From: Ralstonia soli
GTDB lineage: Bacteria > Pseudomonadota > Gammaproteobacteria > Burkholderiales > Burkholderiaceae
Assembly: GCF_023955655.1 (NCBI RefSeq)
Contig: NZ_JAMXHT010000007.1
Coordinates: forward strand, 310,001 to 374,000
Length of the DNA: 64,000 bases
Direction of reading: 5' to 3'
The notes under the pieces are model-generated. The model worked only from the letters and a program-made list of their open reading frames with translations. It had not been told where the DNA came from and made no database searches. Position 1 is the first letter of the stretch, and every line of letters begins with the position of its first letter. The position numbers and the translations under genes were made by a program. Positions 1 through 64,000 of this stretch are shown here, piece by piece.

Positions 1-1678
1 TGGGGTAGGCGCACAGCGGTCGGGTGCGGTCGTGGCCGGCGGCGTTCCAGTCGGCGGGCACCTCGGCGTTGGGCACAGCGTTGGACGGGCCGCGCGCGGT
101 GGCCACCACGCTATCGGGCGCCACACCCTGCTCGACCCACGCCACCAGCGGCGTCAGCATGTCGAACTGGTCGGCCGTCGGGCCGCCCGAGCAATGGTTC
201 ATGCCGGGCACCGGGTAGAAGCGCGCGAAGTTGCCGGCATCTCCACCGTTGGCGGCGGCCAGGCGCTGGTACCAGTCCGTTGTGTCGTCAGACGAGAAGA
301 CCGGGTCGCTCGTGCCGTGGTAGACCATCAACTTGGCGCCGCGCTGCTTGAGCGTGGCCAGGTTGGTCTCATCGGGCGGCGTCATGAACGACCATGCCGA
401 CTCGGTGTACGTGGCGTCGGTGGCGAAGATCTTCGGCGCGTCGGTATCCATGTTGAACGCCAGCCCGTACGCCGTGAGCGTGGTGATGGCCGATGCCGGC
501 TGTGGCGTGGTCGTAAAGACGAACGCCAGCGCGGCGGGATCCAGCTGGATGGAGTTGCCCTGCTTCCACGCCGCCCAGTTGCTGCCGCTGATGCCGGCAT
601 CAAACGGGAAACCCGAATACAGCGCCTGCCCTGCACTGTTGCGTGCACCGGCAAACAGGTTGGCCAGCACGGTCTTCTGCGCCGACGTCAGGCACGTGCC
701 ATCCCGAGCGCCCGTGCATGTGGGCACATCGTTGGCAAGGCTGAAGGCGGACTGGCATGCCTTGAGGTTGTTCACCATGCCGTCGGTCGCGCCGTCCAGG
801 GCATCGCACTTGGCGAGGACGCGGCTGGCCACCATGGCGCGCTCTGTTGCGCTCAGTGCGGTAGTGATGTCGGGGAAGCCGGCCGCGGTGTTGGCCGTGG
901 CCACCGTCGCCAGTTGCTGCGCGCTGTACACCTCGTTGATGGCCGCCTTGGGCAGGTGGAAGCCGGGGTCGCCGGCCAGGATGCCGTCATACGCGTTGGC
1001 CGAGCGCGCGGCGGCCACCATCGCATGGCGCCCGCCGTTGGAGCAGCCGCCAAGGTAGCTGCGATCCGGCGCCTTGCCGTATACCTGCGCGATCATCGAC
1101 TTGGCCATCGGCGTGAGCACCGCCACGGCGTTGTAGCCGTAGTCGAGCCGCGCCTTCGGGTCCAGCCCGAAGAGCGGGTTCTGGCTGCCACTGTGCCCCG
1201 CGTCGGAGCTGATGACGGCAAAGCCCGACCCAAGGGCACTCGTGATGGGGCCGCCGCCCAGCGCGCCGAGCGCAGTCAACACCGAACCATCCAGCCCGCC
1301 GTTGGCCTGGTAGAAGAAGCGGCCGTTCCAGGCCTTGGGCAGGCGCATCTGGAAGCCGATGGCGTAGGTTTTTCCGTCCACCGGACTCACGCGGCTGTTC
1401 ATCGTGCCGGTGATCAGGCAATGCTCCGGGACGGCATTGCCGCCCACGGTCAGCGTACCGGCGGCGACCGTTGAGACGGCCGTGATGCTGGTGTTGGCAA
1501 AGGCCAGCTTGCCGGCAAAGCTCTCGCACGTGGCGGCGAGATTCATGCCGGTGGCCGGGCTGAGTTGCGGAAGCGTGCTGGCCGAACTGCTGGTGGCACT
1601 GTCGTCGTTGCAACCGGCGCAGGCCAGCGCGAGGGCGAACGCCCCCAGCGCCATGCCGCGTGACATGACGGTCTTCAT
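1..1678 (-). CDS. Tannase/feruloyl esterase family lipoprotein (partial, 3' end outside window)
   Basis: Secreted esterase of the tannase/feruloyl esterase family, expected to release ferulate or a related phenolic acid from plant-wall esters. The ATG at 1678 follows an ideal AGGAGGAG site. A lipoprotein signal is visible: a hydrophobic stretch ends in LACAGC at about residue 23. The nucleophile lies in GGCSNGGR, the acid in HGTSDPVF and the histidine in GMNHC, which together form the CS-D-HC motif typical of the family, with a disulfide holding Ser and His together. The frame stays open to base 1, so the last residues are missing. It is the last gene of the ferulate operon, 62 bp after fcs, and would supply that operon's substrate. 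Family assignment is firm; the exact ester substrate is inferred from context. Confidence 0.88.
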   Translation of the reverse strand, partial: MKTVMSRGMALGAFALALACAGCNDDSATSSSASTLPQLSPATGMNLAATCESFAGKLAFANTSITAVSTVAAGTLTVGGNAVPEHCLITGTMNSRVSPVDGKTYAIGFQMRLPKAWNGRFFYQANGGLDGSVLTALGALGGGPITSALGSGFAVISSDAGHSGSQNPLFGLDPKARLDYGYNAVAVLTPMAKSMIAQVYGKAPDRSYLGGCSNGGRHAMVAAARSANAYDGILAGDPGFHLPKAAINEVYSAQQLATVATANTAAGFPDITTALSATERAMVASRVLAKCDALDGATDGMVNNLKACQSAFSLANDVPTCTGARDGTCLTSAQKTVLANLFAGARNSAGQALYSGFPFDAGISGSNWAAWKQGNSIQLDPAALAFVFTTTPQPASAITTLTAYGLAFNMDTDAPKIFATDATYTESAWSFMTPPDETNLATLKQRGAKLMVYHGTSDPVFSSDDTTDWYQRLAAANGGDAGNFARFYPVPGMNHCSGGPTADQFDMLTPLVAWVEQGVAPDSVVATARGPSNAVPNAEVPADWNAAGHDRTRPLCAYP

Positions 1679-1699
1679 GAGTCTCCTCCTGGATGGATA

Positions 1700-1717
1700 A
1701 ACCGGTCTGTGCCGGTT
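1700..1717 (-). other. Small intercistronic hairpin between fcs and the esterase gene
   Basis: AACCGG-TCTGTG-CCGGTT forms a 6-bp stem with a 6-nt loop in the 62-bp gap between the two genes. There is no U-tract, so it is unlikely to be a strong terminator. It might mark an mRNA processing or stability site. Confidence 0.3.
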
Positions 1718-1740
1718 CGGTCTGATGCGTTGTGGGTGGG

Positions 1741-3636
1741 TCAGCCTGCGCGGATCACGGTCGGATCGCCTTCGCGGTACAGCGCATCGACCTGCGCCGC
1801 ACGATGCGTGAGCACGGCGCGCTGGTTGAGCGAGCCCTTGTCGGTCATCTCGCCACGGTCCAGCGATGGCGGCGTGTCCAGTAACAGCAGCCGCGCCACG
1901 CGCGTCGCGCTGCCGGTGGCCGTGGCGTTCAGTTCATGCAGGAGCGCGGCAAACGCGGCACGCACGGCGGGCGTGGCCAGTACATCGGCAAGGCTCGCCG
2001 TGCCCGGCAAGCCGGACAGGCGCCGGCAGTGCTCCACCTGCGGAAACACCAGCAGGCCGATGTCGTCGCGGTTCATGCCGGCAATCACCACGTCCTGCAC
2101 GTAGGGTGCACCGGCCGCGATCACGCGCGCGCGCAGGGGGCCCACACTCACGAACGTGCCGGAACTGAGCTTGAAATCCTCCGCGATGCGGCCGTCGAAG
2201 ACGACCCCTTTTTCCGGCTGCGCAGGATCGAAGAAGCGCAGCGCATCGCCGCTACAGTAGTAGCCCTCGTCATCGAAGACCGGCGTGGCGGGCGTTTCGC
2301 CCAGGCGCCAGTAGCCGCGCATGACATGCGGCCCACGAAAGCGCGCCTCCAGCTTGCCGCCCACGGGCACGAGCTTGAGCTCGCAGCCTGGCGCCGGCGT
2401 GCCGACATAGCCCGAGCGCATGATCGGCCCGGTGGTGAACAGGCAGCACGGCGAGGTCTCCGTCATGCCCAGGCCCGCCATGATGCGGATGCGCTCACCG
2501 CAGTGCTGGCCCGTCACGCGTTCGAGCCGGTCCCAGGCCTCTTGCGAGAGGCCCGCGCCGCCGAAGAAGTACAGCTTCACCCGCGAGAAGAAGGTTTCGC
2601 GCAGCGCGGCGTCCCGTTCCAGCGCCAGTGCGAGTTCTTCCCACCCTTTGGGCACGTTGAAGTACGCCGTGGGCGCAATCTCGTGCAGGTTGCGCAGGGT
2701 TTCGTCGAATTTGCCGGGCACGGGCCGTCCGTCATCGATATAGAGCGTGCCGCCGTTGTAGAGCACGATGCCCACGTTGTGGCTGCCGCCGAACGTGTGG
2801 TTCCACGGCAGCCAGTCGACCAGCACCGGCGGCGCCTTGGCAAACTCGGGAATGGTCTGGCGCAGCATCTGCTGGTTGCTGCACAGCATGCGGTGCGTGG
2901 TCGGCACGGCCTTCGGTTGCCGCGTGGAGCCCGAGGTAAAGAGAATCTTCACCAGCGTGTCGGGGCCGACTGCAGCCTGTGCGGCATCGGCCGTTGTGAT
3001 GGGCGTTTGCAGCAGTACATCGAATGCCGTTGCGGTGCGGCCGGGCAGCGCGCCATCGCGCGTGATGACCTCGATGCCCGCAGGCACGACGGCATCGATC
3101 GCCTTGCCAAAGGCCGCGCCATCCGCCGCATACACCAACCCCGGCGTGAGCACATCGAACACGTGCCGCAGCTTGCCGAAATCCGCCGACACCAGCGCAT
3201 ACGGCGGCGACACCGGCGCATAGGGCACGCCGGCCCACATGGCGCCGAAGGCCAGTTGCAGATGCTCGAGGTCGTTGCCGGACAGGATGGCCAGCGGGCG
3301 TTCAGCCGATACGCCACGGTCGATCAGCGCCTGGCCGATGGCGCGGGCGCGGTCGAGCGTCTCCTGGTAGGTCAGCTTGATCCACGCGCCATCGGGCCCG
3401 CGACGCGCCACCAGCACGCGCTCCGGATGGCGCTGCGCGCCCGCCACGAGGCAATCGGTCATGCGCTGTGGGTGGTCAGCCAGCAGCTCGGTATTGCGCA
3501 CGTGCCAGACCGTGCCGTCGGTCTCGCAGCGCACGGGCGCATCGTTGATGGCAACCTCGCGATAGGGCACGCCTGCCGGGGGCGGCATGGCGTGACCGGT
3601 GTGCGCGGTCTGGGCCTGCATCTCGACGTGATTCAC
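1741..3636 (-). CDS. fcs: Feruloyl-CoA synthase (AMP-forming)
   Basis: Activates ferulate (and probably p-coumarate or caffeate) to the CoA thioester using ATP, the first step of the CoA-dependent, non-beta-oxidative route to vanillin. The protein has 631 residues, usual for bacterial feruloyl-CoA synthases. The adenylation P-loop LFTSGSTRQPKAV is at about residue 230-242, followed by AGLGMTETSP and the YYCSGDALR motif. I chose the GTG at 3636 because AGGAG lies 7 nt upstream; the in-frame ATG at 3621 has no such site and further upstream codons run into vdh. It sits between vdh and the esterase gene in the same orientation. An acyl-CoA synthetase for another phenylpropanoid cannot be excluded, but the hydratase-lyase and vanillin dehydrogenase neighbours make ferulate the best call. 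Confidence 0.9.
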   Translation of the reverse strand: MNHVEMQAQTAHTGHAMPPPAGVPYREVAINDAPVRCETDGTVWHVRNTELLADHPQRMTDCLVAGAQRHPERVLVARRGPDGAWIKLTYQETLDRARAIGQALIDRGVSAERPLAILSGNDLEHLQLAFGAMWAGVPYAPVSPPYALVSADFGKLRHVFDVLTPGLVYAADGAAFGKAIDAVVPAGIEVITRDGALPGRTATAFDVLLQTPITTADAAQAAVGPDTLVKILFTSGSTRQPKAVPTTHRMLCSNQQMLRQTIPEFAKAPPVLVDWLPWNHTFGGSHNVGIVLYNGGTLYIDDGRPVPGKFDETLRNLHEIAPTAYFNVPKGWEELALALERDAALRETFFSRVKLYFFGGAGLSQEAWDRLERVTGQHCGERIRIMAGLGMTETSPCCLFTTGPIMRSGYVGTPAPGCELKLVPVGGKLEARFRGPHVMRGYWRLGETPATPVFDDEGYYCSGDALRFFDPAQPEKGVVFDGRIAEDFKLSSGTFVSVGPLRARVIAAGAPYVQDVVIAGMNRDDIGLLVFPQVEHCRRLSGLPGTASLADVLATPAVRAAFAALLHELNATATGSATRVARLLLLDTPPSLDRGEMTDKGSLNQRAVLTHRAAQVDALYREGDPTVIRAG

Positions 3637-3694
3637 GTCTTGTCTCCTGAATGCGCCGCCCGTGTTGTCGTTATCGGTGGGCGGCGGTCCTGCT

Positions 3695-5146
3695 TCAGAT
3701 GGGATAGTGACGCGGCGTGTTCTGCAGCGTGATCCAGCGCAGCTCGGTGAACTCCGCAATCGACGCCTTGCCGCCAAAGCGGCCATAGCCGCTGCTCTTC
3801 ACGCCGCCAAACGGCATCTGCGCTTCGTCATGAACGGTCGGGCCATTGATGTGGCAGATGCCCGATTCGATGCGCTGCGCGACCCGCATGGCGCGCGAGA
3901 CATCGCGGCTGAACACCGCCGCCGACAATCCGTACTCACTGTCGTTGGCCAGGCGGACGGCCTCGTCATCGCCGTCCACACGGGCCACCGTCACCACGGG
4001 GCCGAACGATTCTTCGCGGTACAGGCGCATGGCGGTCGTCACGCCATCAACGATGCACGGCTGCACGATGGCGCCATCCATGTGCAGGCCAACGGGAAGC
4101 GCTGCGCCCTGCGCGCGGGCGTCTTCCACCAGCGCTTGCACGCGTCTGGCGGCATCCGCACTCACCATGGCGCCAAGCACGGCTGTAGCGTCGGCCGGGT
4201 CCCCTGCCCGCAGCGTACGCGCCTTGGCGGCCAGCCTGTCGACCAGTGCATCGGCAATCTTGCGATCGACGATCACGCGCTCGGTCGACATGCAAATCTG
4301 GCCCTGGTTGAAGAACGCGCCAAAGGCAATCGCGTCCACTGCCGCATCGAGGTCGGCATCGTCCAGCACCAGCACGGGGGCCTTGCCGCCCAACTCCAGC
4401 AGCGCGGGCTTCAGGTGCCGTGCGGCATGCTGGGCAATGATGCGCCCGACATGCGTGGAACCCGTGAAGTTCACGCGCCGCACGGCCGGGTGGGCAATCA
4501 GGCGTTCGACCACCTGCGCCGCATCCGCCGGGGCATTGGTCACCACGTTGACCACGCCATCGCCCAGTCCGGCCTCATGCAGCACCGTGCCGATCAACCG
4601 GTGCAGCCCGGGGCATAGCTCCGACGCCTTGAGCACGACCGTGTTGCCACACGCCAGCGGCATCGCCAGCGCGCGCGTGCCCAGGATTACCGGCGCATTC
4701 CACGGCGCAATGCCGAGCACCACGCCGCACGGCTGGCGTACCGCCATCGCAAAGTTGCCCGGCACGTCCGACGGAATGATGCTGCCGTCGATCTGCGTGG
4801 TCATGGAGGCGGCTTCACGCAGCATGTTGGCGGCCAGCATGACGTTGAAGCCGATCCAGTTGGGCATGGCACCCGTTTCTCCGGCCCCGATGCGGATGAA
4901 GTCTGCGGTGCGCTGGTCCATCAGGTCGGCCGCCTTGAGCAGGCGCTTGCGGCGCTCGCCGGGCGGCAGCGCTGCCCACGCGGGAAACGCATCGGCCGCG
5001 GCCTGCACGGCGGCATCGGCATCGCCCAGCGTGGCGGCGGCGGCGTGCGACACCGGGGCATCGTTCACGGGGTTGCGGCGCTCGAAGGTGGCACCGTTCG
5101 CGGCCGGCCGGCTTTGTCCGCCAATCAGCAGGGTCACGTCATGCAT
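3695..5146 (-). CDS. vdh: Vanillin (benzaldehyde-type) dehydrogenase
   Basis: NAD(P)-dependent aldehyde dehydrogenase of 483 residues that should oxidise the vanillin (or 4-hydroxybenzaldehyde) released by the hydratase-lyase to vanillate. The general-base Glu lies in LELGGKAP at about residue 251 and the catalytic Cys in FNQGQICMS at about residue 284; the C-terminal PFGGVKSSGYGRFGG signature of this subfamily is intact. It is the second gene of the operon, 32 bp after the hydratase-lyase gene and 58 bp before fcs. No vanillate demethylase genes are in the window, so the vanillate product must be handled elsewhere. Confidence 0.9.
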   Translation of the reverse strand: MHDVTLLIGGQSRPAANGATFERRNPVNDAPVSHAAAATLGDADAAVQAAADAFPAWAALPPGERRKRLLKAADLMDQRTADFIRIGAGETGAMPNWIGFNVMLAANMLREAASMTTQIDGSIIPSDVPGNFAMAVRQPCGVVLGIAPWNAPVILGTRALAMPLACGNTVVLKASELCPGLHRLIGTVLHEAGLGDGVVNVVTNAPADAAQVVERLIAHPAVRRVNFTGSTHVGRIIAQHAARHLKPALLELGGKAPVLVLDDADLDAAVDAIAFGAFFNQGQICMSTERVIVDRKIADALVDRLAAKARTLRAGDPADATAVLGAMVSADAARRVQALVEDARAQGAALPVGLHMDGAIVQPCIVDGVTTAMRLYREESFGPVVTVARVDGDDEAVRLANDSEYGLSAAVFSRDVSRAMRVAQRIESGICHINGPTVHDEAQMPFGGVKSSGYGRFGGKASIAEFTELRWITLQNTPRHYPI

Positions 5147-5178
5147 GCGTTCGTCTCCGTAGCAGTGGCGTGGGCGGT

Positions 5179-6012
5179 TCAGGCGCGCTTGTACGCCTGC
5201 AGGCCCGGCTTGATGGACTTCTCATCCAGGAACTGCTTCAAACCCTGCTCACGGCCGCCTTCCGGGTCGCGCAGCGTGGCCTGATCGAGCTTGGCGTACA
5301 GGTAGTCCTCGTTCTGCTCCCAGGTCAGCTCCCGGCTGCGCTTGAAGCCGTGCTTGGCGGCGCGCAGCACCACGGGGTTCTTCTCCAGCAGCTTCTCGGC
5401 CAGCGCCACGGTGCGGGCACGCAGGTGGGCACGCGGCACGCTCTCGTTGACGAGGCCCATGGCTGCGGCCTGCTGGCCGGTGAACGTGTCGCCAGTCATG
5501 ATGTAGTACAGCGCCTGGCGGTGGCCCACGGTGTCGGCCATGGCCTTGCTGACGAGGTTGCCCGGCGGGATGCCCCAGTTGATTTCCGACAGGCCGAAGG
5601 TGGCCTCGTCGGCGGCAATCGCCAGATCGCACGCCACCAGCGGCGAGAACCCGCCACCGAAGCACCAGCCGTTGACCATGGCGATGGTCGGCTTGGCATA
5701 CATGCGCAGCAGCTTCCATTGCCACTGGCACGCGTCGCGGCGGATCTTCTCCTGCAGGATCTCGGGACCGGCGTCGACTTCGCGGAAGTATTCCTTCAGA
5801 TCCATGCCGGCCGTCCATGCATCGCCGGCGCCGGTCAGCACGAGCACCTTGGCGTCGGCATCCAGCTCCAGCGCTTCGAGCACCTGGATCATCTCCGAAT
5901 TGAGCGTCGGGCTCATGGCGTTGCGCTTTTCCGGGCGGTTGAACGTCACCCACGCGATGCCCTGGTCCACCTTCACGCCCACGGTTTGCCAGCGCCCTTG
6001 GTAATCAGCCAT
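5179..6012 (-). CDS. ech: p-Hydroxycinnamoyl-CoA hydratase/lyase (feruloyl-CoA hydratase/lyase)
   Basis: Crotonase-fold enzyme that hydrates feruloyl-CoA and cleaves the intermediate retro-aldol fashion to vanillin and acetyl-CoA. The protein has 277 residues. With the start at 6012, the residues known to matter in the Pseudomonas enzyme fall at the same numbers: Ser123 in GGGFSPL and Glu143 in LSEINWG. That, and an AAGGAG exactly 6 nt upstream, favour this ATG over the one at 6018, which would sit directly on the ribosome-binding site. The oxyanion-hole region TAGMDLKEY is present. It is the first gene of the ferulate operon, directly behind the operator and promoter at 6092-6136. Confidence 0.93.
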   Translation of the reverse strand: MADYQGRWQTVGVKVDQGIAWVTFNRPEKRNAMSPTLNSEMIQVLEALELDADAKVLVLTGAGDAWTAGMDLKEYFREVDAGPEILQEKIRRDACQWQWKLLRMYAKPTIAMVNGWCFGGGFSPLVACDLAIAADEATFGLSEINWGIPPGNLVSKAMADTVGHRQALYYIMTGDTFTGQQAAAMGLVNESVPRAHLRARTVALAEKLLEKNPVVLRAAKHGFKRSRELTWEQNEDYLYAKLDQATLRDPEGGREQGLKQFLDEKSIKPGLQAYKRA

Positions 6013-6091
6013 TTCCATCTCCTTGATCTGTCGGCTTGCTTGAGACCTGCACCGTCTGGTGTGCGATGCGTGTCAGCTTGGTGCCCATTTA

Positions 6092-6110
6092 ATATCAGGT
6101 AGCCTGATAT
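6092..6110. promoter_or_regulatory. Perfect palindromic operator upstream of the ferulate operon
   Basis: ATATCAGGTAGCCTGATAT is an inverted repeat with 8-bp perfect arms and a 3-bp centre, in the 187-bp gap between the operon and the divergent MarR gene. Dyads of this size are typical MarR-family operators. It overlaps the proposed -10 element, which fits repression that is relieved by feruloyl-CoA, as known for FerC-type regulators. The binding protein is inferred from adjacency. Confidence 0.75.
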
Positions 6111-6136
6111 AACAAGGAGATTATCATTGCCGTAAA
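6107..6136 (-). promoter_or_regulatory. Candidate sigma-70 promoter of the ferulate operon
   Basis: On the minus strand TTTACG (-35, at 6136-6131) is followed by an 18-bp spacer and TTATAT (-10, at 6112-6107). The -10 lies inside the palindromic operator, so a bound repressor would block polymerase. Both hexamers are imperfect matches to consensus, hence moderate confidence. Confidence 0.45.
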
Positions 6137-6199
6137 CCCTAGTTCGAACGACACGTAGCAAAATGTGCGCATCTGCATGCATGCACATCACCCACATCC

Positions 6200-6673
6200 A
6201 TGGCGGCCACAAAAACGAAGCGCAACCCAACGCAGCCCACACCGGACGCTGCACCGGCAACCTCCGCCCGACTGCCCTACCTGATTGGCCGTACCGACCG
6301 CATCGTCAAGCGCCGCCTGGGCGAGGCGCTGGCCCCGCACGGCCTGACGGTGCCCCAGTTCACGGCGCTGTCGGTGCTGCATGCGCGCGGCAGCCTGTCG
6401 AATGCGCAGTTGGCGGAGCGCTCGTTCATGTCGCCGCAATCGGCCAACGAGGTGGTCAAGACGATGGAAGCGCGCGGCTGGGTCACCCGCACGCCGGACC
6501 CGACGCATGGCCGCATCGTCATGCTGGGTCTGACCGATGACGCGCTCGCGCTGCTCAAGCTCTGCGACGAGGCCGTCAGCAAGCTCGAGACGGAAATGCT
6601 GCAGGGGATCGATGCCGCGCATGCCGAATTGCTGCACGACCTGCTGCTGCAATGTGGGCGAAACCTGCGCTGA
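6200..6673 (+). CDS. MarR-family regulator of hydroxycinnamate catabolism
   Basis: A 157-residue winged-helix repressor of the MarR family, divergent from the ferulate operon. The helix-turn-helix lies at about residues 60-90 (LSNAQLAERSFMSPQSANEV) and the wing follows with GWVTRTPDPTHGRI. Regulators in this position (FerC, FerR, CouR types) bind hydroxycinnamoyl-CoA thioesters and release the operator. The target is most likely the palindrome at 6092-6110, which would also give autoregulation. The N-terminal 25 residues are Thr/Pro/Ala-rich and probably unstructured. The effector is inferred from context. Confidence 0.85.
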   Translation: MAATKTKRNPTQPTPDAAPATSARLPYLIGRTDRIVKRRLGEALAPHGLTVPQFTALSVLHARGSLSNAQLAERSFMSPQSANEVVKTMEARGWVTRTPDPTHGRIVMLGLTDDALALLKLCDEAVSKLETEMLQGIDAAHAELLHDLLLQCGRNLR

Positions 6674-6844
6674 GCACGGCCCTTCAGTTGCCATGACAAT
6701 CGCCGTTATGCAATGTAATAAAGACAGATCAAAGGAACATGTTGATCGACCGGCCCCGGCGATAGAATGATTGGCCGCTATCGTCGAGCTTCGGTTCGAG
6801 CGGCTTGCACTCCCCCAAACGCCTCGCGGTTCTGAAACGCCTCC

Positions 6845-9800
6845 ATGTGGATTGTCCAACTCGCGCTGCGACGGCCGCTGACGTTCATCGTCCTCGCCCT
6901 GCTGATCCTGCTGGCCACGCCGTTTACGCTCATGCGTACGCCAACGGACATCTTTCCGGAAATCGACATTCCGGTCGCCAGCATCATCTGGAACTACAAC
7001 GGCCTGCCTGCCAAGGAGATGGCCGACCGCATCGTCTCTGTGACGGAGCGCAGCCTGACGACCACCGTCAACGACATCGAGCACATCGAGTCGCAATCGC
7101 TGGGCGGCATCTCGATCATCAAGGTCTTCTTCCAGCCCAACGCCAACATCCAGACCGCGCTGGCGCAGATCGTGGCGAGCACGCAGGCGCAAGTGCGGCA
7201 GCTGCCGCCGGGCACCACGCCGCCGCTGGTGATCAAGTATTCGGCGTCGAGCATTCCGATCCTGCAACTGGGGCTGTCGTCCAACACACTGTCGGAGCAG
7301 GAGCTCAATGACGCGGCGCTGAACTTCCTGCGGCCGCGCCTGATTACCGTGCCGGGCATCGCCGTGCCGTTTCCGTACGGCGGCAAGAGCCGGCAGATCA
7401 CGGTGGACCTCGATACGCAGAAGCTGCTGGCGCAGGGCCTGACGCCCGTGGACATCGTCAACGCGGTCGGCGCGCAGAACCTGATCCTGCCGGCCGGCAC
7501 GCAAAAGATCGACGCCACCGAATACGGTGTCACGCTCAACGGCACGCCCGGCAGCATCGCTGCGCTCAATGCGATTCCGGTCAAGACAAGCAACGGCGCC
7601 ACGCTCTACCTGGGCGATGTGGCCAACGTCCGCGACGGCTTCTCGCCGCAGACCAACGTGGTGCGCCAGGACGGCCAGCGCGGCGTGTTGCTGTCCATCC
7701 TCAAGAACGGCGGCGCGTCTACGCTCGATATCGTCAACGACATCTACAAGCTGCTGCCGACCGCCGCCGCCGCGTTGCCGCAAGACCTGAAGATCACGCC
7801 CCTGTTCGACCAGTCGCTGTTCGTCAAGGCCGCCATTGAAGGCGTGATCCGCGAGGCGCTCATCGCCGCGTGCCTGACCGCCGCCATGATCCTGCTGTTC
7901 CTCGGCAACTGGCGCAGCACGGCCATCATTGCCGTGTCGATTCCCTTGTCGATCCTGTCGTCGATCATCGTGCTGCACCTGCTGGGCGAGACCATCAACC
8001 TGATGACGCTCGGCGGCCTGGCGCTGGCGGTGGGGATTCTGGTGGACGACGCCACCGTCACCATCGAAAACATCGAGCGCCACCTGCACGAGGGCAAGGA
8101 ACCCATCACGGCCATCCTGGATGGCGCGGCCGAGATTGCCGTGCCGGCCTTCGTGTCCACGCTGTGTATCTGCATCGTGTTCGTGCCGATGTTCTTCCTC
8201 ACGGGCGTGGCGCGCTACCTGTTCGTGCCGATGGCCGAGGCGGTGATCTTCGCGATGCTGGCGTCGTACGTGCTCTCGCGCACGCTGGTGCCGACGCTGG
8301 TGATGATGCTGATGACCGGCCACGCCGAGGACACCAAAAAGCCGGGCCCCATGCGCCGTATCTACGAGCGCTTCAACACGCAGTTCGAGCACATGCGCGG
8401 CAACTACGCCGCCATTCTGGGCGGGCTGCTGGAGCACCGCCGCGTGTTTGCGCTGTCGTTCCTGGGTTTTTGTGTGGCGTCGTGCGCGCTGTACTTTGCG
8501 CTCGGCCGCGACTTCTTCCCCGATGTCGATGCCGGCCAGATCCGCCTGCACATGCGCGCGCCTTCTGGCCTGCGCATTGAAGAAACCGCGCGTCTGGCGG
8601 ATGAAGTGGAAACAGCCATCCGCGAGATCATCCCCAAGAAAGAGCTGTCGACCATCCTCGACAACCTGGGCGTGCCGAACTCGGGCATCAACCTGTCGTA
8701 CAGCAATGCCGGCACGATCGGCACGCTCGATGGCGAAATCCTCATCGCCCTGCACGAAGGCGAGCGCAAACCCAGCGCCGAGTACATCCGCCGCCTGCGC
8801 GAAGAGCTGCCCAAGCGCTTTCCCGGTGTGGAGTTCGCCTTCCAGCCGGCAGACATCGTCAGCCAGATCCTGAACTTCGGTTTGCCCTCGGCGATTGACG
8901 TGCAGTTCTCCGGCGCCGATGTGGCAACCAACCAGCAGTTGGCCGGCATCCTGGCCAACCGTATCAAGCAGATTCCGGGCGCGGTGGATACGCATGTGCA
9001 CCAGCGCTTCGACCAGCCGACGCTGGCGCTCAACATGGACCGCACACGCATCCAGCAGGTCGGCCTGGAAGGGCGCGACGTGGCGCAGAACCTGCTCGTG
9101 TCGCTCAGCTCCAGCTTTCAGACCTCGCCCACGTTCTGGCTGAACCCGCTCAACGGCGTGGTGTACCAGGTGGCGGTCACGAGCCCGCAATACCGCGTCG
9201 ATTCGCTGGATGCGCTGCTGCGAACGCCCGTGGCCAGCTCGCGTGGCGGCGCTGCGCAGGCCGGCGGCCCGCAACTGCTGGGCAACCTCGTGCAGGTGAG
9301 CCCCGGCGTCCAGCCCCAGGTGGTCTCGCATTACGACATCACGCCGGTGGTGGATGTGTACGCGTCCGTGCAGGGGCGCGACCTGGGGGCCGTCGCCCGC
9401 GAAGTGCAGAAGGCCGTTGACGACATCCGTCCCAAGCTGCCGCGCGGCGCGCAGGTGACGGTGCGCGGTCAGGTAAAGACGATGGAATCGTCCTTCCTCG
9501 GCCTGGGGCTGGGCTTGGTGATGGCGATCGTGCTGGTGTACCTGCTGATCGTCGTGAACTTCCAGTCGTGGGTGGACCCGCTCATCATCGTGACGGCCCT
9601 GCCGGCGGCGCTGGCGGGCATCGCGTGGATGCTGTTCGTGACGGGGACGACGCTGTCGGTGCCATCGCTCACGGGCGCGATCATGACGATGGGGGTGGCG
9701 ACGGCCAACTCGATCCTGCTGATCTCATTTGCGCGTGAGCGGCTGGCCGAAGGCATTGCACCGGTGCAGGCCGCGCTGGAAGCCGGTGCCACCCGCCTGC

Positions 9801-10039
9801 GCCCGGTGCTGATGACGGCGCTGGCGATGATCATCGGCATGGTGCCCATGGCACTGGGCCTGGGCGAAGGTGCCGAACAGAATGCGCCGCTGGGGCGCGC
9901 GGTGATCGGCGGTCTGCTGTTTGCGACCGTCTCGACCCTCTTCTTTGTTCCGGTGGTGTTTGCCAGCGTGCACAACCGATTGCAGCGGCGCGCCGCCCGA
10001 CGCGGTAACGACTTGCGGGGAAGCGAAGGACATGTCTGA
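6845..10039 (+). CDS. RND efflux pump, inner-membrane permease subunit
   Basis: Proton-driven permease of the hydrophobe/amphiphile RND family, 1064 residues, the expected length for AcrB/MdtB-like pumps. The first transmembrane helix starts immediately (IVQLALRRPLTFIVLALLILL). The proton-relay aspartates are in GILVDDATVTIEN at about residues 400-402. The C-terminal half repeats the 1+5 helix plan, with GAIMTMGVATANSILLISFARER near residue 960. It lies first in a three-gene operon and overlaps the adaptor gene by 8 bp. The PEIDIPVASI opening is typical of a branch often annotated as multidrug or solvent efflux in Burkholderiales; the substrate cannot be read from sequence. No regulator is adjacent. 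Confidence 0.93.
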   Translation: MWIVQLALRRPLTFIVLALLILLATPFTLMRTPTDIFPEIDIPVASIIWNYNGLPAKEMADRIVSVTERSLTTTVNDIEHIESQSLGGISIIKVFFQPNANIQTALAQIVASTQAQVRQLPPGTTPPLVIKYSASSIPILQLGLSSNTLSEQELNDAALNFLRPRLITVPGIAVPFPYGGKSRQITVDLDTQKLLAQGLTPVDIVNAVGAQNLILPAGTQKIDATEYGVTLNGTPGSIAALNAIPVKTSNGATLYLGDVANVRDGFSPQTNVVRQDGQRGVLLSILKNGGASTLDIVNDIYKLLPTAAAALPQDLKITPLFDQSLFVKAAIEGVIREALIAACLTAAMILLFLGNWRSTAIIAVSIPLSILSSIIVLHLLGETINLMTLGGLALAVGILVDDATVTIENIERHLHEGKEPITAILDGAAEIAVPAFVSTLCICIVFVPMFFLTGVARYLFVPMAEAVIFAMLASYVLSRTLVPTLVMMLMTGHAEDTKKPGPMRRIYERFNTQFEHMRGNYAAILGGLLEHRRVFALSFLGFCVASCALYFALGRDFFPDVDAGQIRLHMRAPSGLRIEETARLADEVETAIREIIPKKELSTILDNLGVPNSGINLSYSNAGTIGTLDGEILIALHEGERKPSAEYIRRLREELPKRFPGVEFAFQPADIVSQILNFGLPSAIDVQFSGADVATNQQLAGILANRIKQIPGAVDTHVHQRFDQPTLALNMDRTRIQQVGLEGRDVAQNLLVSLSSSFQTSPTFWLNPLNGVVYQVAVTSPQYRVDSLDALLRTPVASSRGGAAQAGGPQLLGNLVQVSPGVQPQVVSHYDITPVVDVYASVQGRDLGAVAREVQKAVDDIRPKLPRGAQVTVRGQVKTMESSFLGLGLGLVMAIVLVYLLIVVNFQSWVDPLIIVTALPAALAGIAWMLFVTGTTLSVPSLTGAIMTMGVATANSILLISFARERLAEGIAPVQAALEAGATRLRPVLMTALAMIIGMVPMALGLGEGAEQNAPLGRAVIGGLLFATVSTLFFVPVVFASVHNRLQRRAARRGNDLRGSEGHV

Positions 10040-11345
10040 ACCAACATCCGGCGCCCAGCCTGGGCACCATTCGGCACACATGGCGGACGGCCCGCCGCAC
10101 CACGTCGTCACGGTGGACCCGATCGAGCAGGTGGACCGCGGCCCTGCCATGCGCCGCGCCCGCTGGGTCGTCATCGTCGTGGCCGTGCTGCTCGCGCTGG
10201 GCGCGGCACGCACGCTGATCAACCGCTACACCAACGCGCATGCGCTGGAGCGCCAGGTGAGCGCGCAGACCAGTCGCTACGTCAACACCACCGCGCCCAA
10301 ACCCGCCAAGGCCAACCGCGAGCTGACGCTGCCGGGCACGCTGCAGGGCTATGTCGAATCACCCATCTACGCACGCACCAGCGGCTACGTGCTGCGCTGG
10401 TACAAGGACATCGGCGCGCATGTGGACAAGGGCGAAGTGCTGGCGCTGCTCGACACGCCCGAAGTCGACCAGGAACTGAACCAGGCCCAGGCTGCGCGCA
10501 ACCAGGCGGCCGCTCGCCGCGCGCTGGCGCAGACATCCCTCACGCGCTGGCAGAACCTGCGCCAGAAAGATGCGGTCTCGCAGCAGGAGCTGGACGAGCG
10601 CACCAGTGCCGCCAACCAGTCACAGGCCGACCTGGCCGCTGCCGAAGCGAATGTGCGCCGCCTGCAGGAACTGCAGGGTTTCCGCCGCGTGGTCGCGCCG
10701 TTTGCGGGCGTGGTCACCAAGCGCAACGTCGACGTGGGCGCACTGGTCAACGCCGGAAATGCGGGCGCCAATCGCGAGCTGTTCACGCTGGCGCAGACCG
10801 ATCCGCTGCGCATCTATCTGTACGTCCCGCAGGCGTATTCGCAGCAGGTGAAGGTGGGGCAGGACGTGGCCGTCACGCTGGCCGAGCTGCCGGGACAGAC
10901 CTTCCACGGCACCATCGCCCGCGCTTCGGGCGCCATCGATGCCGCCACACGCACCATGCAGGTGGAAGTGCAACTGCCGAACAAGGAGGGCCGCCTGCTG
11001 CCGGGCGCGTATGTGCAGGTCGCCATCAAGGGCAAGACTACCGGTGCCGACGTTGATACCAACGCTGACGCCAGCGCATCCACCGCCTTCATCGTGCCGA
11101 CCAACACGCTGCTGTTCCGCAAGGAAGGTCCGCGCATTGCCATCGCACAAAACGGCCGCGTCGACCTGCGCCCCGTCACCATCGGGCGTGACTACGGCCG
11201 CACGGTCGAGATCGTCTCCGGTCTCAAGGCGACCGATGCGCTGATCCTCAACCCGGCCGATTCCATCGAGCAGGGCGAAGCGGTGACCATCGTCGCGCCC
11301 GCACCGGCTTCGGTACCCGCGGCATCGGCGCCGCACGCATCATGA
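10032..11345 (+). CDS. RND efflux periplasmic adaptor (HlyD/MFP family)
   Basis: Membrane-fusion protein of 437 residues linking the pump to the outer-membrane channel. A single N-terminal transmembrane helix is at about residues 45-62. It is followed by the lipoyl half-motif YARTSGYVLRWYKDIGAHV, an alpha-helical hairpin rich in Gln and Ala, and the returning lipoyl half VVAPFAGVVTKRNVDVGALV, then beta-barrel and membrane-proximal domains. There is no lipobox, so it is anchored by the helix. The ATG at 10032 overlaps the end of the permease gene and its own TGA overlaps the next ATG, so the operon is translationally coupled. An unusual Asp/Ala/Thr insert (TGADVDTNADASAS) sits in the membrane-proximal part. 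Confidence 0.92.
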   Translation: MSEPTSGAQPGHHSAHMADGPPHHVVTVDPIEQVDRGPAMRRARWVVIVVAVLLALGAARTLINRYTNAHALERQVSAQTSRYVNTTAPKPAKANRELTLPGTLQGYVESPIYARTSGYVLRWYKDIGAHVDKGEVLALLDTPEVDQELNQAQAARNQAAARRALAQTSLTRWQNLRQKDAVSQQELDERTSAANQSQADLAAAEANVRRLQELQGFRRVVAPFAGVVTKRNVDVGALVNAGNAGANRELFTLAQTDPLRIYLYVPQAYSQQVKVGQDVAVTLAELPGQTFHGTIARASGAIDAATRTMQVEVQLPNKEGRLLPGAYVQVAIKGKTTGADVDTNADASASTAFIVPTNTLLFRKEGPRIAIAQNGRVDLRPVTIGRDYGRTVEIVSGLKATDALILNPADSIEQGEAVTIVAPAPASVPAASAPHAS

Positions 11346-12796
11346 GCCGGCAACCCCGGCTGCACGCCACCGCGCTGGCGGCCTCGTTGATCGTCTCGCT
11401 GTCGGGCTGCTCGCTGGCGCCAACGTACGAGCGCCCGGCCATGGACGTGCCCGCGCACTGGCAGACCGAGGCGCCATGGCGCGCCGCGCAGCCCGCCGAC
11501 GCCGCGCCCAAGGGCCCATGGTGGCAGCGCTTCAATGATCCGCAGCTCGACAAGCTGATCGCCCAGGCGCTGCAGCAAAACCAATCGCTGAAGGTGGCGC
11601 TGTCAAACCTGGAGCAGGCGCAGGCGCAAACGCGCGTGGCACGCGCCAGCCTGTTGCCGACCATCACGGCCAGCAGCAATGACGGCCGCACGCACACTTC
11701 GGCGGAACGCCCGCTGGCGTCATACACCAGCCCGACCATGTCGACCGTGCAGAACGACTTCGTGGTGCGCGCCGACGTGAGCTACGAAGCCGACCTCTTC
11801 GGCCGCGTGCGCAACACCGTCGCCAACGCCGCCGCCAGCGAAGAACAGGCCGGCGCCAACTACGAGAACTTCCGCCTGCTGCTTGCCGCCCAGGTGGCCA
11901 CCACCTGGTACAACCTGCGCGAAACCGATGCGGAAATCGCCGTGGTGCAGGAGGGCCTGGCCCTGCAGCGCAAGGCACTCGACTTCGTCAACTCGCGGCA
12001 CCAGGACGGCGTGGCCTCGGGGCTGGACCTCGCGCAGCAGCAAACACTCGTCGACAGCACTGCCACACAGGCCGAGCTGCTGACCAAGCAACGCGCGCAG
12101 TACGAGCACGCGCTGGCCACGCTGGTGGGCACGCCCGCGCCCGCCTTCCATATCGATCCGGCGCCGCTCCAGGGCACGGCGCCGCAGATTCCGGTGGCGC
12201 TGCCCTCCGATGTGATCGAACGCCGCCCAGACGTAGCCGCCGCCGAGCGGGGTGCCGCCGCCGCCAACGCGCAAGTGGGTGTGGCGCGCGCGGCGTTCTT
12301 CCCGAGCGTCATGCTGAACGGCGGCGCCGGTTGGGAAAGCCGCGATCTGGCCCTGCTGCTCTCGGCGCCCACGCTGCTGTGGTCGTTCGGTACGCAGATT
12401 GCGCAGACGGTGTTCGACGCCGGCCGCACGCGGGCGCGTGTGGACGTTGCCAATGCGGCCTACCAGGGCGCGATCGCCAACTACCGGCAGACCGTGCTCG
12501 GTGCGTTGCAGGAAGTGGAGGATGGTCTGGCGGGGCTGCAATCGCTCGACCGCGCCGCAAGCCAGGCCCGCTCGGCCGTGGCCAGCGCCCGCAAGGTCTA
12601 CGACATTGCCAGCGTGCGCTACGAGGGCGGGCTTGCAACGTCGCTGGACGTGATCACCGCGCAGCAATCTCTACTGAACAACCAGCGCACAGCGGTGCAG
12701 ATTCTCGGCCAGCAGATGACGACGAGCGTGTTCCTCGTCAAGGCAGTGGGCGGCGACTGGAACCACGCCGCCACGCCGCCGACGGCACAGCGTTAA
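11342..12796 (+). CDS. Outer-membrane efflux lipoprotein (NodT/OprM family)
   Basis: TolC-like channel of 484 residues completing the tripartite pump. The signal peptide ends in a lipobox with Cys at residue 23 (SLSGCSLAPTYERP). The two outer-membrane-efflux repeats are visible: the first runs through ADVSYEADLFGRV at about residue 140, the second through VGVARAAFFPSVMLNGGAGW at about residue 310. The gene starts in an ATGA overlap with the adaptor gene and ends 3 bp before the convergent gene at 12800, so there is no room for a separate terminator. Confidence 0.93.
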   Translation: MSRQPRLHATALAASLIVSLSGCSLAPTYERPAMDVPAHWQTEAPWRAAQPADAAPKGPWWQRFNDPQLDKLIAQALQQNQSLKVALSNLEQAQAQTRVARASLLPTITASSNDGRTHTSAERPLASYTSPTMSTVQNDFVVRADVSYEADLFGRVRNTVANAAASEEQAGANYENFRLLLAAQVATTWYNLRETDAEIAVVQEGLALQRKALDFVNSRHQDGVASGLDLAQQQTLVDSTATQAELLTKQRAQYEHALATLVGTPAPAFHIDPAPLQGTAPQIPVALPSDVIERRPDVAAAERGAAAANAQVGVARAAFFPSVMLNGGAGWESRDLALLLSAPTLLWSFGTQIAQTVFDAGRTRARVDVANAAYQGAIANYRQTVLGALQEVEDGLAGLQSLDRAASQARSAVASARKVYDIASVRYEGGLATSLDVITAQQSLLNNQRTAVQILGQQMTTSVFLVKAVGGDWNHAATPPTAQR

Positions 12797-12799
12797 GCG

Positions 12800-13723
12800 T
12801 TAGGCAATGCGGCGCAGGAAGCGCGCGCCCACAAACAGGCCGGCAAGCCAGCTCAGCGTCAGCGCCACCACAGCTAGCGCGTGAAGAAGCACCGTGGCCT
12901 GGCCACCGGGCGCGCGCAACGCCAGCGCCAGCACTGCAGCCATGAGCATACCCGCCGTGATCAGGCTGACCAGCAGCGCACCCAGCGCCGATGCCACCGT
13001 GCGCACCAGAGGCGGATGCACATGCGCCGGCGGACACAGCACCGACATGCGGGCACGCACATAGGCGGCCGTCCGGGCGCGGTCGGTGTCATCGGCGTGA
13101 TGGCGCATCACGTGCACCCAGGTTTGCGTATCGAGCACCCCCGAGCTCAGCTCCTGCGTCACGCGACGCAGCGCGGCGCGTTCGCGCGCATGGTCGGTGG
13201 CATCGGTGGGCGTTTCATTGAGATTAGGCCGGTCGAACACGGCCGGCACTGCCGCCGGGTCATTGGCCCGCACGGCGTGCCCATAAGTCGCCCGCACGCG
13301 GCGCGAGCGCACGATGTACACCATCGACACCACGGGCGTCAGCAGCTGCAGCGCCAGCAGCACCGCGATCCCGGCGTCGGCGGGCGTATAGCCGAACGCG
13401 TACACGTTCCAGTGCCGCATCCAGAACGCCGTCACCAGCGCTATCGGAAGCTGCAGCGCGCAATACGCGAACCAGAGCATCGGAAACCACCGCACGAGCA
13501 TGAACGCCACCGTCACCAGCCCGAGCGGGACGAGGAGCCACAACAACCCCAGCGGCAACCTGCCCAACAGGCCGCCGCTAGAAAGCGTTGCGACCAACGC
13601 AAGGATGATCGCCACAACAGGCAGCGTGTTGAGCCAAAGCAGCGTCAGCAGCCAGCCGCGCACGCCATAGAGCCGATGCGCCCGCGCGCGCGCCGCTGAT
13701 ATCGCAATCCAACTTCCGTGCAT
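12800..13723 (-). CDS. Uncharacterised multi-pass membrane protein
   Basis: I do not recognise a named family. With the start at 13723 (GGGGAGC lies 4 nt upstream) the protein has 307 residues. Four or five hydrophobic segments lie in the first half, beginning with GWLLTLLWLNTLPVVAIILAL, and two more near the C-terminus (TVASALGALLVSLITAGMLM and VVALTLSWLAGLFVGARFL). Between them is a hydrophilic stretch of about 100 residues with many Arg and Asp. The general plan recalls DUF2569-type proteins, but this is weak. The gene is convergent with the efflux operon and monocistronic; longer in-frame starts exist at 13801 and 13879. Confidence 0.6.
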   Translation of the reverse strand: MHGSWIAISAARARAHRLYGVRGWLLTLLWLNTLPVVAIILALVATLSSGGLLGRLPLGLLWLLVPLGLVTVAFMLVRWFPMLWFAYCALQLPIALVTAFWMRHWNVYAFGYTPADAGIAVLLALQLLTPVVSMVYIVRSRRVRATYGHAVRANDPAAVPAVFDRPNLNETPTDATDHARERAALRRVTQELSSGVLDTQTWVHVMRHHADDTDRARTAAYVRARMSVLCPPAHVHPPLVRTVASALGALLVSLITAGMLMAAVLALALRAPGGQATVLLHALAVVALTLSWLAGLFVGARFLRRIA

Positions 13724-14103
13724 GAAGCTCCCCATCCGGGCCCGCCATGCTTCGCGCGTTGGCGGCACATGGCATTTCACTTTCGGCGATTGTGTCATCG
13801 GGGCAAAGCGGATGCTCCCCTCAAGAGTGGGGACAGAACCACATTGTCGTGAATGTCTTGCCGAAGCCAACGCTGGCAACGGGTTGCGAGTAATTAGCCG
13901 GTCTTAATTCTGATGTTGAAATTGCTGACTGTTGTTTCGATGCCTGAAAACTGCCCCGGGACAACGGAGCGTCTGCATGTCTGCCCCGCATACCGGCCCC
14001 AACCATTTGCATGCGATCGGAAGTGCCGATGTCCTTACACTCGCGGCATGCTGGTGGACCGCGCTACCATCGGCACTCCGTTCCCTCACGTTTCCGAATT
14101 CCC
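13724..14103. other. Intergenic stretch with no recognised gene
   Basis: About 380 bp separating the divergent membrane-protein and RidA genes. Short open frames here show no family resemblance and no good ribosome-binding sites. I see no strong hairpin or palindrome. It presumably carries both promoters. Confidence 0.4.
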
Positions 14104-14460
14104 ATGTCCGACATCCAACGCCTGCACACCAACGCCCGCATGAGCCAGATCGTGATCGCCAACGGCATCGTGCATCTGGCGGGCCAGGTGCCTGACGTCG
14201 ATTTCAAGTCAGTCACCGAGCAGACCAACAACATCCTCGCGCGCATCGACACACTGCTGGCCGAAGCCGGCGTCGACAAGACGCGCCTGATCTCCGCCAA
14301 CATCTGGCTGACCGACGCCAAGCACTTCGCCGAGCTGAATGCCGCGTGGGAGGCCTGGGTGCCGGCCGGCCACGCCCCCACGCGCGCGTGCGTGCAGTCC
14401 GGCCTGATGCGCCCGGGCATCGACGTGGAGATCGCCGTCACTGCGCTGGCCAAGGGCTAA
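14104..14460 (+). CDS. RidA-family enamine/imine deaminase
   Basis: A 118-residue YjgF/YER057c/UK114 (Rid) protein. Members hydrolyse reactive enamine/imine intermediates made by amino-acid-oxidising or PLP enzymes. The conserved NGIVHLAGQVP strand, the NNILARIDTLLAEAG helix and the PTRACVQSGLMRPGIDVEI segment with the substrate-binding Arg are all present. It ends 13 bp before a D-amino-acid dehydrogenase-like gene, whose product would generate the imino acids that a Rid protein clears, so the two probably act together. Confidence 0.88.
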   Translation: MSDIQRLHTNARMSQIVIANGIVHLAGQVPDVDFKSVTEQTNNILARIDTLLAEAGVDKTRLISANIWLTDAKHFAELNAAWEAWVPAGHAPTRACVQSGLMRPGIDVEIAVTALAKG

Positions 14461-14473
14461 GGAGCCACCGGCC

Positions 14474-15727
14474 ATGCGCTTCGACACCCTTGTGCTGGGC
14501 GCCGGCATTGTCGGCGTATCGGTGGCGGTGCATCTGCAGAAACGCGGGCGTGCCGTTGCCCTCGTGGATCGCCGTGCGCCGGGCTTGGAGACGTCGTTCG
14601 GCAATGCGGGGCTGATCCAGCGCGAGGGGGTGTATCCGTATGCGTTCCCGCGTGACCTGCCGACGCTGCTGCGCTATGCCACCAATACGTCGGCGGACGT
14701 GCATTACCACCCGGGCGATCTGCCCCGGCTGCTGCCCTTCCTGTGGCAGTACTGGCGCAACTCGCACCCGGCGCGGCATGCCGCCATTGCACGGGCGTAT
14801 GCACCGCTCATCGCGCACAGCGTGAGCGAGCACCGTGCGCTGGCGGAAGCGGCCGGCGCGATGCATCTGATCCGCCCGAGCGGCTGGATCAAAGTCTTCC
14901 GCAATGCGGCCACGCAGGACGAAGAAACCCGCGCCGTGGAGCGCTGGCAGCGCGAATACGGCGTCGCGTTCGAGGCGCTCGACCCCGCGCGCCTGCGCAC
15001 CGTCGAGCCGCATCTGGACCCGTCGCTACTGGGCGGCCTGCGCTACACAGAAGCCGATTCGGTGAGCGACCCCAACGCGCTGGTGACAGCCTACGCAACG
15101 TATTTCCAGCAGCTCGGCGGCCAGCTCATTGAGGCCGATGCCAACACGCTGACACCCAACGCGCCGTGGCTACTGCAAACCAAGGCGGGCGAGCTGCGTG
15201 CCGACGACGTCGTCATCGCCATGGGCCCGTGGGCGGATGTATTCACCACACGCCTGGGCTACAGCCTGCCGCTGGCCGTCAAGCGCGGCTATCACATGCA
15301 CTACGCGCCGGCGCAGGGTGCGCAGTTGAACCACCCCGTGCTCGATGCCGACGGCGGCTACGTGCTGGCCCCGATGGCGCGCGGCATCCGCCTGACCACC
15401 GGCGCCGAACTCGCGCACCGCGATGCGCCGAAGACGCCGGTGCAGCTGGAAGCCGTCGAACCCGTCGCGCGCAAGCTCTTCCCGCTGGCCGAGCGCGTAG
15501 ATGCCGAACCGTGGATGGGCGCCCGCCCCTGCACGCCGGACATGCTGCCGATCATTGGGCAAGCACCGCACCACCCGAGCCTGTGGTTCGCATTCGGCCA
15601 CGCACACCACGGCCTGACGCTGGGCCCGATCACCGGGCGCTTAATTGCAGAAATGATGACGGGCGAGACCCCCTCTGTGGATACTCGCCCGTTCCGTGCC
15701 CAACGCTTCTGGGATTCAGCGCGCTAG
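14474..15727 (+). CDS. FAD-dependent oxidoreductase of the DadA (D-amino acid dehydrogenase) family
   Basis: A 417-residue DAO-fold flavoprotein, likely a membrane-associated D-amino acid dehydrogenase giving 2-oxo acid and ammonia. The dinucleotide-binding motif is at the N-terminus (VLGAGIVGVSVAVHLQKRG) and the family's C-terminal FAD motif follows, with GARPCTPDMLPIIG and AFGHAHHGLTLGP. AAGGAG overlapping the end of the ridA-like gene precedes the ATG, so the pair is co-translated. Compared with E. coli DadA it is slightly shorter; substrate preference is unknown. Confidence 0.87.
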   Translation: MRFDTLVLGAGIVGVSVAVHLQKRGRAVALVDRRAPGLETSFGNAGLIQREGVYPYAFPRDLPTLLRYATNTSADVHYHPGDLPRLLPFLWQYWRNSHPARHAAIARAYAPLIAHSVSEHRALAEAAGAMHLIRPSGWIKVFRNAATQDEETRAVERWQREYGVAFEALDPARLRTVEPHLDPSLLGGLRYTEADSVSDPNALVTAYATYFQQLGGQLIEADANTLTPNAPWLLQTKAGELRADDVVIAMGPWADVFTTRLGYSLPLAVKRGYHMHYAPAQGAQLNHPVLDADGGYVLAPMARGIRLTTGAELAHRDAPKTPVQLEAVEPVARKLFPLAERVDAEPWMGARPCTPDMLPIIGQAPHHPSLWFAFGHAHHGLTLGPITGRLIAEMMTGETPSVDTRPFRAQRFWDSAR

Positions 15728-15743
15728 TCCGGCAAGGCCCGCC

Positions 15744-16403
15744 CTAGAACTCCATATCCAGCTCATCAATATCCTCCTTCTCGGCCTTTGCCCCGGCAAT
15801 CCATTCGGCGACATGCGGGTGCGCAAGCACGCGCATGCAGTACTCGGCGATCTCCGGGTCCAGCTTGACGTCGTAGGTCAGGAATCGCATGACGACGGGC
15901 GCGTACATCGCGTCGGCCATGCTGATCTCGCCAAACAGCCAGGGGCCGCCGTACTGTGCGAGGCATTCGCGCCAGATGAGCGTGATCCGCTCGATATCGT
16001 GCTGCGCGCGCGACCAGATGCGGAAGTTCGGAAAATGTGCGCGCAAGTTCATCGGCAGTGCGGAGCGTAGAGCGCTGAAGCCCGAATGCATCTCGCCGCA
16101 GATCGAGCGGCAATGTGCGCGGGCATGCCGATCGGCGGGCAGCAGTTTGGCCTTGGGCGAGAGTTCGTTGAGGTATTCGGCAATCGCCAGCACGTCCCAT
16201 ACCTTGCGGCCCTCGTGCGTGAGGCACGGCACCAGAATCGACGGCGATAGCAGCAGCAATTCCGCGCGCGATGAGGCATCGATCGGCACGCTCACCGTCT
16301 CGAACGGCAAGCCGCTCAGCTTGGCGAGCAGCCAGCCGCGCATCGACCACGACGAATAATTGCGGCTGCTGATGGTGAGCGTGGTCAGGTCGGCGGATTT
16401 CAT
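15744..16403 (-). CDS. Glutathione S-transferase family protein
   Basis: A 219-residue GST. The N-terminal thioredoxin-like domain begins with LTISSRNYSSWSMRGWLLAKL, where SSWS carries the probable catalytic Ser, as in zeta-like and YfcF-like enzymes, and includes the cis-Pro in SILVPCLTH. The helical C-terminal domain spans about residues 90-215. The start at 16403 has AGGGGA upstream. It converges on the DadA-like gene with 16 bp between stops. The substrate is not predictable; a detoxification role is the family default. Confidence 0.85.
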   Translation of the reverse strand: MKSADLTTLTISSRNYSSWSMRGWLLAKLSGLPFETVSVPIDASSRAELLLLSPSILVPCLTHEGRKVWDVLAIAEYLNELSPKAKLLPADRHARAHCRSICGEMHSGFSALRSALPMNLRAHFPNFRIWSRAQHDIERITLIWRECLAQYGGPWLFGEISMADAMYAPVVMRFLTYDVKLDPEIAEYCMRVLAHPHVAEWIAGAKAEKEDIDELDMEF

Positions 16404-16682
16404 CTCGGTCCCCTGGTTATCTCGTTTTCCACCCCGTTTTCCAATCCGGTGCATGGCCGGCGCCAGGCACCTTGTCGGTGCGCCGTCTGCACCCGTGCGC
16501 TGCAAGAGCGCAGGCCACGCCGCGCCCGCATGGACGCCGCGCAAGGCCTATGCCAGTCAGCGACAACGCGACGGCGGCGCAACGACAGCACGCATGCGGG
16601 TTCACGCCCACGGGCACCTGAGTTGGCACACGTATTGCCTGCTTCGCTCGACTGCCTTGACGTGTCCTGCGACGCAATCGCC

Positions 16683-18041
16683 ATGAACCTGCTCGCGTAT
16701 CCCCTCTACCAGTGGCTCTCCGAATGCGTGCGGCCCGCGCGGGCATGGGCCTCGTTTGCACGGCTGGCGATGGCGCACTGGCCGCCATCGACCGAGCACC
16801 CGACTGGCCGCGCACTCGATGCCTGGCTCGAACTGCTGGAATGCAGCGCGATCACGCACCGCCGCCCGTCGTTCGGCATCGACAGCGTTGAGGTCGATGG
16901 TCAGACGGTGCCGGTGGTGGAAGACACCGCCATGCAAACGCCGTTCGGCACCCTCGTGCATTTCCGCAAGGCCACGCCCACCCCGCAACCGCGCGTGCTG
17001 GTTGCCGCGCCCTTGTCTGGGCACTTCGCCACGCTGCTGCGCGGCACGCTGCGCACGATGCTGGCCGATCACGACGTGTATGTGACGGACTGGCACAACG
17101 CACGCGACATTCCGGTGTCAGCCGGGCGCTTCGGCTTTGATGAATACGTCGGCCACCTGATCGACTTCATCCGCCACATCGGCCCGGACGCACACGTGCT
17201 GGCCATCTGCCAGCCGACCGTGGCCGCGCTGTCGGCGGTCTCGCTCATGGCCGCCGACAACGACCCCGCGCAGCCCGCCAGCCTCACGCTCATGGCCGGC
17301 CCCATCGATTGCCGCGTGGGCCCAACCGCGGTGAACGAACTGGCCAACAGCAAGCCGATCGAATGGTTCGAGAAAAACCTGATCGGCGTCGTGCCGCCCG
17401 GCTTTGTGGGCGAGCAGCGCCGCGTGTATCCCGGCTTCGTGCAGTTGAGCGCGTTCATGTCAATGAATTCGGATCGCCACGCGCAGTCGTTTGAAGAGAT
17501 GTACTACCAGCGCGCCAAGGGCGACCCTGCCAAGGCAGACACGATCCGCGCCTTCTACGACGAGTACCTCGCCACGTGCGACCTCACCGCCGAGTTCTAT
17601 CTGGAAACGGTCGAGAAGGTGTTTCAGCAATACGCACTCCCGCGCGGCGAGTTGATGGTCGGCGGCCGGCTGGTTGAACCGGCGGCAATCCATCGCACGG
17701 CGCTGCTGACGGTCGAGGGCGAGAAGGACGACATCTGCGCGGTCGGGCAAACCGTGGCCGCGCAAGACCTGTGCTCCGGGCTGCCGCCGTATCTGAAGAC
17801 ACACCATGTGCAAGCCGGTGTGGGGCACTACGGCGTGTTCAACGGCAGCAAATGGGAAAAGCAGATCTACCCGATCGTGCGCGCCACCATCCACGACAAC
17901 GAGCCCTTCGACGCTAGCACCACCGCCAGCGGCGACGCAGACAGCGCCCACCGCGTCACGCTATGGGCGCTGCTCAATGCACAAACGCCGAGCCAGGCCG
18001 TCACGCGCGGGCGCTCGCGCAAGATGGCGGTCACACACTGA
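16683..18041 (+). CDS. phaZ: Intracellular polyhydroxybutyrate depolymerase
   Basis: Mobilises stored PHB granules. It is a 452-residue member of the intracellular depolymerase family known from Cupriavidus necator PhaZa1. The nucleophile is a cysteine in a modified lipase box, LAICQPT, at about residue 176, as in the characterised enzyme, rather than the serine of secreted depolymerases. Other family blocks are YVTDWHNARDIP, LMAGPIDCRVGPTAVNELA and the C-terminal GVGHYGVFNG with the catalytic His. I chose the ATG at 16683 because the protein then begins like its relatives (MNLLAYPLYQ); longer in-frame starts lack support. It lies alone between the GST and bicupin genes; no phasin or synthase gene is adjacent. 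Confidence 0.9.
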   Translation: MNLLAYPLYQWLSECVRPARAWASFARLAMAHWPPSTEHPTGRALDAWLELLECSAITHRRPSFGIDSVEVDGQTVPVVEDTAMQTPFGTLVHFRKATPTPQPRVLVAAPLSGHFATLLRGTLRTMLADHDVYVTDWHNARDIPVSAGRFGFDEYVGHLIDFIRHIGPDAHVLAICQPTVAALSAVSLMAADNDPAQPASLTLMAGPIDCRVGPTAVNELANSKPIEWFEKNLIGVVPPGFVGEQRRVYPGFVQLSAFMSMNSDRHAQSFEEMYYQRAKGDPAKADTIRAFYDEYLATCDLTAEFYLETVEKVFQQYALPRGELMVGGRLVEPAAIHRTALLTVEGEKDDICAVGQTVAAQDLCSGLPPYLKTHHVQAGVGHYGVFNGSKWEKQIYPIVRATIHDNEPFDASTTASGDADSAHRVTLWALLNAQTPSQAVTRGRSRKMAVTH

Positions 18042-18141
18042 CGCCCGGGTCGGTGTCAGCGAGACGTAATTTCGAAGGGCGAGTATCGAACCACGAGCGG
18101 GTCATGCTCCATCGACGTTGATCGATTCATGGAGGGTTGCG

Positions 18142-19341
18142 ATGAACACTCACACCACGGAGTCCCAACGCGCTTCGGGCCTGTTGCATCCGGGCGGCAA
18201 CCCCATCCGCCTTAATACGGGCGACTTCGTTGCCATCGATCGCCGCCAGAATGCCAAGTACGAGGCGACCTATCGGCCGCAGGCGCTGTACAGCCGCGCC
18301 GACGAAGGCTTTGCCGCCAACAACGAAGCGTTCCTGCTGCATGAAGTCGCCACCAACCGGCCGATCTACCTGGAAGACACGGGCCCGACCGATTTCCACA
18401 CACATCTGCCGCCGGGCGCCTTTCAGTTCGTGCTGGTGACATCGGGCGTGTTTACGTTCGACTACGATGGCCGGCTGCATTACGTCGGCCCCGGCTCGGT
18501 GATCCTGCAAAGCGCGATCGTGCATCGGCAGCTTTTCTACACGTGGTCGGGCCTGTCCACGGAAGACAACTTGAGCACGCCGCAAACCGTGGTGCCCGAC
18601 GCGCTTTCCATGGGTTGCTCGGGCAAGTTTCTCGAAGCGTTCATCACCGATCCGACCACGTTTCCCAACCCCACGATTGTGCCGCCGCCACTGATCAACG
18701 AAGCCGAAACGCCGCGCATCGCCTGGAGCCACCCGGTGCATGATCGGCCGGCAGGTGCAGGCTTCTGGGTGCAAGACCCGCTGGAGTTGAACGCGCTCTA
18801 CAGGCCGTTGGCCGGCGGTTCCATCCGATCGCCCGAACCGGTGTACGTGCGTGATACCGGCATCGAAGCGCCAAGCGGCCAGCTTGTGACAGGACACCTC
18901 ATCGCCACCGACCCGCGCGGCCAGTCGAGCCTGCCCAAGAGCCAGGCGGGCGCGGTGGACGCGGCTTCCTTCTCGAAGGGCGAGGTGGTCATCTATCGCG
19001 TCATTCGCGGCACGGCCGAATTCAAGGACGGCGCGGGCAAGGTGTTTGAGCTGACCGCCGGCGACGTGCTGACGGCAGGCCAGCATTCGGCCGCGCTCGT
19101 GGGCATGGGCGAAGACACGCAGATTCTCCGGCTCGGCCTGCTGCAGAACATCGAGCAGTTGCGTAGCTGGACGCGTGCGCAATGCGAAGAGATCGACGGT
19201 TTGGCGAGCCGCATCATTACCAGGACCGAGACGCGCCCGCAGCGGACCGAAGGTAAGCCGGTCGGGTATCTCTACGAAGCGGTCTCCGCATCCAACGGAA
19301 ACACGGGCCGCATCAACGTGGCAAACGGAAAGCGGCTGTAG
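18142..19341 (+). CDS. Bicupin-domain protein of unknown function
   Basis: A 399-residue protein with two cupin-like halves. The first has PTDFHTHLPPGAFQFVLV followed by a Gly-rich turn (YVGPGSVILQ) at about residues 90-125; the second has the GEVVIYRVIRGTAEFKDGAG block near residue 285. The start at 18142 has GGAGGG 7 nt upstream. Distant similarity to pirin- or quercetinase-like cupins is possible, but I cannot name a substrate. Its last 70 bp overlap the convergent M81 peptidase gene, so its C-terminal tail (GRINVANGKRL) is encoded opposite that gene's conserved C-terminus. Confidence 0.65.
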   Translation: MNTHTTESQRASGLLHPGGNPIRLNTGDFVAIDRRQNAKYEATYRPQALYSRADEGFAANNEAFLLHEVATNRPIYLEDTGPTDFHTHLPPGAFQFVLVTSGVFTFDYDGRLHYVGPGSVILQSAIVHRQLFYTWSGLSTEDNLSTPQTVVPDALSMGCSGKFLEAFITDPTTFPNPTIVPPPLINEAETPRIAWSHPVHDRPAGAGFWVQDPLELNALYRPLAGGSIRSPEPVYVRDTGIEAPSGQLVTGHLIATDPRGQSSLPKSQAGAVDAASFSKGEVVIYRVIRGTAEFKDGAGKVFELTAGDVLTAGQHSAALVGMGEDTQILRLGLLQNIEQLRSWTRAQCEEIDGLASRIITRTETRPQRTEGKPVGYLYEAVSASNGNTGRINVANGKRL

Positions 19342-20747
19342 TCCGAACTCGTCACGCCACCGCCGTCGCACTCCACCACGGCCTTGGCAATCGGCACGAA
19401 CACGGGCCGGCAATACATGCGCGACTTCAAAAGCACGAAGCGCGCGGCATGCGGATCCACGCCGATGTGCGTGAAGATGCCGAGATCCCAATGTTCCTGC
19501 GGCGTTTCGGTGACAACCACCTGCGCTGCGCCGATGTCGAGCAACGCGGTGCGGCCCATGCGAATGCGCTGGCCGGTGTAGGTGGGCCCGGTGATGGTGT
19601 ATTCGCCATCGCTGATGGCGGCGACCTTGCCCGTCAATACACGTGAGACCGGGTACACGCCCAATTGCGTGAGCGGTACCTTGTCACCCACCGGCAGCGT
19701 GACGGTGGCGCCGACACCTGCGTCGATCATCGCGGCGACGGCCTCGGGGTCGCACACGGGCCCGACGGCGATGCCGGTCAACCCCTGCTTCAACGCTTCG
19801 TGCAGAACGTGCATGTCGTCGCACGTGCCGCCAGACATGCAGTTGTCGCCGTGGTCGAGCAGCAGCACGGGGCCTTTGCCAGGTTTGTCGGCCAGTGCAG
19901 CTGCGCGTGCGATCGATTCGGCCAGAGGTTCCGAGCGGTAGACGAAGCCTTCGCGGTCAGCCCAGATGGCATCGGCAATGCGCTGGGCGGCGGCGTCAGC
20001 GGCTTGTGCATCGCCATTGCCAACCACCACGATGGACAGGCACGGCGCGGCAATGTCCGCCAGCCCGAAGCCGGCCAGGATCGACACGGCCAGCATGCCG
20101 TCCTGCTCGGCCTGCCGGGCCAACGCCACGGCGCGGTGCATGGCCCCTTCGTCGGTACGACTGCGCAGCGTGTGCGTGACCATCGGCAGGCGGCGCCATG
20201 CGAGCACGGGGTTGGCGCGGCCGGACAGTTTGTCGAACAGCAGGCGCCCTGCGTGCTCGCCCGTCTCGTACATGTCGACGTGCGGATACGTCTTGAAGCT
20301 GACGGCAATGTCCGCCAGGTCGATGAACTTCTGCGTGAGGTTGCCGTGCAGATCGAGCGCCACGGTGATCGGCACATCGGGCACCACGGCGCGCAGGCGT
20401 TCGAGCAGATCGCCTTCGCCGTCGTCACTGTTCTCAGCGACCATCGCGCCGTGCAGGTCCAGCATCAGCGCATCACACCCCGGCGCAGCCGCGACGATGG
20501 CATCGCACAGCGTGGTGTATGCCTCGGCGGCCACGCGCCCGCTCGGGTTGGCGCCGGCGATGACGGGCACGACGATTTCCGCGCCCGCCGCCTCGGCCAG
20601 GTCGATGAAGGCACCGGCCGCCGTGCGCGTGCCCTTGGCGGCACGGTAGGCGTCGGCACCGTAGTGCGGGTGGAACGATGCCAGCGGCGTCGGCACTGGC
20701 GAGAACGTGTTGGTCTCGTGATTGAAGCGGGCGATCAGGATGCGCAT
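19272..20747 (-). CDS. M81-family metallopeptidase (MlrC-like)
   Basis: A 491-residue protein of the MlrC family, named for the microcystin-degradation peptidase but widespread in clusters that catabolise small amides and peptides. The N-terminus MRILIARFNHETNTFSP is the family signature. Further conserved blocks are DLHGAMV, ALDLHGN, YPHVDMYETG (metal-binding candidates) and DHGDNCMSGGTCDD. The C-terminus SRFPFATLMRPVFPLD is also conserved, which shows that the 70-bp overlap with the bicupin gene is genuine. It starts 13 bp after the M20 amidase gene and is the last gene of the liv-type operon. Confidence 0.85.
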   Translation of the reverse strand: MRILIARFNHETNTFSPVPTPLASFHPHYGADAYRAAKGTRTAAGAFIDLAEAAGAEIVVPVIAGANPSGRVAAEAYTTLCDAIVAAAPGCDALMLDLHGAMVAENSDDGEGDLLERLRAVVPDVPITVALDLHGNLTQKFIDLADIAVSFKTYPHVDMYETGEHAGRLLFDKLSGRANPVLAWRRLPMVTHTLRSRTDEGAMHRAVALARQAEQDGMLAVSILAGFGLADIAAPCLSIVVVGNGDAQAADAAAQRIADAIWADREGFVYRSEPLAESIARAAALADKPGKGPVLLLDHGDNCMSGGTCDDMHVLHEALKQGLTGIAVGPVCDPEAVAAMIDAGVGATVTLPVGDKVPLTQLGVYPVSRVLTGKVAAISDGEYTITGPTYTGQRIRMGRTALLDIGAAQVVVTETPQEHWDLGIFTHIGVDPHAARFVLLKSRMYCRPVFVPIAKAVVECDGGGVTSSDYSRFPFATLMRPVFPLDAETAS

Positions 20748-20760
20748 GGGCGTGTGCCGG

Positions 20761-22014
20761 TTATGAGCGGCCGGCGGCTTGCAGCATGGCGTGCAGGAGC
20801 ACGTTGCAGCCGGCTTCCAGGTGTTCGGGGCGGGCGTCTTCGATCTCGTTGTGGCTGATGCCGTCCTTGCACGGCACGAAGATCATCGCGGTGGGCGCCA
20901 CGCGGGCGAGGTAGACGGCGTCATGGCCTGCGCCGCTGATCACATCCATCTCTGACAACCCGAGCTGCCGTGCGCCGTTGCGCACGGCGCTCACCAGCGC
21001 CGCATCAAACGGTTGCGGCGGGAAGTACACGACCTGCTTGAGTGCGATGTCGATGCCGCTGCGTACGCGTAGTTCCGCCACGGCGGCGTGCAGCGCGGCA
21101 TCCATGTCGGAGAGCACGGCATCGTCCGCTGCACGCAAGTCAATCGTCATCGACACGCGGCCCGGAATCACGTTGCGCGAATCCGGATGCACGCTGAGGC
21201 AGCCCACGGTCGCCCGGGCGTGCGGCGGCCGCTCCAGCGCGATGCGGTTGGCAATGCCGACGAGTTCTGCGGCGGGCAGCAGCGCATCGCGGCGCAGCTC
21301 CATGGGCGTGGGACCGGCGTGGGCTTCCATGCCGGTCAGGACCACGTCGTACCAGCGCTGGCCAAGCGCGCCCGTCACCACGCCGATGGTGGTGGCGTGC
21401 GCCTCCAGCACAGGCCCTTGCTCGATATGCGCTTCGAAGTACGCGCCGACCTCCCGGCCGCCGACCGCTTCGGTGCCCGCATAGCCGATGCTGCGCAGCG
21501 CATCACCCACGGCCACGCCGTCGCGATCCTGTGCAGCCAACACCATGTCTAACGCAAATTCACCGATGAAGGCGCCGGAGCCCATCATCACCGGCACGAA
21601 GCGCGAGCCTTCTTCGTTGGTCCACACGGCCACTTCGATGGGCGCTTCGGTTTCGATGCCCGCGTCGTTGAGCGTGCGCACGACCTCGATGCCCGCGAAC
21701 ACGCCGTAGTTGCCGTCGAACTTGCCGCCGGTGGGCTGCGTGTCGATGTGGCTGCCGGTCATCACCGGCGGCAGTGCATTGTTGCGTCCCGGGCGGCGCG
21801 CGAAGAGGTTGCCGATGGCATCCACGTGCACGGTGCAGCCGGCGGCTTCGGCCTGTGCGACAAAGAAGTCGCGGCCCTGGCGGTCGAGATCGGTCAGCGC
21901 CAGGCGGCGCACTCCGCCCTTGGGCGTGGCGCCGATGCTGGCCTGCTGCATGAGCGTGTCCCACAGGCGCGCGCCATTGATGCGCAAGGTGGTGTCGAGA
22001 GTCGTTGTTGTCAT
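20761..22014 (-). CDS. M20-family N-carbamoyl-L-amino-acid hydrolase/allantoate amidohydrolase-type amidase
   Basis: A di-metal amidase of 417 residues (Zn-dependent hydantoinase/carbamoylase family). Metal ligands are in GSHIDTQPTGGKFDGNYG, TNEEGSRF and EAHIEQGP; the dimerisation/lid domain contains GMEAHAGPTPM and RNVIPGRV, and the C-terminal ligand is in DGISHNE. Such enzymes cleave N-carbamoyl amino acids, ureidoglycolate-type compounds or beta-ureidopropionate. It lies between an ABC transporter of the branched-chain type and an M81 peptidase in one run of minus-strand genes, pointing to uptake and hydrolysis of a ureido, amide or peptide-like substrate. Confidence 0.88.
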   Translation of the reverse strand: MTTTTLDTTLRINGARLWDTLMQQASIGATPKGGVRRLALTDLDRQGRDFFVAQAEAAGCTVHVDAIGNLFARRPGRNNALPPVMTGSHIDTQPTGGKFDGNYGVFAGIEVVRTLNDAGIETEAPIEVAVWTNEEGSRFVPVMMGSGAFIGEFALDMVLAAQDRDGVAVGDALRSIGYAGTEAVGGREVGAYFEAHIEQGPVLEAHATTIGVVTGALGQRWYDVVLTGMEAHAGPTPMELRRDALLPAAELVGIANRIALERPPHARATVGCLSVHPDSRNVIPGRVSMTIDLRAADDAVLSDMDAALHAAVAELRVRSGIDIALKQVVYFPPQPFDAALVSAVRNGARQLGLSEMDVISGAGHDAVYLARVAPTAMIFVPCKDGISHNEIEDARPEHLEAGCNVLLHAMLQAAGRS

Positions 22015-22025
22015 GAGAGTTCCAC

Positions 22026-22733
22026 TCAAGCGGCCAGGCCGACGCCGAGGTAGCGGTCCTTGATCGCATCGTCGGCGCGGAAGGCGTCGTTGCTGCCGGT
22101 GTAGACCACGCGGCCCTGTTCGATGATCACGTGGCGATCGGCCAGTTGCGTGCAGACCTCCAGGTTCTGCTCGACCAGCAGGATGGACACGCCCGCCTGC
22201 TTGATCACCTTCAACTGCGCGACGATCTCTTCCACGATGACGGGCGCGAGGCCCTCCACCGGCTCGTCGAGCATCAGCAGGCGCGGGTGATTCATCAGCG
22301 CGCGGCCGATGGCGAGCATCTGCTGCTCGCCGCCGGAGAGATTCGCGCCACCATTGCGCCGCCGTTCGTGCAGGCGCGGAAAGATGCGGTAGATGTCGGT
22401 CAGCTGCCACGGCGAATCGCGCCGCGCACCGAGCTTCAGGTTTTCTTCCACCGTCAGCAGCTTGAAGATGCCGCGATGCTCGGGCACCAGGCACAAGCCC
22501 TGCGCGGCAATGCGGTGCGCGGGCTGCCCGGCAATGTCCTTGCCGCGGAAGCGCACGTGCCCACGCGGCGTCACCACGCCGGCAATCGCCTTGAGCGTGG
22601 TCGACTTGCCCGCGCCGTTGCGGCCGAGCAGCGTCACCAGTTCGCCCTCGCCCACCGACAGCGCCACACCTTGCAGCACGTGGCTTTTGCCGTAGTAGCC
22701 GTGCAGGTCTTCAACGTCGAGGATCGTCGTCAC
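22026..22733 (-). CDS. livF: Branched-chain-type ABC transporter ATPase (LivF-like)
   Basis: ATP-binding subunit of 235 residues. Walker A is GRNGAGKSTT, the signature LSGGEQQ, Walker B LLMLDEPVEGLAP, and the H-loop region contains SILLVEQNLE. The EGLAP sequence after Walker B is typical of LivF. It overlaps the LivG gene by 4 bp and is followed by the M20 amidase gene after 11 bp. The symbol denotes the family position; the substrate is probably not a branched-chain amino acid, given the neighbours. Confidence 0.9.
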   Translation of the reverse strand: MTTILDVEDLHGYYGKSHVLQGVALSVGEGELVTLLGRNGAGKSTTLKAIAGVVTPRGHVRFRGKDIAGQPAHRIAAQGLCLVPEHRGIFKLLTVEENLKLGARRDSPWQLTDIYRIFPRLHERRRNGGANLSGGEQQMLAIGRALMNHPRLLMLDEPVEGLAPVIVEEIVAQLKVIKQAGVSILLVEQNLEVCTQLADRHVIIEQGRVVYTGSNDAFRADDAIKDRYLGVGLAA

Positions 22734-23500
22734 TTCTTGCCTCCCGTGATCATGTTGCCGAGGTAGGCGGCACGCACGCGTGGGTCGGCACGCACGGCAT
22801 CGGGTGTGCCCTCCATCAACACCTTGCCCTGCTGCATGACGGTGATGGTGTCGGAGATGTCCATGACGATGTCCATGTTGTGCTCGATCAGGACGACAGT
22901 GTGGTCCTGCGCCAGGCCACGGATGAGTGCCTTCATAGCGGGCAGGTCGTCCACGCCCATGCCGGAGGTCGGCTCGTCGAGGAAGATCGCGCGCGGCTTG
23001 GCGGCCAATGCCATACCCACTTCCAGCCGGCGCTGCTGGCCATGCGAAAGCGCGGCAGCCGGTGTGTCGGCCAGGCGCGGCAGTTCGAGCCGGTCGAGCA
23101 CGCTGTCCACCGTATCGGTGCAGGCCAGATCGCCTTGCGGCAAACGCCAGCCATGCATGGCCCGGCGCGGTGTGGTGCCAAGCGCCGCCAGCCGCAGGTT
23201 CTCGCGCACGGACAGGCTTGGGAACAGGCTCGTCACCTGGAACGAACGGGCGATGCCGCGCTGCACGCGCTGGTAGTCGGCTTCGCGCGTCACGTCATGG
23301 CCATCGAAGACGATGGTGCCGCTGGTGATCATGCGCGTGCCCGTGAGCATGTGGAACAGCGTCGTCTTGCCCGCGCCGTTGGGGCCGATAACGGAGTGCA
23401 CCGTGCCGGGCAGTACGCGCAAATCCACGCCGCCCAGCGCGGTGAACTTGCCGTACTGCTTGACGATGCCGGTGGCCTGCAGGATGGGCGTGGTGCTCAT
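22730..23500 (-). CDS. livG: Branched-chain-type ABC transporter ATPase (LivG-like)
   Basis: Second ATP-binding subunit, 256 residues. Walker A is GPNGAGKTTL, the signature is degenerate (LSHGQQRRLEVGMAL, as usual in LivG proteins), and Walker B is AIFLDEPTSGM. The start at 23500 has AGGAGGAAC upstream and overlaps the livM stop as ATGA, so it is translationally coupled. It pairs with LivF to energise the LivHM permease. Confidence 0.9.
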   Translation of the reverse strand: MSTTPILQATGIVKQYGKFTALGGVDLRVLPGTVHSVIGPNGAGKTTLFHMLTGTRMITSGTIVFDGHDVTREADYQRVQRGIARSFQVTSLFPSLSVRENLRLAALGTTPRRAMHGWRLPQGDLACTDTVDSVLDRLELPRLADTPAAALSHGQQRRLEVGMALAAKPRAIFLDEPTSGMGVDDLPAMKALIRGLAQDHTVVLIEHNMDIVMDISDTITVMQQGKVLMEGTPDAVRADPRVRAAYLGNMITGGKK

Positions 23501-24468
23501 GCGCGTTCCTCCTGAACTGCCGTTGCGCTGCGCGGCGCGCGCACGCGTTGCCACAGCTTCTGCCCGAGCCCGAACAGCCCGCGCTGCATGAACAGGCTCA
23601 CCGCAATCAGCAGGAAGCCCAGCAGCATCAGCCAGCGCGGCCACAGGCCGGAGAGCCAGTCCGACAGCAGCACATAGAACGCCGCGCCCAGCACTGAGGC
23701 AAACACGTTGCCCGTGCCGCCGATCACGGTCATCACCAGGATCATCTCGCTGACGTGGTAGTCGATGTTCGCCAGCGGCGCGATGCCCGTGAGCATCGCG
23801 TGCAGCGCGCCCGCCAGCCCCGTGACTGCGCCCGAGATGACGAACGCCAGCAGCTTGAAGGCCTTGATGTTGTAGCCGACGGCGAGTGCGCGCTCTTCGT
23901 TGTCGCGAATCGCCAGCAGCGTGCGGCCGAACACCGATTCCGTCACCCGCTGCACGAGAAAGAACACGACGAGGAACAGCACCGCCACGAACGCGTAGAA
24001 CGCCCACGGCGAGCCCGCAAACGCAGGGCGCGGAATGTCGAGCAGCCCGTTGTCCCCGCCCGTGAGCGAGGGCGTTGTGTACGCCAGGAAGTAGAACATC
24101 TGCGAAAACGCCAGCGTGAGCATGACGAAGTACGTGCCGCGCTGGCGGATGGCAAACCACCCCACCGCTGCCGCGACGACCGCGCCCACAACCACGGCCA
24201 AGATGATCGCCACCGGCATCGGCAAGGCGAGCTGTGTGAGCCCGATCCCCACCGCATAGCTGCCCAACCCGAAGAAGATGCCCTGCCCGAACGACAGCAG
24301 CCCCGTGTAGCCGAGCAGCAGATTGCAGGCCATCACGGCCATGGCGTAGACCAGCACTTCCGTCGCCAATGTGCCGGAGGTCAGCACCAGCGGCAGCAGC
24401 AGCGTCACGCCCAGCGAGAGCCACCAGAAGCGGTAGCGCGAAAACCCTTGTAGCGTGGCTTGCATCAT
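23497..24468 (-). CDS. livM: Branched-chain-type ABC transporter permease (LivM-like)
   Basis: Inner-membrane permease of 323 residues with about ten hydrophobic segments. The family block NLLLGYTGLLSFGQGIFFGL is at residues 48-67, and the cytoplasmic coupling loop GRTLLAIRDNEERALAVGYN is at about residue 195. It starts with two consecutive ATG codons; the first (24468) overlaps the livH stop as ATGA and is preferred. It dimerises with LivH. Confidence 0.9.
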   Translation of the reverse strand: MMQATLQGFSRYRFWWLSLGVTLLLPLVLTSGTLATEVLVYAMAVMACNLLLGYTGLLSFGQGIFFGLGSYAVGIGLTQLALPMPVAIILAVVVGAVVAAAVGWFAIRQRGTYFVMLTLAFSQMFYFLAYTTPSLTGGDNGLLDIPRPAFAGSPWAFYAFVAVLFLVVFFLVQRVTESVFGRTLLAIRDNEERALAVGYNIKAFKLLAFVISGAVTGLAGALHAMLTGIAPLANIDYHVSEMILVMTVIGGTGNVFASVLGAAFYVLLSDWLSGLWPRWLMLLGFLLIAVSLFMQRGLFGLGQKLWQRVRAPRSATAVQEERA

Positions 24469-25322
24469 CCCCTCCCCAGCAGGCCGTGCGGGCGCAGCAG
24501 CAGCACGGCCGCCATCGCCACATAGATCATCAGCCGCGCGCCTTCGGGCCACAGCGTGCTCATCAGGCTCTGCACGATGCCCACCAGCAGGCCACCGACC
24601 AGCGCCCCCGCAAAGCTGCCCATGCCGCCCACCACCACCACGACGAAGGCAATACCGAGAGCCTCCACGCCCATGAAGGGCTCCGCGCCGCGAATGGGTG
24701 CAGCCAACACACCGGCCACTGCTGCGGTGGCCGCGCCGAGCGCAAACATCAGGCTGAACAGGCGGAACACGTTGATGCCCAGCAGCGACACCATCTCGGT
24801 CGATTCGCTGCCGGCACGCACCGCGCTGCCCAGCCGCGTGCCTTCCAGCAGCCACCACAGCGCCACCGCCAGCACGGCAGTAAAGCCGATCACGAACAGG
24901 CGGTACTTGGGGTAGACGAAATCGCCCCACATCACCACGCCCTGCAGCGCATCGGGCGGCGGCACATCCACGCCCAGCGGGCCCCACGCCACAATGATCA
25001 GTTCCTGCACCGCCAGCGCCAGCCCCACCGTGATGAGGATGTGGAACTCATGCGCCTGCGCATACACGTGGCGCAGCAGCACCTTCTCCGTCACCCACGC
25101 CAGCGCGCCGATAACGACGGGCGCCAGTACCAGCGCCATCCAGAAGTTCATGCCCAGTTGCAGGGCCTGGAAACAGAGATACGCACCCAGCGCATAGAAC
25201 GCGCCATGGGCGAAATTGACGAAGCGCAACAGCCCGAAGATGATCGACAGCCCTACCGCCAGCAGGAAGTAGAGCATGCCGATCCCCACGCCGTTGACGA
25301 CCTGGAGCAGGTAGACGTTCAT
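24465..25322 (-). CDS. livH: Branched-chain-type ABC transporter permease (LivH-like)
   Basis: Inner-membrane permease of 285 residues. The diagnostic N-terminus LQVVNGVGIGMLYFLLAVGL and the LRFVNFAHGAFYALGAYL block are present. The coupling loop is in GSAVRAGSESTEMVSLLGIN. It lies 69 bp downstream of the binding-protein gene and is coupled to livM by a 4-bp overlap. Confidence 0.9.
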   Translation of the reverse strand: MNVYLLQVVNGVGIGMLYFLLAVGLSIIFGLLRFVNFAHGAFYALGAYLCFQALQLGMNFWMALVLAPVVIGALAWVTEKVLLRHVYAQAHEFHILITVGLALAVQELIIVAWGPLGVDVPPPDALQGVVMWGDFVYPKYRLFVIGFTAVLAVALWWLLEGTRLGSAVRAGSESTEMVSLLGINVFRLFSLMFALGAATAAVAGVLAAPIRGAEPFMGVEALGIAFVVVVVGGMGSFAGALVGGLLVGIVQSLMSTLWPEGARLMIYVAMAAVLLLRPHGLLGRG

Positions 25323-25391
25323 TGGAGTCGCATGCGGGAAGACAACTGCAAGACAACTACGTCGCGGTTGCCCCGCGACGCGCGTAGCGCA

Positions 25392-26591
25392 TCAAGCCAG
25401 CTTGCACTGCGTCTGTTCGACCGGTAGGAACGCCTTGCCGACTGACACCACCTCGGCAAAGTCGTCCTTGTCCTTCATGCGGCTCTTGGGCTTGCCCTTG
25501 AGCAGGTAGTAGTTCTTGAGCACCTGGTGGTCGGCCGCGCGAATCTCTTCGGGGCCGGTCAGGCCGTCGTACTTCATGCCCTGCAGCGCGGCAATCACGG
25601 CCTTCGGGTCGGCAGTGCCGGCCTTGGCCATCGCGTCGAGCAGGATCTTGGTGCAGGTGTACGAACCCGCCAGGCTGTAGTTCGGGTTGGTCTTGAACGC
25701 CGCCTGCGTGCGCTTGACCAAGTCACGGTTGGCGGGCGTATCGACGTCGTGCCAGTACTGCGCGCCGAAGTACACGCCATCGCACAGGTCCGCGCCGAGC
25801 GATTCGAACTGCTCCAGCCCCGACGCCCACGCCACCAGGATCGTCACGTTCTTCTTCATGCCGAAGCTCACCGCCTGGCGCAGCGTGTCGGACGATTGCG
25901 AGCCGAAGTTCAGGATCAGCAGCACGTCGGGCTTGGCAGCCATCGCGTTGGTCAGGTAGCCGCTGAATTCCTTCTCGGTGAGCGCGTGGTAGCTGTTGCC
26001 CACGTGCTCGATGCCCTTTTCCTTGAAGATGTTCTTGGCCGCCGAGAGCAGCCCGTCGCCAAACACGTACTGCGGCGTGATGGTGTACCAGCGCTTGGCT
26101 TTCGGCATCGATTCGATCAGCGGGCGCACGGTGCGCTCGATGGCGCCGTAGGTCGGCACCGACCAGCGGAAGGTCGCGCGGTTGCAGTCCTTGCCAGTAA
26201 TCTCATCGGCCCCGGCGGTGGTGATGAACACGCCGCCGAACTTCTCCGCCTCCTTGCCCATCGCCAGCGATTCGGAAGAGAGAATGCCGCCCGCAAAGTA
26301 GCGCGCGTTCTTCTGCTGCGCGAGTTCCTGAACCTTGCGCACCGCCGTGGCAGGCTTGCCCTCGGTGTCGAGCACGCTGTAGGCCAACGGCCGGCCCAAC
26401 ACCTTGCCGTATTGCTCCACGGCCAGCTTCATGCCCAGGTCGGCAAACTTGCCGTTGGCGGCAAACGGGCCGGACATCGGCACCGGGCAGCCCAGCTCGA
26501 TGGCATCGGCAGCAAACGCGGAACGGGCCTGCAGCACCGACGCGGGCACGGCGGACAGCGCCGCCAGTTTGAGCAAGTCTCGACGATTCAA
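25392..26591 (-). CDS. livK: Periplasmic substrate-binding protein of the LivK/amide-binding type
   Basis: A 399-residue type-1 periplasmic binding protein that would deliver substrate to LivHM. It begins at a TTG codon (26591) with GGAG 7 nt upstream; no ATG lies at an acceptable place. The signal peptide NRRDLLKLAALSAVPASV has a twin-arginine motif and ends near AFA (residue 27), so Tat export is likely. The mature domain opens with IELGCPVPMSGPFAANGKF, and the ligand-cleft segment ITTAGADEITGK follows. Similar proteins bind amino acids, urea or short amides. It is the first gene of the seven-gene run ending with the M81 peptidase. Confidence 0.88.
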   Translation of the reverse strand: MNRRDLLKLAALSAVPASVLQARSAFAADAIELGCPVPMSGPFAANGKFADLGMKLAVEQYGKVLGRPLAYSVLDTEGKPATAVRKVQELAQQKNARYFAGGILSSESLAMGKEAEKFGGVFITTAGADEITGKDCNRATFRWSVPTYGAIERTVRPLIESMPKAKRWYTITPQYVFGDGLLSAAKNIFKEKGIEHVGNSYHALTEKEFSGYLTNAMAAKPDVLLILNFGSQSSDTLRQAVSFGMKKNVTILVAWASGLEQFESLGADLCDGVYFGAQYWHDVDTPANRDLVKRTQAAFKTNPNYSLAGSYTCTKILLDAMAKAGTADPKAVIAALQGMKYDGLTGPEEIRAADHQVLKNYYLLKGKPKSRMKDKDDFAEVVSVGKAFLPVEQTQCKLA

Positions 26592-26943
26592 AGCGCACTC
26601 CTTGGGTTCGTGTGAATACAGAACAGCGCTTGAGGCAATCTCCAGCGATTCCCTCCGCCATCACCGGCGATGGTTGTCGCCGACCATCACGTCGAGCAAG
26701 AACCAGACCAGTTTCTTATATTTGTTATGATAAATAGGCGAAATCATCATAGAAGCCGCATCCGCGCCACGTCAACGACGAAGCCGTCGGTGTTTACGCC
26801 AAGGTGTGTACGGGTGAGGTACCGGGCGACGATGCGGAAATGCAGTGCGTGCGCACGATCCAAGGGCATGCATGCACCACGCCGGGCAGCCCCGGGCTGC
26901 ACAAGCCCGCAGTTAGAATGCGCGCAACAAGGAACGGACATCC
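26592..26943. other. Divergent intergenic region between the liv-type operon and its GntR regulator
   Basis: A 352-bp control region with no gene. The part at 26700-26760 is clearly AT-richer than its surroundings, as expected for a promoter, and contains the small dyad at 26725-26733. The remainder toward 26943 is GC-rich and carries an ACAAGGAACGGACATCC leader before the regulator start. Confidence 0.5.
26725..26733. promoter_or_regulatory. Candidate GntR operator dyad
   Basis: TTATGATAA is a perfect 4-bp inverted repeat about a central G, in the AT-rich part of the control region and preceded by TTTG. GntR/FCD operators are short dyads of this kind, but the site is brief and could be chance. 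Confidence 0.3.
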
Positions 26944-27804
26944 ATGGCCACACTCGGAGCAGGCAAAACGGCGTCGATCGGTATCCGCAAGCAAAAGCGC
27001 GCCGACCTCGTTGCCGAAGAACTCAAGCGGCTGATCACGCAGCGCAACCTCAAGCCCGGAGACAAGCTCCCGCAGGAGGTCAAGCTGCAGGAGACCTTCG
27101 GCGTGAGCAAGGGCACCATCCGCGAGGCGCTCAAGTCGTTAGAGGTGCAAGGCCTGGTGAGCGTGAGCACGGGGCCCGCCGGCGGCGGCACCATCGTCGA
27201 GGTGCCGCTGGACCGCACCTTCCAGCTCATGCAGAACTACTTGTTCTTCAAGGACATCGGCATTGCCGACGTCTACACCGTGCGTCGGCTGCTCGAGCCG
27301 GAGCTGGCGGCCGGCGCCGTGCCGCACCTGACCGAAGACGATTTCCACGCGCTCGAGCACACGATCGATCTGTGCGACCCGGCGTCGGCCAAAGCTGCCG
27401 CGCCGCTGGACCAGCGCCAGGAAGACCTGAGCTTTCACGACATCCTGGCCGCCGCCAACCCCAACCCGATGCTGCGGTTCTGCTGCGAGCTGATCAACGA
27501 AATGCTGCGGCAGCTGGTGGTGTTCGGCAACGAGACCTCGGCCAAGGACCACGCCAAATTTGGTGCGTCAACCGTCAAGTTCCATCGGCAGATTTACGAC
27601 GCCGCGCGTGCGCGCGATGCCGAGCGTGTGCGTGAGCTCATGGCCGCGCACATGGAAGACTGCACGCACCACGTCACGCGCATGAACGGCCGCGTGCATG
27701 GCCGTCTGGTGCTCGATTCCGAGATGCCGCGCCGCAGTCGTCCGCTCATCGACGAGCATGACCACGAGCACGACGACAGCGACGACAGCGACGACGAGGC
27801 GTAA
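26944..27804 (+). CDS. GntR-family regulator (FadR/FCD subfamily)
   Basis: A 286-residue regulator divergent from the liv-type operon and probably its repressor. The winged helix is at about residues 18-85, with the recognition region FGVSKGTIREALKSLEVQGL. The FCD effector domain has the metal ligands spread over ADVYTVRRLLEPELA, SFHDILAAANPNP and FHRQIYDAARARDAERV. The C-terminus is unusual: the last 18 residues are His/Asp/Ser-rich (DEHDHEHDDSDDSDDEA), encoded by repeated GACGAC-AGC codons. The ligand is inferred to be the operon's substrate or product. Confidence 0.85.
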   Translation: MATLGAGKTASIGIRKQKRADLVAEELKRLITQRNLKPGDKLPQEVKLQETFGVSKGTIREALKSLEVQGLVSVSTGPAGGGTIVEVPLDRTFQLMQNYLFFKDIGIADVYTVRRLLEPELAAGAVPHLTEDDFHALEHTIDLCDPASAKAAAPLDQRQEDLSFHDILAAANPNPMLRFCCELINEMLRQLVVFGNETSAKDHAKFGASTVKFHRQIYDAARARDAERVRELMAAHMEDCTHHVTRMNGRVHGRLVLDSEMPRRSRPLIDEHDHEHDDSDDSDDEA

Positions 27805-27808
27805 CGCG

Positions 27809-28252
27809 TCAGTAGGTCTTGTAGGGCAGGAACTTGCCGCTCATCACGATGCGCACGCGGTCGCCCTTCGGGTCGGGCTCGCGCGTGAGGTCCATGTTGA
27901 AGTCGATCGCGCTCATGATGCCGTCGCCAAACTCCTCGTGGATCAGCGCCTTGAACGTCGTGCCATACACGCTGATGAGTTCATAGAAACGGTAGATGAG
28001 CGGGTCCGTCGGCACGGCGCTCGGCAGTGAGCCCTTGTAGGGCGTCACCTGCAGCAGGGCGATGGCCTCTGCCGGCAGCTCCAGCGCAGCACCCACGGCG
28101 TTCGCCTGCGCTTCGGTCAACGTCATCTGGCCGAGCAGTGCAGCGGTGCTCCACTCCTTGCTGTGGCCGATCACTTCAGCCAGTTGCGCCCACGTCAGCC
28201 GCTTCTTGATCTTCTGCAGGACGATCAGGTCGGTCACATCTTCGCGTTGCAT
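27809..28252 (-). CDS. cynS: Cyanate hydratase (cyanase)
   Basis: Decomposes cyanate with bicarbonate to ammonia and two CO2. The protein has 147 residues from the ATG at 28252, which has AAGGAG 5 nt upstream; relatives have about 150-156. The N-terminal helix-turn-helix-like domain (LTWAQLAEVIGHSKEW) and the C-terminal catalytic domain are both present. The active-site Arg, Glu and Ser are in DPLIYRFYELISVYG, HEEFGDGIMSAIDF and the end IVMSGKFLPYKTY. It is not accompanied by cynT or cynX. The gene is convergent with the GntR gene, with stop codons 4 bp apart. Confidence 0.95.
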   Translation of the reverse strand: MQREDVTDLIVLQKIKKRLTWAQLAEVIGHSKEWSTAALLGQMTLTEAQANAVGAALELPAEAIALLQVTPYKGSLPSAVPTDPLIYRFYELISVYGTTFKALIHEEFGDGIMSAIDFNMDLTREPDPKGDRVRIVMSGKFLPYKTY

Positions 28253-28433
28253 ATCGGCTCCTTGGTTGAGAGAAAGAAAGCGCCGCGCAGCATGAGCAAG
28301 GTCGATGCCATGCACATAGCGCCGCGCCCATCGCAGGGCTTGCCTGTCCGCCTGCGATTTCCGCATCGCAGCATCCATTCCGTTTTCCTGGCAACGCATT
28401 GCAGAGGCGCTTCGGACTAGGGCAAACCCCGAG

Positions 28434-28451
28434 ATTGACAGCGCTGTCAAT
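28434..28451. promoter_or_regulatory. 18-bp perfect palindrome, candidate LacI-family operator of the porin-xylFGH operon
   Basis: ATTGACAGCGCTGTCAAT is a perfect 9+9 palindrome with a central CG, the hallmark of LacI-family operators; TGACAGCGCTGTCA cores are known for sugar-responsive members. It lies 101 bp before the porin gene. The LacI regulator at 36698-37738 is the best candidate ligand. Control of the divergent cynS gene is also possible but less likely. Confidence 0.7.
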
Positions 28452-28510
28452 TGTGGCCATTCTTGCGTCCGTCGGCCCGCCACACTATTCAGAAGAGAAC
28501 GCCGACACCG

Positions 28511-28526
28511 CTGTCACGCATGACAG
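28511..28526. promoter_or_regulatory. Second TGACAG dyad near the porin gene, in everted orientation
   Basis: CTGTCA-CGCA-TGACAG has the same half-site as the palindrome 60 bp upstream but pointing outward, 26 bp before the porin ATG. It may be an auxiliary site or a small mRNA hairpin. Confidence 0.35.
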
Positions 28527-28551
28527 ACGGTCCAATATCAGGAGACAGTCC

Positions 28552-29895
28552 ATGGAGCTTGAAGCCGCTCGTCCGGCCGCACGTCGTCAATTCCGCAGCA
28601 AGCGCCTTGGCGCATCGGCCATCGCTGCCGCTGTGCTGGCACTCGGTGCTGCCAGCGCCCACGCATATGACGTCACCACCAGCCCCTACCTGCTGGGCGA
28701 CTGGGGCGGCCTGCGCGCCCGCCTGGCTGAACAAGGCGTGACCTTCAACCTCGGCTACGGCAGCGAAGTCGCGCACAACTTCAGCGGCGGCACCGAGCAC
28801 CTCACGCGCTACACCGATCAATGGGTGATCGGCACGGCGCTGGACCTGCAGAAACTCTGGGGCTGGAAGGGCGGCACGTTCCAGGCCACCATCACCGACC
28901 GCAACGGCCGCAACCTCGGCTCCGACGCAAACATCGGCAACAACATGCTGATCCAGGAAGTCTATGGCCGCGGCCAGACCTGGCACCTGACGCAGTTCTG
29001 GCTGAACCAGAAGCTGCTCAATGACCGCCTGGAGATCAAGGCCGGCCGCGTGACGGTGGGCGAAGACTTCTTCTCGTTCTCGTGCGACTTCCAGAACCTG
29101 ACGTTTTGCGGCTCGCAGCCGGGCAACCTGGTGGGTGGCTACTGGGTGAACTGGCCGACCAGCCAGTGGGGCGCCCGCGCCAAGGTGCACACCTCGGCCG
29201 AAACCTACGCGCAGATCGGCGTCTACCAGGTCAACCCGAACTATGTAGATGACGGCTGGGCGCGCCGCAACGGCTGGAAGCTGAACAACCCGGGCGGCAC
29301 CACCGGCGCGCTGATCCCGCTGGAATTCGGCTGGATGCCCACCATCGAAGGCCGCCCCGGCACATACCGCGTCGGCATCTGGTACAACACGTCCAACGGC
29401 AAGGATTTGTACGAAGACGTCAACGGCAACCCGCGCGGCATCACCGGGCTGGATGCCCGCCAGCGCAGCGGCCAGTACGGCGCTTACCTGAACCTGCAAC
29501 AGCAGATCACCGGCACGCCGGACGGACGCGGCGCCACGGTGTTCCTGAACTTCTCGCAAGCCGATCGCAATACCGCGCAGACCGACCACCAGCTCTCGGT
29601 GGGCGTGCAGTACAAGGGCCCGTTCGATCGCCTGCAGGACACCATCGGCTTTGCGGTGGGCGCCACGCACAACAACGGCCGCTTCGCCGATTTCGTGCGC
29701 CAGAACAATGCGCGCACCGGCTCGAATGCCGTTGCCGGTGACGGCTACGAGTACGTGAGCGAGCTGTATTACAGCTGGTCGCCGGTGAAGTCTGTGTACT
29801 TCCGGCCCAATCTGCAGTACATCCTCCATCCGGGCGGCACCACGCAAAACAAGAATGCGTTCGTGGTCGGCCTGAAGACCGGCGTCACCTTCTAA
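28552..29895 (+). CDS. OprB-family carbohydrate-selective porin
   Basis: Outer-membrane sugar porin of 447 residues. The ATG at 28552 follows AGGAGACAGTCC. The signal peptide ends at ASAHA (about residue 38) after an unusually long, Arg-rich n-region (ARPAARRQFRSKRLG). The mature protein starts YDVTTSPYLLGDWGGLRARL, a classic OprB opening, and has the beta-strand pattern of a 16-stranded barrel ending in Phe (GLKTGVTF). It is 31 bp upstream of the xylF-like gene in the same direction, so it is probably the outer-membrane entry of the same sugar-uptake system. Confidence 0.9.
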   Translation: MELEAARPAARRQFRSKRLGASAIAAAVLALGAASAHAYDVTTSPYLLGDWGGLRARLAEQGVTFNLGYGSEVAHNFSGGTEHLTRYTDQWVIGTALDLQKLWGWKGGTFQATITDRNGRNLGSDANIGNNMLIQEVYGRGQTWHLTQFWLNQKLLNDRLEIKAGRVTVGEDFFSFSCDFQNLTFCGSQPGNLVGGYWVNWPTSQWGARAKVHTSAETYAQIGVYQVNPNYVDDGWARRNGWKLNNPGGTTGALIPLEFGWMPTIEGRPGTYRVGIWYNTSNGKDLYEDVNGNPRGITGLDARQRSGQYGAYLNLQQQITGTPDGRGATVFLNFSQADRNTAQTDHQLSVGVQYKGPFDRLQDTIGFAVGATHNNGRFADFVRQNNARTGSNAVAGDGYEYVSELYYSWSPVKSVYFRPNLQYILHPGGTTQNKNAFVVGLKTGVTF

Positions 29896-29926
29896 GAACA
29901 CCCCTACGCACCCCAGGAGACCTTTC

Positions 29927-30937
29927 ATGATTTCCCGCGTACTGAACACCCTGGCCGCTGCGGCGGTCCTCACCTTCGCAGCCACCTCCGCACACGCCAG
30001 CAAGGAAGCGCCGGTGATCGGCTTCTCGATCGACGACCTGCGCGTCGAGCGCTGGACGCACGACCGCGACTACTTTGTCGAAGCGGCCAAGAAGCTGGGC
30101 GCGACCGTGAACGTGCAGTCGGCCAACGCCAACGAGGCCAAACAAATCGCGCAGATCGAAAACCTGATCGCGCAGAACGTCGACGTGCTCGTGATCGTGC
30201 CGTTCAACTCCAAGGTGCTGGGCAACGCCATTGCCAGCGCCAAAAAGAAGGGCATCAAGGTGGTGTCGTATGACCGCCTGATCCTGAACGCCGACATCGA
30301 CGGCTACGTGACCTTCGACAACGTGAAGGTGGGCGAGCTGCAGGCACAGGGCGTGGTCAAGCTCGCGCCCAAGGGCAACTACTTCCTGCTGGGCGGCGCC
30401 GCCACCGACAACAACGCGCGCCTGCTGCGCGAAGGCCAGATGAAGGTGCTCAAGCCGCTGGTCGACAAGGGCGACATCAAGATCGTCGGCGAGCAATGGA
30501 CGCCCGAGTGGGACCCTTCAAAGGCGCAGAACATCGTTGAAAACGCGCTGACGGCAAACAGCAACAACATCCAGGGCATCGTCGCCTCGAACGACGGCAC
30601 GGCAGGCGGCGCGATCCAGGCGCTGGCACGCCAGAAGCTGGCGGGCAAGGTGCCGGTGTCGGGCCAGGATGCCGATCTGGCCGCCGTGCGCCGCGTGGCC
30701 GAAGGCACGCAGGCCATGACGGTGTACAAGCCGATCAAGCAGATTGCCGGCACGGCCGCTGAAATGGCCGTGGACTTCGTCAAGGGCACCGCGCCCAAGT
30801 TCAACACGAAGCTCAACAACGGCAAGAAGGATGTCGACACCGTGCTGCTGACCCCGACGCTGCTGACCAAGGACAACCTGGAAAGCACGGTCGTCAAGGA
30901 CGGCTTCTATACGCACCAGCAAATCTTCGGCAAGTAA
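29927..30937 (+). CDS. xylF: D-xylose-type ABC transporter, periplasmic binding protein
   Basis: A 336-residue sugar-binding protein with a signal peptide cut after SAHA (about residue 24). The mature start APVIGFSIDDLRVERWTHDR matches XylF proteins. Ligand-contact blocks are IVPFNSKVLGNAI, VVSYDRLI and GQDADLAAVRRVAEG. AGGAGACC lies 6 nt before the ATG. It heads the xylFGH set after the porin gene. Glucose or other monosaccharides are possible ligands for this family, so xylose is probable, not certain. Confidence 0.9.
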   Translation: MISRVLNTLAAAAVLTFAATSAHASKEAPVIGFSIDDLRVERWTHDRDYFVEAAKKLGATVNVQSANANEAKQIAQIENLIAQNVDVLVIVPFNSKVLGNAIASAKKKGIKVVSYDRLILNADIDGYVTFDNVKVGELQAQGVVKLAPKGNYFLLGGAATDNNARLLREGQMKVLKPLVDKGDIKIVGEQWTPEWDPSKAQNIVENALTANSNNIQGIVASNDGTAGGAIQALARQKLAGKVPVSGQDADLAAVRRVAEGTQAMTVYKPIKQIAGTAAEMAVDFVKGTAPKFNTKLNNGKKDVDTVLLTPTLLTKDNLESTVVKDGFYTHQQIFGK

Positions 30938-30981
30938 CACCGTCGAACGCAGTCGATTCATCGCAGCAGTAGGAGGCAGCC

Positions 30982-32529
30982 ATGAGCAGCAACGGCACCC
31001 TGTTCGAGATGCGCAACATCGTGAAGTCGTTCTCCGGTGTGCGCGCGCTCGACGGCGTGAGCCTGGCAGTACAGCCGGGCGAATGCGTCGGGCTATGCGG
31101 GGAGAACGGCGCTGGGAAATCCACCCTCATGAAGGTGCTGTCGGGGGTCTACCCCTACGGCACCTTCGAGGGCGAGATCCTGTGGGAAGGTGAGCCGCTG
31201 CGCGCGCATTCTGTACGCGACAGCGAGCGCGCAGGCATCGTCATCATCCATCAGGAATTGATGCTGGTGCAGCAGCTCTCCGTGACGGAGAACATCTTCC
31301 TCGGCAACGAGATCACCAAGCCCGGGGGCCGCATGGACTACGACGCCATGCACGCCAAGGCCGAGCAGCTCCTGGCCCGCCTGCGCCTGACCGACGTGAA
31401 CGTGGCCGCGCCCGTGATGAACTACGGCAGCGGCCACCAGCAGCTCTTCGAGATTGCCAAGGCGCTGGCCAAGAACGCGCGCCTTTTGATCCTGGACGAA
31501 CCGACATCGTCGCTGTCCGCCAAGGAGATCGAGGTGCTGCTGTCCATCATCGAAGACCTGAAGCGCAGCGGCGTGGCGTGCGTCTACATCTCGCACAAGC
31601 TCGATGAAGTGAAGCGCGTGTGCGACACCGTCACCGTCATCCGCGATGGCAAGCACATCGGCACGCGCCCCGCTGCGGATATGAGCATCGACGACATCAT
31701 CACGATGATGGTCGGTCGCGAGATGACCTCGCTCTTCCCCAAGGTGGAACACACCGTGGGCGATGTTGTGATGGAAGCGCGCAACGTCACCTGCTGGGAT
31801 GTCACCAACCCGAGCCGCAAACGCGCCGACAACGTGAGCTTTGCCGTGCGCCGCGGTGAAATTCTCGGCATTGCCGGCTTGGTGGGCGCGGGACGCACGG
31901 AGATGGTGTCCGCCTTGTTCGGCGCCTATCCCGGCCGCTCCAGCGCGGAGATCACAATGGAAGGCAAGCCCGTCAAGGTGGGCTCGCCGGCAGAAGCGAT
32001 TGCCAACGGCATCTGCCTGGTACCCGAAGACCGCAAGCGCCACGGCATCGTGCCGCTGATGGCCGTGGGCGAGAACATCACGCTCGCCACGCTGGCCCAG
32101 TACGCACGCGGCCTGCGCGTCGACAAGGGCGCGGAGCTCTCCACCGTCGACCGCGAAATCAAGCGCTTGCGCATCAAGACCGCCAGCCCCGCGCTGTCGA
32201 TCGCCAGCCTCTCGGGCGGCAACCAGCAGAAGGCCGTCGTCACGAAGATGGTGCTGGCGATGCCGAAGGTGCTGATCCTCGACGAGCCCACGCGCGGTGT
32301 GGACGTCGGCTCCAAGTACGACATCTACAAGATGATTGCCGACTTGGCCACGGCCGGCATGGCAATCATCATGGTCTCTTCCGAGATGCCGGAAATCCTG
32401 GGCATGAGCGATCGTGTCCTGGTCATGGGCGAAGGCCAGTTGCGTGGCGACTTCGTCAACCAAGGTCTGACCCAGGAGCGCATCCTGGCCGCAGCGATCA
32501 ATGCCGAACCGCAGCCCCAAGCTGCCTGA
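30982..32529 (+). CDS. xylG: D-xylose-type ABC transporter, tandem ATPase
   Basis: A 515-residue protein with two fused nucleotide-binding domains, usual for sugar importers of the CUT2 class. Domain 1 has Walker [13 protein letters not shown] (about residue 38) and Walker [13 protein letters not shown]. Domain 2 has the degenerate Walker [11 protein letters not shown], signature LSGGNQQK and Walker [28 protein letters not shown] precedes the start. It is 6 bp upstream of the permease gene. Confidence 0.93.
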
Positions 32530-32535
32530 ATTGCC

Positions 32536-33744
32536 ATGTCGAACATCCTGCAATCCCAACTCGCCCGCGAGAGCCACAACGGTGGCAACGGCAGCCCGCG
32601 TCTGGACGGCCGCGCCATCCAGCAACTGTTCGTGCGCTACAAGGTCCTGGCCCTGCTGCTGGCCGTAGCGCTCATCTGGATCTTCTTCTACTTCCAGACC
32701 GGCGGCACGTTCCTCAAGCCCAACAGCATTTCCAACCTGTTCCTGCAGATGTCGGTGACAGGCATGCTGGCCTGCGGCATGGTGTTCGTCATCATCGCCG
32801 GAGAGATCGACCTGTCGGTCGGCTCGCTGCTTGGGCTGCTGGGCGGGCTGGTCGCCATCCTCACCGTCAACCTCGGGTGGAATACGTGGCTGGCGGTGGG
32901 CACGGTGCTGGTGGCCGGTGCGGCCATCGGCGTGGTCAACGGCTTCATCACGACCAAGCTGCGCGTGCCGTCGTTCATCGTCGGGCTGGGCGGCATGCTG
33001 GCCTTCCGCGGCCTGCTGCAGTGGAGCACCGACAGCGTGACCATCGCCCCGGTGCCTGACGACCTCGTCAACATCGCGCAGAGCTTTGTGCCGGCGTGGA
33101 TGGCGTGGTCGCTGGCGGCCTTCATCGTCGCCATGTCGGTCGTGCTGACCGTACGCCGCCGCAGCGAGCGCGCCCGCCTGCAACTGGCGCTCACGCCGCT
33201 GTGGGCCGATGGCCTGAAGCTGCTGGCCATTGCAGCGGCCGCGTTCGGCTTCGTCGCCGTGCTCAACCAGGCCAACGGCGTGCCGCTGCCGGTGCTGATC
33301 CTGCTGGTGCTGCTGGCGGTGTTCTCGTACGTGGCCACGCAAACCGTGTTCGGCCGTCACGTCTACGCAGTGGGCGGCAACATGGAAGCCACGCGCCTCT
33401 CTGGCGTGAACGTCGGCCGCGTCAAGCTGCTGGTGTTTGTGCTGATGGGCGTGATGTGCGCCTTCGCGGGCATCATCACCACGGCCCGCTCGGCAGCGGG
33501 TTCGCCCTCGGCCGGCGTCGGCGGCGAGCTCGATGCCATCTCCGCCTGCTTCATCGGCGGCACCTCGATGCGCGGCGGGTCCGGCACGGTGTACGGCGCG
33601 CTGATCGGCGCACTCGTCATGGCTAGCCTCGACAACGGCATGCAGCAGATGAACGTCGACGCCTCGTGGCAGATGATCGTCAAAGGCGTGGTGCTGGTCC
33701 TGGCGGTGTGGATCGACGTGCTATCGGGCTCCAACCGAGGTTAA
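32536..33744 (+). CDS. xylH: D-xylose-type ABC transporter, permease
   Basis: A 402-residue CUT2 permease with about ten hydrophobic segments after a 35-residue cytoplasmic leader. Family blocks GMVFVIIAGEIDLSVGSLLG (about residue 76), KLRVPSFIVGLGGMLAFRG and GGELDAISACFIGGTSMRGG are intact. Its length and the segment VNIAQSFVPAWMAW agree with XylH rather than RbsC. No xylose catabolic enzyme is next to it unless the oxidoreductase at 34057 serves that role. Confidence 0.92.
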   Translation: MSNILQSQLARESHNGGNGSPRLDGRAIQQLFVRYKVLALLLAVALIWIFFYFQTGGTFLKPNSISNLFLQMSVTGMLACGMVFVIIAGEIDLSVGSLLGLLGGLVAILTVNLGWNTWLAVGTVLVAGAAIGVVNGFITTKLRVPSFIVGLGGMLAFRGLLQWSTDSVTIAPVPDDLVNIAQSFVPAWMAWSLAAFIVAMSVVLTVRRRSERARLQLALTPLWADGLKLLAIAAAAFGFVAVLNQANGVPLPVLILLVLLAVFSYVATQTVFGRHVYAVGGNMEATRLSGVNVGRVKLLVFVLMGVMCAFAGIITTARSAAGSPSAGVGGELDAISACFIGGTSMRGGSGTVYGALIGALVMASLDNGMQQMNVDASWQMIVKGVVLVLAVWIDVLSGSNRG

Positions 33745-33804
33745 GCACCCACCGCAGCGCCAACGCAAGCACTCAGACGGTTTGGCCGTTGACGTTCCTG
33801 CCCT

Positions 33805-33920
33805 AGATGGCGCCTTGAATTTCTGTTGCAGGGAGGAAAAAGAAGGGAGGCCTGTCTGAGCGAAGCGAGTTTGCCTCCCTTCCCTCCCTGCGACAGAAAT
33901 TCAAGGGGAAGTCGCCATCT
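33805..33920. repeat. Long imperfect inverted repeat after xylH
   Basis: About 45-bp arms pair AGATGGCG, then CTTGAATTTCTG, then GCAGGGAGG and GGGAGGC with their complements, leaving a short loop that contains GAGCGAAGCGAG. The RNA would fold into one long hairpin. It may act as the xyl operon terminator or be an intergenic repeat family member; similar GC-rich hairpins are scattered between genes of Ralstonia and relatives (general knowledge). Confidence 0.7.
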
Positions 33921-33939
33921 CGGGCGCGCCTTTCTTTTG

Positions 33940-33973
33940 CTTACTTTTCTTTGGCAAGACAAAGAAAAGTGAG
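33940..33973. repeat. Second hairpin of the composite intergenic repeat
   Basis: CTTACTTTTCTTTG and CAAAGAAAAGTGAG pair over 14 bp with one mismatch around GCAAGA. This CTTTGGCAAGACAAAG motif is familiar from intergenic repeats of Burkholderiales and Xanthomonadales. It directly follows the long inverted repeat and precedes the copy at 33980. Confidence 0.65.
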
Positions 33974-33979
33974 TCGGCC

Positions 33980-34014
33980 CCGGCAGGGGACGATACCGGG
34001 GATGGACCACCAAC
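33980..34014 (+). repeat. Repeat unit, copy 1
   Basis: A 35-bp unit beginning CCGGCAGGGG, with GATACCGGGGATGGACCA inside and ending CAAC. It is found again at 62297-62331 with two substitutions. It sits 43 bp before the GTG start of the oxidoreductase gene. Confidence 0.7.
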
Positions 34015-34056
34015 GCCAAACCCCGACCTCACATCTCACACACACAATCCAACACC

Positions 34057-34983
34057 GTGGCTGACTACCCAACCCCCGCTCGCGTTCTCGTCACCGGCGT
34101 AGCCGGCAACCTGGGCCGCAAGGTCGTCGAAGCGCTCGCCACCACCGCGTGGTGCAGCTCCATCATCGGCGTCGACTGGGTCGACCAGAACGTCACGTTT
34201 TCTCCGCAAGCCGCCCAACGCTTCCAATGGGTCAAGGCCGACCTCACCCAAGCGGATGGCGCTTGGACCGACCTGCTGAGCAACGTCGACGCCGTCATCC
34301 ACCTGGCCGCGATCCACTCCACGCCAGATGCCACATGGGAACAGGCACTCGCCTCCTACGGCATGACGCTCAACGTGCTGCAGGCTGCTGCCACGCACGG
34401 GGTGAGGCGCTTCGTGTTTGCGTCATCCAACCATGCGATGGGCGCCTACAAAGACCAACCGCTGGCCGGCACCATCGGCCCGGGCCAACTCACCGCCGAA
34501 CTGGCCCCGGCGCCGGGCACGCGCTGGCACAACGGCATCGAAGAGGTCTACTCGCTGGCCTACGGCACATCCAAGGCAATGGGCGAGCGGCTTTGCAAAG
34601 CGGTCGGCGCGGTGTCCGCAGCCAACGGCGGCCCGTTGTCGATCGTGTCACTGCGCATCGGCTGGGCACTGCCCGACGAGAACGACCCGAACAACATCAA
34701 CCACTCCGGCACCGCCGACACGCCCGTGCCCGGCGAGGTGGCCGACGAAGCCAGCCGCATCGCACTGCGCTGGTTCCGCAACATGTGGCTGTCGAATGAC
34801 GATCTGCGCCAGCTGTTCCTCTGCGCCGTCACGGCCGACCCAGCACGCTGGCCCGCACCGGCCATCGTCGTGAATGGCGTGTCGAACAACCATGGAATGG
34901 ACTGGGGTCTGGAGACCGGGCGCGAACTGATCGGCTATAACCCGCAGGATGATTTGTACGAACGGATCAACGTCGCACCTTAA
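34057..34983 (+). CDS. NAD-dependent epimerase/dehydratase family protein, uronate dehydrogenase-like
   Basis: Extended short-chain dehydrogenase of 308 residues. The NAD motif is VTGVAGNLGRKVVEAL near the N-terminus, the catalytic Ser region is FVFASSNHAMGAY and the active YxxxK is in YGTSKAMGE at about residue 169. The SSNH..G block resembles uronate dehydrogenase, which oxidises galacturonate or glucuronate to the lactone, but the protein is longer than the usual 265 residues. It begins with GTG at 34057 and no strong ribosome-binding site. It lies between the sugar transporter and a bidirectional terminator, so a role in sugar or sugar-acid metabolism is likely. Confidence 0.75.
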   Translation: MADYPTPARVLVTGVAGNLGRKVVEALATTAWCSSIIGVDWVDQNVTFSPQAAQRFQWVKADLTQADGAWTDLLSNVDAVIHLAAIHSTPDATWEQALASYGMTLNVLQAAATHGVRRFVFASSNHAMGAYKDQPLAGTIGPGQLTAELAPAPGTRWHNGIEEVYSLAYGTSKAMGERLCKAVGAVSAANGGPLSIVSLRIGWALPDENDPNNINHSGTADTPVPGEVADEASRIALRWFRNMWLSNDDLRQLFLCAVTADPARWPAPAIVVNGVSNNHGMDWGLETGRELIGYNPQDDLYERINVAP

Positions 34984-34992
34984 TGCCCAAAG

Positions 34993-35023
34993 AAAAAGGC
35001 CCGGCATGGTAGCCGGGCCCTTT
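34993..35023. terminator. Bidirectional Rho-independent terminator
   Basis: GGCCCGGC and GCCGGGCC form an 8-bp GC stem around ATGGTA with A-runs on the left and TTT on the right. It lies between the convergent oxidoreductase and Wzz-like genes and can serve both. Confidence 0.85.
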
Positions 35024-35040
35024 CGGTCAATGCAGGAAGA

Positions 35041-36279
35041 TCAGGCTGCGCGAATCGGCCGCACACTCTCGTCCGGGCCAGCCTCTTCGTCGTGCGCGAC
35101 AATCCCACGCCCACCCTTAGCGGCGCTAAGCTGGTCACCCAGCAGCACGATCGCGCTTCCAAGCATCACACCACCGATCAATGACAGCAGCACCAGCGCC
35201 AGCGAACCCGGGCCCGAACGGCGGTCCGGCAACGTGGGGCCCGAGACAAACCGAGCTTCCGTGATGTGCTTGGTGCGCATTTTCTCGGCAATCAACGTGA
35301 TCTGGTTATAGACCTCCCGGATCTTGTCGTCCTGAAGGTCTTTGCCCGCGAAAACAGCCTGACCCGCCTTCACAAATTCAGCCAGCAATGCATGACCGGT
35401 TTTGGTCCGGCGGCTACTCTCGTCCATGCGCTCAAAAAATGCACTGCGCAGCGCATTCTGCTCCGCATCACGCTCGAGCAAGACAAGTTGCGATTTCAGA
35501 TCGGCAATTTCGCTTTCAATCCCGACCAGCTGCGCCATGGGCGACAGGTAGCGCGACGCATTGCTGTCGCTGGCAGTCGACAGCAGTTGGCGGGCTTCCA
35601 TCTTTGATGCTTCAGGGTACTTGCCCGCGATCGCCCGGGCGGCTTCGAGCCGGCTGGAGGCCTGGGTCAAGGCCAACTTCTTCTGGATAATCAGGTTGTC
35701 GATCTGCTGCTTCTTTTCCTTGGCTTCACCCGCCTTGGTGTAGATCGTGTCCTGCAGATCTTCACTCAGCATGGTGTCCTTGATGTAGTCGCCCAGCAGC
35801 TGGACACGGGCTTGCGCGTTTTGTGCCGACTGATCCTTGAACGTAATCGAGAAACCCAGGATGCCGACAGCGTCGAGCACCCCTTTTGCGTCGGTCATGA
35901 AGCGCAGATCGTCTTTCGACAACGGCAGGACCGCCTGCAGATGCTGCTGTACGAAAGGTTCGCTCAATTTGGCCAGCAAATACTGGCCGTTCACGTCGTC
36001 GAGCTTCTTGTTCTCATCGAGGTAGTGGCGCAGCGTTTCGCGATCCCAGAATGCCGCTCTTTCAGCGTTGTATTCTGCAAACTTGCGCGGAGCGCGCATA
36101 AACCCTTCACTGGAATATTGCCGCCCCATCCAGAAAGCGAATACGAAGATCAGCACGGCAAAACCAACAGAAAATAAAATAATCTGCCGCCGCAACTCCC
36201 AGCAGCGCGCCATCAGCGCTTGCCAATCAATATCAGCGTGGCCGCGTTCCTCATCCATCGCCGCACTACCGTTCTTCAT
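35041..36279 (-). CDS. Wzz/chain-length-determinant-like polysaccharide co-polymerase
   Basis: A 412-residue inner-membrane protein with a helix near each end: IILFSVGFAVLIFVFAFWMG (about residue 35) and SLALVLLSLIGGVMLGSAIVLLG (about residue 365). Between them is a long periplasmic, coiled-coil-rich domain (AGEAKEKKQQIDNLIIQKK). This is the polysaccharide co-polymerase plan, which sets O-antigen or exopolysaccharide chain length. It is shorter than tyrosine-kinase-fused forms and lacks a kinase. There are no glycosyltransferases, Wzx or Wzy nearby, so it is an orphan here. The start at 36279 is the best available; the next in-frame ATG is 7 codons downstream. Confidence 0.7.
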   Translation of the reverse strand: MKNGSAAMDEERGHADIDWQALMARCWELRRQIILFSVGFAVLIFVFAFWMGRQYSSEGFMRAPRKFAEYNAERAAFWDRETLRHYLDENKKLDDVNGQYLLAKLSEPFVQQHLQAVLPLSKDDLRFMTDAKGVLDAVGILGFSITFKDQSAQNAQARVQLLGDYIKDTMLSEDLQDTIYTKAGEAKEKKQQIDNLIIQKKLALTQASSRLEAARAIAGKYPEASKMEARQLLSTASDSNASRYLSPMAQLVGIESEIADLKSQLVLLERDAEQNALRSAFFERMDESSRRTKTGHALLAEFVKAGQAVFAGKDLQDDKIREVYNQITLIAEKMRTKHITEARFVSGPTLPDRRSGPGSLALVLLSLIGGVMLGSAIVLLGDQLSAAKGGRGIVAHDEEAGPDESVRPIRAA

Positions 36280-36697
36280 CACGTTTTCCGTCCAAAAAAA
36301 TTCATCATCGGCGGCAAGCCGCCTAACCGCATTTGTGCCTTTGTTTTCAATTCCGCCAGATTTACCCGGATACCGCTGATATCCCGGTTCTCTTGGTCGA
36401 GGGCGCACGCAACCCCCACCATGAGGCCGTGGAGACGTTACAGCTTGGTGACGCGTCGCACCTATGGAATTGAAGGACCAGCAGAAACAGACGTTGACAT
36501 TTCCGCCATCATTCTGAGATTGCCCAGCCGGCCACCGGAATTCAATATGGGAGGGTACCGATCCGTTGTGCTAATAACCCAGATCGCAACATAACGTAAC
36601 AGGGTGGCGTGTCACCACCCCACTGCAGGGGGACAAGTCTCCAGCGTACAAGCGGGCGTGGCCTGTACGCTTGCCCGCCCCGCGCGGTGGCCGCCTT
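36280..36697. other. Intergenic region without a recognised gene
   Basis: About 418 bp between the Wzz-like gene and the 3' end of the LacI gene. A 6-bp stem GGGTGG-CGTGTCA-CCACCC occurs at about 36602-36620. The base composition is less GC-rich than the flanks. No family resemblance is seen in either direction. It should contain the Wzz-like gene's promoter. Confidence 0.4.
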
Positions 36698-37738
36698 TTA
36701 AACGGGCGGCGGGCAGGTTGATTCCCGAATCACGAGCTCGTACTGCAAGTTCTCGTGCACCGAGTGCGGCTTCAAACCCGGCAGATGCGGGCGATGAATC
36801 GCAACCAGTTGTTCCACCGCCGCATGCGCCATCGCCTGGATCGGCTGACGCACGGTGGTAAGCGCCGGCCAGAGCTGGCGTGAGAGCGGCGTGTCGTCAT
36901 AGCCGCAGATCGAAAGTTCTTCCGGCACCTTGATGCCGCGCGCCTGCGCCACGCGCAGCACACCGGCGGCCATGTCGTCGTTGCCGGCAAAGATGGCGGT
37001 GGGGCGTGGCTCGCAAGAGAGCAAACGCTCCGCACATGCGACACCTGATTCGAACGAGTGCTCGCCCTGCTCCACCAGGCGCTCGTCGACTTCAATGCCA
37101 GCCTGCGCCATCGCATCCCGATAACCGAACACACGCTGGTACGCCGCGCCATGGTGTGGGTCGCACACCACAAAGCCAATGCGGCGGTGGCCCAGACCGA
37201 TCAGGTGCAGCGTCATGTCCCGCGCGGCGGCGCGGTCTTCGGTATTGACGGACAAACCCTTGTGCTCGCGATCGGCCGGAGCGAGGCGCACGTAGTCAAT
37301 GCCCGCTTCATCCAGCGCTGCAATCAACGATGTCACATCCGACACCGGCGGCGTCAGGATGATGCCAGCCAGCGCCCGCTGACGCGCGCTCTGGATGATC
37401 TGCTCGGCGAGGTCCGGATCGCGGTAGTTGCAGGGCGTGAGCAGCAGGCTGTAATCGAGCGCCTGGCAGGCCTCCAGCGCGCCGTGCTGGATGTTGACGA
37501 TGTAGTTGTCGGACGGGTTGTCGTAGACCAGCGCGATGATGTCGGCGCGCTTGCTGGCCAGGCGCCGAGCAGCGGGATTGGGCCGGTAGTCGAGCGTCTG
37601 CATCGCCTCGACCACCTTGGCGCGCGTCTTCTCGCTGATGTTGGGCTCGTGGTTCAGCACGCGCGAGACGGTCTTGATCGACACGCCAGCATGCGCGGCC
37701 ACATCATCAACGGTGACAGCTCCGGCGTTGCGCTTCAT
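36698..37738 (-). CDS. LacI-family transcriptional regulator
   Basis: A 346-residue repressor. The N-terminal helix-turn-helix is VTVDDVAAHAGVSIKTVSRVLNHEP split over residues 8-32, with hinge helix RPNPAARRLAS. The effector domain is periplasmic-binding-protein-like, with IALVYDNPSDNYI, GHRRIGFV and FAGNDDMAAGVL. It lacks an adjacent catabolic gene, but is the only LacI protein in the window and is the likely reader of the palindrome at 28434-28451 upstream of the porin and xylFGH. The sugar effector is unknown. Confidence 0.88.
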   Translation of the reverse strand: MKRNAGAVTVDDVAAHAGVSIKTVSRVLNHEPNISEKTRAKVVEAMQTLDYRPNPAARRLASKRADIIALVYDNPSDNYIVNIQHGALEACQALDYSLLLTPCNYRDPDLAEQIIQSARQRALAGIILTPPVSDVTSLIAALDEAGIDYVRLAPADREHKGLSVNTEDRAAARDMTLHLIGLGHRRIGFVVCDPHHGAAYQRVFGYRDAMAQAGIEVDERLVEQGEHSFESGVACAERLLSCEPRPTAIFAGNDDMAAGVLRVAQARGIKVPEELSICGYDDTPLSRQLWPALTTVRQPIQAMAHAAVEQLVAIHRPHLPGLKPHSVHENLQYELVIRESTCPPPV

Positions 37739-38307
37739 GGTCTGACGATGGTCTGGCGAGGGTGGTTCTGGAACACGGAACGGGCGCAACAACGCGCCCA
37801 CCAATATGTCCGATTTTACCGCCAACCCCCATGTCGCACGGTGCAAAAAAGCTAGCGGGCGCTCAGTCCAAAACAGGGGATCGGCAGCCGCACGAGGCCC
37901 TGCGCGAGGCTGACGCGCAGCAGCACGAGGCCGGTGTGGCGGTCCCAACTTAAACCAACTGGCCTCCTCGAAAGCCGGGGCGATTCATTCGTCGACCAGA
38001 CTCGCCAATAACCAGCTTGCCGTGGTCATCTGCGAAGCCAACGCAGATCCAACGCCATTCTCACAAGCTGCTTGCTGAGCTTGGCGAAGCCTTGTCCGAC
38101 GCATTGTATGGGTGCCATACGCGGTATCGTCGAGTTCAATAACCGCCGTTGCAAGAGCCGTCGGACCCTAGGCGTTCCCGGCATGAGGCGCCTTCGACAG
38201 GCATTGCCCACCGCATCGCACCCTGCGGAAGATATTCCCCCTTGCCAAGGGTGAAGCGCGTATGCTGGGGATTGCCACCTGGCAAGCAATGCAACAGGAG
38301 TATCACC
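37739..38307. other. 569-bp stretch without a recognised gene
   Basis: Open frames here lack ribosome-binding sites and family features. The part from about 37870 to 38260 reads like decayed coding sequence but I cannot assign a parent gene. The last 60 bp should hold the promoter of the small basic-protein gene. Confidence 0.35.
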
Positions 38308-38445
38308 ATGGCCAAGAGTCAATTGCGCGGCAACCGCGAAGCGAAGAAGCCTAAGCAGCCGAAGAAGCCCGCGGTGCCCGCGACTCCGTTCAGCACGGTT
38401 CAATCGCGGGTCGGGAACGACGGTGCCACCAAGAAAAAGACGTAA
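38308..38445 (+). CDS. Small basic protein, conserved hypothetical
   Basis: A 45-residue, Lys-rich protein beginning MAKSQLRGNREAKKPK and ending in KKKT. AGGAG lies 7 nt before the ATG at 38308, an excellent site. I believe near-identical small proteins are common in Burkholderiales, but I recall no function. The composition suggests nucleic-acid or polyanion binding. There is no signal peptide. Confidence 0.7.
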   Translation: MAKSQLRGNREAKKPKQPKKPAVPATPFSTVQSRVGNDGATKKKT

Positions 38446-38561
38446 TCGGGTTGGCCGCAGACTGCCATGCAGGACTGACGCGTAAAGCGTGACGTTCTCT
38501 ATTGCGAATCCAAGCATCCGTATTGAGAGTCGAAAGCGCAGACCAATTTGGGAGGCGCATC

Positions 38562-38879
38562 ATGATCCACCGCGACGCACATCAGACATTCCGGGGGCTT
38601 CCGCTAACGCCCGAGCAAGAGGCGGAAGTCCGTCATTACTTGAACAGGCTTCGCCGGCTGGGCAAACCATGGAATACCCCGGAGTTGCGGGCGATGCTGA
38701 AAGACATGCTTCTGCCGCCAAGCACCGAGGACGACGGCCGCAGCGACGACACTCAGGAGGCATCAGCCGCCGCGGAGCGCGCAACGACGCTCGTGGATGA
38801 AGCCATGGAGCCAATTGAGGCGCACGAGGAATGGATCGCCGCCATGGAAACCGAGAACATGAAAAATGGCGCGCACTAG
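38562..38879 (+). CDS. Hypothetical protein
   Basis: A 105-residue protein of unknown function, start 38562 with GGGAGG upstream. The N-terminal half has a helical, charged stretch (LTPEQEAEVRHYLNRLRRLG) followed by WNTPELRAMLKDML; the C-terminal half is acidic and Glu/Ala-rich. No transmembrane or signal sequence. It runs in the same direction as the small genes on either side but with 100-bp gaps, so separate transcription is possible. Confidence 0.6.
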   Translation: MIHRDAHQTFRGLPLTPEQEAEVRHYLNRLRRLGKPWNTPELRAMLKDMLLPPSTEDDGRSDDTQEASAAAERATTLVDEAMEPIEAHEEWIAAMETENMKNGAH

Positions 38880-39042
38880 GCGCAATCGGCCGACGAGTTT
38901 CGGGCCAAGAGCGATAGCTTTGTGATGGCGCGGGTACATCCGCGTCGTGCAAAGCCTGATGGCTTGCTATCAGGCAATGGATAGTTCGATGGCGTGGATG
39001 GAAAGAGCGTACAGTGGGCTACCCCTTTCAACGGAGATCGCT

Positions 39043-39327
39043 GTGGATGCCTATCCAACTTGCCGCTACAAGGGGTTCGATGTTTATCCCCTGATCTACC
39101 TGTTTGACGCGCCCCGTGAGTGGCATAAGCGGCGCCCTGACCGGTCTTACAGCGCCTCCGTGTTGATCTGCCTGGCAGGCGAGTCGCCAAATGCCGAGCA
39201 TTCCCGCATCTTCCCGCTGCAGGCGATTCAATGGGAGAACGTCGGAACAGCCAAACGCGCGGCTGCGAAGATGGCCGAAGACATCATCGATGGATTTGTG
39301 CCCGGCCAATCCATGATTTCCCAGTAG
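39043..39327 (+). CDS. Hypothetical protein
   Basis: A 94-residue protein starting at GTG 39043, chosen because GGAG lies 6 nt upstream; upstream in-frame ATGs lack such a site. It has a compact alpha/beta look: YKGFDVYPLIYLFDAPREW, a strand SASVLICLAG and a helix GTAKRAAAKMAEDIIDGF. Similar 80-100-residue proteins occur in Burkholderiaceae without known function, to my knowledge. Confidence 0.55.
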   Translation: MDAYPTCRYKGFDVYPLIYLFDAPREWHKRRPDRSYSASVLICLAGESPNAEHSRIFPLQAIQWENVGTAKRAAAKMAEDIIDGFVPGQSMISQ

Positions 39328-39423
39328 CTGCATGAGACCTGCGGCCAGTGCCGGCGCTGCGTCGCCCTTGACTTGCCTTGGCCGACGACTGACCGGTGCT
39401 GGAGGCAGACAGCAGGAGGTCGT

Positions 39424-40284
39424 ATGGTCCGCATGCGCTATGCGGTCGGCTTGGCTTATGAGGTGCACGACCCGACCGCCGATTTCATCTTCAATTTCCA
39501 CGCCGCGCAGACGGCGCGACAGGTGGTCGTCGCCGAGTCACTGCAGTTGACCCCGGCGTTACCCGTTGAGCCCCACACGGAAGCCACGCTGCTCAATCGA
39601 CGCCTACGTGTGCGGGCACCCAAGGGGCACTTCTCCGTCAACTACGCCGCAACCGTCGACATCGACCATCTGCTGACACCGCCTGAACAGCTGTTCGAAG
39701 TCCCCATCGCCGATCTTCCTCTGGATGTCATCAGCTATCTGGCCCCCAGTCGCTACTGCGAGTCGGATCGCCTCATGGAATTTGCGCTGCGGGAGTTCGG
39801 CGGCTCTCAACGTGGCTACCCGCTTGCCATCGCGATCCGGGACTGGGTCTGCGGCTATGTACGATTTGCCCCGCAATCGACGAACGAGCGCACGTCTGCT
39901 GTCAGCACGCTGGTTGAGCGAACGGGGGTGTGTCGTGACTATGCGCACCTCATGATCGCCTTGTGCCGCGCACTGAGTATTCCGGCCCGCTTCTCAAGCA
40001 GCCTCGACTACGGTGCGGATCCGCTGTTGGGTCCGCCGGATTTTCACGCGTTTGTGGAAGTGTTCCTGGGGCAGCGATGGTATCTGGTCGATCCATCGAA
40101 TGCGTCGGTACCCATGGGGCTTCTGCGCATCGGTACGGGGCGGGACGCGGCGGATGTCCCCATTGCCATGGTCTTCGGCAATGTCAAATCGTCGCGACCA
40201 CGGGTGGAAATTCAGGCCATTGCAGGCAGTGCATCGGGATCGAGCATGCCAATCGACACCGCGCAGGGGATCAGCACGTGGTGA
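39424..40284 (+). CDS. Transglutaminase-like cysteine protease-fold protein
   Basis: A 286-residue cytoplasmic protein of the bacterial transglutaminase-like superfamily. The catalytic triad is complete: Cys170 in GVCRDYAHL, His208 in PPDFHAFVEVF and Asp223 in WYLVDPSNAS. The N-terminal 120 residues form the beta-rich domain seen in this group. AGGAGG is 4-9 nt upstream of the ATG. Relatives are proposed proteases or amidases and are often near alpha-E and ATP-grasp (circularly permuted) genes; those partners are absent here. The substrate is unknown. Confidence 0.85.
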   Translation: MVRMRYAVGLAYEVHDPTADFIFNFHAAQTARQVVVAESLQLTPALPVEPHTEATLLNRRLRVRAPKGHFSVNYAATVDIDHLLTPPEQLFEVPIADLPLDVISYLAPSRYCESDRLMEFALREFGGSQRGYPLAIAIRDWVCGYVRFAPQSTNERTSAVSTLVERTGVCRDYAHLMIALCRALSIPARFSSSLDYGADPLLGPPDFHAFVEVFLGQRWYLVDPSNASVPMGLLRIGTGRDAADVPIAMVFGNVKSSRPRVEIQAIAGSASGSSMPIDTAQGISTW

Positions 40285-40298
40285 GAAGTGATCGTAGC

Positions 40299-40559
40299 TC
40301 ACCACTCGTCCGTTGCCGGCGGCTCCTCCTCAACACCAAGGATCACGTCGATCGCAGCCCGCCCAGCCAGTTCGCCAATCAAGTGCGCCCAACGTCGAGA
40401 GAAGGGGCCGCCATGGACTTTGATGCGTTTGCCGATTGCCGCGACGCCGGGGGGCTGTATTGGGCCTTCGATACAAAACCACAAATCGAACATGTCCTCG
40501 GATGTGCCTACAAGCTCCATGTGAATTTCGTAACCCCGGTATTCGGTCGTACGAGTCAT
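40299..40559 (-). CDS. Small hypothetical protein
   Basis: An 86-residue protein from the ATG at 40559, with GGGAG about 7 nt upstream. It begins MTRTTEYRGYEIHMELVGT and has the helix WAHLIGELAGRAAIDVILGVE. No known family that I can name. It is convergent with the transglutaminase-like gene, with 14 bp between stop codons, and is the last ordinary gene before the recombinase remnant and the island. Confidence 0.6.
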   Translation of the reverse strand: MTRTTEYRGYEIHMELVGTSEDMFDLWFCIEGPIQPPGVAAIGKRIKVHGGPFSRRWAHLIGELAGRAAIDVILGVEEEPPATDEW

Positions 40560-40807
40560 TGCGCTACTCCCGTTGCTGGTCGCGATCGCATCTGGAAGAG
40601 TAGGAGCCAGAATTTTTTGCCGCAATGACTTTTGCGATGCAAACCATGAGAGCTCTGGTACGTCGAGACTGATGCCTTCGTATGCCGGACAATCCACAGC
40701 ACCTAGTCCAATTGCGCAGCACCTTTTCGGACGCAAGCATGCTCGAGCAGCCGTTTCTGGCCGGCAAGTGCCCGCTCGCCGGCCAGAAGTTTGTCACCCT
40801 TCGGCCT

Positions 40808-41005
40808 GCTCCGCCGAGGTAGCGAACCGTGCTCTCCAGCTTCGCGTGGCCTAGCAGCAATTGCGCTGCGCGCAGGTTTGTGGTTCTTCGATACATGAGC
40901 GATGCCTTGGTCCGCCGCATAGTGTGGATGCCGCATGCCGTGTCGTTCAGGCCAATGGACGCGATCCAGCGATGCACGAGCCGGGCGTACTGACGGGTGG
41001 GCCGA
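40808..41005 (-). pseudogene. Tyrosine recombinase (phage integrase), C-terminal remnant
   Basis: On the minus strand the frame reads RPTRQYARLVHRWI, then IHTMRRTKASLMYRRT and LLLGHAKLESTVRYLG. These are the HxxR, LLGH and nucleophilic Tyr boxes of a tyrosine recombinase. The first catalytic Arg, the N-terminal core-binding domain and a normal start are missing, and the sequence after YLG is unrelated to the family (the frame itself stays open to 40564). It is therefore a dead fragment. It marks the left edge of the furan-catabolic island, which begins within about 130 bp. Confidence 0.8.
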
Positions 41006-41135
41006 GATCGCTCCGGACGGCCCGCTCCGCTGCAATCAGCGACTCGATACCGTGGGTTAGCGATACGACACCCACCTCATGAAAGACGGCGCACGGTACT
41101 ATCTTCGTCGGCCCTGTCCCGTATATCCCCGTCGT

Positions 41136-42053
41136 ATGGAACTGAAGCAGATCCAGTACTTCATCGCGCTTTTCGAAGAAGGCACCGTCACGCGCGCCGC
41201 CAGACGGCTCAACATCGCGCAACCGGCGCTCAGCATGCAAATCGCCAAGCTCGAAACGGAGATTCGGCAGAAGCTCTTCGAGCGAGGGCCGCACGGCATG
41301 GCGCCGACCGAAGCCGCACGGTTGATGTACCGCCTTTACACGCCGATCATGCGCGACATCGATCACGCACGGGAGCACCTGAGTCGTCGCGATGTCATCG
41401 TGACGGGCCGCGTGTCGCTGGGGATGGTGTCGTCGGAGGCGCAGAGCGTATTGCCCGAATCGCTCGCCCGATTCGATGCGCTTTTCCCGCAAGTCGAAGT
41501 CTCCGTTGCCGATGGCTTCAGCGCGCAACTGATCGACGCTGTCGAATCTGGCCGGCTCGATGCCGCCATCATCAACAAACCGCGCGGACGGCTGACGCTT
41601 CACGTAGAGCCTTTGCTCGTCGAAGAAATGGTGCTGGTGACGAGCGTGGTGCACGGCCCAGAACTGCCCGATGCGATCAATCTCACGCAGCAGTCGGGCA
41701 TCGAATTCGTGTTGCCCACGCGCCGCAACGGCCTGCGCGGCGCGCTCGATGCCGCGCTGATGGCGGCCGACGTCGTCATCCAACCGAAGTTCGAGATCGA
41801 TCTGCTCAGCACCATCGTGCAGTTCGTTGAGCAGAGCAGTGTCGCCACAATCCTGCCGCGCGTCGTGGTGCAGGCGAAAGTGGACGAAGGGCGCTTGCGC
41901 GCACGCACGATCGCGTCGCCGCCGATTGTGCGACACATCATTCAGGTGACGCATCCGAAGCGGCCGATCGGGCCTGCCGCGCAGGCATTGATCGCGATCA
42001 TCACCGAGGAAATCCGGCGCGTGACGGCGGGCGCGCCGGCGCTCTCGCCGTAA
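41136..42053 (+). CDS. hmfR1: LysR-family regulator, HmfR1-type
   Basis: A 305-residue LysR regulator. The winged helix is at residues 1-60 (IQYFIALFEEGTVTRAARRL), followed by the effector domain. It is a clear paralogue of the LysR protein at 55228: both start with M-D/E-LKQIQYFIALFE and share HGMAPT, INKPR and the VLPT-(R/K)RxGLRG block. Two LysR genes flank the furan-degradation cluster of Cupriavidus basilensis as well, hence the symbol. It is convergent with the minus-strand hydroxylase gene (15 bp between stops), so it probably acts at the operon promoter about 13 kb away. The inducer is expected to be a furan acid or its CoA ester. Confidence 0.78.
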   Translation: MELKQIQYFIALFEEGTVTRAARRLNIAQPALSMQIAKLETEIRQKLFERGPHGMAPTEAARLMYRLYTPIMRDIDHAREHLSRRDVIVTGRVSLGMVSSEAQSVLPESLARFDALFPQVEVSVADGFSAQLIDAVESGRLDAAIINKPRGRLTLHVEPLLVEEMVLVTSVVHGPELPDAINLTQQSGIEFVLPTRRNGLRGALDAALMAADVVIQPKFEIDLLSTIVQFVEQSSVATILPRVVVQAKVDEGRLRARTIASPPIVRHIIQVTHPKRPIGPAAQALIAIITEEIRRVTAGAPALSP

Positions 42054-42068
42054 CGATGCGAGCGTGGA

Positions 42069-42773
42069 TCAACCGCGGCGCGGGGTCGTCCGCTCGTGCG
42101 ACGTGCGCGACGCATCGCTGCGCGTGCCAAAGAGCGTATCGCAGATCGGAAACGTGAGATTGAAATTCTGCGTCGCCATCTGCTCGGGATCGTGATGCGT
42201 CACGTGCAGGCGACGCACGGTGTTGATGAACGGCACACGGTCGAGAAACGGACTGTCCGTGACATGCGAGAGCGTGTGCAACCCTTCGTACATCAGGTAG
42301 TACGCGGCCATGGTCAAAAGCGCGATATAGCCTGCATTGCGCGAAAACACGAAGCCGATCAACAAGGCGAGCGGCGTGGCGGCGAGCACGAAAGCGACAG
42401 GCGCAAACGGCGGAAACAGTAGCGCACGCCAGTGCCTCTGTCCCTTGTACTCGAGCGTCACATGCGTGAAAAAGCGATGATGCACGGCGCAGTGACGCTT
42501 GTAGACCATGCTGAAGTATTTGGTCGGCCGATGCAGCACGTACCGGTGCGCGGCCCATTCCGCCCAGTTGCCGAACAGGAAGAGCGGCACGACCGCGAGC
42601 CATTCCGCGAACGTCGGCGCGTGGATCTGCGCGGCGCAATACAGGATCACTGCCGTCGTGAACACGAGCGTGAAGCCCAGATGCATCTCTCCGCGATACC
42701 ACCACGGCGTCGCCTCGACATATTCGTCGCGGAACTTGTAGGATCGCGTGCGAACGTCCTCGTCGTATTTCAT
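42069..42773 (-). CDS. Membrane di-iron hydroxylase, fatty-acid hydroxylase/sterol desaturase superfamily
   Basis: A 234-residue integral membrane protein with four hydrophobic segments and the histidine boxes of this superfamily: HRYVLHR (residues 76-82), HCAVHH plus FFTH (94-104), HTLSH (about 165) and HVTHHDPE (about 188). Such proteins bind a di-iron centre and insert oxygen into, or desaturate, hydrophobic substrates. It is the last minus-strand gene of the furan cluster, 73 bp after the MFS transporter. No role for such an enzyme in furfural/HMF breakdown is known to me; it could act on a furan, a membrane lipid (stress protection) or be a passenger. Confidence 0.8.
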   Translation of the reverse strand: MKYDEDVRTRSYKFRDEYVEATPWWYRGEMHLGFTLVFTTAVILYCAAQIHAPTFAEWLAVVPLFLFGNWAEWAAHRYVLHRPTKYFSMVYKRHCAVHHRFFTHVTLEYKGQRHWRALLFPPFAPVAFVLAATPLALLIGFVFSRNAGYIALLTMAAYYLMYEGLHTLSHVTDSPFLDRVPFINTVRRLHVTHHDPEQMATQNFNLTFPICDTLFGTRSDASRTSHERTTPRRG

Positions 42774-42846
42774 GATGAGCGTCTCCTGTTTTTTCTACCG
42801 GAAGATGCGGGCGCGTTCTTCGCGCGCCCGGTCGTGACTGCACGCT

Positions 42847-44223
42847 TCAGGACGGATTGCGCGCCGCGCTGTTCTCGAGCTTGCCGAGCGTCTCGGGCAC
42901 GACAAACGCGCCCACGAGGAAGATCACGCTGATTGCGCCGACGAAGATGGCGAGCGTCGACGGCAGCTGGCTGGCGTCCTTGGCGACCAGTGAAACGAAG
43001 GTCGGCATCATCCCGCCGATGGCAAAGCCGATGTTCCATGAAAGGCCGGTGCCGGTCGCGCGGATCGCAGTCGGGAATCGCTCGTTCAGGAAAATCAGGA
43101 TCGGCGCGTAGCCCGCGCTGCCGAGCGCGGAAAGCAGCACCGCGTACACGCCGATCATCGTGATGCTCTGCGCGGTGGGCAGCAGCAGGAACAGCCCGGG
43201 CAGTGCGATCAACCGGATGATGCCGATCCACACGAAAGTGCTTTTGCGCCCAATGAACGTGCTCAAATGCCCGGCCGCAACCGATGCGGCCACCACCGCG
43301 ATGCTGCAGATCATCAGGATCGCTGCGGCCGCGCCGTTCGGCGCATGGCTCACGACCTTGAGGAACGTCGGCAGATAGCCTGACGTGAGGTAGTAGCCGC
43401 TGCCGCCGCCCACGGTGAGCAGCAGGTTCACGAACAGCACGCCCCGATAGTCGCGCGAAAAGAGCGTGCGAATGGGCGAGCGCACGACTTCGACCGGCGC
43501 GGTTTTGATCTGTGCGGCGGCTTTGGCGGCTTTTTCCGCGGCGAGCTTCTTCCACAGCGGCGATTCTTCAAGGCCGTTGAACACGAACAGACCGAGCACC
43601 GAACTCAAGATTCCGGTGAAGAACATGCAGCGCCAGCCCCATGCGTCGAAGAGCTCGCCGGGAAAGAGCGACGACATCGCGAGATACGTGAGCGACGCGA
43701 GCAACGCGCCAAGGCCTGCGCCGCCGCCCCCGATCAGCCCGGACACCGCGCCGCGATACTTCGGCGCGACAGATTCGGTACCGATCGTATGCGTCGATGC
43801 CACCACGCCGCCGACGAACACGCCCTGCACGAGACGCAGCAGCAAGAAGAGAATCGGCGCGACGAGACCCACCTGCGCGACGGTCGGCAGCACGCCGAAC
43901 GCCGCCGTCGAAAGCCCGACGCCGACGACCGCGACGATCATCGCACCCTTGCGGCCATGACGGTCGGCATAAGAGCCGAACAGCGCGGAACCGAGCGGGC
44001 GCATCAGCAGCGTCACCGCGAAGGACGCGTACACCGCCGCTAGCGAGAGCATCGCGTGTTCGGACGGAAAGAACAGACGCCCGACAACCGGCGCCACATA
44101 CAACAATACGAACAGGTCGAACAGGTCGAGGGCCCAGCCGAGGCACGAAGCCATCACGGCGCCCATAATCTGGCGCTGATTAACCGGAAGCACGGCGGTC
44201 GCGTCTTGCGTTGCTACGGACAT
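42847..44223 (-). CDS. hmfT: MFS transporter of the furan-catabolic cluster
   Basis: A 458-residue major-facilitator protein (metabolite:H+ symporter type) with 12 predicted helices. The loop 2-3 motif GSYADRHGRKGAMI and the following MFS blocks (VSGLIGGGGAGLGALLAS, YLPTFLK, RFPTAIRATGTGLSWNIG) are present. The start at 44223 has AAGGAG exactly 6 nt upstream; the longer frame from 44244 would begin inside that site. It lies between hmfH and the hydroxylase gene. By position and family it should import furoate, furandicarboxylate or a similar acid; the ligand is inferred. Confidence 0.83.
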   Translation of the reverse strand: MSVATQDATAVLPVNQRQIMGAVMASCLGWALDLFDLFVLLYVAPVVGRLFFPSEHAMLSLAAVYASFAVTLLMRPLGSALFGSYADRHGRKGAMIVAVVGVGLSTAAFGVLPTVAQVGLVAPILFLLLRLVQGVFVGGVVASTHTIGTESVAPKYRGAVSGLIGGGGAGLGALLASLTYLAMSSLFPGELFDAWGWRCMFFTGILSSVLGLFVFNGLEESPLWKKLAAEKAAKAAAQIKTAPVEVVRSPIRTLFSRDYRGVLFVNLLLTVGGGSGYYLTSGYLPTFLKVVSHAPNGAAAAILMICSIAVVAASVAAGHLSTFIGRKSTFVWIGIIRLIALPGLFLLLPTAQSITMIGVYAVLLSALGSAGYAPILIFLNERFPTAIRATGTGLSWNIGFAIGGMMPTFVSLVAKDASQLPSTLAIFVGAISVIFLVGAFVVPETLGKLENSAARNPS

Positions 44224-44315
44224 TTGCATCTCCTTGTGTGTCACCGGGCATCTCTCGATCGCCCTGTGTCGCAGGCACGCTTTTCATGCGCGCTCTTGTC
44301 GAGGTTGAAAAATCG

Positions 44316-46040
44316 TCAGTGCGCGGCGGCGAACAGCGGTGCCACGCTCGCCCGTCGCTGGGCAACCATCGCATCGGCGATTTTCTCGGCGATCATGATG
44401 GTGGGTATGTTCGTATTCGCCGATGGCAGTCGCGGCATCAGCGATGCATCCACGACGCGCAGCCCGCGCGTGCCTCGCACGCGGCCTTCGGTGTCGGTGA
44501 CGGCGTCGCGGTCCTGCGCGCCACCCATGCGGCAAGTGCCGCTCGCATGCCACACACCGAACACGTTCGCGCGAATGAAATCGGCGAGCGCGCGGTCGTC
44601 GTGGAGCAGCGAAGCCATCTTCAGACCGCGCGTAAAGAAGCGTTCGATCAGCAGACGCCGTAGCGGCGCCGGTGTGTCGAGCAGCGCGCCGAGGATCGAA
44701 GTCAAAAGCGCATTGCCTTCGCCGACCTTGCTCAGCGCCTTCACGCGCGGCGAGAAAGCCGCCGGAAAAAAGTCGCGCGCATCGCGTCCCAGACCCGATG
44801 CATCGACAATGCCCGCCAGCACGCGCACGCCCGCGGCGAGCCGTTGCAGATCGCGTTCGTCATCGAGCAGATTCAGATCGACGCGCGGTGCGGCGGCCGC
44901 ATCGGGCGAGGTCAACTGCACGCGGCCACGCGAGTAAGGCCGGTTGCACCACAGGAAGAAGAGGCCGAGCCGGTTGCCGAGCGCATGCCACGCGGCGCGC
45001 GTCGCGCTCGACAGATACAGGTCCGACTCGTCGCAGCCCGTGACGCCCGAACTCATGCGGGCGGCCATCATGCTGGCGCGGCGTCGCGCGAGCGGCATGC
45101 GAAAGCGCGGCTCGAGAAAATGACAGAACGTGAGCGACGGATGATCCTGCAGATTGCGCCCGACGCCCGGCAAATCCACCGTACATGCGATACCCATCGC
45201 CCCGAGTTGGCCCGCATCGCCGATGCCGGCGCGCATCAGCATCGCCGGGGACTGCAGTGCGCCCGCGCTCAGCACGACTTCGCTCGCATCGAAACGCACG
45301 CGCTCGCCGTTCGCCGCAATCGCGACGACACCGCTCGCCGTCGTGCCTTCCATCACGATGCGTTCGACGCGCAGATTCGAATGGATACTGAGATTCGGGC
45401 GTTGGCGCGTGGCTGCATCGAGGTAGGCGATGGCCGTCGATACCCGCTTATCGTCGATGTTGGAGAACGCGCCCGGAAAAAAGCCGTCGCCGAATTCGCC
45501 GTTCTGATCCTGCAATTCAGGAAAGCCATTGGCGCGCAAACCCTTGGCGAACGCATGACAGAAGGCGGGCCAGTCTTTCGGCATGATGCGGCGGATTGGG
45601 ACGGGACCATCGCTGCCGTGCAGTTCGCCGCCGGGAAAGTCGACGTCGCGTTCGAGCTTTCGGAAGTACGGCAGCACGTCGCGCCATGACCAGCCATCGG
45701 CGCCGCTGGCGGCCCATTCGTCGTAATCGCGCGGCAGGCCACGATTGCCTGACTGCACGTTGATGCTCGACCCGCCGCCCATCACGCGGCCCTGTTCGTA
45801 GACGCGCGGTGCGGCGCCCCGGGTGGCCTTCGCCTTGAGATCGGGCCAGATGTACGTGTCGCCGCAGAAGACCGGGATCGGATAGCTGTCGAGGATGGCC
45901 GCAGGCACTGCACCAGGCGGCGTGTCGGCGCCGGCCTCGATCAGCGCGACGCGCACAGTCGGCGTCGCCGACAGCCGATTCGCGAGCACGCATCCCGCCG
46001 AGCCGCCGCCCACGATCACATAGTCGAAGCGATCCGTCAC
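44316..46040 (-). CDS. hmfH: GMC oxidoreductase, HMF/furfural oxidoreductase
   Basis: A 574-residue FAD-dependent alcohol/aldehyde oxidoreductase of the glucose-methanol-choline family. FAD-binding DYVIVGGGSAGCVLANRL is at residues 5-22, the GMC signature GRVMGGGSSINVQSGNRG at about residue 84, and the second signature GALQSPAMLMRAGIG near 255. The active-site His is in VWHASGTCRMGG (about 497) and its Asn partner in ANTNIPT (about 540). In Cupriavidus basilensis HmfH oxidises HMF stepwise to 2,5-furandicarboxylate and can oxidise furfural. The name rests on this enzyme lying beside furoyl-CoA and UbiD/UbiX genes; alone, choline or another alcohol would be possible. Confidence 0.85.
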   Translation of the reverse strand: MTDRFDYVIVGGGSAGCVLANRLSATPTVRVALIEAGADTPPGAVPAAILDSYPIPVFCGDTYIWPDLKAKATRGAAPRVYEQGRVMGGGSSINVQSGNRGLPRDYDEWAASGADGWSWRDVLPYFRKLERDVDFPGGELHGSDGPVPIRRIMPKDWPAFCHAFAKGLRANGFPELQDQNGEFGDGFFPGAFSNIDDKRVSTAIAYLDAATRQRPNLSIHSNLRVERIVMEGTTASGVVAIAANGERVRFDASEVVLSAGALQSPAMLMRAGIGDAGQLGAMGIACTVDLPGVGRNLQDHPSLTFCHFLEPRFRMPLARRRASMMAARMSSGVTGCDESDLYLSSATRAAWHALGNRLGLFFLWCNRPYSRGRVQLTSPDAAAAPRVDLNLLDDERDLQRLAAGVRVLAGIVDASGLGRDARDFFPAAFSPRVKALSKVGEGNALLTSILGALLDTPAPLRRLLIERFFTRGLKMASLLHDDRALADFIRANVFGVWHASGTCRMGGAQDRDAVTDTEGRVRGTRGLRVVDASLMPRLPSANTNIPTIMIAEKIADAMVAQRRASVAPLFAAAH

Positions 46041-46072
46041 CTGTCTCCCCCTTATGTTCGCCGCGCGGCGTA

Positions 46073-46879
46073 TCAGGAACCGCGAAACACCGGCTTGCGC
46101 TTTCCGTGGAACGCTTCCACGCCCTCGCGGAAATCGTCAGACGCGCGCAGCCGGCTATAGCAATGCCCTTCGAGTTCGATCGCAATCGAGAGCGGCGAGT
46201 CTTCCGTATCGTTCAGCAGCTTCTTCGCGGTGCGCTGTGCGAGCGGCGAGAACGCGCGCAGTTCGTCGACGAGCGCATCGGTTGCCGATTCGAGTTCCGC
46301 GTCCGCGACGTAATCGACCGCGATGCCCCACTCGTACGCCTGCTTGCCCGGAATGCGGCGCGAGCGCATCACAATGTCCTTCGTGCGGCCGATGCCGACC
46401 ATCGACTGCAGACGCGCCGAGCCGCCTGAGCCGGGAATCTGGCCGAGCTTCTGCTCCGGCAGCGCATAGAAGGTCGTATCGGTGACGATGCGGAAATCGC
46501 ATGCCAGCGACAACTCGAAGCCCACGCCGAAGCAGAAGCCGCGATTTGCCGCGATCACCGGCTTCGAGCACCGTGCGGGCGCCGCGATGTTCCACGCGAG
46601 CTTCGATACGTGCTCCGGCGAGGCTTCCAGAAAGCCCTTGATGTCACCGCCGCTCGAAAAATGCTCGCCCTTCGCGCGCACGACGACCACGCGCACGCGG
46701 TCGTCCTCGTCGAGGGCTTCGAACACGGCGCGCAACTGCTCGCGTGCGTGCATCGAAATGACGTTGAACGGCGGCCGATGCAGGATGATGTCGGCACGCT
46801 CGCGCTGCGCGTCGATTTCGACCGAGAAGCCGTCGAGGTCTTGCAGCAGCGTCTGGCCGCGATGGTTGAGATCGCTCAT
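46073..46879 (-). CDS. hmfE: Enoyl-CoA hydratase-family protein, putative 2-oxoglutaroyl-CoA hydrolase
   Basis: A 268-residue crotonase-fold protein. The oxyanion-hole segments are HFSSGGDIKGF and NRGFCFGVGFELSLACDF; the usual catalytic Glu region reads LPEQKLGQIPGSGG. In the furoate pathway HmfE is assigned to the last steps, hydrolysis of the ring-opened CoA ester to 2-oxoglutarate and CoA. It lies between hmfD (6 bp) and hmfH, as part of the same transcript. Assignment by family plus cluster position; the isolated sequence would only be called a hydratase/isomerase. Confidence 0.82.
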   Translation of the reverse strand: MSDLNHRGQTLLQDLDGFSVEIDAQRERADIILHRPPFNVISMHAREQLRAVFEALDEDDRVRVVVVRAKGEHFSSGGDIKGFLEASPEHVSKLAWNIAAPARCSKPVIAANRGFCFGVGFELSLACDFRIVTDTTFYALPEQKLGQIPGSGGSARLQSMVGIGRTKDIVMRSRRIPGKQAYEWGIAVDYVADAELESATDALVDELRAFSPLAQRTAKKLLNDTEDSPLSIAIELEGHCYSRLRASDDFREGVEAFHGKRKPVFRGS

Positions 46880-46885
46880 TGTGGG

Positions 46886-48460
46886 TTACTCCTTGGTGGT
46901 TTCTGTAGGTTGCGCGACCTGCGCTTTCGAATCGGGCGTGTACTCGCCCGCTTGCAGCTTGCGGCGCAGGATCTTGCCGACCGGCGACTTCGGGATGTCG
47001 TCGACGAAGACGTAATCGCGCGGGCGCTTGAAGTTGACGAGGTCGGACTGGCGGCACCATGCATCGAGCGAGTCGGAATCGACGTACTCGCGGCGCTTGA
47101 TGAATGCAACCACGCGCTGACCCCAGCGCTCGTCCTTGACGCCCGCGACCGCGACTTCATCGACGGCGGGATGCAGCGACAACACCGATTCGATATCCAC
47201 CGGCGAGATGTTTTCTCCGCCGCTGACGATCATGTCGTCGACGCGGCCCGTCACGTACAGATCGCCGTCGCGGTCGAGATAGCCCGTGTCCCCGGTGAAG
47301 TACCAGCCATCGCGCAGGCACTTCGCATTCGCGTCCGGGCGATTCCAGTAGCCTTCGAAGGCTTCGTCGCCGAGCAGGTCGACGACGATCTGTCCTTCTT
47401 CGCCGACTTCGGCGATCTCATCGGGCGAGAGCGTATCGAGCTTCACGACGCGCAGCCGCGTATTGATGCCCGCACGGCCCGCGCTGCCGGGTTTCTTTGT
47501 CGCGTCCTGGTCGATGCTGAACGTGTAGACCTCGGACGAGCCGTAGTGATTGACGAAGAGCTCCGGTTCGAACGCGGCCGAGAGGCGCTTGAGCAGGCCA
47601 TCGTTCATCGGTGCGCCCGCGAAGCCGAGCTTTCTGACCGACGACGTGTCCGTACTCGCGAACGCGCTGTCGGCGAGCAGATCGTGATAGAGCGTCGGCA
47701 CGAGGTAGAGGCAGGTGAGCGCGTGCTTCGAGATGCAATCGAGCGCGTGCTTCGCGTTCCAGCGCCGCACGCAGACGAAAAGGCCATCGACGAGCGCCAT
47801 CGCGAGCAGCGAGCGCACGCCCATCGTGTGATAGAGCGGCATCACGCCGAGCGTCCGTTCGCCGCGTCTGTACAGGTTCTGCGCGACGTGCGCTAGCGCA
47901 CCCGCGCGTTCATGCCGATGCCGGCGCGGCACGCCCTTACCTTTTCCCGTCGTGCCGGACGTGTAAAGGATCAGCGAGATGTCATCGGCGGTGGCGTGCG
48001 TCGTGTCGGCCACGTCGCTGCTGCGCGTTCGTTCGACGATGAGCGCGTCGAAGGTGGTTGTGCGACCGGGCGCATCGTCGAGTCCGACGCGCGGCACTTT
48101 TTGCGCGGCGGCGCTCTGCGCGACGGAATCTGCGCTGACGGGTTCGTAGACGATCGCCGTCGCCCCCGCATCGGTCACGCAGTAGTCGACTTCTTCCGGC
48201 TTCGCGCGCCAGTTGAGCGGCACGATCACGATGCCCGCAAACTGTCCGGCCCAATGCAGCGTCGCCATTTCCCAGCGGTTTTGCAGCACAACGAGCAGCC
48301 GGTTGCCGCGTTGCAGGCCGAGCTCGCGCAGGCCATCGGCGACATTCAGGATCATGCGATGCCACTGCGCGTACGTCAGTTGCACATCGCCATCGACGAG
48401 CGCGAGCGCGTTCGGACTGCGCTCGACGCTTTGCAGGAACGTGCGTCCGAGATCAAGCAT
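46886..48460 (-). CDS. hmfD: 2-Furoyl-CoA synthetase (AMP-forming acyl-CoA ligase)
   Basis: A 524-residue acyl-CoA synthetase. The adenylation P-loop LILYTSGTTGKGKGVPRRH is at about residues 163-180, followed by the mid-domain NHYGSSEVYTF, the hinge YFTGDTGYLDRDG and the C-terminal catalytic Lys in KSPVGKILRRKL. It should activate 2-furoate to furoyl-CoA. The gene overlaps the end of hmfC by 8 bp, so it is coupled to the dehydrogenase genes. The YTSGTTGKGKGV(P)RRH sequence is unusual in having Arg-Arg where many ligases have Leu-Thr. Confidence 0.86.
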   Translation of the reverse strand: MLDLGRTFLQSVERSPNALALVDGDVQLTYAQWHRMILNVADGLRELGLQRGNRLLVVLQNRWEMATLHWAGQFAGIVIVPLNWRAKPEEVDYCVTDAGATAIVYEPVSADSVAQSAAAQKVPRVGLDDAPGRTTTFDALIVERTRSSDVADTTHATADDISLILYTSGTTGKGKGVPRRHRHERAGALAHVAQNLYRRGERTLGVMPLYHTMGVRSLLAMALVDGLFVCVRRWNAKHALDCISKHALTCLYLVPTLYHDLLADSAFASTDTSSVRKLGFAGAPMNDGLLKRLSAAFEPELFVNHYGSSEVYTFSIDQDATKKPGSAGRAGINTRLRVVKLDTLSPDEIAEVGEEGQIVVDLLGDEAFEGYWNRPDANAKCLRDGWYFTGDTGYLDRDGDLYVTGRVDDMIVSGGENISPVDIESVLSLHPAVDEVAVAGVKDERWGQRVVAFIKRREYVDSDSLDAWCRQSDLVNFKRPRDYVFVDDIPKSPVGKILRRKLQAGEYTPDSKAQVAQPTETTKE

Positions 48461-48989
48461 GTTCGACCTCCTTCGTGCTTGCCTCGGCCCGGCGGCGCGC
48501 CGCCACGTCGAGCACCGCGGCCACGATGGGCGTGTAGCCTGTACAGCGGCAGATATGCCCCGAGAGCATCTCGCGCACTTGCTCTTCGGACGGATCCGGC
48601 ACGCGCCGCAGATAATCCGCGCACGACATCAAAATCCCCGCCGTGCAGAAGCCGCATTGCAGCGCGTGATGCCGCTGGAACGCCTGCTGCAGGTCGCCAA
48701 GCGTCTGATCGGGCGCAAGGCCTTCGACGGTATCGATACGCCGCCCATCGGCCTGCACCGCGAGCATCAGGCACGAGCGCGCCGCGACGCCATCGACATG
48801 CACGGTACATGCGCCGCACACGCCATGTTCGCAGCCGACGTGCGTGCCCGTCGCGCCGAGTTCGTGCCGGATGAAGTCCGACAGCAGTTCGCGCGGCTCG
48901 CAATCGCCGCTTCGTTCGCGGCCGTTCAGCGTCAGCGCGATGCGCCGCACTTCGCCTTGCCGCATGATGGTGCTCGACATCTTGCTCAC
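48453..48989 (-). CDS. hmfC: Furoyl-CoA dehydrogenase, 2Fe-2S subunit
   Basis: Small iron-sulfur subunit (178 residues) of a molybdenum hydroxylase. The plant-type cluster is held by Cys in GCEHGVCGACTVHVDG and ARSC; the second cluster by CGFCTAGI and HICRCTGYTPI. The GTG at 48989 is preferred: AGGAGG is 4 nt upstream and the codon overlaps the hmfB stop (GTGA). The ATG three codons on is the alternative. It transfers electrons from the Mo centre of HmfA to FAD in HmfB. Confidence 0.9.
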   Translation of the reverse strand: MSKMSSTIMRQGEVRRIALTLNGRERSGDCEPRELLSDFIRHELGATGTHVGCEHGVCGACTVHVDGVAARSCLMLAVQADGRRIDTVEGLAPDQTLGDLQQAFQRHHALQCGFCTAGILMSCADYLRRVPDPSEEQVREMLSGHICRCTGYTPIVAAVLDVAARRRAEASTKEVEHA

Positions 48990-49807
48990 TTTGCCTCCTC
49001 GATCACGCGCCATCCGAGTTGCCGGACCAGATTCCGGCGATATTTCGCGCTGATGTGTGCATCGTCCTGCGCGTTCAGTTTCCAGCTCAAATCGTTCAGT
49101 GCGCCGCGTAGGTCGTCGCCCCGCAGACGCGGCCATTGCTCCGTCACCGGCCGGTCCGCGACGCCGCCGACTGCAATACGGATCGACTCGGCCGTGACCA
49201 CAGCCGCGCATGCGACGATCGCGAAATCGCCGTGTCGCGCAGAAAATTCCGCGAACGCGTAGCGCTCGCCCGGCTTGCGCAGCGGAAAGCGCACCGCTTC
49301 GACGAGTTCATCGGGCTCGCGCGCGGTCATCAGCATTCCCTGAAAGAAGTCCTGCGCCGCGAGCGTTCGGCGCTTTTTTCGCGAGCGCAGCATCACGTCG
49401 CCGCCGAGCGCCGCAAGCACGAGCGGCAACTCCGCGCTCGGGTCCGCATGCGCGATCGATCCGCACACGGTTCCGCGATTGCGAATCTGAAAGTGCGAGA
49501 TATGCGGGAAGGCCAGCGCGAGCAGCGGCGCTTCGTCGGTGAGCGTGCTGCGCCATTCGACGCTGCCTTGCGTCGCCGCGGCATTCACGACGAGATGCCG
49601 CGCCTGCTTGTCCACGCGCACGGCATCGAGTTCAGCCGTGCGCGAGATATCGACGAGTACCTTTGGCTGCGCGAGCCGCATATTGAGCACGGCCATCAGC
49701 GACTGGCCGCCCGCCAGCACGCGGGCGTCTTCGCCGTATTGCGCGAGCGCGTCGAGCGCGTCTTGCGCGGTCATCGCGCGCACGTAATCGAAGGGTGCGG
49801 GCTTCAT
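48986..49807 (-). CDS. hmfB: Furoyl-CoA dehydrogenase, FAD-binding subunit
   Basis: A 273-residue medium subunit of the CO-dehydrogenase/xanthine-dehydrogenase type. FAD contacts are in LAGGQSLMAVLNMRLA (about residue 32) and RNRGTVCGSIAHADPSAELP (about residue 108); the C-terminal domain spans roughly residues 175-273. Its ATG overlaps the hmfA stop (ATGA) and its stop overlaps the hmfC start, so A, B and C are translated as a coupled set. Confidence 0.9.
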   Translation of the reverse strand: MKPAPFDYVRAMTAQDALDALAQYGEDARVLAGGQSLMAVLNMRLAQPKVLVDISRTAELDAVRVDKQARHLVVNAAATQGSVEWRSTLTDEAPLLALAFPHISHFQIRNRGTVCGSIAHADPSAELPLVLAALGGDVMLRSRKKRRTLAAQDFFQGMLMTAREPDELVEAVRFPLRKPGERYAFAEFSARHGDFAIVACAAVVTAESIRIAVGGVADRPVTEQWPRLRGDDLRGALNDLSWKLNAQDDAHISAKYRRNLVRQLGWRVIEEAK

Positions 49808-52800
49808 GCGTGTCTCCTGAAACGTGCGAGGAGTCTTGCGATCCACGATCCGTGCGCTTGCACGGGCTTGCCCGCCGCCTGCCGCCCAAGCGATTCGAAC
49901 AACTGCTTCAGCACGACCTTCGCCGCGCCTTCGAGCATGCGGCCGCCGACCGCCGCCACCTTCCCTGACACCTGCGCTTCGTAGTCGTATGTAAGCCGCG
50001 TACCGGTGCCTTGCGGCGTCAGTTCGACGAGACCGCTGCCGCGCGCGCTGCCCAGCGGCGAGATTCCCGCGCCAGCGAGCCGAAGGCGGCGCGGCGCATC
50101 GATCTCCGACAAGCCGATACGCGCCTCGAAACGCGCCTTGATCATGCCGACACCGACGGTCACGTCCGCGCGATACTGGTTTGGCGCCGTCTCTTCGAGT
50201 GCGTGACAGCCGGGAATGACGTTCGCGAGTGCCTTCGGATCGAGCAGCACGGCGAACACGGCTTCCGGTGTGGCGGGCAGGTCGACCGCGCCCTGCGCCG
50301 TCAGTGCGCGACCGCCGCCTGGCGTCGCGGGCTTCGTGGTGGGCGCTTCGCGATATTCCGGGCGCGACGGTTCGGGATCGTCCATGCCGATCATCGCCAT
50401 CACGCTGGGCGGCGTGAGCGGCAGACGAATGTCTTCGACGCCGATCATCGCGTCCGCCACCGCATTTGCGATGCACGGCGGCGTGCTCATGTTGTTGCCT
50501 TCGCCCAGACCCTTCGCGCCAAGCGGCGTGAAAGGCGAAGGTGTCTCCAGATGCACGATCAGCGGATCGGGCACTTCGCAGGTCGTCGGCATCAGATAGT
50601 CGGCCAGCGTGCCGGACTGGAAGCTGCCGTCCGCGCCGTAGCGGAACTCTTCCATCAGCGCCGCGCCGACGCCTTGCGCGAACGCGCCTCGAATCTGGCC
50701 ATCGGCGAGTGCGGGATTGAGGATCGTGCCGGCGTCGTGCACGGTCACATATCGGTCGATGCGTACGCTCCCCGTCGCGCGATCCACTTCGACGCCGCAC
50801 ATGTCGAACGCGAAGCCATACGCCGCCGATGTATTGATGCGGTCCTGTTCGTCGGGCGCATCCATGTGCGGTGGCGACCAGAAGACGGTTTCGCGCAGGC
50901 CTGGCTCTTCGCCTTCGGGCAAGAGCGCGGGCGCCCAGTGCGGCGCATTGCTTGCGGCACGCGCGAACGGCAGCGCGCGGTCTTCGGCATCGTGCGGAAA
51001 GACGCGCGCGCCTTCGAAGCGCACGTCGCCTGGCGCACAGTTGAACTGCTTCGCGAGCACGCGCGCGAGCTTGTCGCGCACGCGGGTCGCGGCCAGATGC
51101 ACCGTGCCCGCCACCGCGCCCGCGAAGCGGCTCGAATAATTGCCCGCCGCGACGGACCACGCGTCCTTGTGCGTATCGAATTCGACGTTGACGACGATGT
51201 CCTTCGGATCGAGCCCCAGCACATCGGCGACGACTTGCGCGCACACCGTCATGTGGCCTTGGCCCGCGGGTGTCGATGCGATCGTGACGATCACACCACC
51301 GAGCAGATCGACGCTGACGGTTGCGCTCGCGATCGCGCCGTTCTTGGGCCCGGCTTTTTTGCGTGCGTCGGCGGGCATCACGGTCGTGATGTAGCCCATG
51401 TTCGACACCGACGGCTCGACGATCGCCGCGAAGCCGATGCCATACAGCCGCCCCTCGTTGCGCGCGGCATCGCGGCGCGCAACGAGTTCCCTGTATCCGC
51501 CTTCGTCGAGTGAGCTGCGCAGCGCTTCCTGATAATTGCCCGAATCGAGCAGCGCGCCTGCCGCCGCGCGATACGGAAATGCATCGGCGGGAACAAAGTT
51601 GCGGCGATACACATCGAGCACATCGAGCTTCAGTTCGATCGCGATGCGCTGGATCAGCCGCTCTAGCGCGAAGTACACCTGCGGCCCGCCGAAGCCGCGC
51701 ACGAGCCCCGTCGGCGTCTTGTTCGTCAGCACGACGCGATTGCGCACGAGCAGATTCGGGATCGCGTAAGCGCCCGTCAGGCAGCCGTGCATCCGGTAGA
51801 ACGTCGCGGGCTCGGGCGCGCGCACGTAGCCGCCCACGTCTTCCATTTGATCGTAGGACAGCGCAACGATCCGGCCATCGGCTTCGACGGCCGCTTCTAT
51901 CGTTGAAACACGCGCCGTCGCCGATGTGGCCGCGCTCAGGTGTTCGAGCCGATCCTCGACCCACTTCACCGGCGCGCCCGCCTTGCGCGACGCGAGGCAC
52001 ATCAGCACTACATACGGAAACACCGCCTGCTTCACGCCGAAGCTACCGCCGGAATCGCGCGGCGCCTTGTGACGCAGGCGATTGGCAGGCACGTTCAACG
52101 CCATTGCCATGACGGCATGCAGCGAGAACGGCCCCATGAAGTTCGACGTAACGTCGTAGCCTTCATCGCCTGACAGATACTCGGCGATGACCACACCGCA
52201 CTCAATAGGCGCGCAGGTGTTGCGCGGATAATGCGCAACCAGCTTCACGCGATGCGGCGCGCACTCGAAGGCCGCTTCAGGCTCGCCGTAGCGGAAATGC
52301 CGGTCGCTGATGACGTTGCTGCCGACGCGTTCGTGCAGCACCGGCGCGTCGTCCTTCGCGGCTTGTTCAATCGACCTCACCGGATCGAGCACCGCGTAGT
52401 CGACCTTGATCAGATCGAGCGCGTCTTCCGCGAGCGCACGCGATTCGGCCATCACGACCGCGACCGGCTCGCCGACGTAGCGCACACGGTCCATCGCGAG
52501 CGCCCACTGTTCCATCGGTGATTTCACGCCGACGACGAACGGTCGCGACCACGGACGCAAATCGTCGCGCGTAAGCACGGCGCGCACGCCCGGGAGTTTC
52601 GAAGCAGCTTGCGTATCGATCGACAGGATCTCCGCATGCGCATGCGGCGAACGCAGAATCGCGGCGTGCAGCGTGCCCGGCTTGACAGCGATGTCGTCGC
52701 CATAGCGGCCACGGCCTGTCAGGATCGCCGGGTCTTCGAGGCGCTGCATCGGGCGTCCGATGTGACGCTGCGGTGCGCTCGCTTCGCGCGCCTGGTTGTC

Positions 52801-52848
52801 GGCGACGCGCGCATCCATGTCGGCGAATACGGTTTCGCGCTGATTCAT
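49804..52848 (-). CDS. hmfA: Furoyl-CoA dehydrogenase, molybdenum-binding large subunit with fused CoxG/SRPBCC domain
   Basis: Catalytic subunit that hydroxylates 2-furoyl-CoA at C5 using water. It has 1014 residues from the ATG at 52848, which has AGGAG 7 nt upstream. Residues 1 to about 800 are the usual large subunit: the RHIGRPMQRLEDPAILTGRG start, Mo-cofactor contacts in DSGGSFGVKQ (about residue 270) and RGFGGPQVYFALE, and the active-site Glu in GAKGLGEGNNMS (about residue 780). Residues from about 855 to 1000 form a CoxG-like SRPBCC domain (LPATPEAVFAVLLDPKALAN), normally a separate accessory protein. The gene starts 4 bp after ubiX. Confidence 0.88.
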   Translation of the reverse strand: MNQRETVFADMDARVADNQAREASAPQRHIGRPMQRLEDPAILTGRGRYGDDIAVKPGTLHAAILRSPHAHAEILSIDTQAASKLPGVRAVLTRDDLRPWSRPFVVGVKSPMEQWALAMDRVRYVGEPVAVVMAESRALAEDALDLIKVDYAVLDPVRSIEQAAKDDAPVLHERVGSNVISDRHFRYGEPEAAFECAPHRVKLVAHYPRNTCAPIECGVVIAEYLSGDEGYDVTSNFMGPFSLHAVMAMALNVPANRLRHKAPRDSGGSFGVKQAVFPYVVLMCLASRKAGAPVKWVEDRLEHLSAATSATARVSTIEAAVEADGRIVALSYDQMEDVGGYVRAPEPATFYRMHGCLTGAYAIPNLLVRNRVVLTNKTPTGLVRGFGGPQVYFALERLIQRIAIELKLDVLDVYRRNFVPADAFPYRAAAGALLDSGNYQEALRSSLDEGGYRELVARRDAARNEGRLYGIGFAAIVEPSVSNMGYITTVMPADARKKAGPKNGAIASATVSVDLLGGVIVTIASTPAGQGHMTVCAQVVADVLGLDPKDIVVNVEFDTHKDAWSVAAGNYSSRFAGAVAGTVHLAATRVRDKLARVLAKQFNCAPGDVRFEGARVFPHDAEDRALPFARAASNAPHWAPALLPEGEEPGLRETVFWSPPHMDAPDEQDRINTSAAYGFAFDMCGVEVDRATGSVRIDRYVTVHDAGTILNPALADGQIRGAFAQGVGAALMEEFRYGADGSFQSGTLADYLMPTTCEVPDPLIVHLETPSPFTPLGAKGLGEGNNMSTPPCIANAVADAMIGVEDIRLPLTPPSVMAMIGMDDPEPSRPEYREAPTTKPATPGGGRALTAQGAVDLPATPEAVFAVLLDPKALANVIPGCHALEETAPNQYRADVTVGVGMIKARFEARIGLSEIDAPRRLRLAGAGISPLGSARGSGLVELTPQGTGTRLTYDYEAQVSGKVAAVGGRMLEGAAKVVLKQLFESLGRQAAGKPVQAHGSWIARLLARFRRHA

Positions 52849-52852
52849 GACG

Positions 52853-53467
52853 TTACTCCTCACGTGCGGCGCGGCCGCCGAATTCATCGGCGAGACCGCT
52901 CCAGCGGCGCGTAATTTCGTGGTGCTCGATGCCGAACAGATCGAGAATGCGACCGACCGTGTGATCGACCACGTCGTCGATGGTCTGCGGATGCGCGTAA
53001 AACGCGGGCACCGGCGGCATCACGATCGCGCCCATTTCCGTGGCGAGCGTCATGTTGCGCAGATGCGCGAGATTGAGCGGTGTTTCGCGCGCGACCAGCA
53101 CGAGGCGGCGGCGCTCCTTGAGCATCACATCGGCGGCGCGCGTCAGCAGGTTGTCCGCGAAGCCGTTCGCGACGCCCGCGAGCGTTTTCATCGAGCATGG
53201 AGCGATTACCATGCCTTCGGTCAGAAACGATCCGCTCGCCACGGCCGCGCCGATATCACGCACGTTGTGCACGACATCGGCAACGGCCTCGAGATCACCC
53301 CGCGCGAGGCCGAGTTCCTGTGCGGCCGTCACCGCGCCCGACAACGACACGATGAGATGCGTCTCGTGGGTGCCGAGCCGGCGCAATGCGGCGAGCAAAC
53401 GCACGCCGATCCTCGCGCCGCTTGCGCCCGAAATGCCGACGACGATGCGCTTCTTTCGTTCAGCCAT
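52853..53467 (-). CDS. hmfG: UbiX-family flavin prenyltransferase
   Basis: A 204-residue enzyme that makes prenylated FMN, the cofactor of the UbiD-type decarboxylase next door. The FMN/phosphate motif is VGISGASGARIG at the N-terminus, followed by APCSMKTLAGVANGFADNLL and the Arg-rich LKERRRLVLVARETPLN. The true start is the ATG at 53467, which overlaps hmfF by 8 bp; a longer frame running back to 53644 lies inside hmfF. In Cupriavidus basilensis HmfG accompanies HmfF in furandicarboxylate decarboxylation. Confidence 0.9.
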   Translation of the reverse strand: MAERKKRIVVGISGASGARIGVRLLAALRRLGTHETHLIVSLSGAVTAAQELGLARGDLEAVADVVHNVRDIGAAVASGSFLTEGMVIAPCSMKTLAGVANGFADNLLTRAADVMLKERRRLVLVARETPLNLAHLRNMTLATEMGAIVMPPVPAFYAHPQTIDDVVDHTVGRILDLFGIEHHEITRRWSGLADEFGGRAAREE

Positions 53468-54953
53468 GATCGCGCGACAGATAGGCGTCGAACGCGCTGT
53501 TGTCAGCGGCGACGAGTGCATGAAGGTCGACCGTGTCTTGCCCCGGTATGTGCACACGCGTGAACACATGCGCGGGATACACGACAGGGCGCGTCGCATC
53601 GAGACCCATCTTCGCGCTGACGCCTTGCAGGTGCGACGGCGCATCGTCGGGCTGACCGACCGTCGTGGACGGATCGAGCGGCGAACCTTGCGCGCCTGCT
53701 ATCACGACCAGATCGCGGTCTGCCTGGAAGCGCGTCGCGATCGCCCATTCGATTTCGGCGGGATCGTGCACGTTCACATCGGTATCGACGACGACGACCT
53801 GCTTGATGTCGTAATGCGCGCCGAACGCGCACAGGATGACGTTCTTCGCTTCGCCTTCGCGCTTCTTGTCGAATTGCACCCACAGGTGATAGCGGCACAC
53901 GCCGCCCACCGACAGATGCACGTCCTTCACGGCGGGATGACTACGCTGAAGATGCGCGAGCAACGTGGCTTCACGCGGAATCGCGCCGAGCAGCAGATGC
54001 TCCATTTCGGCGGGCACGATCGTATGAAAGATCGGATTGCGCCGATGCGTGACGGCCGTCACTTCGATGACTTCGCGTGCTTCCTTCGCGCTGTAGTACT
54101 TGGGAAATTCGCCGAACGGGCCTTCCGGCTCGCGCACGTTGGGCAGAATGCGCCCTTCGATGACGATCTCCGCAAACGCCGGCGCGTGCACGCCGTTCGT
54201 CACGCATCGCGCGACAGGCAGCGGCGCACCGTGCAGCGCGCCCGCGATTTCGAGTTCGTCGTGATCAATTGGCGTAATCGCTTGCGACGCGAGCATCGTC
54301 AGGGGATCGACACCAATCACGATGGCGACGTCGAGCGCATCGCCCGCGGCTTCCGCGTCTCGCTGGAACGCGTAGAGATGACGCGGCAGCAGCAGGATCG
54401 CCATGCGATCGGGGCCGTGCACCTGAATTCGGTTGATCGAGACGTTCTGCACGCCGGTGCGCGGATTGCGGGCGATCACGAGACCAGCGGTGATGTACGG
54501 GCCGTTGTCGTGTTCGCTGTGCGTGGGAATGGGCAGCAGCGCGTGGAGATCGATACCGCTCGTATGCAGCACTTGCTGACAGGGCGCGTCTTCACGTTGA
54601 ATCAGTTTCGATGCGATCGGCGCTGCGGCCGCAGCGGAAAAATGCGCGAGCAGCGCTGATTCATCGACGCCCATCGCTTCCGCGATCCACGCGCGCTTCG
54701 ACATGAAGCCGCTCACGACGGGCATCGCATGTCCGCGCGGCTGCGTAAAAAATGCAGCTTGTTCGCCGTCGAGGCGCTTTGCAATGGCGGCGAGTTCGTG
54801 CTCGAGCGCGACGGGCTTGTCGATCGTCGCGACACGGCCGGTTTTCGCGAGATGCGCGAGCCAGTCGCGCAGCGACAGCGAGCCGGTGTCAGCGTGGTCC
54901 CGTGCCCAGGTGAATGAGGGAATGCCGTGCGTTGCGGCATCGCGAGTGTTCAT
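53460..54953 (-). CDS. hmfF: UbiD-family 2,5-furandicarboxylate decarboxylase
   Basis: A 497-residue prenyl-FMN-dependent decarboxylase. Conserved blocks are SINRIQVHGPDRMAI (with the catalytic Arg), the acidic PEGPFGEF loop with the two catalytic Glu, and the C-terminal KMGLDATRP. It would convert 2,5-furandicarboxylate to 2-furoate, joining HMF breakdown to the furoate route. The ATG at 54953 has GGAG 6 nt upstream and is preferred over 54965. It is the first gene of the hmf operon on the minus strand. UbiD enzymes are specific but look alike, so the substrate comes from the cluster. Confidence 0.87.
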   Translation of the reverse strand: MNTRDAATHGIPSFTWARDHADTGSLSLRDWLAHLAKTGRVATIDKPVALEHELAAIAKRLDGEQAAFFTQPRGHAMPVVSGFMSKRAWIAEAMGVDESALLAHFSAAAAAPIASKLIQREDAPCQQVLHTSGIDLHALLPIPTHSEHDNGPYITAGLVIARNPRTGVQNVSINRIQVHGPDRMAILLLPRHLYAFQRDAEAAGDALDVAIVIGVDPLTMLASQAITPIDHDELEIAGALHGAPLPVARCVTNGVHAPAFAEIVIEGRILPNVREPEGPFGEFPKYYSAKEAREVIEVTAVTHRRNPIFHTIVPAEMEHLLLGAIPREATLLAHLQRSHPAVKDVHLSVGGVCRYHLWVQFDKKREGEAKNVILCAFGAHYDIKQVVVVDTDVNVHDPAEIEWAIATRFQADRDLVVIAGAQGSPLDPSTTVGQPDDAPSHLQGVSAKMGLDATRPVVYPAHVFTRVHIPGQDTVDLHALVAADNSAFDAYLSRDHG

Positions 54954-55227
54954 CAGCGTCTCCATCTATGCGCGGCACTGTAGCGAGCGCATGGGATGGA
55001 GCGTAGCCAGATCACCCCATAAGATCTAATACTGTTTTCTGATGCGCTGAATCATTTCTGCTTATATCGGTGTTCCCCCGGATGACAGCGCTCGTGTCGT
55101 TTCGTATCAATGTATCGCTCTACATGCTTAGAAAGCAGGAGCATGAAGAATCTGCGCCCTGCCTGCATGCGGGTAGCGGGATGATAATGGCGACACACAT
55201 TATTAGTGTCTCTGATGCCCCGGAAAA
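54954..55227. promoter_or_regulatory. Divergent control region of the hmf operon and hmfR2
   Basis: A 274-bp gap with no gene, AT-richer than the flanking coding sequence. It must hold the promoter of the ten-gene minus-strand run (hmfF to the hydroxylase) and of the hmfR2-ald pair. The dyad at 55184-55203 is its clearest element. Confidence 0.7.
55184..55203. promoter_or_regulatory. Candidate LysR operator
   Basis: ATAATG-N8-CATTAT, perfect 6-bp arms containing the T-N11-A pattern of LysR recognition sites, 24 bp upstream of hmfR2. It could mediate autoregulation and activation of the divergent hmfF promoter. The binding protein is inferred. Confidence 0.55.
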
Positions 55228-56169
55228 ATGGACCTCAAGCAAATCCAGTACTTCATCGCGCTGTTCGAGGACGGCTCGGTCACCCGTGCCGCGAAGCGCC
55301 TGAACATCGTGCAACCGGCCTTGAGTATGCAGATCGCCAAGCTCGAGGACGAACTGCATCAACAGCTGTTCGAGCGCGGCGCACACGGCATGGCGCCGAC
55401 CGCCGCGGGACGGCTGATGTACCGTCTGTTTTTACCGATCGTACGTGACCTTGCGCACGCGCGGCAGCAACTCGTGCAGCGCGACGAAGTGGTTACGGGG
55501 CATGTCCGCATCGGGCTGATCGCATCGGTGACGGAAAGCGTGCTCGCGGATTCGCTGTCGCGCTTTCACGCGCGTTACCCCGATGTCGAAGTCACCGTCG
55601 CCGATGGCTACAGCGCGACCTTCATCGACTGGGTGGCGGGCGGGCAGCTCGATGCCGCCCTCATCAACAAGCCGCGCGCGCGTCTTTCGCTCGACTCGCG
55701 CCCGCTGCTCGACGAGGAGATGGTGCTTGCCACCAGCGCCGCGCATGGCCCCGACTTGCCGCATGCAATCGAACTCGCGCAATTGCCCCAACTGGAGCTC
55801 GTGCTGCCCACCAAACGTCATGGCCTGCGCGGCGTGCTCGACAGCGCTGCGCAACACGAGGACGTTCTGCTCGCGCCGCGCTTCGAGATCGACGTGCTGT
55901 CGACGATTCTCAAGCTCGTCGAGCACACGCGCTTTGCGACGATCCTACCGCGCATCGTCGTCGAGCGCGCCGCGCGGCACGGCACATTGCGCGCTTGCCC
56001 GATTCTGGCGCCTCGCATCGTGCGGCACATTGTCTGCGTGAGCCATCCGCGCCGCCCGCTGAGCGCGGCGGCAGAAGCCCTGATCGAGATCATCGGCGAC
56101 GAGTTGCACCGCGCGTCGAACATGTCGGGCGACGAGCCCTCACACACCACCAAGGAACGTTCAGCATGA
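55228..56169 (+). CDS. hmfR2: LysR-family regulator, HmfR2-type
   Basis: A 313-residue LysR regulator paralogous to the one at 41136, divergent from the hmf operon. The helix-turn-helix is IQYFIALFEDGSVTRAAKRL and the effector domain contains VTVADGYSATFIDWV and LVLPTKRHGLRG. Its position beside the operon promoter makes it the primary activator candidate. The TGA stop overlaps the ATG of the aldehyde dehydrogenase gene, so regulator and enzyme are translated together. Effector expected to be a furanic acid; not shown by sequence. Confidence 0.8.
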   Translation: MDLKQIQYFIALFEDGSVTRAAKRLNIVQPALSMQIAKLEDELHQQLFERGAHGMAPTAAGRLMYRLFLPIVRDLAHARQQLVQRDEVVTGHVRIGLIASVTESVLADSLSRFHARYPDVEVTVADGYSATFIDWVAGGQLDAALINKPRARLSLDSRPLLDEEMVLATSAAHGPDLPHAIELAQLPQLELVLPTKRHGLRGVLDSAAQHEDVLLAPRFEIDVLSTILKLVEHTRFATILPRIVVERAARHGTLRACPILAPRIVRHIVCVSHPRRPLSAAAEALIEIIGDELHRASNMSGDEPSHTTKERSA

Positions 56170-57605
56170 ACGCACGACACTGGATTGCCGGCGAATGGAC
56201 CGGCACGCCCAACATCGACAGCATCGATCCCGCAACGGGCGAGGCCATCGGCCGGTTCGCCGACGGCGGATCGTGCGAAGCCGATGCCGCCATCGCCGCC
56301 GCGCGCCGCGCGTTCGATCGCACGACATGGGCGCAGGACGCGCGTTTGCGCCAGGACGTGCTGCTCGGCTGGGCGTCGGCGCTCGAAGCCGAACACGACA
56401 CCCTCGCAACGCTGCTCACGCGCGAGAACGGCAAGGCGATCGCACAATCGCGCGGCGAGATTGCAAGCGCGATATCGGAGGTACGCTATTACGCCGGGCT
56501 CGCGCGGCATATTGCCGGGCACGTGCTCGAAGCGGAACCGGGCACGATATCGACGATGCTCCGCGAAGCGGCCGGCGTTGCGGCGATCATCGTGCCGTGG
56601 AATGCGCCCGCCGTGCTGCTCGTGCGCTCGCTCGCACCCGCACTGGCGGCCGGCTGCACGGCGATCGTCAAACCGGCGGCGCAGACGTCACTGCTCACAG
56701 CCGCGATGGTGCGCTGCTTCGAACACACGGCGTTGCCAGAAGGCGCGGTGAACCTCGTCAATGAACGGGGATACGCGGCCAGCCAGCGGCTCGTCGATTC
56801 GCACGGCGTCGATGTGGTGAGCTTCACGGGATCGACGGCGACGGGCAAGAAGATCATGGCCGCCGCCGCCGACAGCATGAAGAAGCTGTCGCTCGAACTT
56901 GGCGGCAAGTCATGCTGCGTCGTCTTCGACGATGCCGATATTGCAGCGATAGCGCCCCGTCTCGCGCGCGCCGCGACGATCATCTCCGGGCAGCAATGTA
57001 CAGCGGCACGCCGGGTGCTGGTTCATGCATCCCGCGCTGCGCAAATGCGCGAGCACCTCGCGTCGGCGCTTGCGTCGCTGAGGGTCGGACCGGGCATCGA
57101 TCGGGCAACAGATATCGGCGCGCTCATCGACGGCACGACGCGCGATGCGGTGGCTCGGACGATCGAGCGCGCGTGCGGGATGGCCGAACGCGTGCTGCTG
57201 CGAGGCACTTGCTCGGGGCACGCGTTTCTGTCGCCGACGCTTGTCGAACATAGCGATCCGAAAGCGTTCTTTTGTCAGGACGAGATCTTTGGCCCGTTCG
57301 TCACGCTGGAAGTCTTTGAGAACGAAATGGAAGCGATCGAGAAAGCGAACGACACGGTCTTCGGGCTCTCGGCAAGCGTATGGACGCACGACGTAGCGCG
57401 CGCATTCCGCGTCGCGCGCGCGCTGCGTAACGGCACTGTGTGGATCAATGACCACAACAAGCTTTTCGCGGAAGCCGAAACGGGCGGGTATCGCCAAAGC
57501 GGACTGGGTCGGCTGCACGGCTACGAGGCGCTTGCGGACTTCACCGAGTTGAAGCATATCTGCATGTCGGCTGGCGTTGCGGAAGGCATCGCACCGTTGC
57601 GGTGA
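56166..57605 (+). CDS. Aldehyde dehydrogenase, probably furfural/HMF-related
   Basis: A 479-residue NAD(P)-dependent aldehyde dehydrogenase. The Rossmann contact VPWNAPAVLLVRSLAPALAA, Glu in LELGGKSCCVVF (about residue 244) and catalytic Cys278 in IISGQQCTA are present, as is the QDEIFGPFV motif. It is coupled to hmfR2 by a 4-bp overlap and would convert furfural to furoate or HMF acid intermediates further, complementing HmfH. It resembles the vdh-encoded enzyme at 3695 only distantly, so it is not a duplicate. Confidence 0.82.
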   Translation: MNARHWIAGEWTGTPNIDSIDPATGEAIGRFADGGSCEADAAIAAARRAFDRTTWAQDARLRQDVLLGWASALEAEHDTLATLLTRENGKAIAQSRGEIASAISEVRYYAGLARHIAGHVLEAEPGTISTMLREAAGVAAIIVPWNAPAVLLVRSLAPALAAGCTAIVKPAAQTSLLTAAMVRCFEHTALPEGAVNLVNERGYAASQRLVDSHGVDVVSFTGSTATGKKIMAAAADSMKKLSLELGGKSCCVVFDDADIAAIAPRLARAATIISGQQCTAARRVLVHASRAAQMREHLASALASLRVGPGIDRATDIGALIDGTTRDAVARTIERACGMAERVLLRGTCSGHAFLSPTLVEHSDPKAFFCQDEIFGPFVTLEVFENEMEAIEKANDTVFGLSASVWTHDVARAFRVARALRNGTVWINDHNKLFAEAETGGYRQSGLGRLHGYEALADFTELKHICMSAGVAEGIAPLR

Positions 57606-57624
57606 ATGGCAGGGAGGCGAGGCA

Positions 57625-57973
57625 ATGGACAGCGTGGGTCTCGAAGTCCTGAAAGGCAGCGCGCGGTGGCTGGCAGACGGGCATCGCGTGCTGCTGGGGA
57701 CCGTGATGAAGACAACGCGTGGACACCGTGATGGAGATGAAGCTCGACGAACGCTGTGCGGTGATCACGTTGACGCACGATCAGAAGCTCGACGATCTCG
57801 CGCTGATGGAAGCGCTGAAAATGCCTGCGTTCTATGTGGGTGCGCTCCGATCGCGTCGCAATAACGCGGCGCGGCGCAAGCGCTTGAAGGAGTTCGATCT
57901 CAACGATGAAGAACTCGCGCACCTGCAAGGCAGCAATGTGCATTCGTCACAGTCGATCAATGTTAGTGACTGA
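57625..57973 (+). pseudogene. xdhC: Truncated and frameshifted xdhC (molybdenum cofactor insertion/sulfuration chaperone)
   Basis: Two pieces of an XdhC-family protein. The first, from the ATG at 57625 behind AGGGAGG, reads MDSVGLEVLKGSARWLADGH then RVLLGTV, an XdhC N-terminus. The second, in another frame from about 57725, reads CAVITLTHDQKLDDLALMEA, FYVGALRSRRNNAARRKRL and EFDLNDEELAHL, the XdhC NAD-like-domain block. The intervening 150-200 residues and the C-terminus are missing (relatives have about 300-370 residues). An intact xdhC would mature HmfA's Mo cofactor, so the decay matters functionally unless another copy exists in the genome. Confidence 0.82.
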
Positions 57974-58065
57974 AACTAAAGTGCCTTCTTCCTTGAGGCT
58001 AGCTTCGGATTTACATTCAACTCTCATTCTGTAAGCAACATACCAAAGGGAGCAAAGAGCCTGGC

Positions 58066-58488
58066 ATGTCGAAATCGAAATATGCTGTCTACGGGGCCGC
58101 CGCCCCTTACTTCAACCTGGTTCGAGGAGCGCTCGATAACCTTGTCGATGGGGAGCACTTCTTTGACATCGTCGCCGACGACGTCATTTACGAAGTTCTC
58201 TATGAGCTGGGTTGGCCCCGCATCATCAAAGGACGAACCGACCTGATGGCTGCGTTCAGAGGCTACGTCGACAACATCGCGCTTCAGTCTGCCGACAAGT
58301 TAATTAGCCACAAGACAGATGACGGCCTCGTCATCGAATACGAGATCCATGGAACTATCCTCGCGACAGGCGTGAAATACGACAATCGGTTCTGCTCAAT
58401 CATCAAGATCAAAAACCGAAAGATCACGCATTGGAGAGACTACATGGACTCCCATGCAGCCTGGAATGCAATGAGCGGGAAGAAATAG
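58066..58488 (+). CDS. NTF2-like/SnoaL-like protein
   Basis: A 140-residue alpha+beta-barrel protein of the SnoaL-like ketosteroid-isomerase superfamily. It shows the DDVIYEVLYELGWPRIIKGRTDL block, a central strand region (LVIEYEIHGTILATG) and the C-terminal KNRKITHWRDYMDSHAAW typical of these folds. The base composition is visibly less GC-rich than the hmf genes, suggesting a different origin. It has no clear operon partner. Members range from isomerases to dehydratases and binding proteins, so no reaction is assigned. Confidence 0.75.
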   Translation: MSKSKYAVYGAAAPYFNLVRGALDNLVDGEHFFDIVADDVIYEVLYELGWPRIIKGRTDLMAAFRGYVDNIALQSADKLISHKTDDGLVIEYEIHGTILATGVKYDNRFCSIIKIKNRKITHWRDYMDSHAAWNAMSGKK

Positions 58489-59215
58489 AACCGAACAATA
58501 TGAAGCAAATTTTGATGATGGAGGTGCGCCCGAGAGGGAAGAACTCGGCTATGCATAAGCGAACGATGAGTGGTGCCGGATTACCTCATTCGCAGAGCGC
58601 TCCCGGTTGACGGGTCGCCAGTTCGCGCCGGACGACAAGCTCAGTTCACAGGCCGCTTCGTAGTGCGGATTCTCGGCTTCTGACAGTGTATCGACACGAA
58701 GGCTCACCACTTCCTCTCTTCGCATGGCACTACGTAATGCCGTCTCAGACATCAGTCCAAGTGTCGGACCAAAATTTTCTCGCTTGCACGCTTGAGCCAG
58801 TGGTGCATTTAGACATCGTTTGACATGCGCAGTACTTTCCTCTCTACGTGCCGTTTGCGCTTGCGCGAGCGGCTTCGTTTTCCCAGAGATGCGACAGAGG
58901 TTTTAGCGGATCCAATACGGATCGTCTTGTCGTTATAAGGCACCTGAAACGCTCCGCGCTCTCCTGGCACACCGTCGGCGTTCATCGCGATGTTCCGCAA
59001 GCAGGTCAGATTCTTGCCCGAGCGCTACCGCCGGGAGATGTGCGGCGAGGCTGAGCGGTGACACGCAAGGCCCGCCGCATCGGGCTTTGCGCGGCGCAAC
59101 ACCGCGCAAAGCCGCGCTGACACTCAAAACAATTGTGGAAATCCGCGCCACAGGCTCGTTTCGGGCCCGCCGACTGCCGTAAAATCCGCTCTGTTGCAGA
59201 TTCGGAAGTCCTGCC
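58489..59215. other. Decayed right boundary of the island, with possible recombinase remnant
   Basis: A 727-bp stretch with no intact gene. On the minus strand at about 58680-58790 the frame reads GLMSETALRSAMRREEVVSL, which resembles the region around the first catalytic Arg of tyrosine recombinases; the sequence around it does not continue the family convincingly. At 59080-59130 GCGCGGC-rich self-complementary sequence could form hairpins. After this point the sequence returns to the host-like style. Confidence 0.45.
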
Positions 59216-59758
59216 ATGCGCACACCGTGGTTCGCATCCGCCCGGATGCTGGGCAGCGCGCTGGCCCTGAGCGCGTTCGCACTCAGCGGCTGCAGTTCGC
59301 TGATGTCGGAAGGCACAACGGCCGCGGCCGGTATCGGCGGTGCGGCCATCGCCGCCAAAGTGACGGACAACGCCGCAGTGGCCACCGGCATCGGCCTGGG
59401 CGTGCAGGCCGGTGCACGGGCCGCACTGCAGGCAAGCCAGCGCGCCATCCACACCGACACACAAGATCAGATTGCCCAGGTGGCGGGCGCCCTCGCCGAC
59501 AACACCGTTGGCAACTGGCAGATCCAGCACCGCATTCCACTGGAGCCCAACGAACATGGGCGCGTGGTCGTCACGCGCTCGATCAACGGGCCGCTCGTCA
59601 ACTGCAAGGAAATCCTCTTCACCGTCGATGGGGCTGACGGCGCCAAAGGCGAGGCCGCGCAGGTCGACTTCTTCATCGCCTCGATCTGCCACGACGGCAA
59701 GCAGTGGAAGTGGGCCACCGCAGAACCTGCCACGGCGCGATGGGGTTCGCTGCAATGA
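59216..59758 (+). CDS. Lipoprotein, hypothetical (first of a tandem paralogous pair)
   Basis: A 180-residue probable outer-membrane or periplasmic lipoprotein with lipobox ALSGCSS (Cys at residue 26). A Gly/Ala-rich segment (TTAAAGIGGAAIAAKVTDNA) follows, recalling glycine-zipper proteins. The C-terminal domain ends WKWATAEPATARWGSLQ. It overlaps the next gene by 4 bp. No function is known to me. Confidence 0.75.
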   Translation: MRTPWFASARMLGSALALSAFALSGCSSLMSEGTTAAAGIGGAAIAAKVTDNAAVATGIGLGVQAGARAALQASQRAIHTDTQDQIAQVAGALADNTVGNWQIQHRIPLEPNEHGRVVVTRSINGPLVNCKEILFTVDGADGAKGEAAQVDFFIASICHDGKQWKWATAEPATARWGSLQ

Positions 59759-60252
59759 GCGGGGCGCGCTGGCTTCTGGCAGCGTGCGCCGGCCTCGTGG
59801 CGGGATGCTCGTCGGTCGGGCCGTTGACCGGCGCAGCAGCCGGCGTGGCCACCGGCACCGTCACCGGCAACCCGGCGGTGGCCTATGGCGTGGCTGTCTC
59901 CGTCAATGCGGCGACGGACGCGTCCATCAAGTACGCAACGCGCAAATGGGCCGCCAGCGAACAGGATGCGCTCGCCACGGCAGTCGGCCGGTTAAGCGAG
60001 GGCACACCATCGCTAAACTGGTCGCTCGAGCGCGCGATGGGCTTTACCAAGTCGCACGGCCAGGTCGTGCTGGTGCGCACGTTCACCACGCCGCTGGCCA
60101 CCTGCCGCGAAGCGATTCTCACCGTGCAGGAAGCGCAGGCACCCAAGAACGCACCCGGCGCCGGCTACACGATCTACGCCTGCCAGAACGGCAACACCTG
60201 GCAATGGGCCAACGCCGAGCCCGCCGTGCCGCGCTGGGGCAACCTGCAATAG
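59755..60252 (+). CDS. Lipoprotein, hypothetical (second of a tandem paralogous pair)
   Basis: A 165-residue lipoprotein with lipobox LVAGCSS (Cys at about residue 17). It shares architecture and the ending WQWANAEPAVPRWGNLQ with the gene just upstream, so the two arose by duplication, though most of the sequence has diverged. The start in the ATGA overlap was chosen because it places the signal peptide at the N-terminus. Four cysteines after the lipobox region could form disulfides. Confidence 0.75.
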   Translation: MSGARWLLAACAGLVAGCSSVGPLTGAAAGVATGTVTGNPAVAYGVAVSVNAATDASIKYATRKWAASEQDALATAVGRLSEGTPSLNWSLERAMGFTKSHGQVVLVRTFTTPLATCREAILTVQEAQAPKNAPGAGYTIYACQNGNTWQWANAEPAVPRWGNLQ

Positions 60253-60264
60253 CGCAGTCGTGCG

Positions 60265-60840
60265 CTAAGGCTTGGTCGCGAGGCGCGTCACCGCGTCCTG
60301 CAGGAACCGCTTGCTCGCTTCGACGATGGTTCGCTGCATGGCTTCGTCCGGCATGGCCCGCGCGATGTGGATGGCCCCCACCAGTTGCGCAATCATTGCC
60401 CACGCGGCATCGTCATCTCCCAGGCGCTGCGCGAGGATCGCGTGGCCCTTGCGCATCTCCTCCTGATACAGCGCGCGCACGGAAACTTCAGCACGGGCAA
60501 TCTCGGCAGCAAGGCCAGGCACGGCACACCCCGCCTCGGGATGCTTCACGTGGGCGAGGCAGAGGTAGCGGTCCAGCTCGAAGCGCAGCCAGTTTGCCGC
60601 CGTGTCGTGCGGATTGCCGGCCCACATCTCGCGACTGGCGGCCAGTTCGGCCTCGATCAGCGCCTTGAGCCAATCGGACTTGGAACCGAAGTGGCTATAG
60701 AACGCGCCGCTGGTCATGCCGGCGGCCTGCGCGAGCGCGTCCACACCCGTCGCGGCAAAGCCGTTGGTCTTGACCTTGCGGCCGGTGGCTTTGAGCAGCG
60801 CCTTGCGCTTTTCTTCCTTGTGACCCGGTTGGTATCGCAT
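60265..60840 (-). CDS. TetR-family transcriptional regulator
   Basis: A 191-residue repressor. The helix-turn-helix is at about residues 25-50 (TGVDALAQAAGMTSGAFYSH with the typical YSHFGSKSDWL after it). The start at 60840 has GGGGAAG upstream; a longer frame begins at 60876. It is divergent from an SDR gene, and a perfect 16-bp palindrome lies 59 bp before its own start. It probably represses the SDR/isomerase genes and itself. The inducer is unknown. Confidence 0.85.
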   Translation of the reverse strand: MRYQPGHKEEKRKALLKATGRKVKTNGFAATGVDALAQAAGMTSGAFYSHFGSKSDWLKALIEAELAASREMWAGNPHDTAANWLRFELDRYLCLAHVKHPEAGCAVPGLAAEIARAEVSVRALYQEEMRKGHAILAQRLGDDDAAWAMIAQLVGAIHIARAMPDEAMQRTIVEASKRFLQDAVTRLATKP

Positions 60841-60898
60841 CGCTTCCCCCGTACTTCCCTGCTTGACACTATGCAACCAGTAGCATAACGTTCGATGA

Positions 60899-60914
60899 AA
60901 TAACGATCGTTATT
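60899..60914. promoter_or_regulatory. 16-bp perfect palindrome, candidate TetR operator
   Basis: AATAACGATCGTTATT is fully self-complementary and lies in the 91-bp gap between the divergent TetR and SDR genes, 17 bp before the SDR start. Its size and position are those of a TetR-family operator controlling both genes. Confidence 0.8.
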
Positions 60915-60931
60915 CTATAAACGAGGTGGAC

Positions 60932-61666
60932 ATGGAGACAAGCAACAAGAAGGCAGCGCTCGTCGTGGGCGCAGGAGACGCAACCGGCGGCGCGATTGCC
61001 AGGCGCTTTGCGCGCGAGGGCTACATCGCCTGCGTGACGCGCCGTTCGGCCGACAAGCTGCAGCCGCTGGTCGAATCCATCGTTGCGGAAGGCGGCCAGG
61101 CGCAGGCTTTCGCATCCGACGCGCGCAAGGAGGACGACGTCATCAAGCTCGTCGATGACATCGAGCGCGACGTCGCGCCCATCGAGGTGATGGTGTTCAA
61201 CATCGGCGCCAACGTGCCGAGCAGCATCCTGGAAGAGACGGCGCGCAAGTACTTCAAGATCTGGGAGATGGCGTGCTTCTCGGGCTTCCTGGCGGGGCGC
61301 GAAGTGGCCAAGCGCATGGTCGCGCGCGGGCGCGGCACGATTCTCTTCACGGGCGCGACGGCCGGGATGCGCGGGGCGGCCAACTTCGCGGCCTTTGCCG
61401 GCGCCAAGCACGCGCTGCGGGCACTGGCGCAGAGCATGGCGCGCGAACTCGGCCCCAAGGGAATTCACGTGGCGCACGTGGTGGTCGACGGCGCGATCGA
61501 CACCGAGTTCATCCGCGAAAACTTTCCCGAGCGCTACGCGCTAAAAGACCAGGACGGCATCCTCAACCCCGAGCACATCGCCGAGAACTACTGGTACCTG
61601 CACACGCAACCGCGCGACGCGTGGACGCACGAGCTGGATCTGCGCCCATGGATCGAGCGCTGGTAA
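60932..61666 (+). CDS. Short-chain dehydrogenase/reductase
   Basis: A 244-residue SDR. It opens with an atypical nucleotide motif, ALVVGAGDATGGAIARRFA, instead of TGxxxGxG. The NAG-equivalent is FNIGANVPSSI. The usual YxxxK is not obvious: the segment reads FAAFAGAKHALRALAQSMARE, with Phe where Tyr is expected and the Lys kept, which may mean altered or lost catalysis. This subgroup is often annotated simply as SDR or glucose 1-dehydrogenase-like. It is cotranscribed with the isomerase-like gene 28 bp downstream. Confidence 0.75.
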   Translation: METSNKKAALVVGAGDATGGAIARRFAREGYIACVTRRSADKLQPLVESIVAEGGQAQAFASDARKEDDVIKLVDDIERDVAPIEVMVFNIGANVPSSILEETARKYFKIWEMACFSGFLAGREVAKRMVARGRGTILFTGATAGMRGAANFAAFAGAKHALRALAQSMARELGPKGIHVAHVVVDGAIDTEFIRENFPERYALKDQDGILNPEHIAENYWYLHTQPRDAWTHELDLRPWIERW

Positions 61667-61694
61667 CACCATCACAACACCAGGAGACATACGC

Positions 61695-62282
61695 ATGAAG
61701 CAGGTCGAATTCTTTTTCGACGTGGGCAGCCCGTACAGCTACCTCGCCTATCACCAGTTGCCGAAGATCGCGCAGGCCAAGGGCGCGGAGATCGTCTGGC
61801 GGCCGATGCTGCTGGGCGGCGTGTTCCAGGCGACCGGCAACAGCAGCCCAGCGACTGTTCCCGCCAAGGGCCACTACTCCAACATCGATCTGGAACGCTG
61901 GGCGAAGCAGTTCGGCGTGCCAATCCAGCAGAACCCGCACTTCCCGATCAACACGCTGCAACTGATGCGCGGCGCGGTCGGCATGCAACTGCGCAGCGAC
62001 GCCGAATTCCACCGCTACCTCGCAGCCATCTTCAGCGCGATGTTCGAACACCCGCGCAATCTCGGGGATCTGCAGGAATTGGCCGCCGTGCTGGAAGCCG
62101 CCGGCATCTCGCCCGCGCTGATGCTGGAGCTGGTGCAGGACGACCGCGTCAAGCAGACGCTGCGCAAAACGACCGAAGACGCCGTTGCGCGCGGCGTGTT
62201 CGGCGCCCCGACGTTCTTTGTCGGTGACGACATGTTCTGGGGCCAGGACCGCCTGCACTTCGTCGAAGCAGCGCTCTCCTGA
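61695..62282 (+). CDS. DsbA-family protein, 2-hydroxychromene-2-carboxylate isomerase-like
   Basis: A 195-residue thioredoxin-fold protein of the kappa-GST/HCCA isomerase type. The N-terminus VEFFFDVGSPYSYLAYHQL carries the SPYSY motif with the catalytic Ser; VFGAPTFFV with the cis-Pro and the GQDRLHFVE ending are conserved. In naphthalene-type pathways such enzymes isomerise 2-hydroxychromene-2-carboxylate with glutathione, but many relatives are uncharacterised. No aromatic-ring genes accompany it; with the SDR it may form a small detoxification unit under TetR control. Confidence 0.82.
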   Translation: MKQVEFFFDVGSPYSYLAYHQLPKIAQAKGAEIVWRPMLLGGVFQATGNSSPATVPAKGHYSNIDLERWAKQFGVPIQQNPHFPINTLQLMRGAVGMQLRSDAEFHRYLAAIFSAMFEHPRNLGDLQELAAVLEAAGISPALMLELVQDDRVKQTLRKTTEDAVARGVFGAPTFFVGDDMFWGQDRLHFVEAALS

Positions 62283-62296
62283 CGCCACTGCATGCG

Positions 62297-62331
62297 CCGG
62301 CAGGGGCCGATACCGGGGATGGACCAACAAC
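62297..62331 (+). repeat. Repeat unit, copy 2
   Basis: A 35-bp sequence matching 33980-34014 except for two substitutions (CCGGCAGGGG, GATACCGGGGATGGACCA, CAAC). Again it lies just upstream of a gene, 54 bp before the MarR start, but here the two hairpins that precede copy 1 are absent. Confidence 0.7.
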
Positions 62332-62384
62332 AAAGCAAAAACAAGTTGCATATCTAACCATAACCAACTACCATCCAACTCACC

Positions 62385-62801
62385 ATGTTCGACCACTGCC
62401 TCTACTTCAACACCACTGCGCTAGCCCGCAAGCTCGACCGAGTCTGGGCAGATGCCTTCGCGCCCTTCGACCTGACGCCCCCGCAGGGCTTCATGTTGAG
62501 GGCGATCGTGGACCGCGCGGGCATGCTGCAAAGCGAGTTGTCGGAAGCCATGTCGGTCACCCGCCCCACGGCAACCCGCGCGCTGGACGGCCTGGAAGCC
62601 AAAGGCCTGATCGAACGCCGCAAGACAGAAGCCGACGGCCGCGAGATCGCAGTCTTCCCAACGCGCGAAGCCGTCAAGATCGGGGCAGCGCTGAACGAAG
62701 CCAGCGGCGCCGTCACCGCACGGTTGAAGCGTGTGCTGGGTAGTGCCGAGTTCACCGATACGGTGACAAAGATCCGGGGTGTGCGCTCAACCCTGACCTG
62801 A
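62385..62801 (+). CDS. MarR-family transcriptional regulator
   Basis: A 138-residue winged-helix regulator with recognition region MLQSELSEAMSVTRPTATRALDGLEAKG (residues about 48-75, shown in part) and wing RRKTEADGREI. It lies 56 bp upstream of a tautomerase gene in the same direction and probably regulates it. It shows little similarity to the MarR protein at 6200. The ligand is unknown. Confidence 0.82.
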   Translation: MFDHCLYFNTTALARKLDRVWADAFAPFDLTPPQGFMLRAIVDRAGMLQSELSEAMSVTRPTATRALDGLEAKGLIERRKTEADGREIAVFPTREAVKIGAALNEASGAVTARLKRVLGSAEFTDTVTKIRGVRSTLT

Positions 62802-62857
62802 GCGTCAAATTTTTTTGACTCAAATAGTTGCATTGCTAATTAATAAGGAGAACGATC

Positions 62858-63250
62858 ATGCCTATCCTCAACGTCAAAGTCAGTGCCCAACGTTCTGCGG
62901 AGATGACGCAGAAGATCTCTGCCACGCTGCTGGAGCTCACCTCCCGCATCCTCGGCAAAGACCCGAAGGTGACCGCCATCGCCATCGACTATGTCGACCC
63001 GGCGGACTGGGTGGTCGGCGGGCAGACGCTCGCGGCGCAAGGCAAGAACAGCGTCTATTTCGACATCAAGGTGACGGACGAAACCAACACCAAGGCGGAG
63101 AAGGCACAGTACATCGCCGAGGCGTTCGCGGCGTTTGCTGAACTGCTCGGCAACCTGCATGAGGAGAGCTATATCTATGTGCAGGACGTCCGCGCTGCCG
63201 CCTATGGGTATGGCGGCAAGACGCAGGAGTATCGCTATCAGCACGCGTAA
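62858..63250 (+). CDS. Tautomerase-superfamily protein (4-oxalocrotonate tautomerase-like)
   Basis: A 130-residue protein beginning MPILNVKVSAQRSA, so Pro1 is exposed after Met removal as needed for the catalytic base. It is twice the length of classic 4-oxalocrotonate tautomerase, like the cis-CaaD/MSAD or fused types, but only the first half shows the beta-alpha-beta plan. AAGGAG lies 8 nt upstream. The substrate is unknown; the adjacent MarR gene suggests aromatic or unsaturated-acid metabolism. Confidence 0.75.
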   Translation: MPILNVKVSAQRSAEMTQKISATLLELTSRILGKDPKVTAIAIDYVDPADWVVGGQTLAAQGKNSVYFDIKVTDETNTKAEKAQYIAEAFAAFAELLGNLHEESYIYVQDVRAAAYGYGGKTQEYRYQHA

Positions 63251-63291
63251 TGTGCTGGCCCGGCCCCTCCACCACAGAGCAAGGTGTGACC

Positions 63292-63426
63292 ATGAACCGC
63301 ATGAGTGCATTCTTCGCGGCCAGTTGGCTGGCCGCCGCGTTGCTGTATTTCGGCCAACACTCGTTGCCGCTGACGGCGCTGGCGGGGGTGGTGTTGCTGG
63401 CGGGCTTCGATCTGTCGCGCCCGTGA
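63292..63426 (+). CDS. Very small membrane protein, hypothetical
   Basis: A 44-residue open frame with AAGGTG 7 nt upstream, encoding MNRMSAFFAASWLAAALLYF followed by a second hydrophobic stretch LTALAGVVLLAGF. Two short membrane segments or one hairpin are plausible. It follows the tautomerase gene by 41 bp. It is too small to assign and might be spurious. Confidence 0.4.
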   Translation: MNRMSAFFAASWLAAALLYFGQHSLPLTALAGVVLLAGFDLSRP

Positions 63427-63642
63427 CGCATTCAGCCCGCGGGGTATTGCAGCGGGGTAAGCCTGGACCGCGGCAAAGCGAGGCCGGGCGGCCGTCTGTG
63501 GCGCCATTCCTGGACAACGTTGCGCCCAAACGCCAAGCCTGAGGGTAAGCCCGATGCACGCAAACGATTGCGAGGCCTCAACCTCCCCCCGCCGTTCGGC
63601 TTAAGACACAGCGCATCCGCTCCGATATAGAGTGGGAGACAC

Positions 63643-64000
63643 ATGGAATCGGCAACACCTGGGGCACGCCTCAGGCCTCGGCGCCGACTGGACACGCAAA
63701 ACGCTGGAGAGGGGATGGCCGCAGGGCAATCGAGGGCTTCTGATGGCACACCTGGCACAACGCCAGGGCTATGGTCGCGGCTGCGGGGGCTGCTGTCGCC
63801 GCTCAACCTCGGGGCGGCGGCGTGCCTGCTCTTCATCTGGTCTTTCACGTCCCACCAGCTCACCCAGGAGCGCGATCGGCTGGCCCGCACCGCCCAGGCG
63901 CGCACCGAAGTCGAAGCCCGGGCCTTTGGTGAATACTCGCTTGGCAGCGCGCGTCGCGTGTCCGAGTTCCTGCTCGACCTGCGTGCAAGCTGGCTGGCCG
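63643..64000 (+). CDS. N-terminus of a membrane sensor protein (partial)
   Basis: The frame opens at ATG 63643 behind GGGAG and runs off the window after 119 residues. The first 55 residues are Arg/Gly/Thr-rich and cytoplasmic. A transmembrane helix follows at about residues 56-70 (LNLGAAACLLFIWSF), then the start of a periplasmic helical domain (LARTAQARTEVEARAFGEYS). This plan is usual for diguanylate cyclases, PAS/GGDEF-EAL proteins or histidine kinases, but no signalling domain is inside the window. An alternative start is the ATG at 63715. Confidence 0.55.
   Translation, partial: MESATPGARLRPRRRLDTQNAGEGMAAGQSRASDGTPGTTPGLWSRLRGLLSPLNLGAAACLLFIWSFTSHQLTQERDRLARTAQARTEVEARAFGEYSLGSARRVSEFLLDLRASWLA

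Follow-up and report, generated by a model that had tools for sequence, protein, structure and literature searches.

The DNA analysed here (the window, 64,000 nucleotides of a Ralstonia soli contig) very probably carries a horizontally acquired operon for furan catabolism (hmf), in which a gene of the sterol desaturase/fatty acid hydroxylase superfamily, designated S, would encode a di-metal oxygenase of the upper pathway. The case rests on homology, key residues and gene order, on an empty site and a conserved operator, on the co-occurrence of S with HmfF and with an aldehyde dehydrogenase (ALDH), and on deletion derivatives. The reactions are known from literature on other strains; each of them, as well as the electron flow, is assigned to this host by analogy.

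The hmf locus and its furan identity

The cluster is complete at 41136–57605 and consists of ten same-strand genes, i.e. hmfF-G-A-B-C-D-E-H-T plus S, two LysR paralogues and the ALDH gene (Table 1). The original prediction that all eight hmf functions lie in one block was borne out by Pfam and NCBIfam searches. Its list of nine genes from F to T is correct as to strand, but S is a tenth same-strand gene beyond that list and is taken to be the "extra hydroxylase" mentioned there. Overlaps were found for F/G (8 bp), A/B (4 bp), C/D (8 bp) and R2/ALDH (4 bp), while the remaining same-strand gaps measure up to ~86 bp. The proposed coupling by overlaps therefore holds for only part of the operon (F/G, A/B, C/D) and not for E-H, H-T and T-S.

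Table 1. Features of the hmf island in the window.
Feature	Position	Strand	Basis and remarks
Acquired island	37934..58949		bounded by empty site of congeners; hmf module proper ~41023-57930
Tyrosine recombinase (integrase), C-terminal remnant	40810..41055	-	PF00589 E 7.1e-8, profile positions 107-166/172
R1, LysR-type regulator	41136..42053	+	Pfam HTH_1, LysR_substrate; longer start 41079 possible; convergent with operon
S, sterol desaturase/fatty acid hydroxylase superfamily membrane protein	42069..42773	-	PF04116
hmfT, MFS transporter	42847..44244	-	PF07690; start 44244 or 44229
hmfH, GMC oxidase	44316..46040	-	4udp HMF oxidase match
hmfE, enoyl-CoA hydratase family	46073..46879	-	PF00378; 2-oxoglutaroyl-CoA hydrolase assigned by pathway
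hmfD, acyl-CoA (furoyl-CoA) synthetase, AMP-ligase	46886..48460	-	PF00501
hmfC, 2Fe-2S subunit of Mo hydroxylase	48453..48980	-	PF01799, PF00111
hmfB, FAD subunit of Mo hydroxylase	48986..49807	-	PF00941, PF03450
hmfA, Mo-cofactor large subunit	49804..52887	-	PF02738, PF20256; start 52887 or 52848
CoxG domain, fused at HmfA C-terminus	49879..50292	-	PF06240 E 1.2e-21, residues 866-1003
hmfG, UbiX flavin prenyltransferase	52853..53467	-	NCBIfam TIGR00421, NF004685, both above cut-off
hmfF, UbiD decarboxylase	53460..54965	-	6h6v match; start 54965 or 54953
Conserved block TGAT-N7-ATCA-N4-9-TATTA (putative operator plus promoter)	55027..55054	-	upstream of hmfF; alignment of 19 intergenic regions
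R2, LysR-type regulator	55228..56169	+	Pfam; divergent from hmfF
ALDH (L), aldehyde dehydrogenase	56166..57605	+	PF00171 E 4e-140; PsfA-type by position alone
xdhC remnant (Mo-cofactor chaperone)	57625..57925	+	large internal deletion; matches B. aenigmatica XdhC residues 1-30, 215-282

Members of the UbiD, Mo hydroxylase and CoA ligase families act on other aromatics as well, and the cluster might degrade another heteroaromatic acid of the pyrrole, indole or benzoate type. This is highly improbable. HmfF matched the solved furandicarboxylate decarboxylase HmfF (6h6v) with an E-value of 8.8e-136, far ahead of the next-best solved UbiD enzyme (9.3e-60) and of the pyrrole-acid enzyme PA0254 (4.7e-18), and the alignment revealed that it retains the furan-specificity histidine, which PMC7976604 names as key. 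The nearest match of HmfH was the HMF oxidase 4udp (1.6e-134), and its catalytic His467 and the VWHASG stretch are conserved; both queries started at codon 2, which hardly affects the scores and makes the numbering one lower. Moreover, UbiX, a three-subunit Mo hydroxylase, a CoA ligase and a crotonase-type hydrolase occur together at the locus, which completes the hmf gene set. Assignment of the cluster to furfural and hydroxymethylfurfural (HMF) is thus supported by homology.

By analogy with the known pathway, HMF and furfural would be oxidised to acids via ALDH and HmfH, and the acid would be imported by HmfT. HmfG would make prFMN, with which HmfF would convert 2,5-furandicarboxylate to 2-furoate; furoyl-CoA would be formed by HmfD and hydroxylated by HmfABC, and HmfE would release 2-oxoglutarate. 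The CoxG domain of HmfA probably ties HmfABC to the membrane or to quinones: membrane or quinone binding is reported for other CoxG proteins in PMC13240472 and PMC11962113, the latter arguing for a role in anchoring rather than electron transfer.

Both predicted flanking LysR paralogues are present, and R1 and R2 are 62% identical to each other. The conserved block upstream of hmfF is taken as putative operator plus promoter; its pattern recurs in 66 of 78 testable loci, with a deviation of one base in one of the 66 (L033). We infer that TGAT-N7-ATCA may be the site of R2, perhaps also of its paralogue R1.

Origin of the island and related clusters

The hmf operon appears to have been gained by horizontal transfer. 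In six congener loci (L143, L145, L147, L148, L149, L150), only ~1.6 kb separate the point where the LacI match ends (37932/37933) from the right anchor of the empty site, which is short (~100 bp, from 58950-58965). HmfF is present in 2 of 16 genomes of the genus, the own genome included. In the congener Ralstonia sp. SET104, the hmf DNA is ~96% identical, as compared to ~86–87% for the backbone. The DNA common to other genera extends from 41023 to 57714/57930, and 14–16.5 kb of it recur colinearly in Paraburkholderia at ~92–93% identity, flanked by unrelated DNA. Recurrence of this stretch in Paraburkholderia and in the congener argues against a chance observation. Together with the integrase remnant, the empty site and the patchy presence support the predicted island. 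Its suggested tie to xylose genes elsewhere in the window is weak, as the sugar-transport genes to its left also occur in congeners for which no HmfF was found.

Contrary to the original prediction, the gene arrangement is not distinctive, because the identical order including S, both LysR genes and ALDH is found in a plasmid cluster of Burkholderia aenigmatica (L088; 86% DNA identity) and in Paraburkholderia and Caballeronia clusters (up to ~93% in Paraburkholderia). B. aenigmatica has a full-length annotated xdhC, whereas only a remnant is left in the window. Further XdhC_C genes were noted at G000:C26 and C31. Some relatives lack S, ALDH or H. All eight functions A–H are shared with Cupriavidus basilensis HMF14 (hmfABCDE, hmfFGH), as judged by the pathway descriptions in PMC6678421 and PMC6604932. 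The hmf/psf cluster of Pseudomonas umsongensis GO16 has hmfA-F, hmfT, the ALDH PsfA and a LysR gene in common, but PsfG in place of HmfH, and an S-like gene is absent from the covered part of the gene table in PMC12064950. The hmf region on Geobacillus kaustophilus plasmid pHTA426 (L089) shares HmfF (51–52%), Mo hydroxylase, ligase and MFS genes. However, CoxG is a separate gene there rather than a fusion to HmfA, an R2-like ligand-binding oxidase adjoins the MFS gene, and the 25 kb covered contain no S match. A search for R2lox on other plasmids gave 33 records, i.e. 32 with less than 60% identity and the query's own, as seen in the best 25 of the 33.

Gene S and its linkage to hmf

S matches PF04116 with 37.5 bits (curated cut-off 31). 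Di-metal hydroxylases of this kind carry the histidine boxes H-x4-H, H-x3-HH, H-x3-H and H-x2-HH. All ten histidines are contained in S, and H75, H80, H93, H97, H98, H165, H169, H189, H192 and H193 are invariant in 11 sequences (numbering one lower than in the full protein since the query started at codon 2, with slight effect on scores). Neither S nor its profile matched any PDB sequence. S is under strong purifying selection, dN/dS being 0.01–0.13 in 12 pairs. Another superfamily member, which has a nod box in Mimosa symbionts, is described in PMC5789663 as less than 40% identical to other bacterial orthologues.

Relatives of S with at least 64% identity were detected in 39 of 78 HmfF-positive genomes (26/48 in the first set, 13/30 in the second), in one of which the gene is cut by a contig end; in 2 additional HmfF-positive genomes S is broken or split. 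Two broad samples, covering the order (399 genomes) and the phylum (398 genomes; S cut-off 1e-45) and having two genomes in common, each contained 3 genomes with S of at least 60% identity, all HmfF-positive, and no such relative without HmfF was seen in either of them. The remaining homologues were at most 44% identical among the matches listed. Three of these distant homologues have a DUF6166 gene nearby, with no furan genes annotated in the three neighbourhoods (two further records are without annotation), and one homologue is fused to an SRPBCC domain.

Within the hmf locus, where it resides in 36 of the 39 genomes, S varies in position; 27 of these loci were read and nine (L020, L021, L026, L027, L029, L030, L053, L057, L079) placed by contig coordinates alone. 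Depending on lineage, its neighbours are T, H, ALDH, or an ABC transporter plus a short-chain dehydrogenase. The other three genomes have S away from the main cluster, at loci where it is joined to the operon's 5' end, and the endpoints of these deletion derivatives differ. S is also carried by pENH92 of Cupriavidus necator NH9.

The presence of S follows that of ALDH: both occur in 36 loci, neither in 28, S only in 4 and ALDH only in 6. These states were entered by hand from searches and locus readings. The S search left out L037 and L060; L048 (broken S) was omitted or scored S-negative and L023 (S split in two frames) was scored either way; L065, L043, L052 and L080 have no usable ALDH flank, and L032 was coded ALDH-positive. 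S as a simple replacement of HmfH was rejected, since among the 70 scored loci of at least 13 kb 34 have both genes, 5 only S, 18 only H and 13 neither.

Possible roles of S

Judged from these sequence data, S would be a real tenth member of the operon, namely a di-metal oxygenase in the membrane that acts in the upper pathway, on the same branch as ALDH. Its putative target is most likely a substituent of the furan ring (CH3, CH2OH or CHO), and methylfurans are perhaps among its substrates. A role as HMF-to-acid aldehyde oxidase was considered as a candidate. On a rather unlikely reading, S represents a new type of methyl-group monooxygenase, which would convert the CH3 of 5-methylfurfural or 5-methyl-2-furoate to hydroxymethyl, followed by HmfH or a PsfG-like dehydrogenase, ALDH and HmfF. 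A member of the fatty-acid-hydroxylase superfamily would then play a part like that of XylM. 5-methylfurfural and 5-methyl-2-furoate derive from deoxyhexoses.

Members of PF04116 frequently act on lipids, a tentative fold match of S is the sphingolipid fatty-acid hydroxylase Scs7p, and no gene for a dedicated reductase was noticed next to S in the window. S could accordingly be a non-catabolic hydroxylase of membrane lipids that guards the membrane from toxic furans, a reading we consider unlikely but to be reckoned with. A general tolerance gene would be expected in hmf-negative genomes as well, and yet no close relative of S without HmfF was seen in the two samples. S is associated with HmfF genomes, with the beginning of the hmf operon and with ALDH, and has transporter, alcohol- and aldehyde-oxidising genes as neighbours. 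That S is a chance passenger without furan role is improbable, even though the hmf module moves as a block and about half of the HmfF-positive genomes lack S: a passenger would fit neither the strong selection, nor the position differing between lineages, nor its retention after the operon start in the three deletion derivatives, whose endpoints differ. These derivatives amount to a natural experiment and suggest that S forms a separate unit.

The core hmf pathway is already known. None of the literature matches listed, several listings giving the best 15–40 rows, links a sterol desaturase/fatty acid hydroxylase gene to hmf; those that touch on both subjects were judged by title and opening of the abstract, and the comparison extends to neither the first C. 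basilensis report nor a 2021 survey of proteobacterial hmf genes. A term search of PMC11144800 was likewise without match. When plant sugars are heated, furfural and hydroxymethylfurfural arise as toxic by-products. Bacteria engineered for lignocellulose hydrolysates or for production of the plastic monomer FDCA make use of the hmf pathway. A conserved and selected membrane oxygenase in hmf operons could enable these operons to handle more furans or to confer broader tolerance. If S is indeed a methyl-group monooxygenase, sugar-derived furans of a third class would enter the hmf pathway.

Cluster content and enzyme identity

The complete hmf cluster that had been proposed for this region was confirmed: the full set hmfF-G-A-B-C-D-E-H-T is present on the minus strand in this order, followed by a tenth gene, S, which encodes a membrane protein of the fatty acid hydroxylase/sterol desaturase superfamily (PF04116). 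The hmf cluster as such is already known. It is bracketed by two LysR genes, R1 and R2, which share 62% identity, and the aldehyde dehydrogenase (ALDH) gene L directly follows R2, overlapping it by 4 bp. The coupled overlaps of the original prediction hold for F/G, A/B and C/D, but not for E-H, H-T and T-S, which are separated by gaps of ~32, 71-86 and 73 bp, respectively.

Coordinates of features in the window and, where a locus handle is given, in other genomes
Feature	Location	Strand	Remark
hmf cluster with R1, R2 and L	41136-57605		
Transglutaminase-like gene	39373-40284		left part of island
R1	41136..42053	+	LysR
S	42069..42773	-	PF04116
T and S	42069-44244		appear mosaic
Composite pattern	55027-55054		only occurrence in window
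R2	55228..56169	+	LysR
L	56166..57605	+	ALDH
SnoaL-like/limonene-epoxide-hydrolase-like gene	58066-58488		right of hmf, inside island, lower-GC stretch (0.57)
Extra R1 and S pair	L100:2865-4529		P. tagetis
S-like hydroxylase domain fused to SRPBCC domain	L094:7980-9122		Cupriavidus basilensis plasmid
R2-like ligand-binding oxidase gene	L089:15312-16187		Geobacillus kaustophilus hmf plasmid region

Against the solved structures of HmfF, 6h6v and 6h6x, the HmfF of the window scores 8.8e-136 and 6e-134, while its next-best solved relative scores 9.3e-60 and the pyrrole-acid decarboxylase PA0254 only 4.7e-18, which upholds the predicted furan assignment over non-furan UbiD families. His297, named in excerpts of PMC7976604 as the key residue for furan specificity (chain position 296 by our count), is kept at position 322 of our query, which begins at codon 2. 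HmfH matches the HMF oxidase 4udp at 1.6e-134 and retains the VWHASG stretch as well as His467, which is named as catalytic in excerpts of PMC6604932. HmfG passed the UbiX models. The C-terminal end of HmfA is a CoxG domain, which is present in every compared locus with a match to A except L087, where the gene is truncated at the locus end; in Geobacillus, by contrast, CoxG is encoded by a separate gene. Excerpts of PMC13240472 present CoxG proteins as electron carriers that bind quinones, and excerpts of PMC11962113 present them as anchors to the membrane that do not take part in electron transfer; we infer that the domain in HmfA may have a quinone-binding or membrane-anchoring role.

Alignment of 19 intergenic regions between hmfF and R2 revealed one block common across genera, i.e. 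TGAT-N7-ATCA followed by a stretch like AAACAGTATTAG. Of the 78 testable loci, 66 have this composite pattern, a putative operator, upstream of hmfF (L033 only as a one-base variant); among the 12 loci lacking it, 7 carry S and have other gene orders. In three Cupriavidus loci (L063, L064, L086) it precedes both hmfF and hmfA, each time adjoining a LysR gene.

Island boundaries and origin

The cluster sits on an island, as predicted: its flanks differ from those of its hmf relatives, the site is empty in congeners, and HmfF occurs in only 2 of 16 genomes of the genus, including that of the window. The hmf DNA shares 95.5-96% identity with that of Ralstonia sp. SET104 (L006, L096) and ~92-93% over 14-16.5 kb with that of several Paraburkholderia, in both cases without a match in the flanks. 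SET104 was counted as a congener because the second HmfF-positive genome of the genus shares the coordinates of L006; its backbone identity to the host is ~86-87%.

Left of 37933 and right of ~58950 the sequence is common to congeners, mostly at 84-90% identity, and the sugar-transport genes on the left are likewise shared and lie outside the island. In six congeneric loci (L143, L145, L147-L150) the two flanks are ~1.6 kb apart, and the right one is represented by a short anchor (~100 bp); L144 and L146 lack this anchor, and their two sides are ~11 kb and ~5 kb apart, respectively. L149 belongs to the hmf-positive congener itself, whose hmf cluster resides on another contig. The left edge carries an integrase remnant and the right edge a gutted xdhC; two XdhC_C genes exist elsewhere in the host genome.

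Gene S and the hmf system

Gene S is part of the hmf system. Among 78 HmfF-positive genomes (2 of 80 loci were left out), 39 carry an S relative at at least 64% identity, one of them truncated at a contig end; S is broken or split in 2, and 37 have no S of this type. Relatives at at least 60% identity were found in 3 of 399 genomes sampled order-wide and in 3 of 398 sampled phylum-wide (cut-off 1e-45), all HmfF-positive; two genomes, including that of the window, are common to both. HmfF itself was detected at 1e-100 in 6 and 5 genomes, respectively. The remaining S homologues among the matches listed in both samples reach at most 44% identity. In the three sampled S-positive genomes besides that of the window, S lies 4.1-5.3 kb from hmfF. 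None of the papers listed, which did not include two key ones on hmf, linked an S-like gene to hmf; the P. umsongensis hmf gene table, in the part covered, has no S-like gene, unlike the window.

S does not occupy the same place in all lineages. Burkholderia and its kin have the order T-S-R1, Cupriavidus has H-S and Massilia has T-S-A; in a Pandoraea MAG S is next to L, and MAGs of Polaromonas and Paucibacter show ABC transporter-S-short-chain dehydrogenase-L. The Dinoroseobacter S (53%) is separated from hmfF by ~10 kb that include transposases. Nine main clusters that lack S (L120-L128) have R1 immediately after T.

S tends to co-occur with the ALDH gene L, although the evidence is suggestive and short of proof. 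Of the 74 rows in which both states are known, 36 have both genes and 28 have neither; S occurs alone in 4 and L alone in 6 (Fisher 1.5e-10, ignoring relatedness). The HmfF tree shows 11 changes of state for S and 13 for L, and independent pairs gave ~5 concordant and 0 discordant cases (median p 0.0625) with L032 coded as ALDH-positive, or ~4 and 0 (median p 0.125) under its earlier coding. The association of S with HmfH is less strong: 34 loci carry both genes, 5 carry S alone, 18 carry H alone and 13 have neither (Fisher 0.012).

Some related arrangements were also seen. The extra R1 and S pair of P. tagetis exists besides a full cluster, with no other hmf genes in the 9.5 kb examined, and the fusion gene of C. 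basilensis is divergent from a LysR gene. The R2-like ligand-binding oxidase gene of G. kaustophilus adjoins an MFS gene; its product is a second di-metal oxidase in an hmf setting, unrelated to S. We know of no role assigned to it.

Selection on S and deletion derivatives of the operon

S is under strong purifying selection (dN/dS 0.01-0.13, 12 pairs). Its dS is ~1.1 relative to the P. sacchari copy (L098), against ~92% identity for the whole operon, and 0.14 relative to the B. aenigmatica copy; these contrasting values point to probable recombination around T and S.

Three of the 39 genomes have S outside the main cluster, namely those of Caballeronia concitans (L104), C. zhejiangensis (L156) and Burkholderia sp. 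E7m39 (L157, where S extends past the contig end). Absence of S from the main cluster was seen directly in C. concitans (L120) and follows for the other two from a single S match per genome. All three loci join the promoter side and a 5' fragment of hmfF to the 3' end of hmfT (a weak match of 19 residues in L156) and S, with differing endpoints; L104 additionally retains a fragment of hmfG. L104 and L157 have an intact composite operator; the promoter region of L156 is alignable, but the pattern was not found there. L157 has also kept L, which is absent from the main cluster of the same genome (L032). These three loci are a natural experiment on S.
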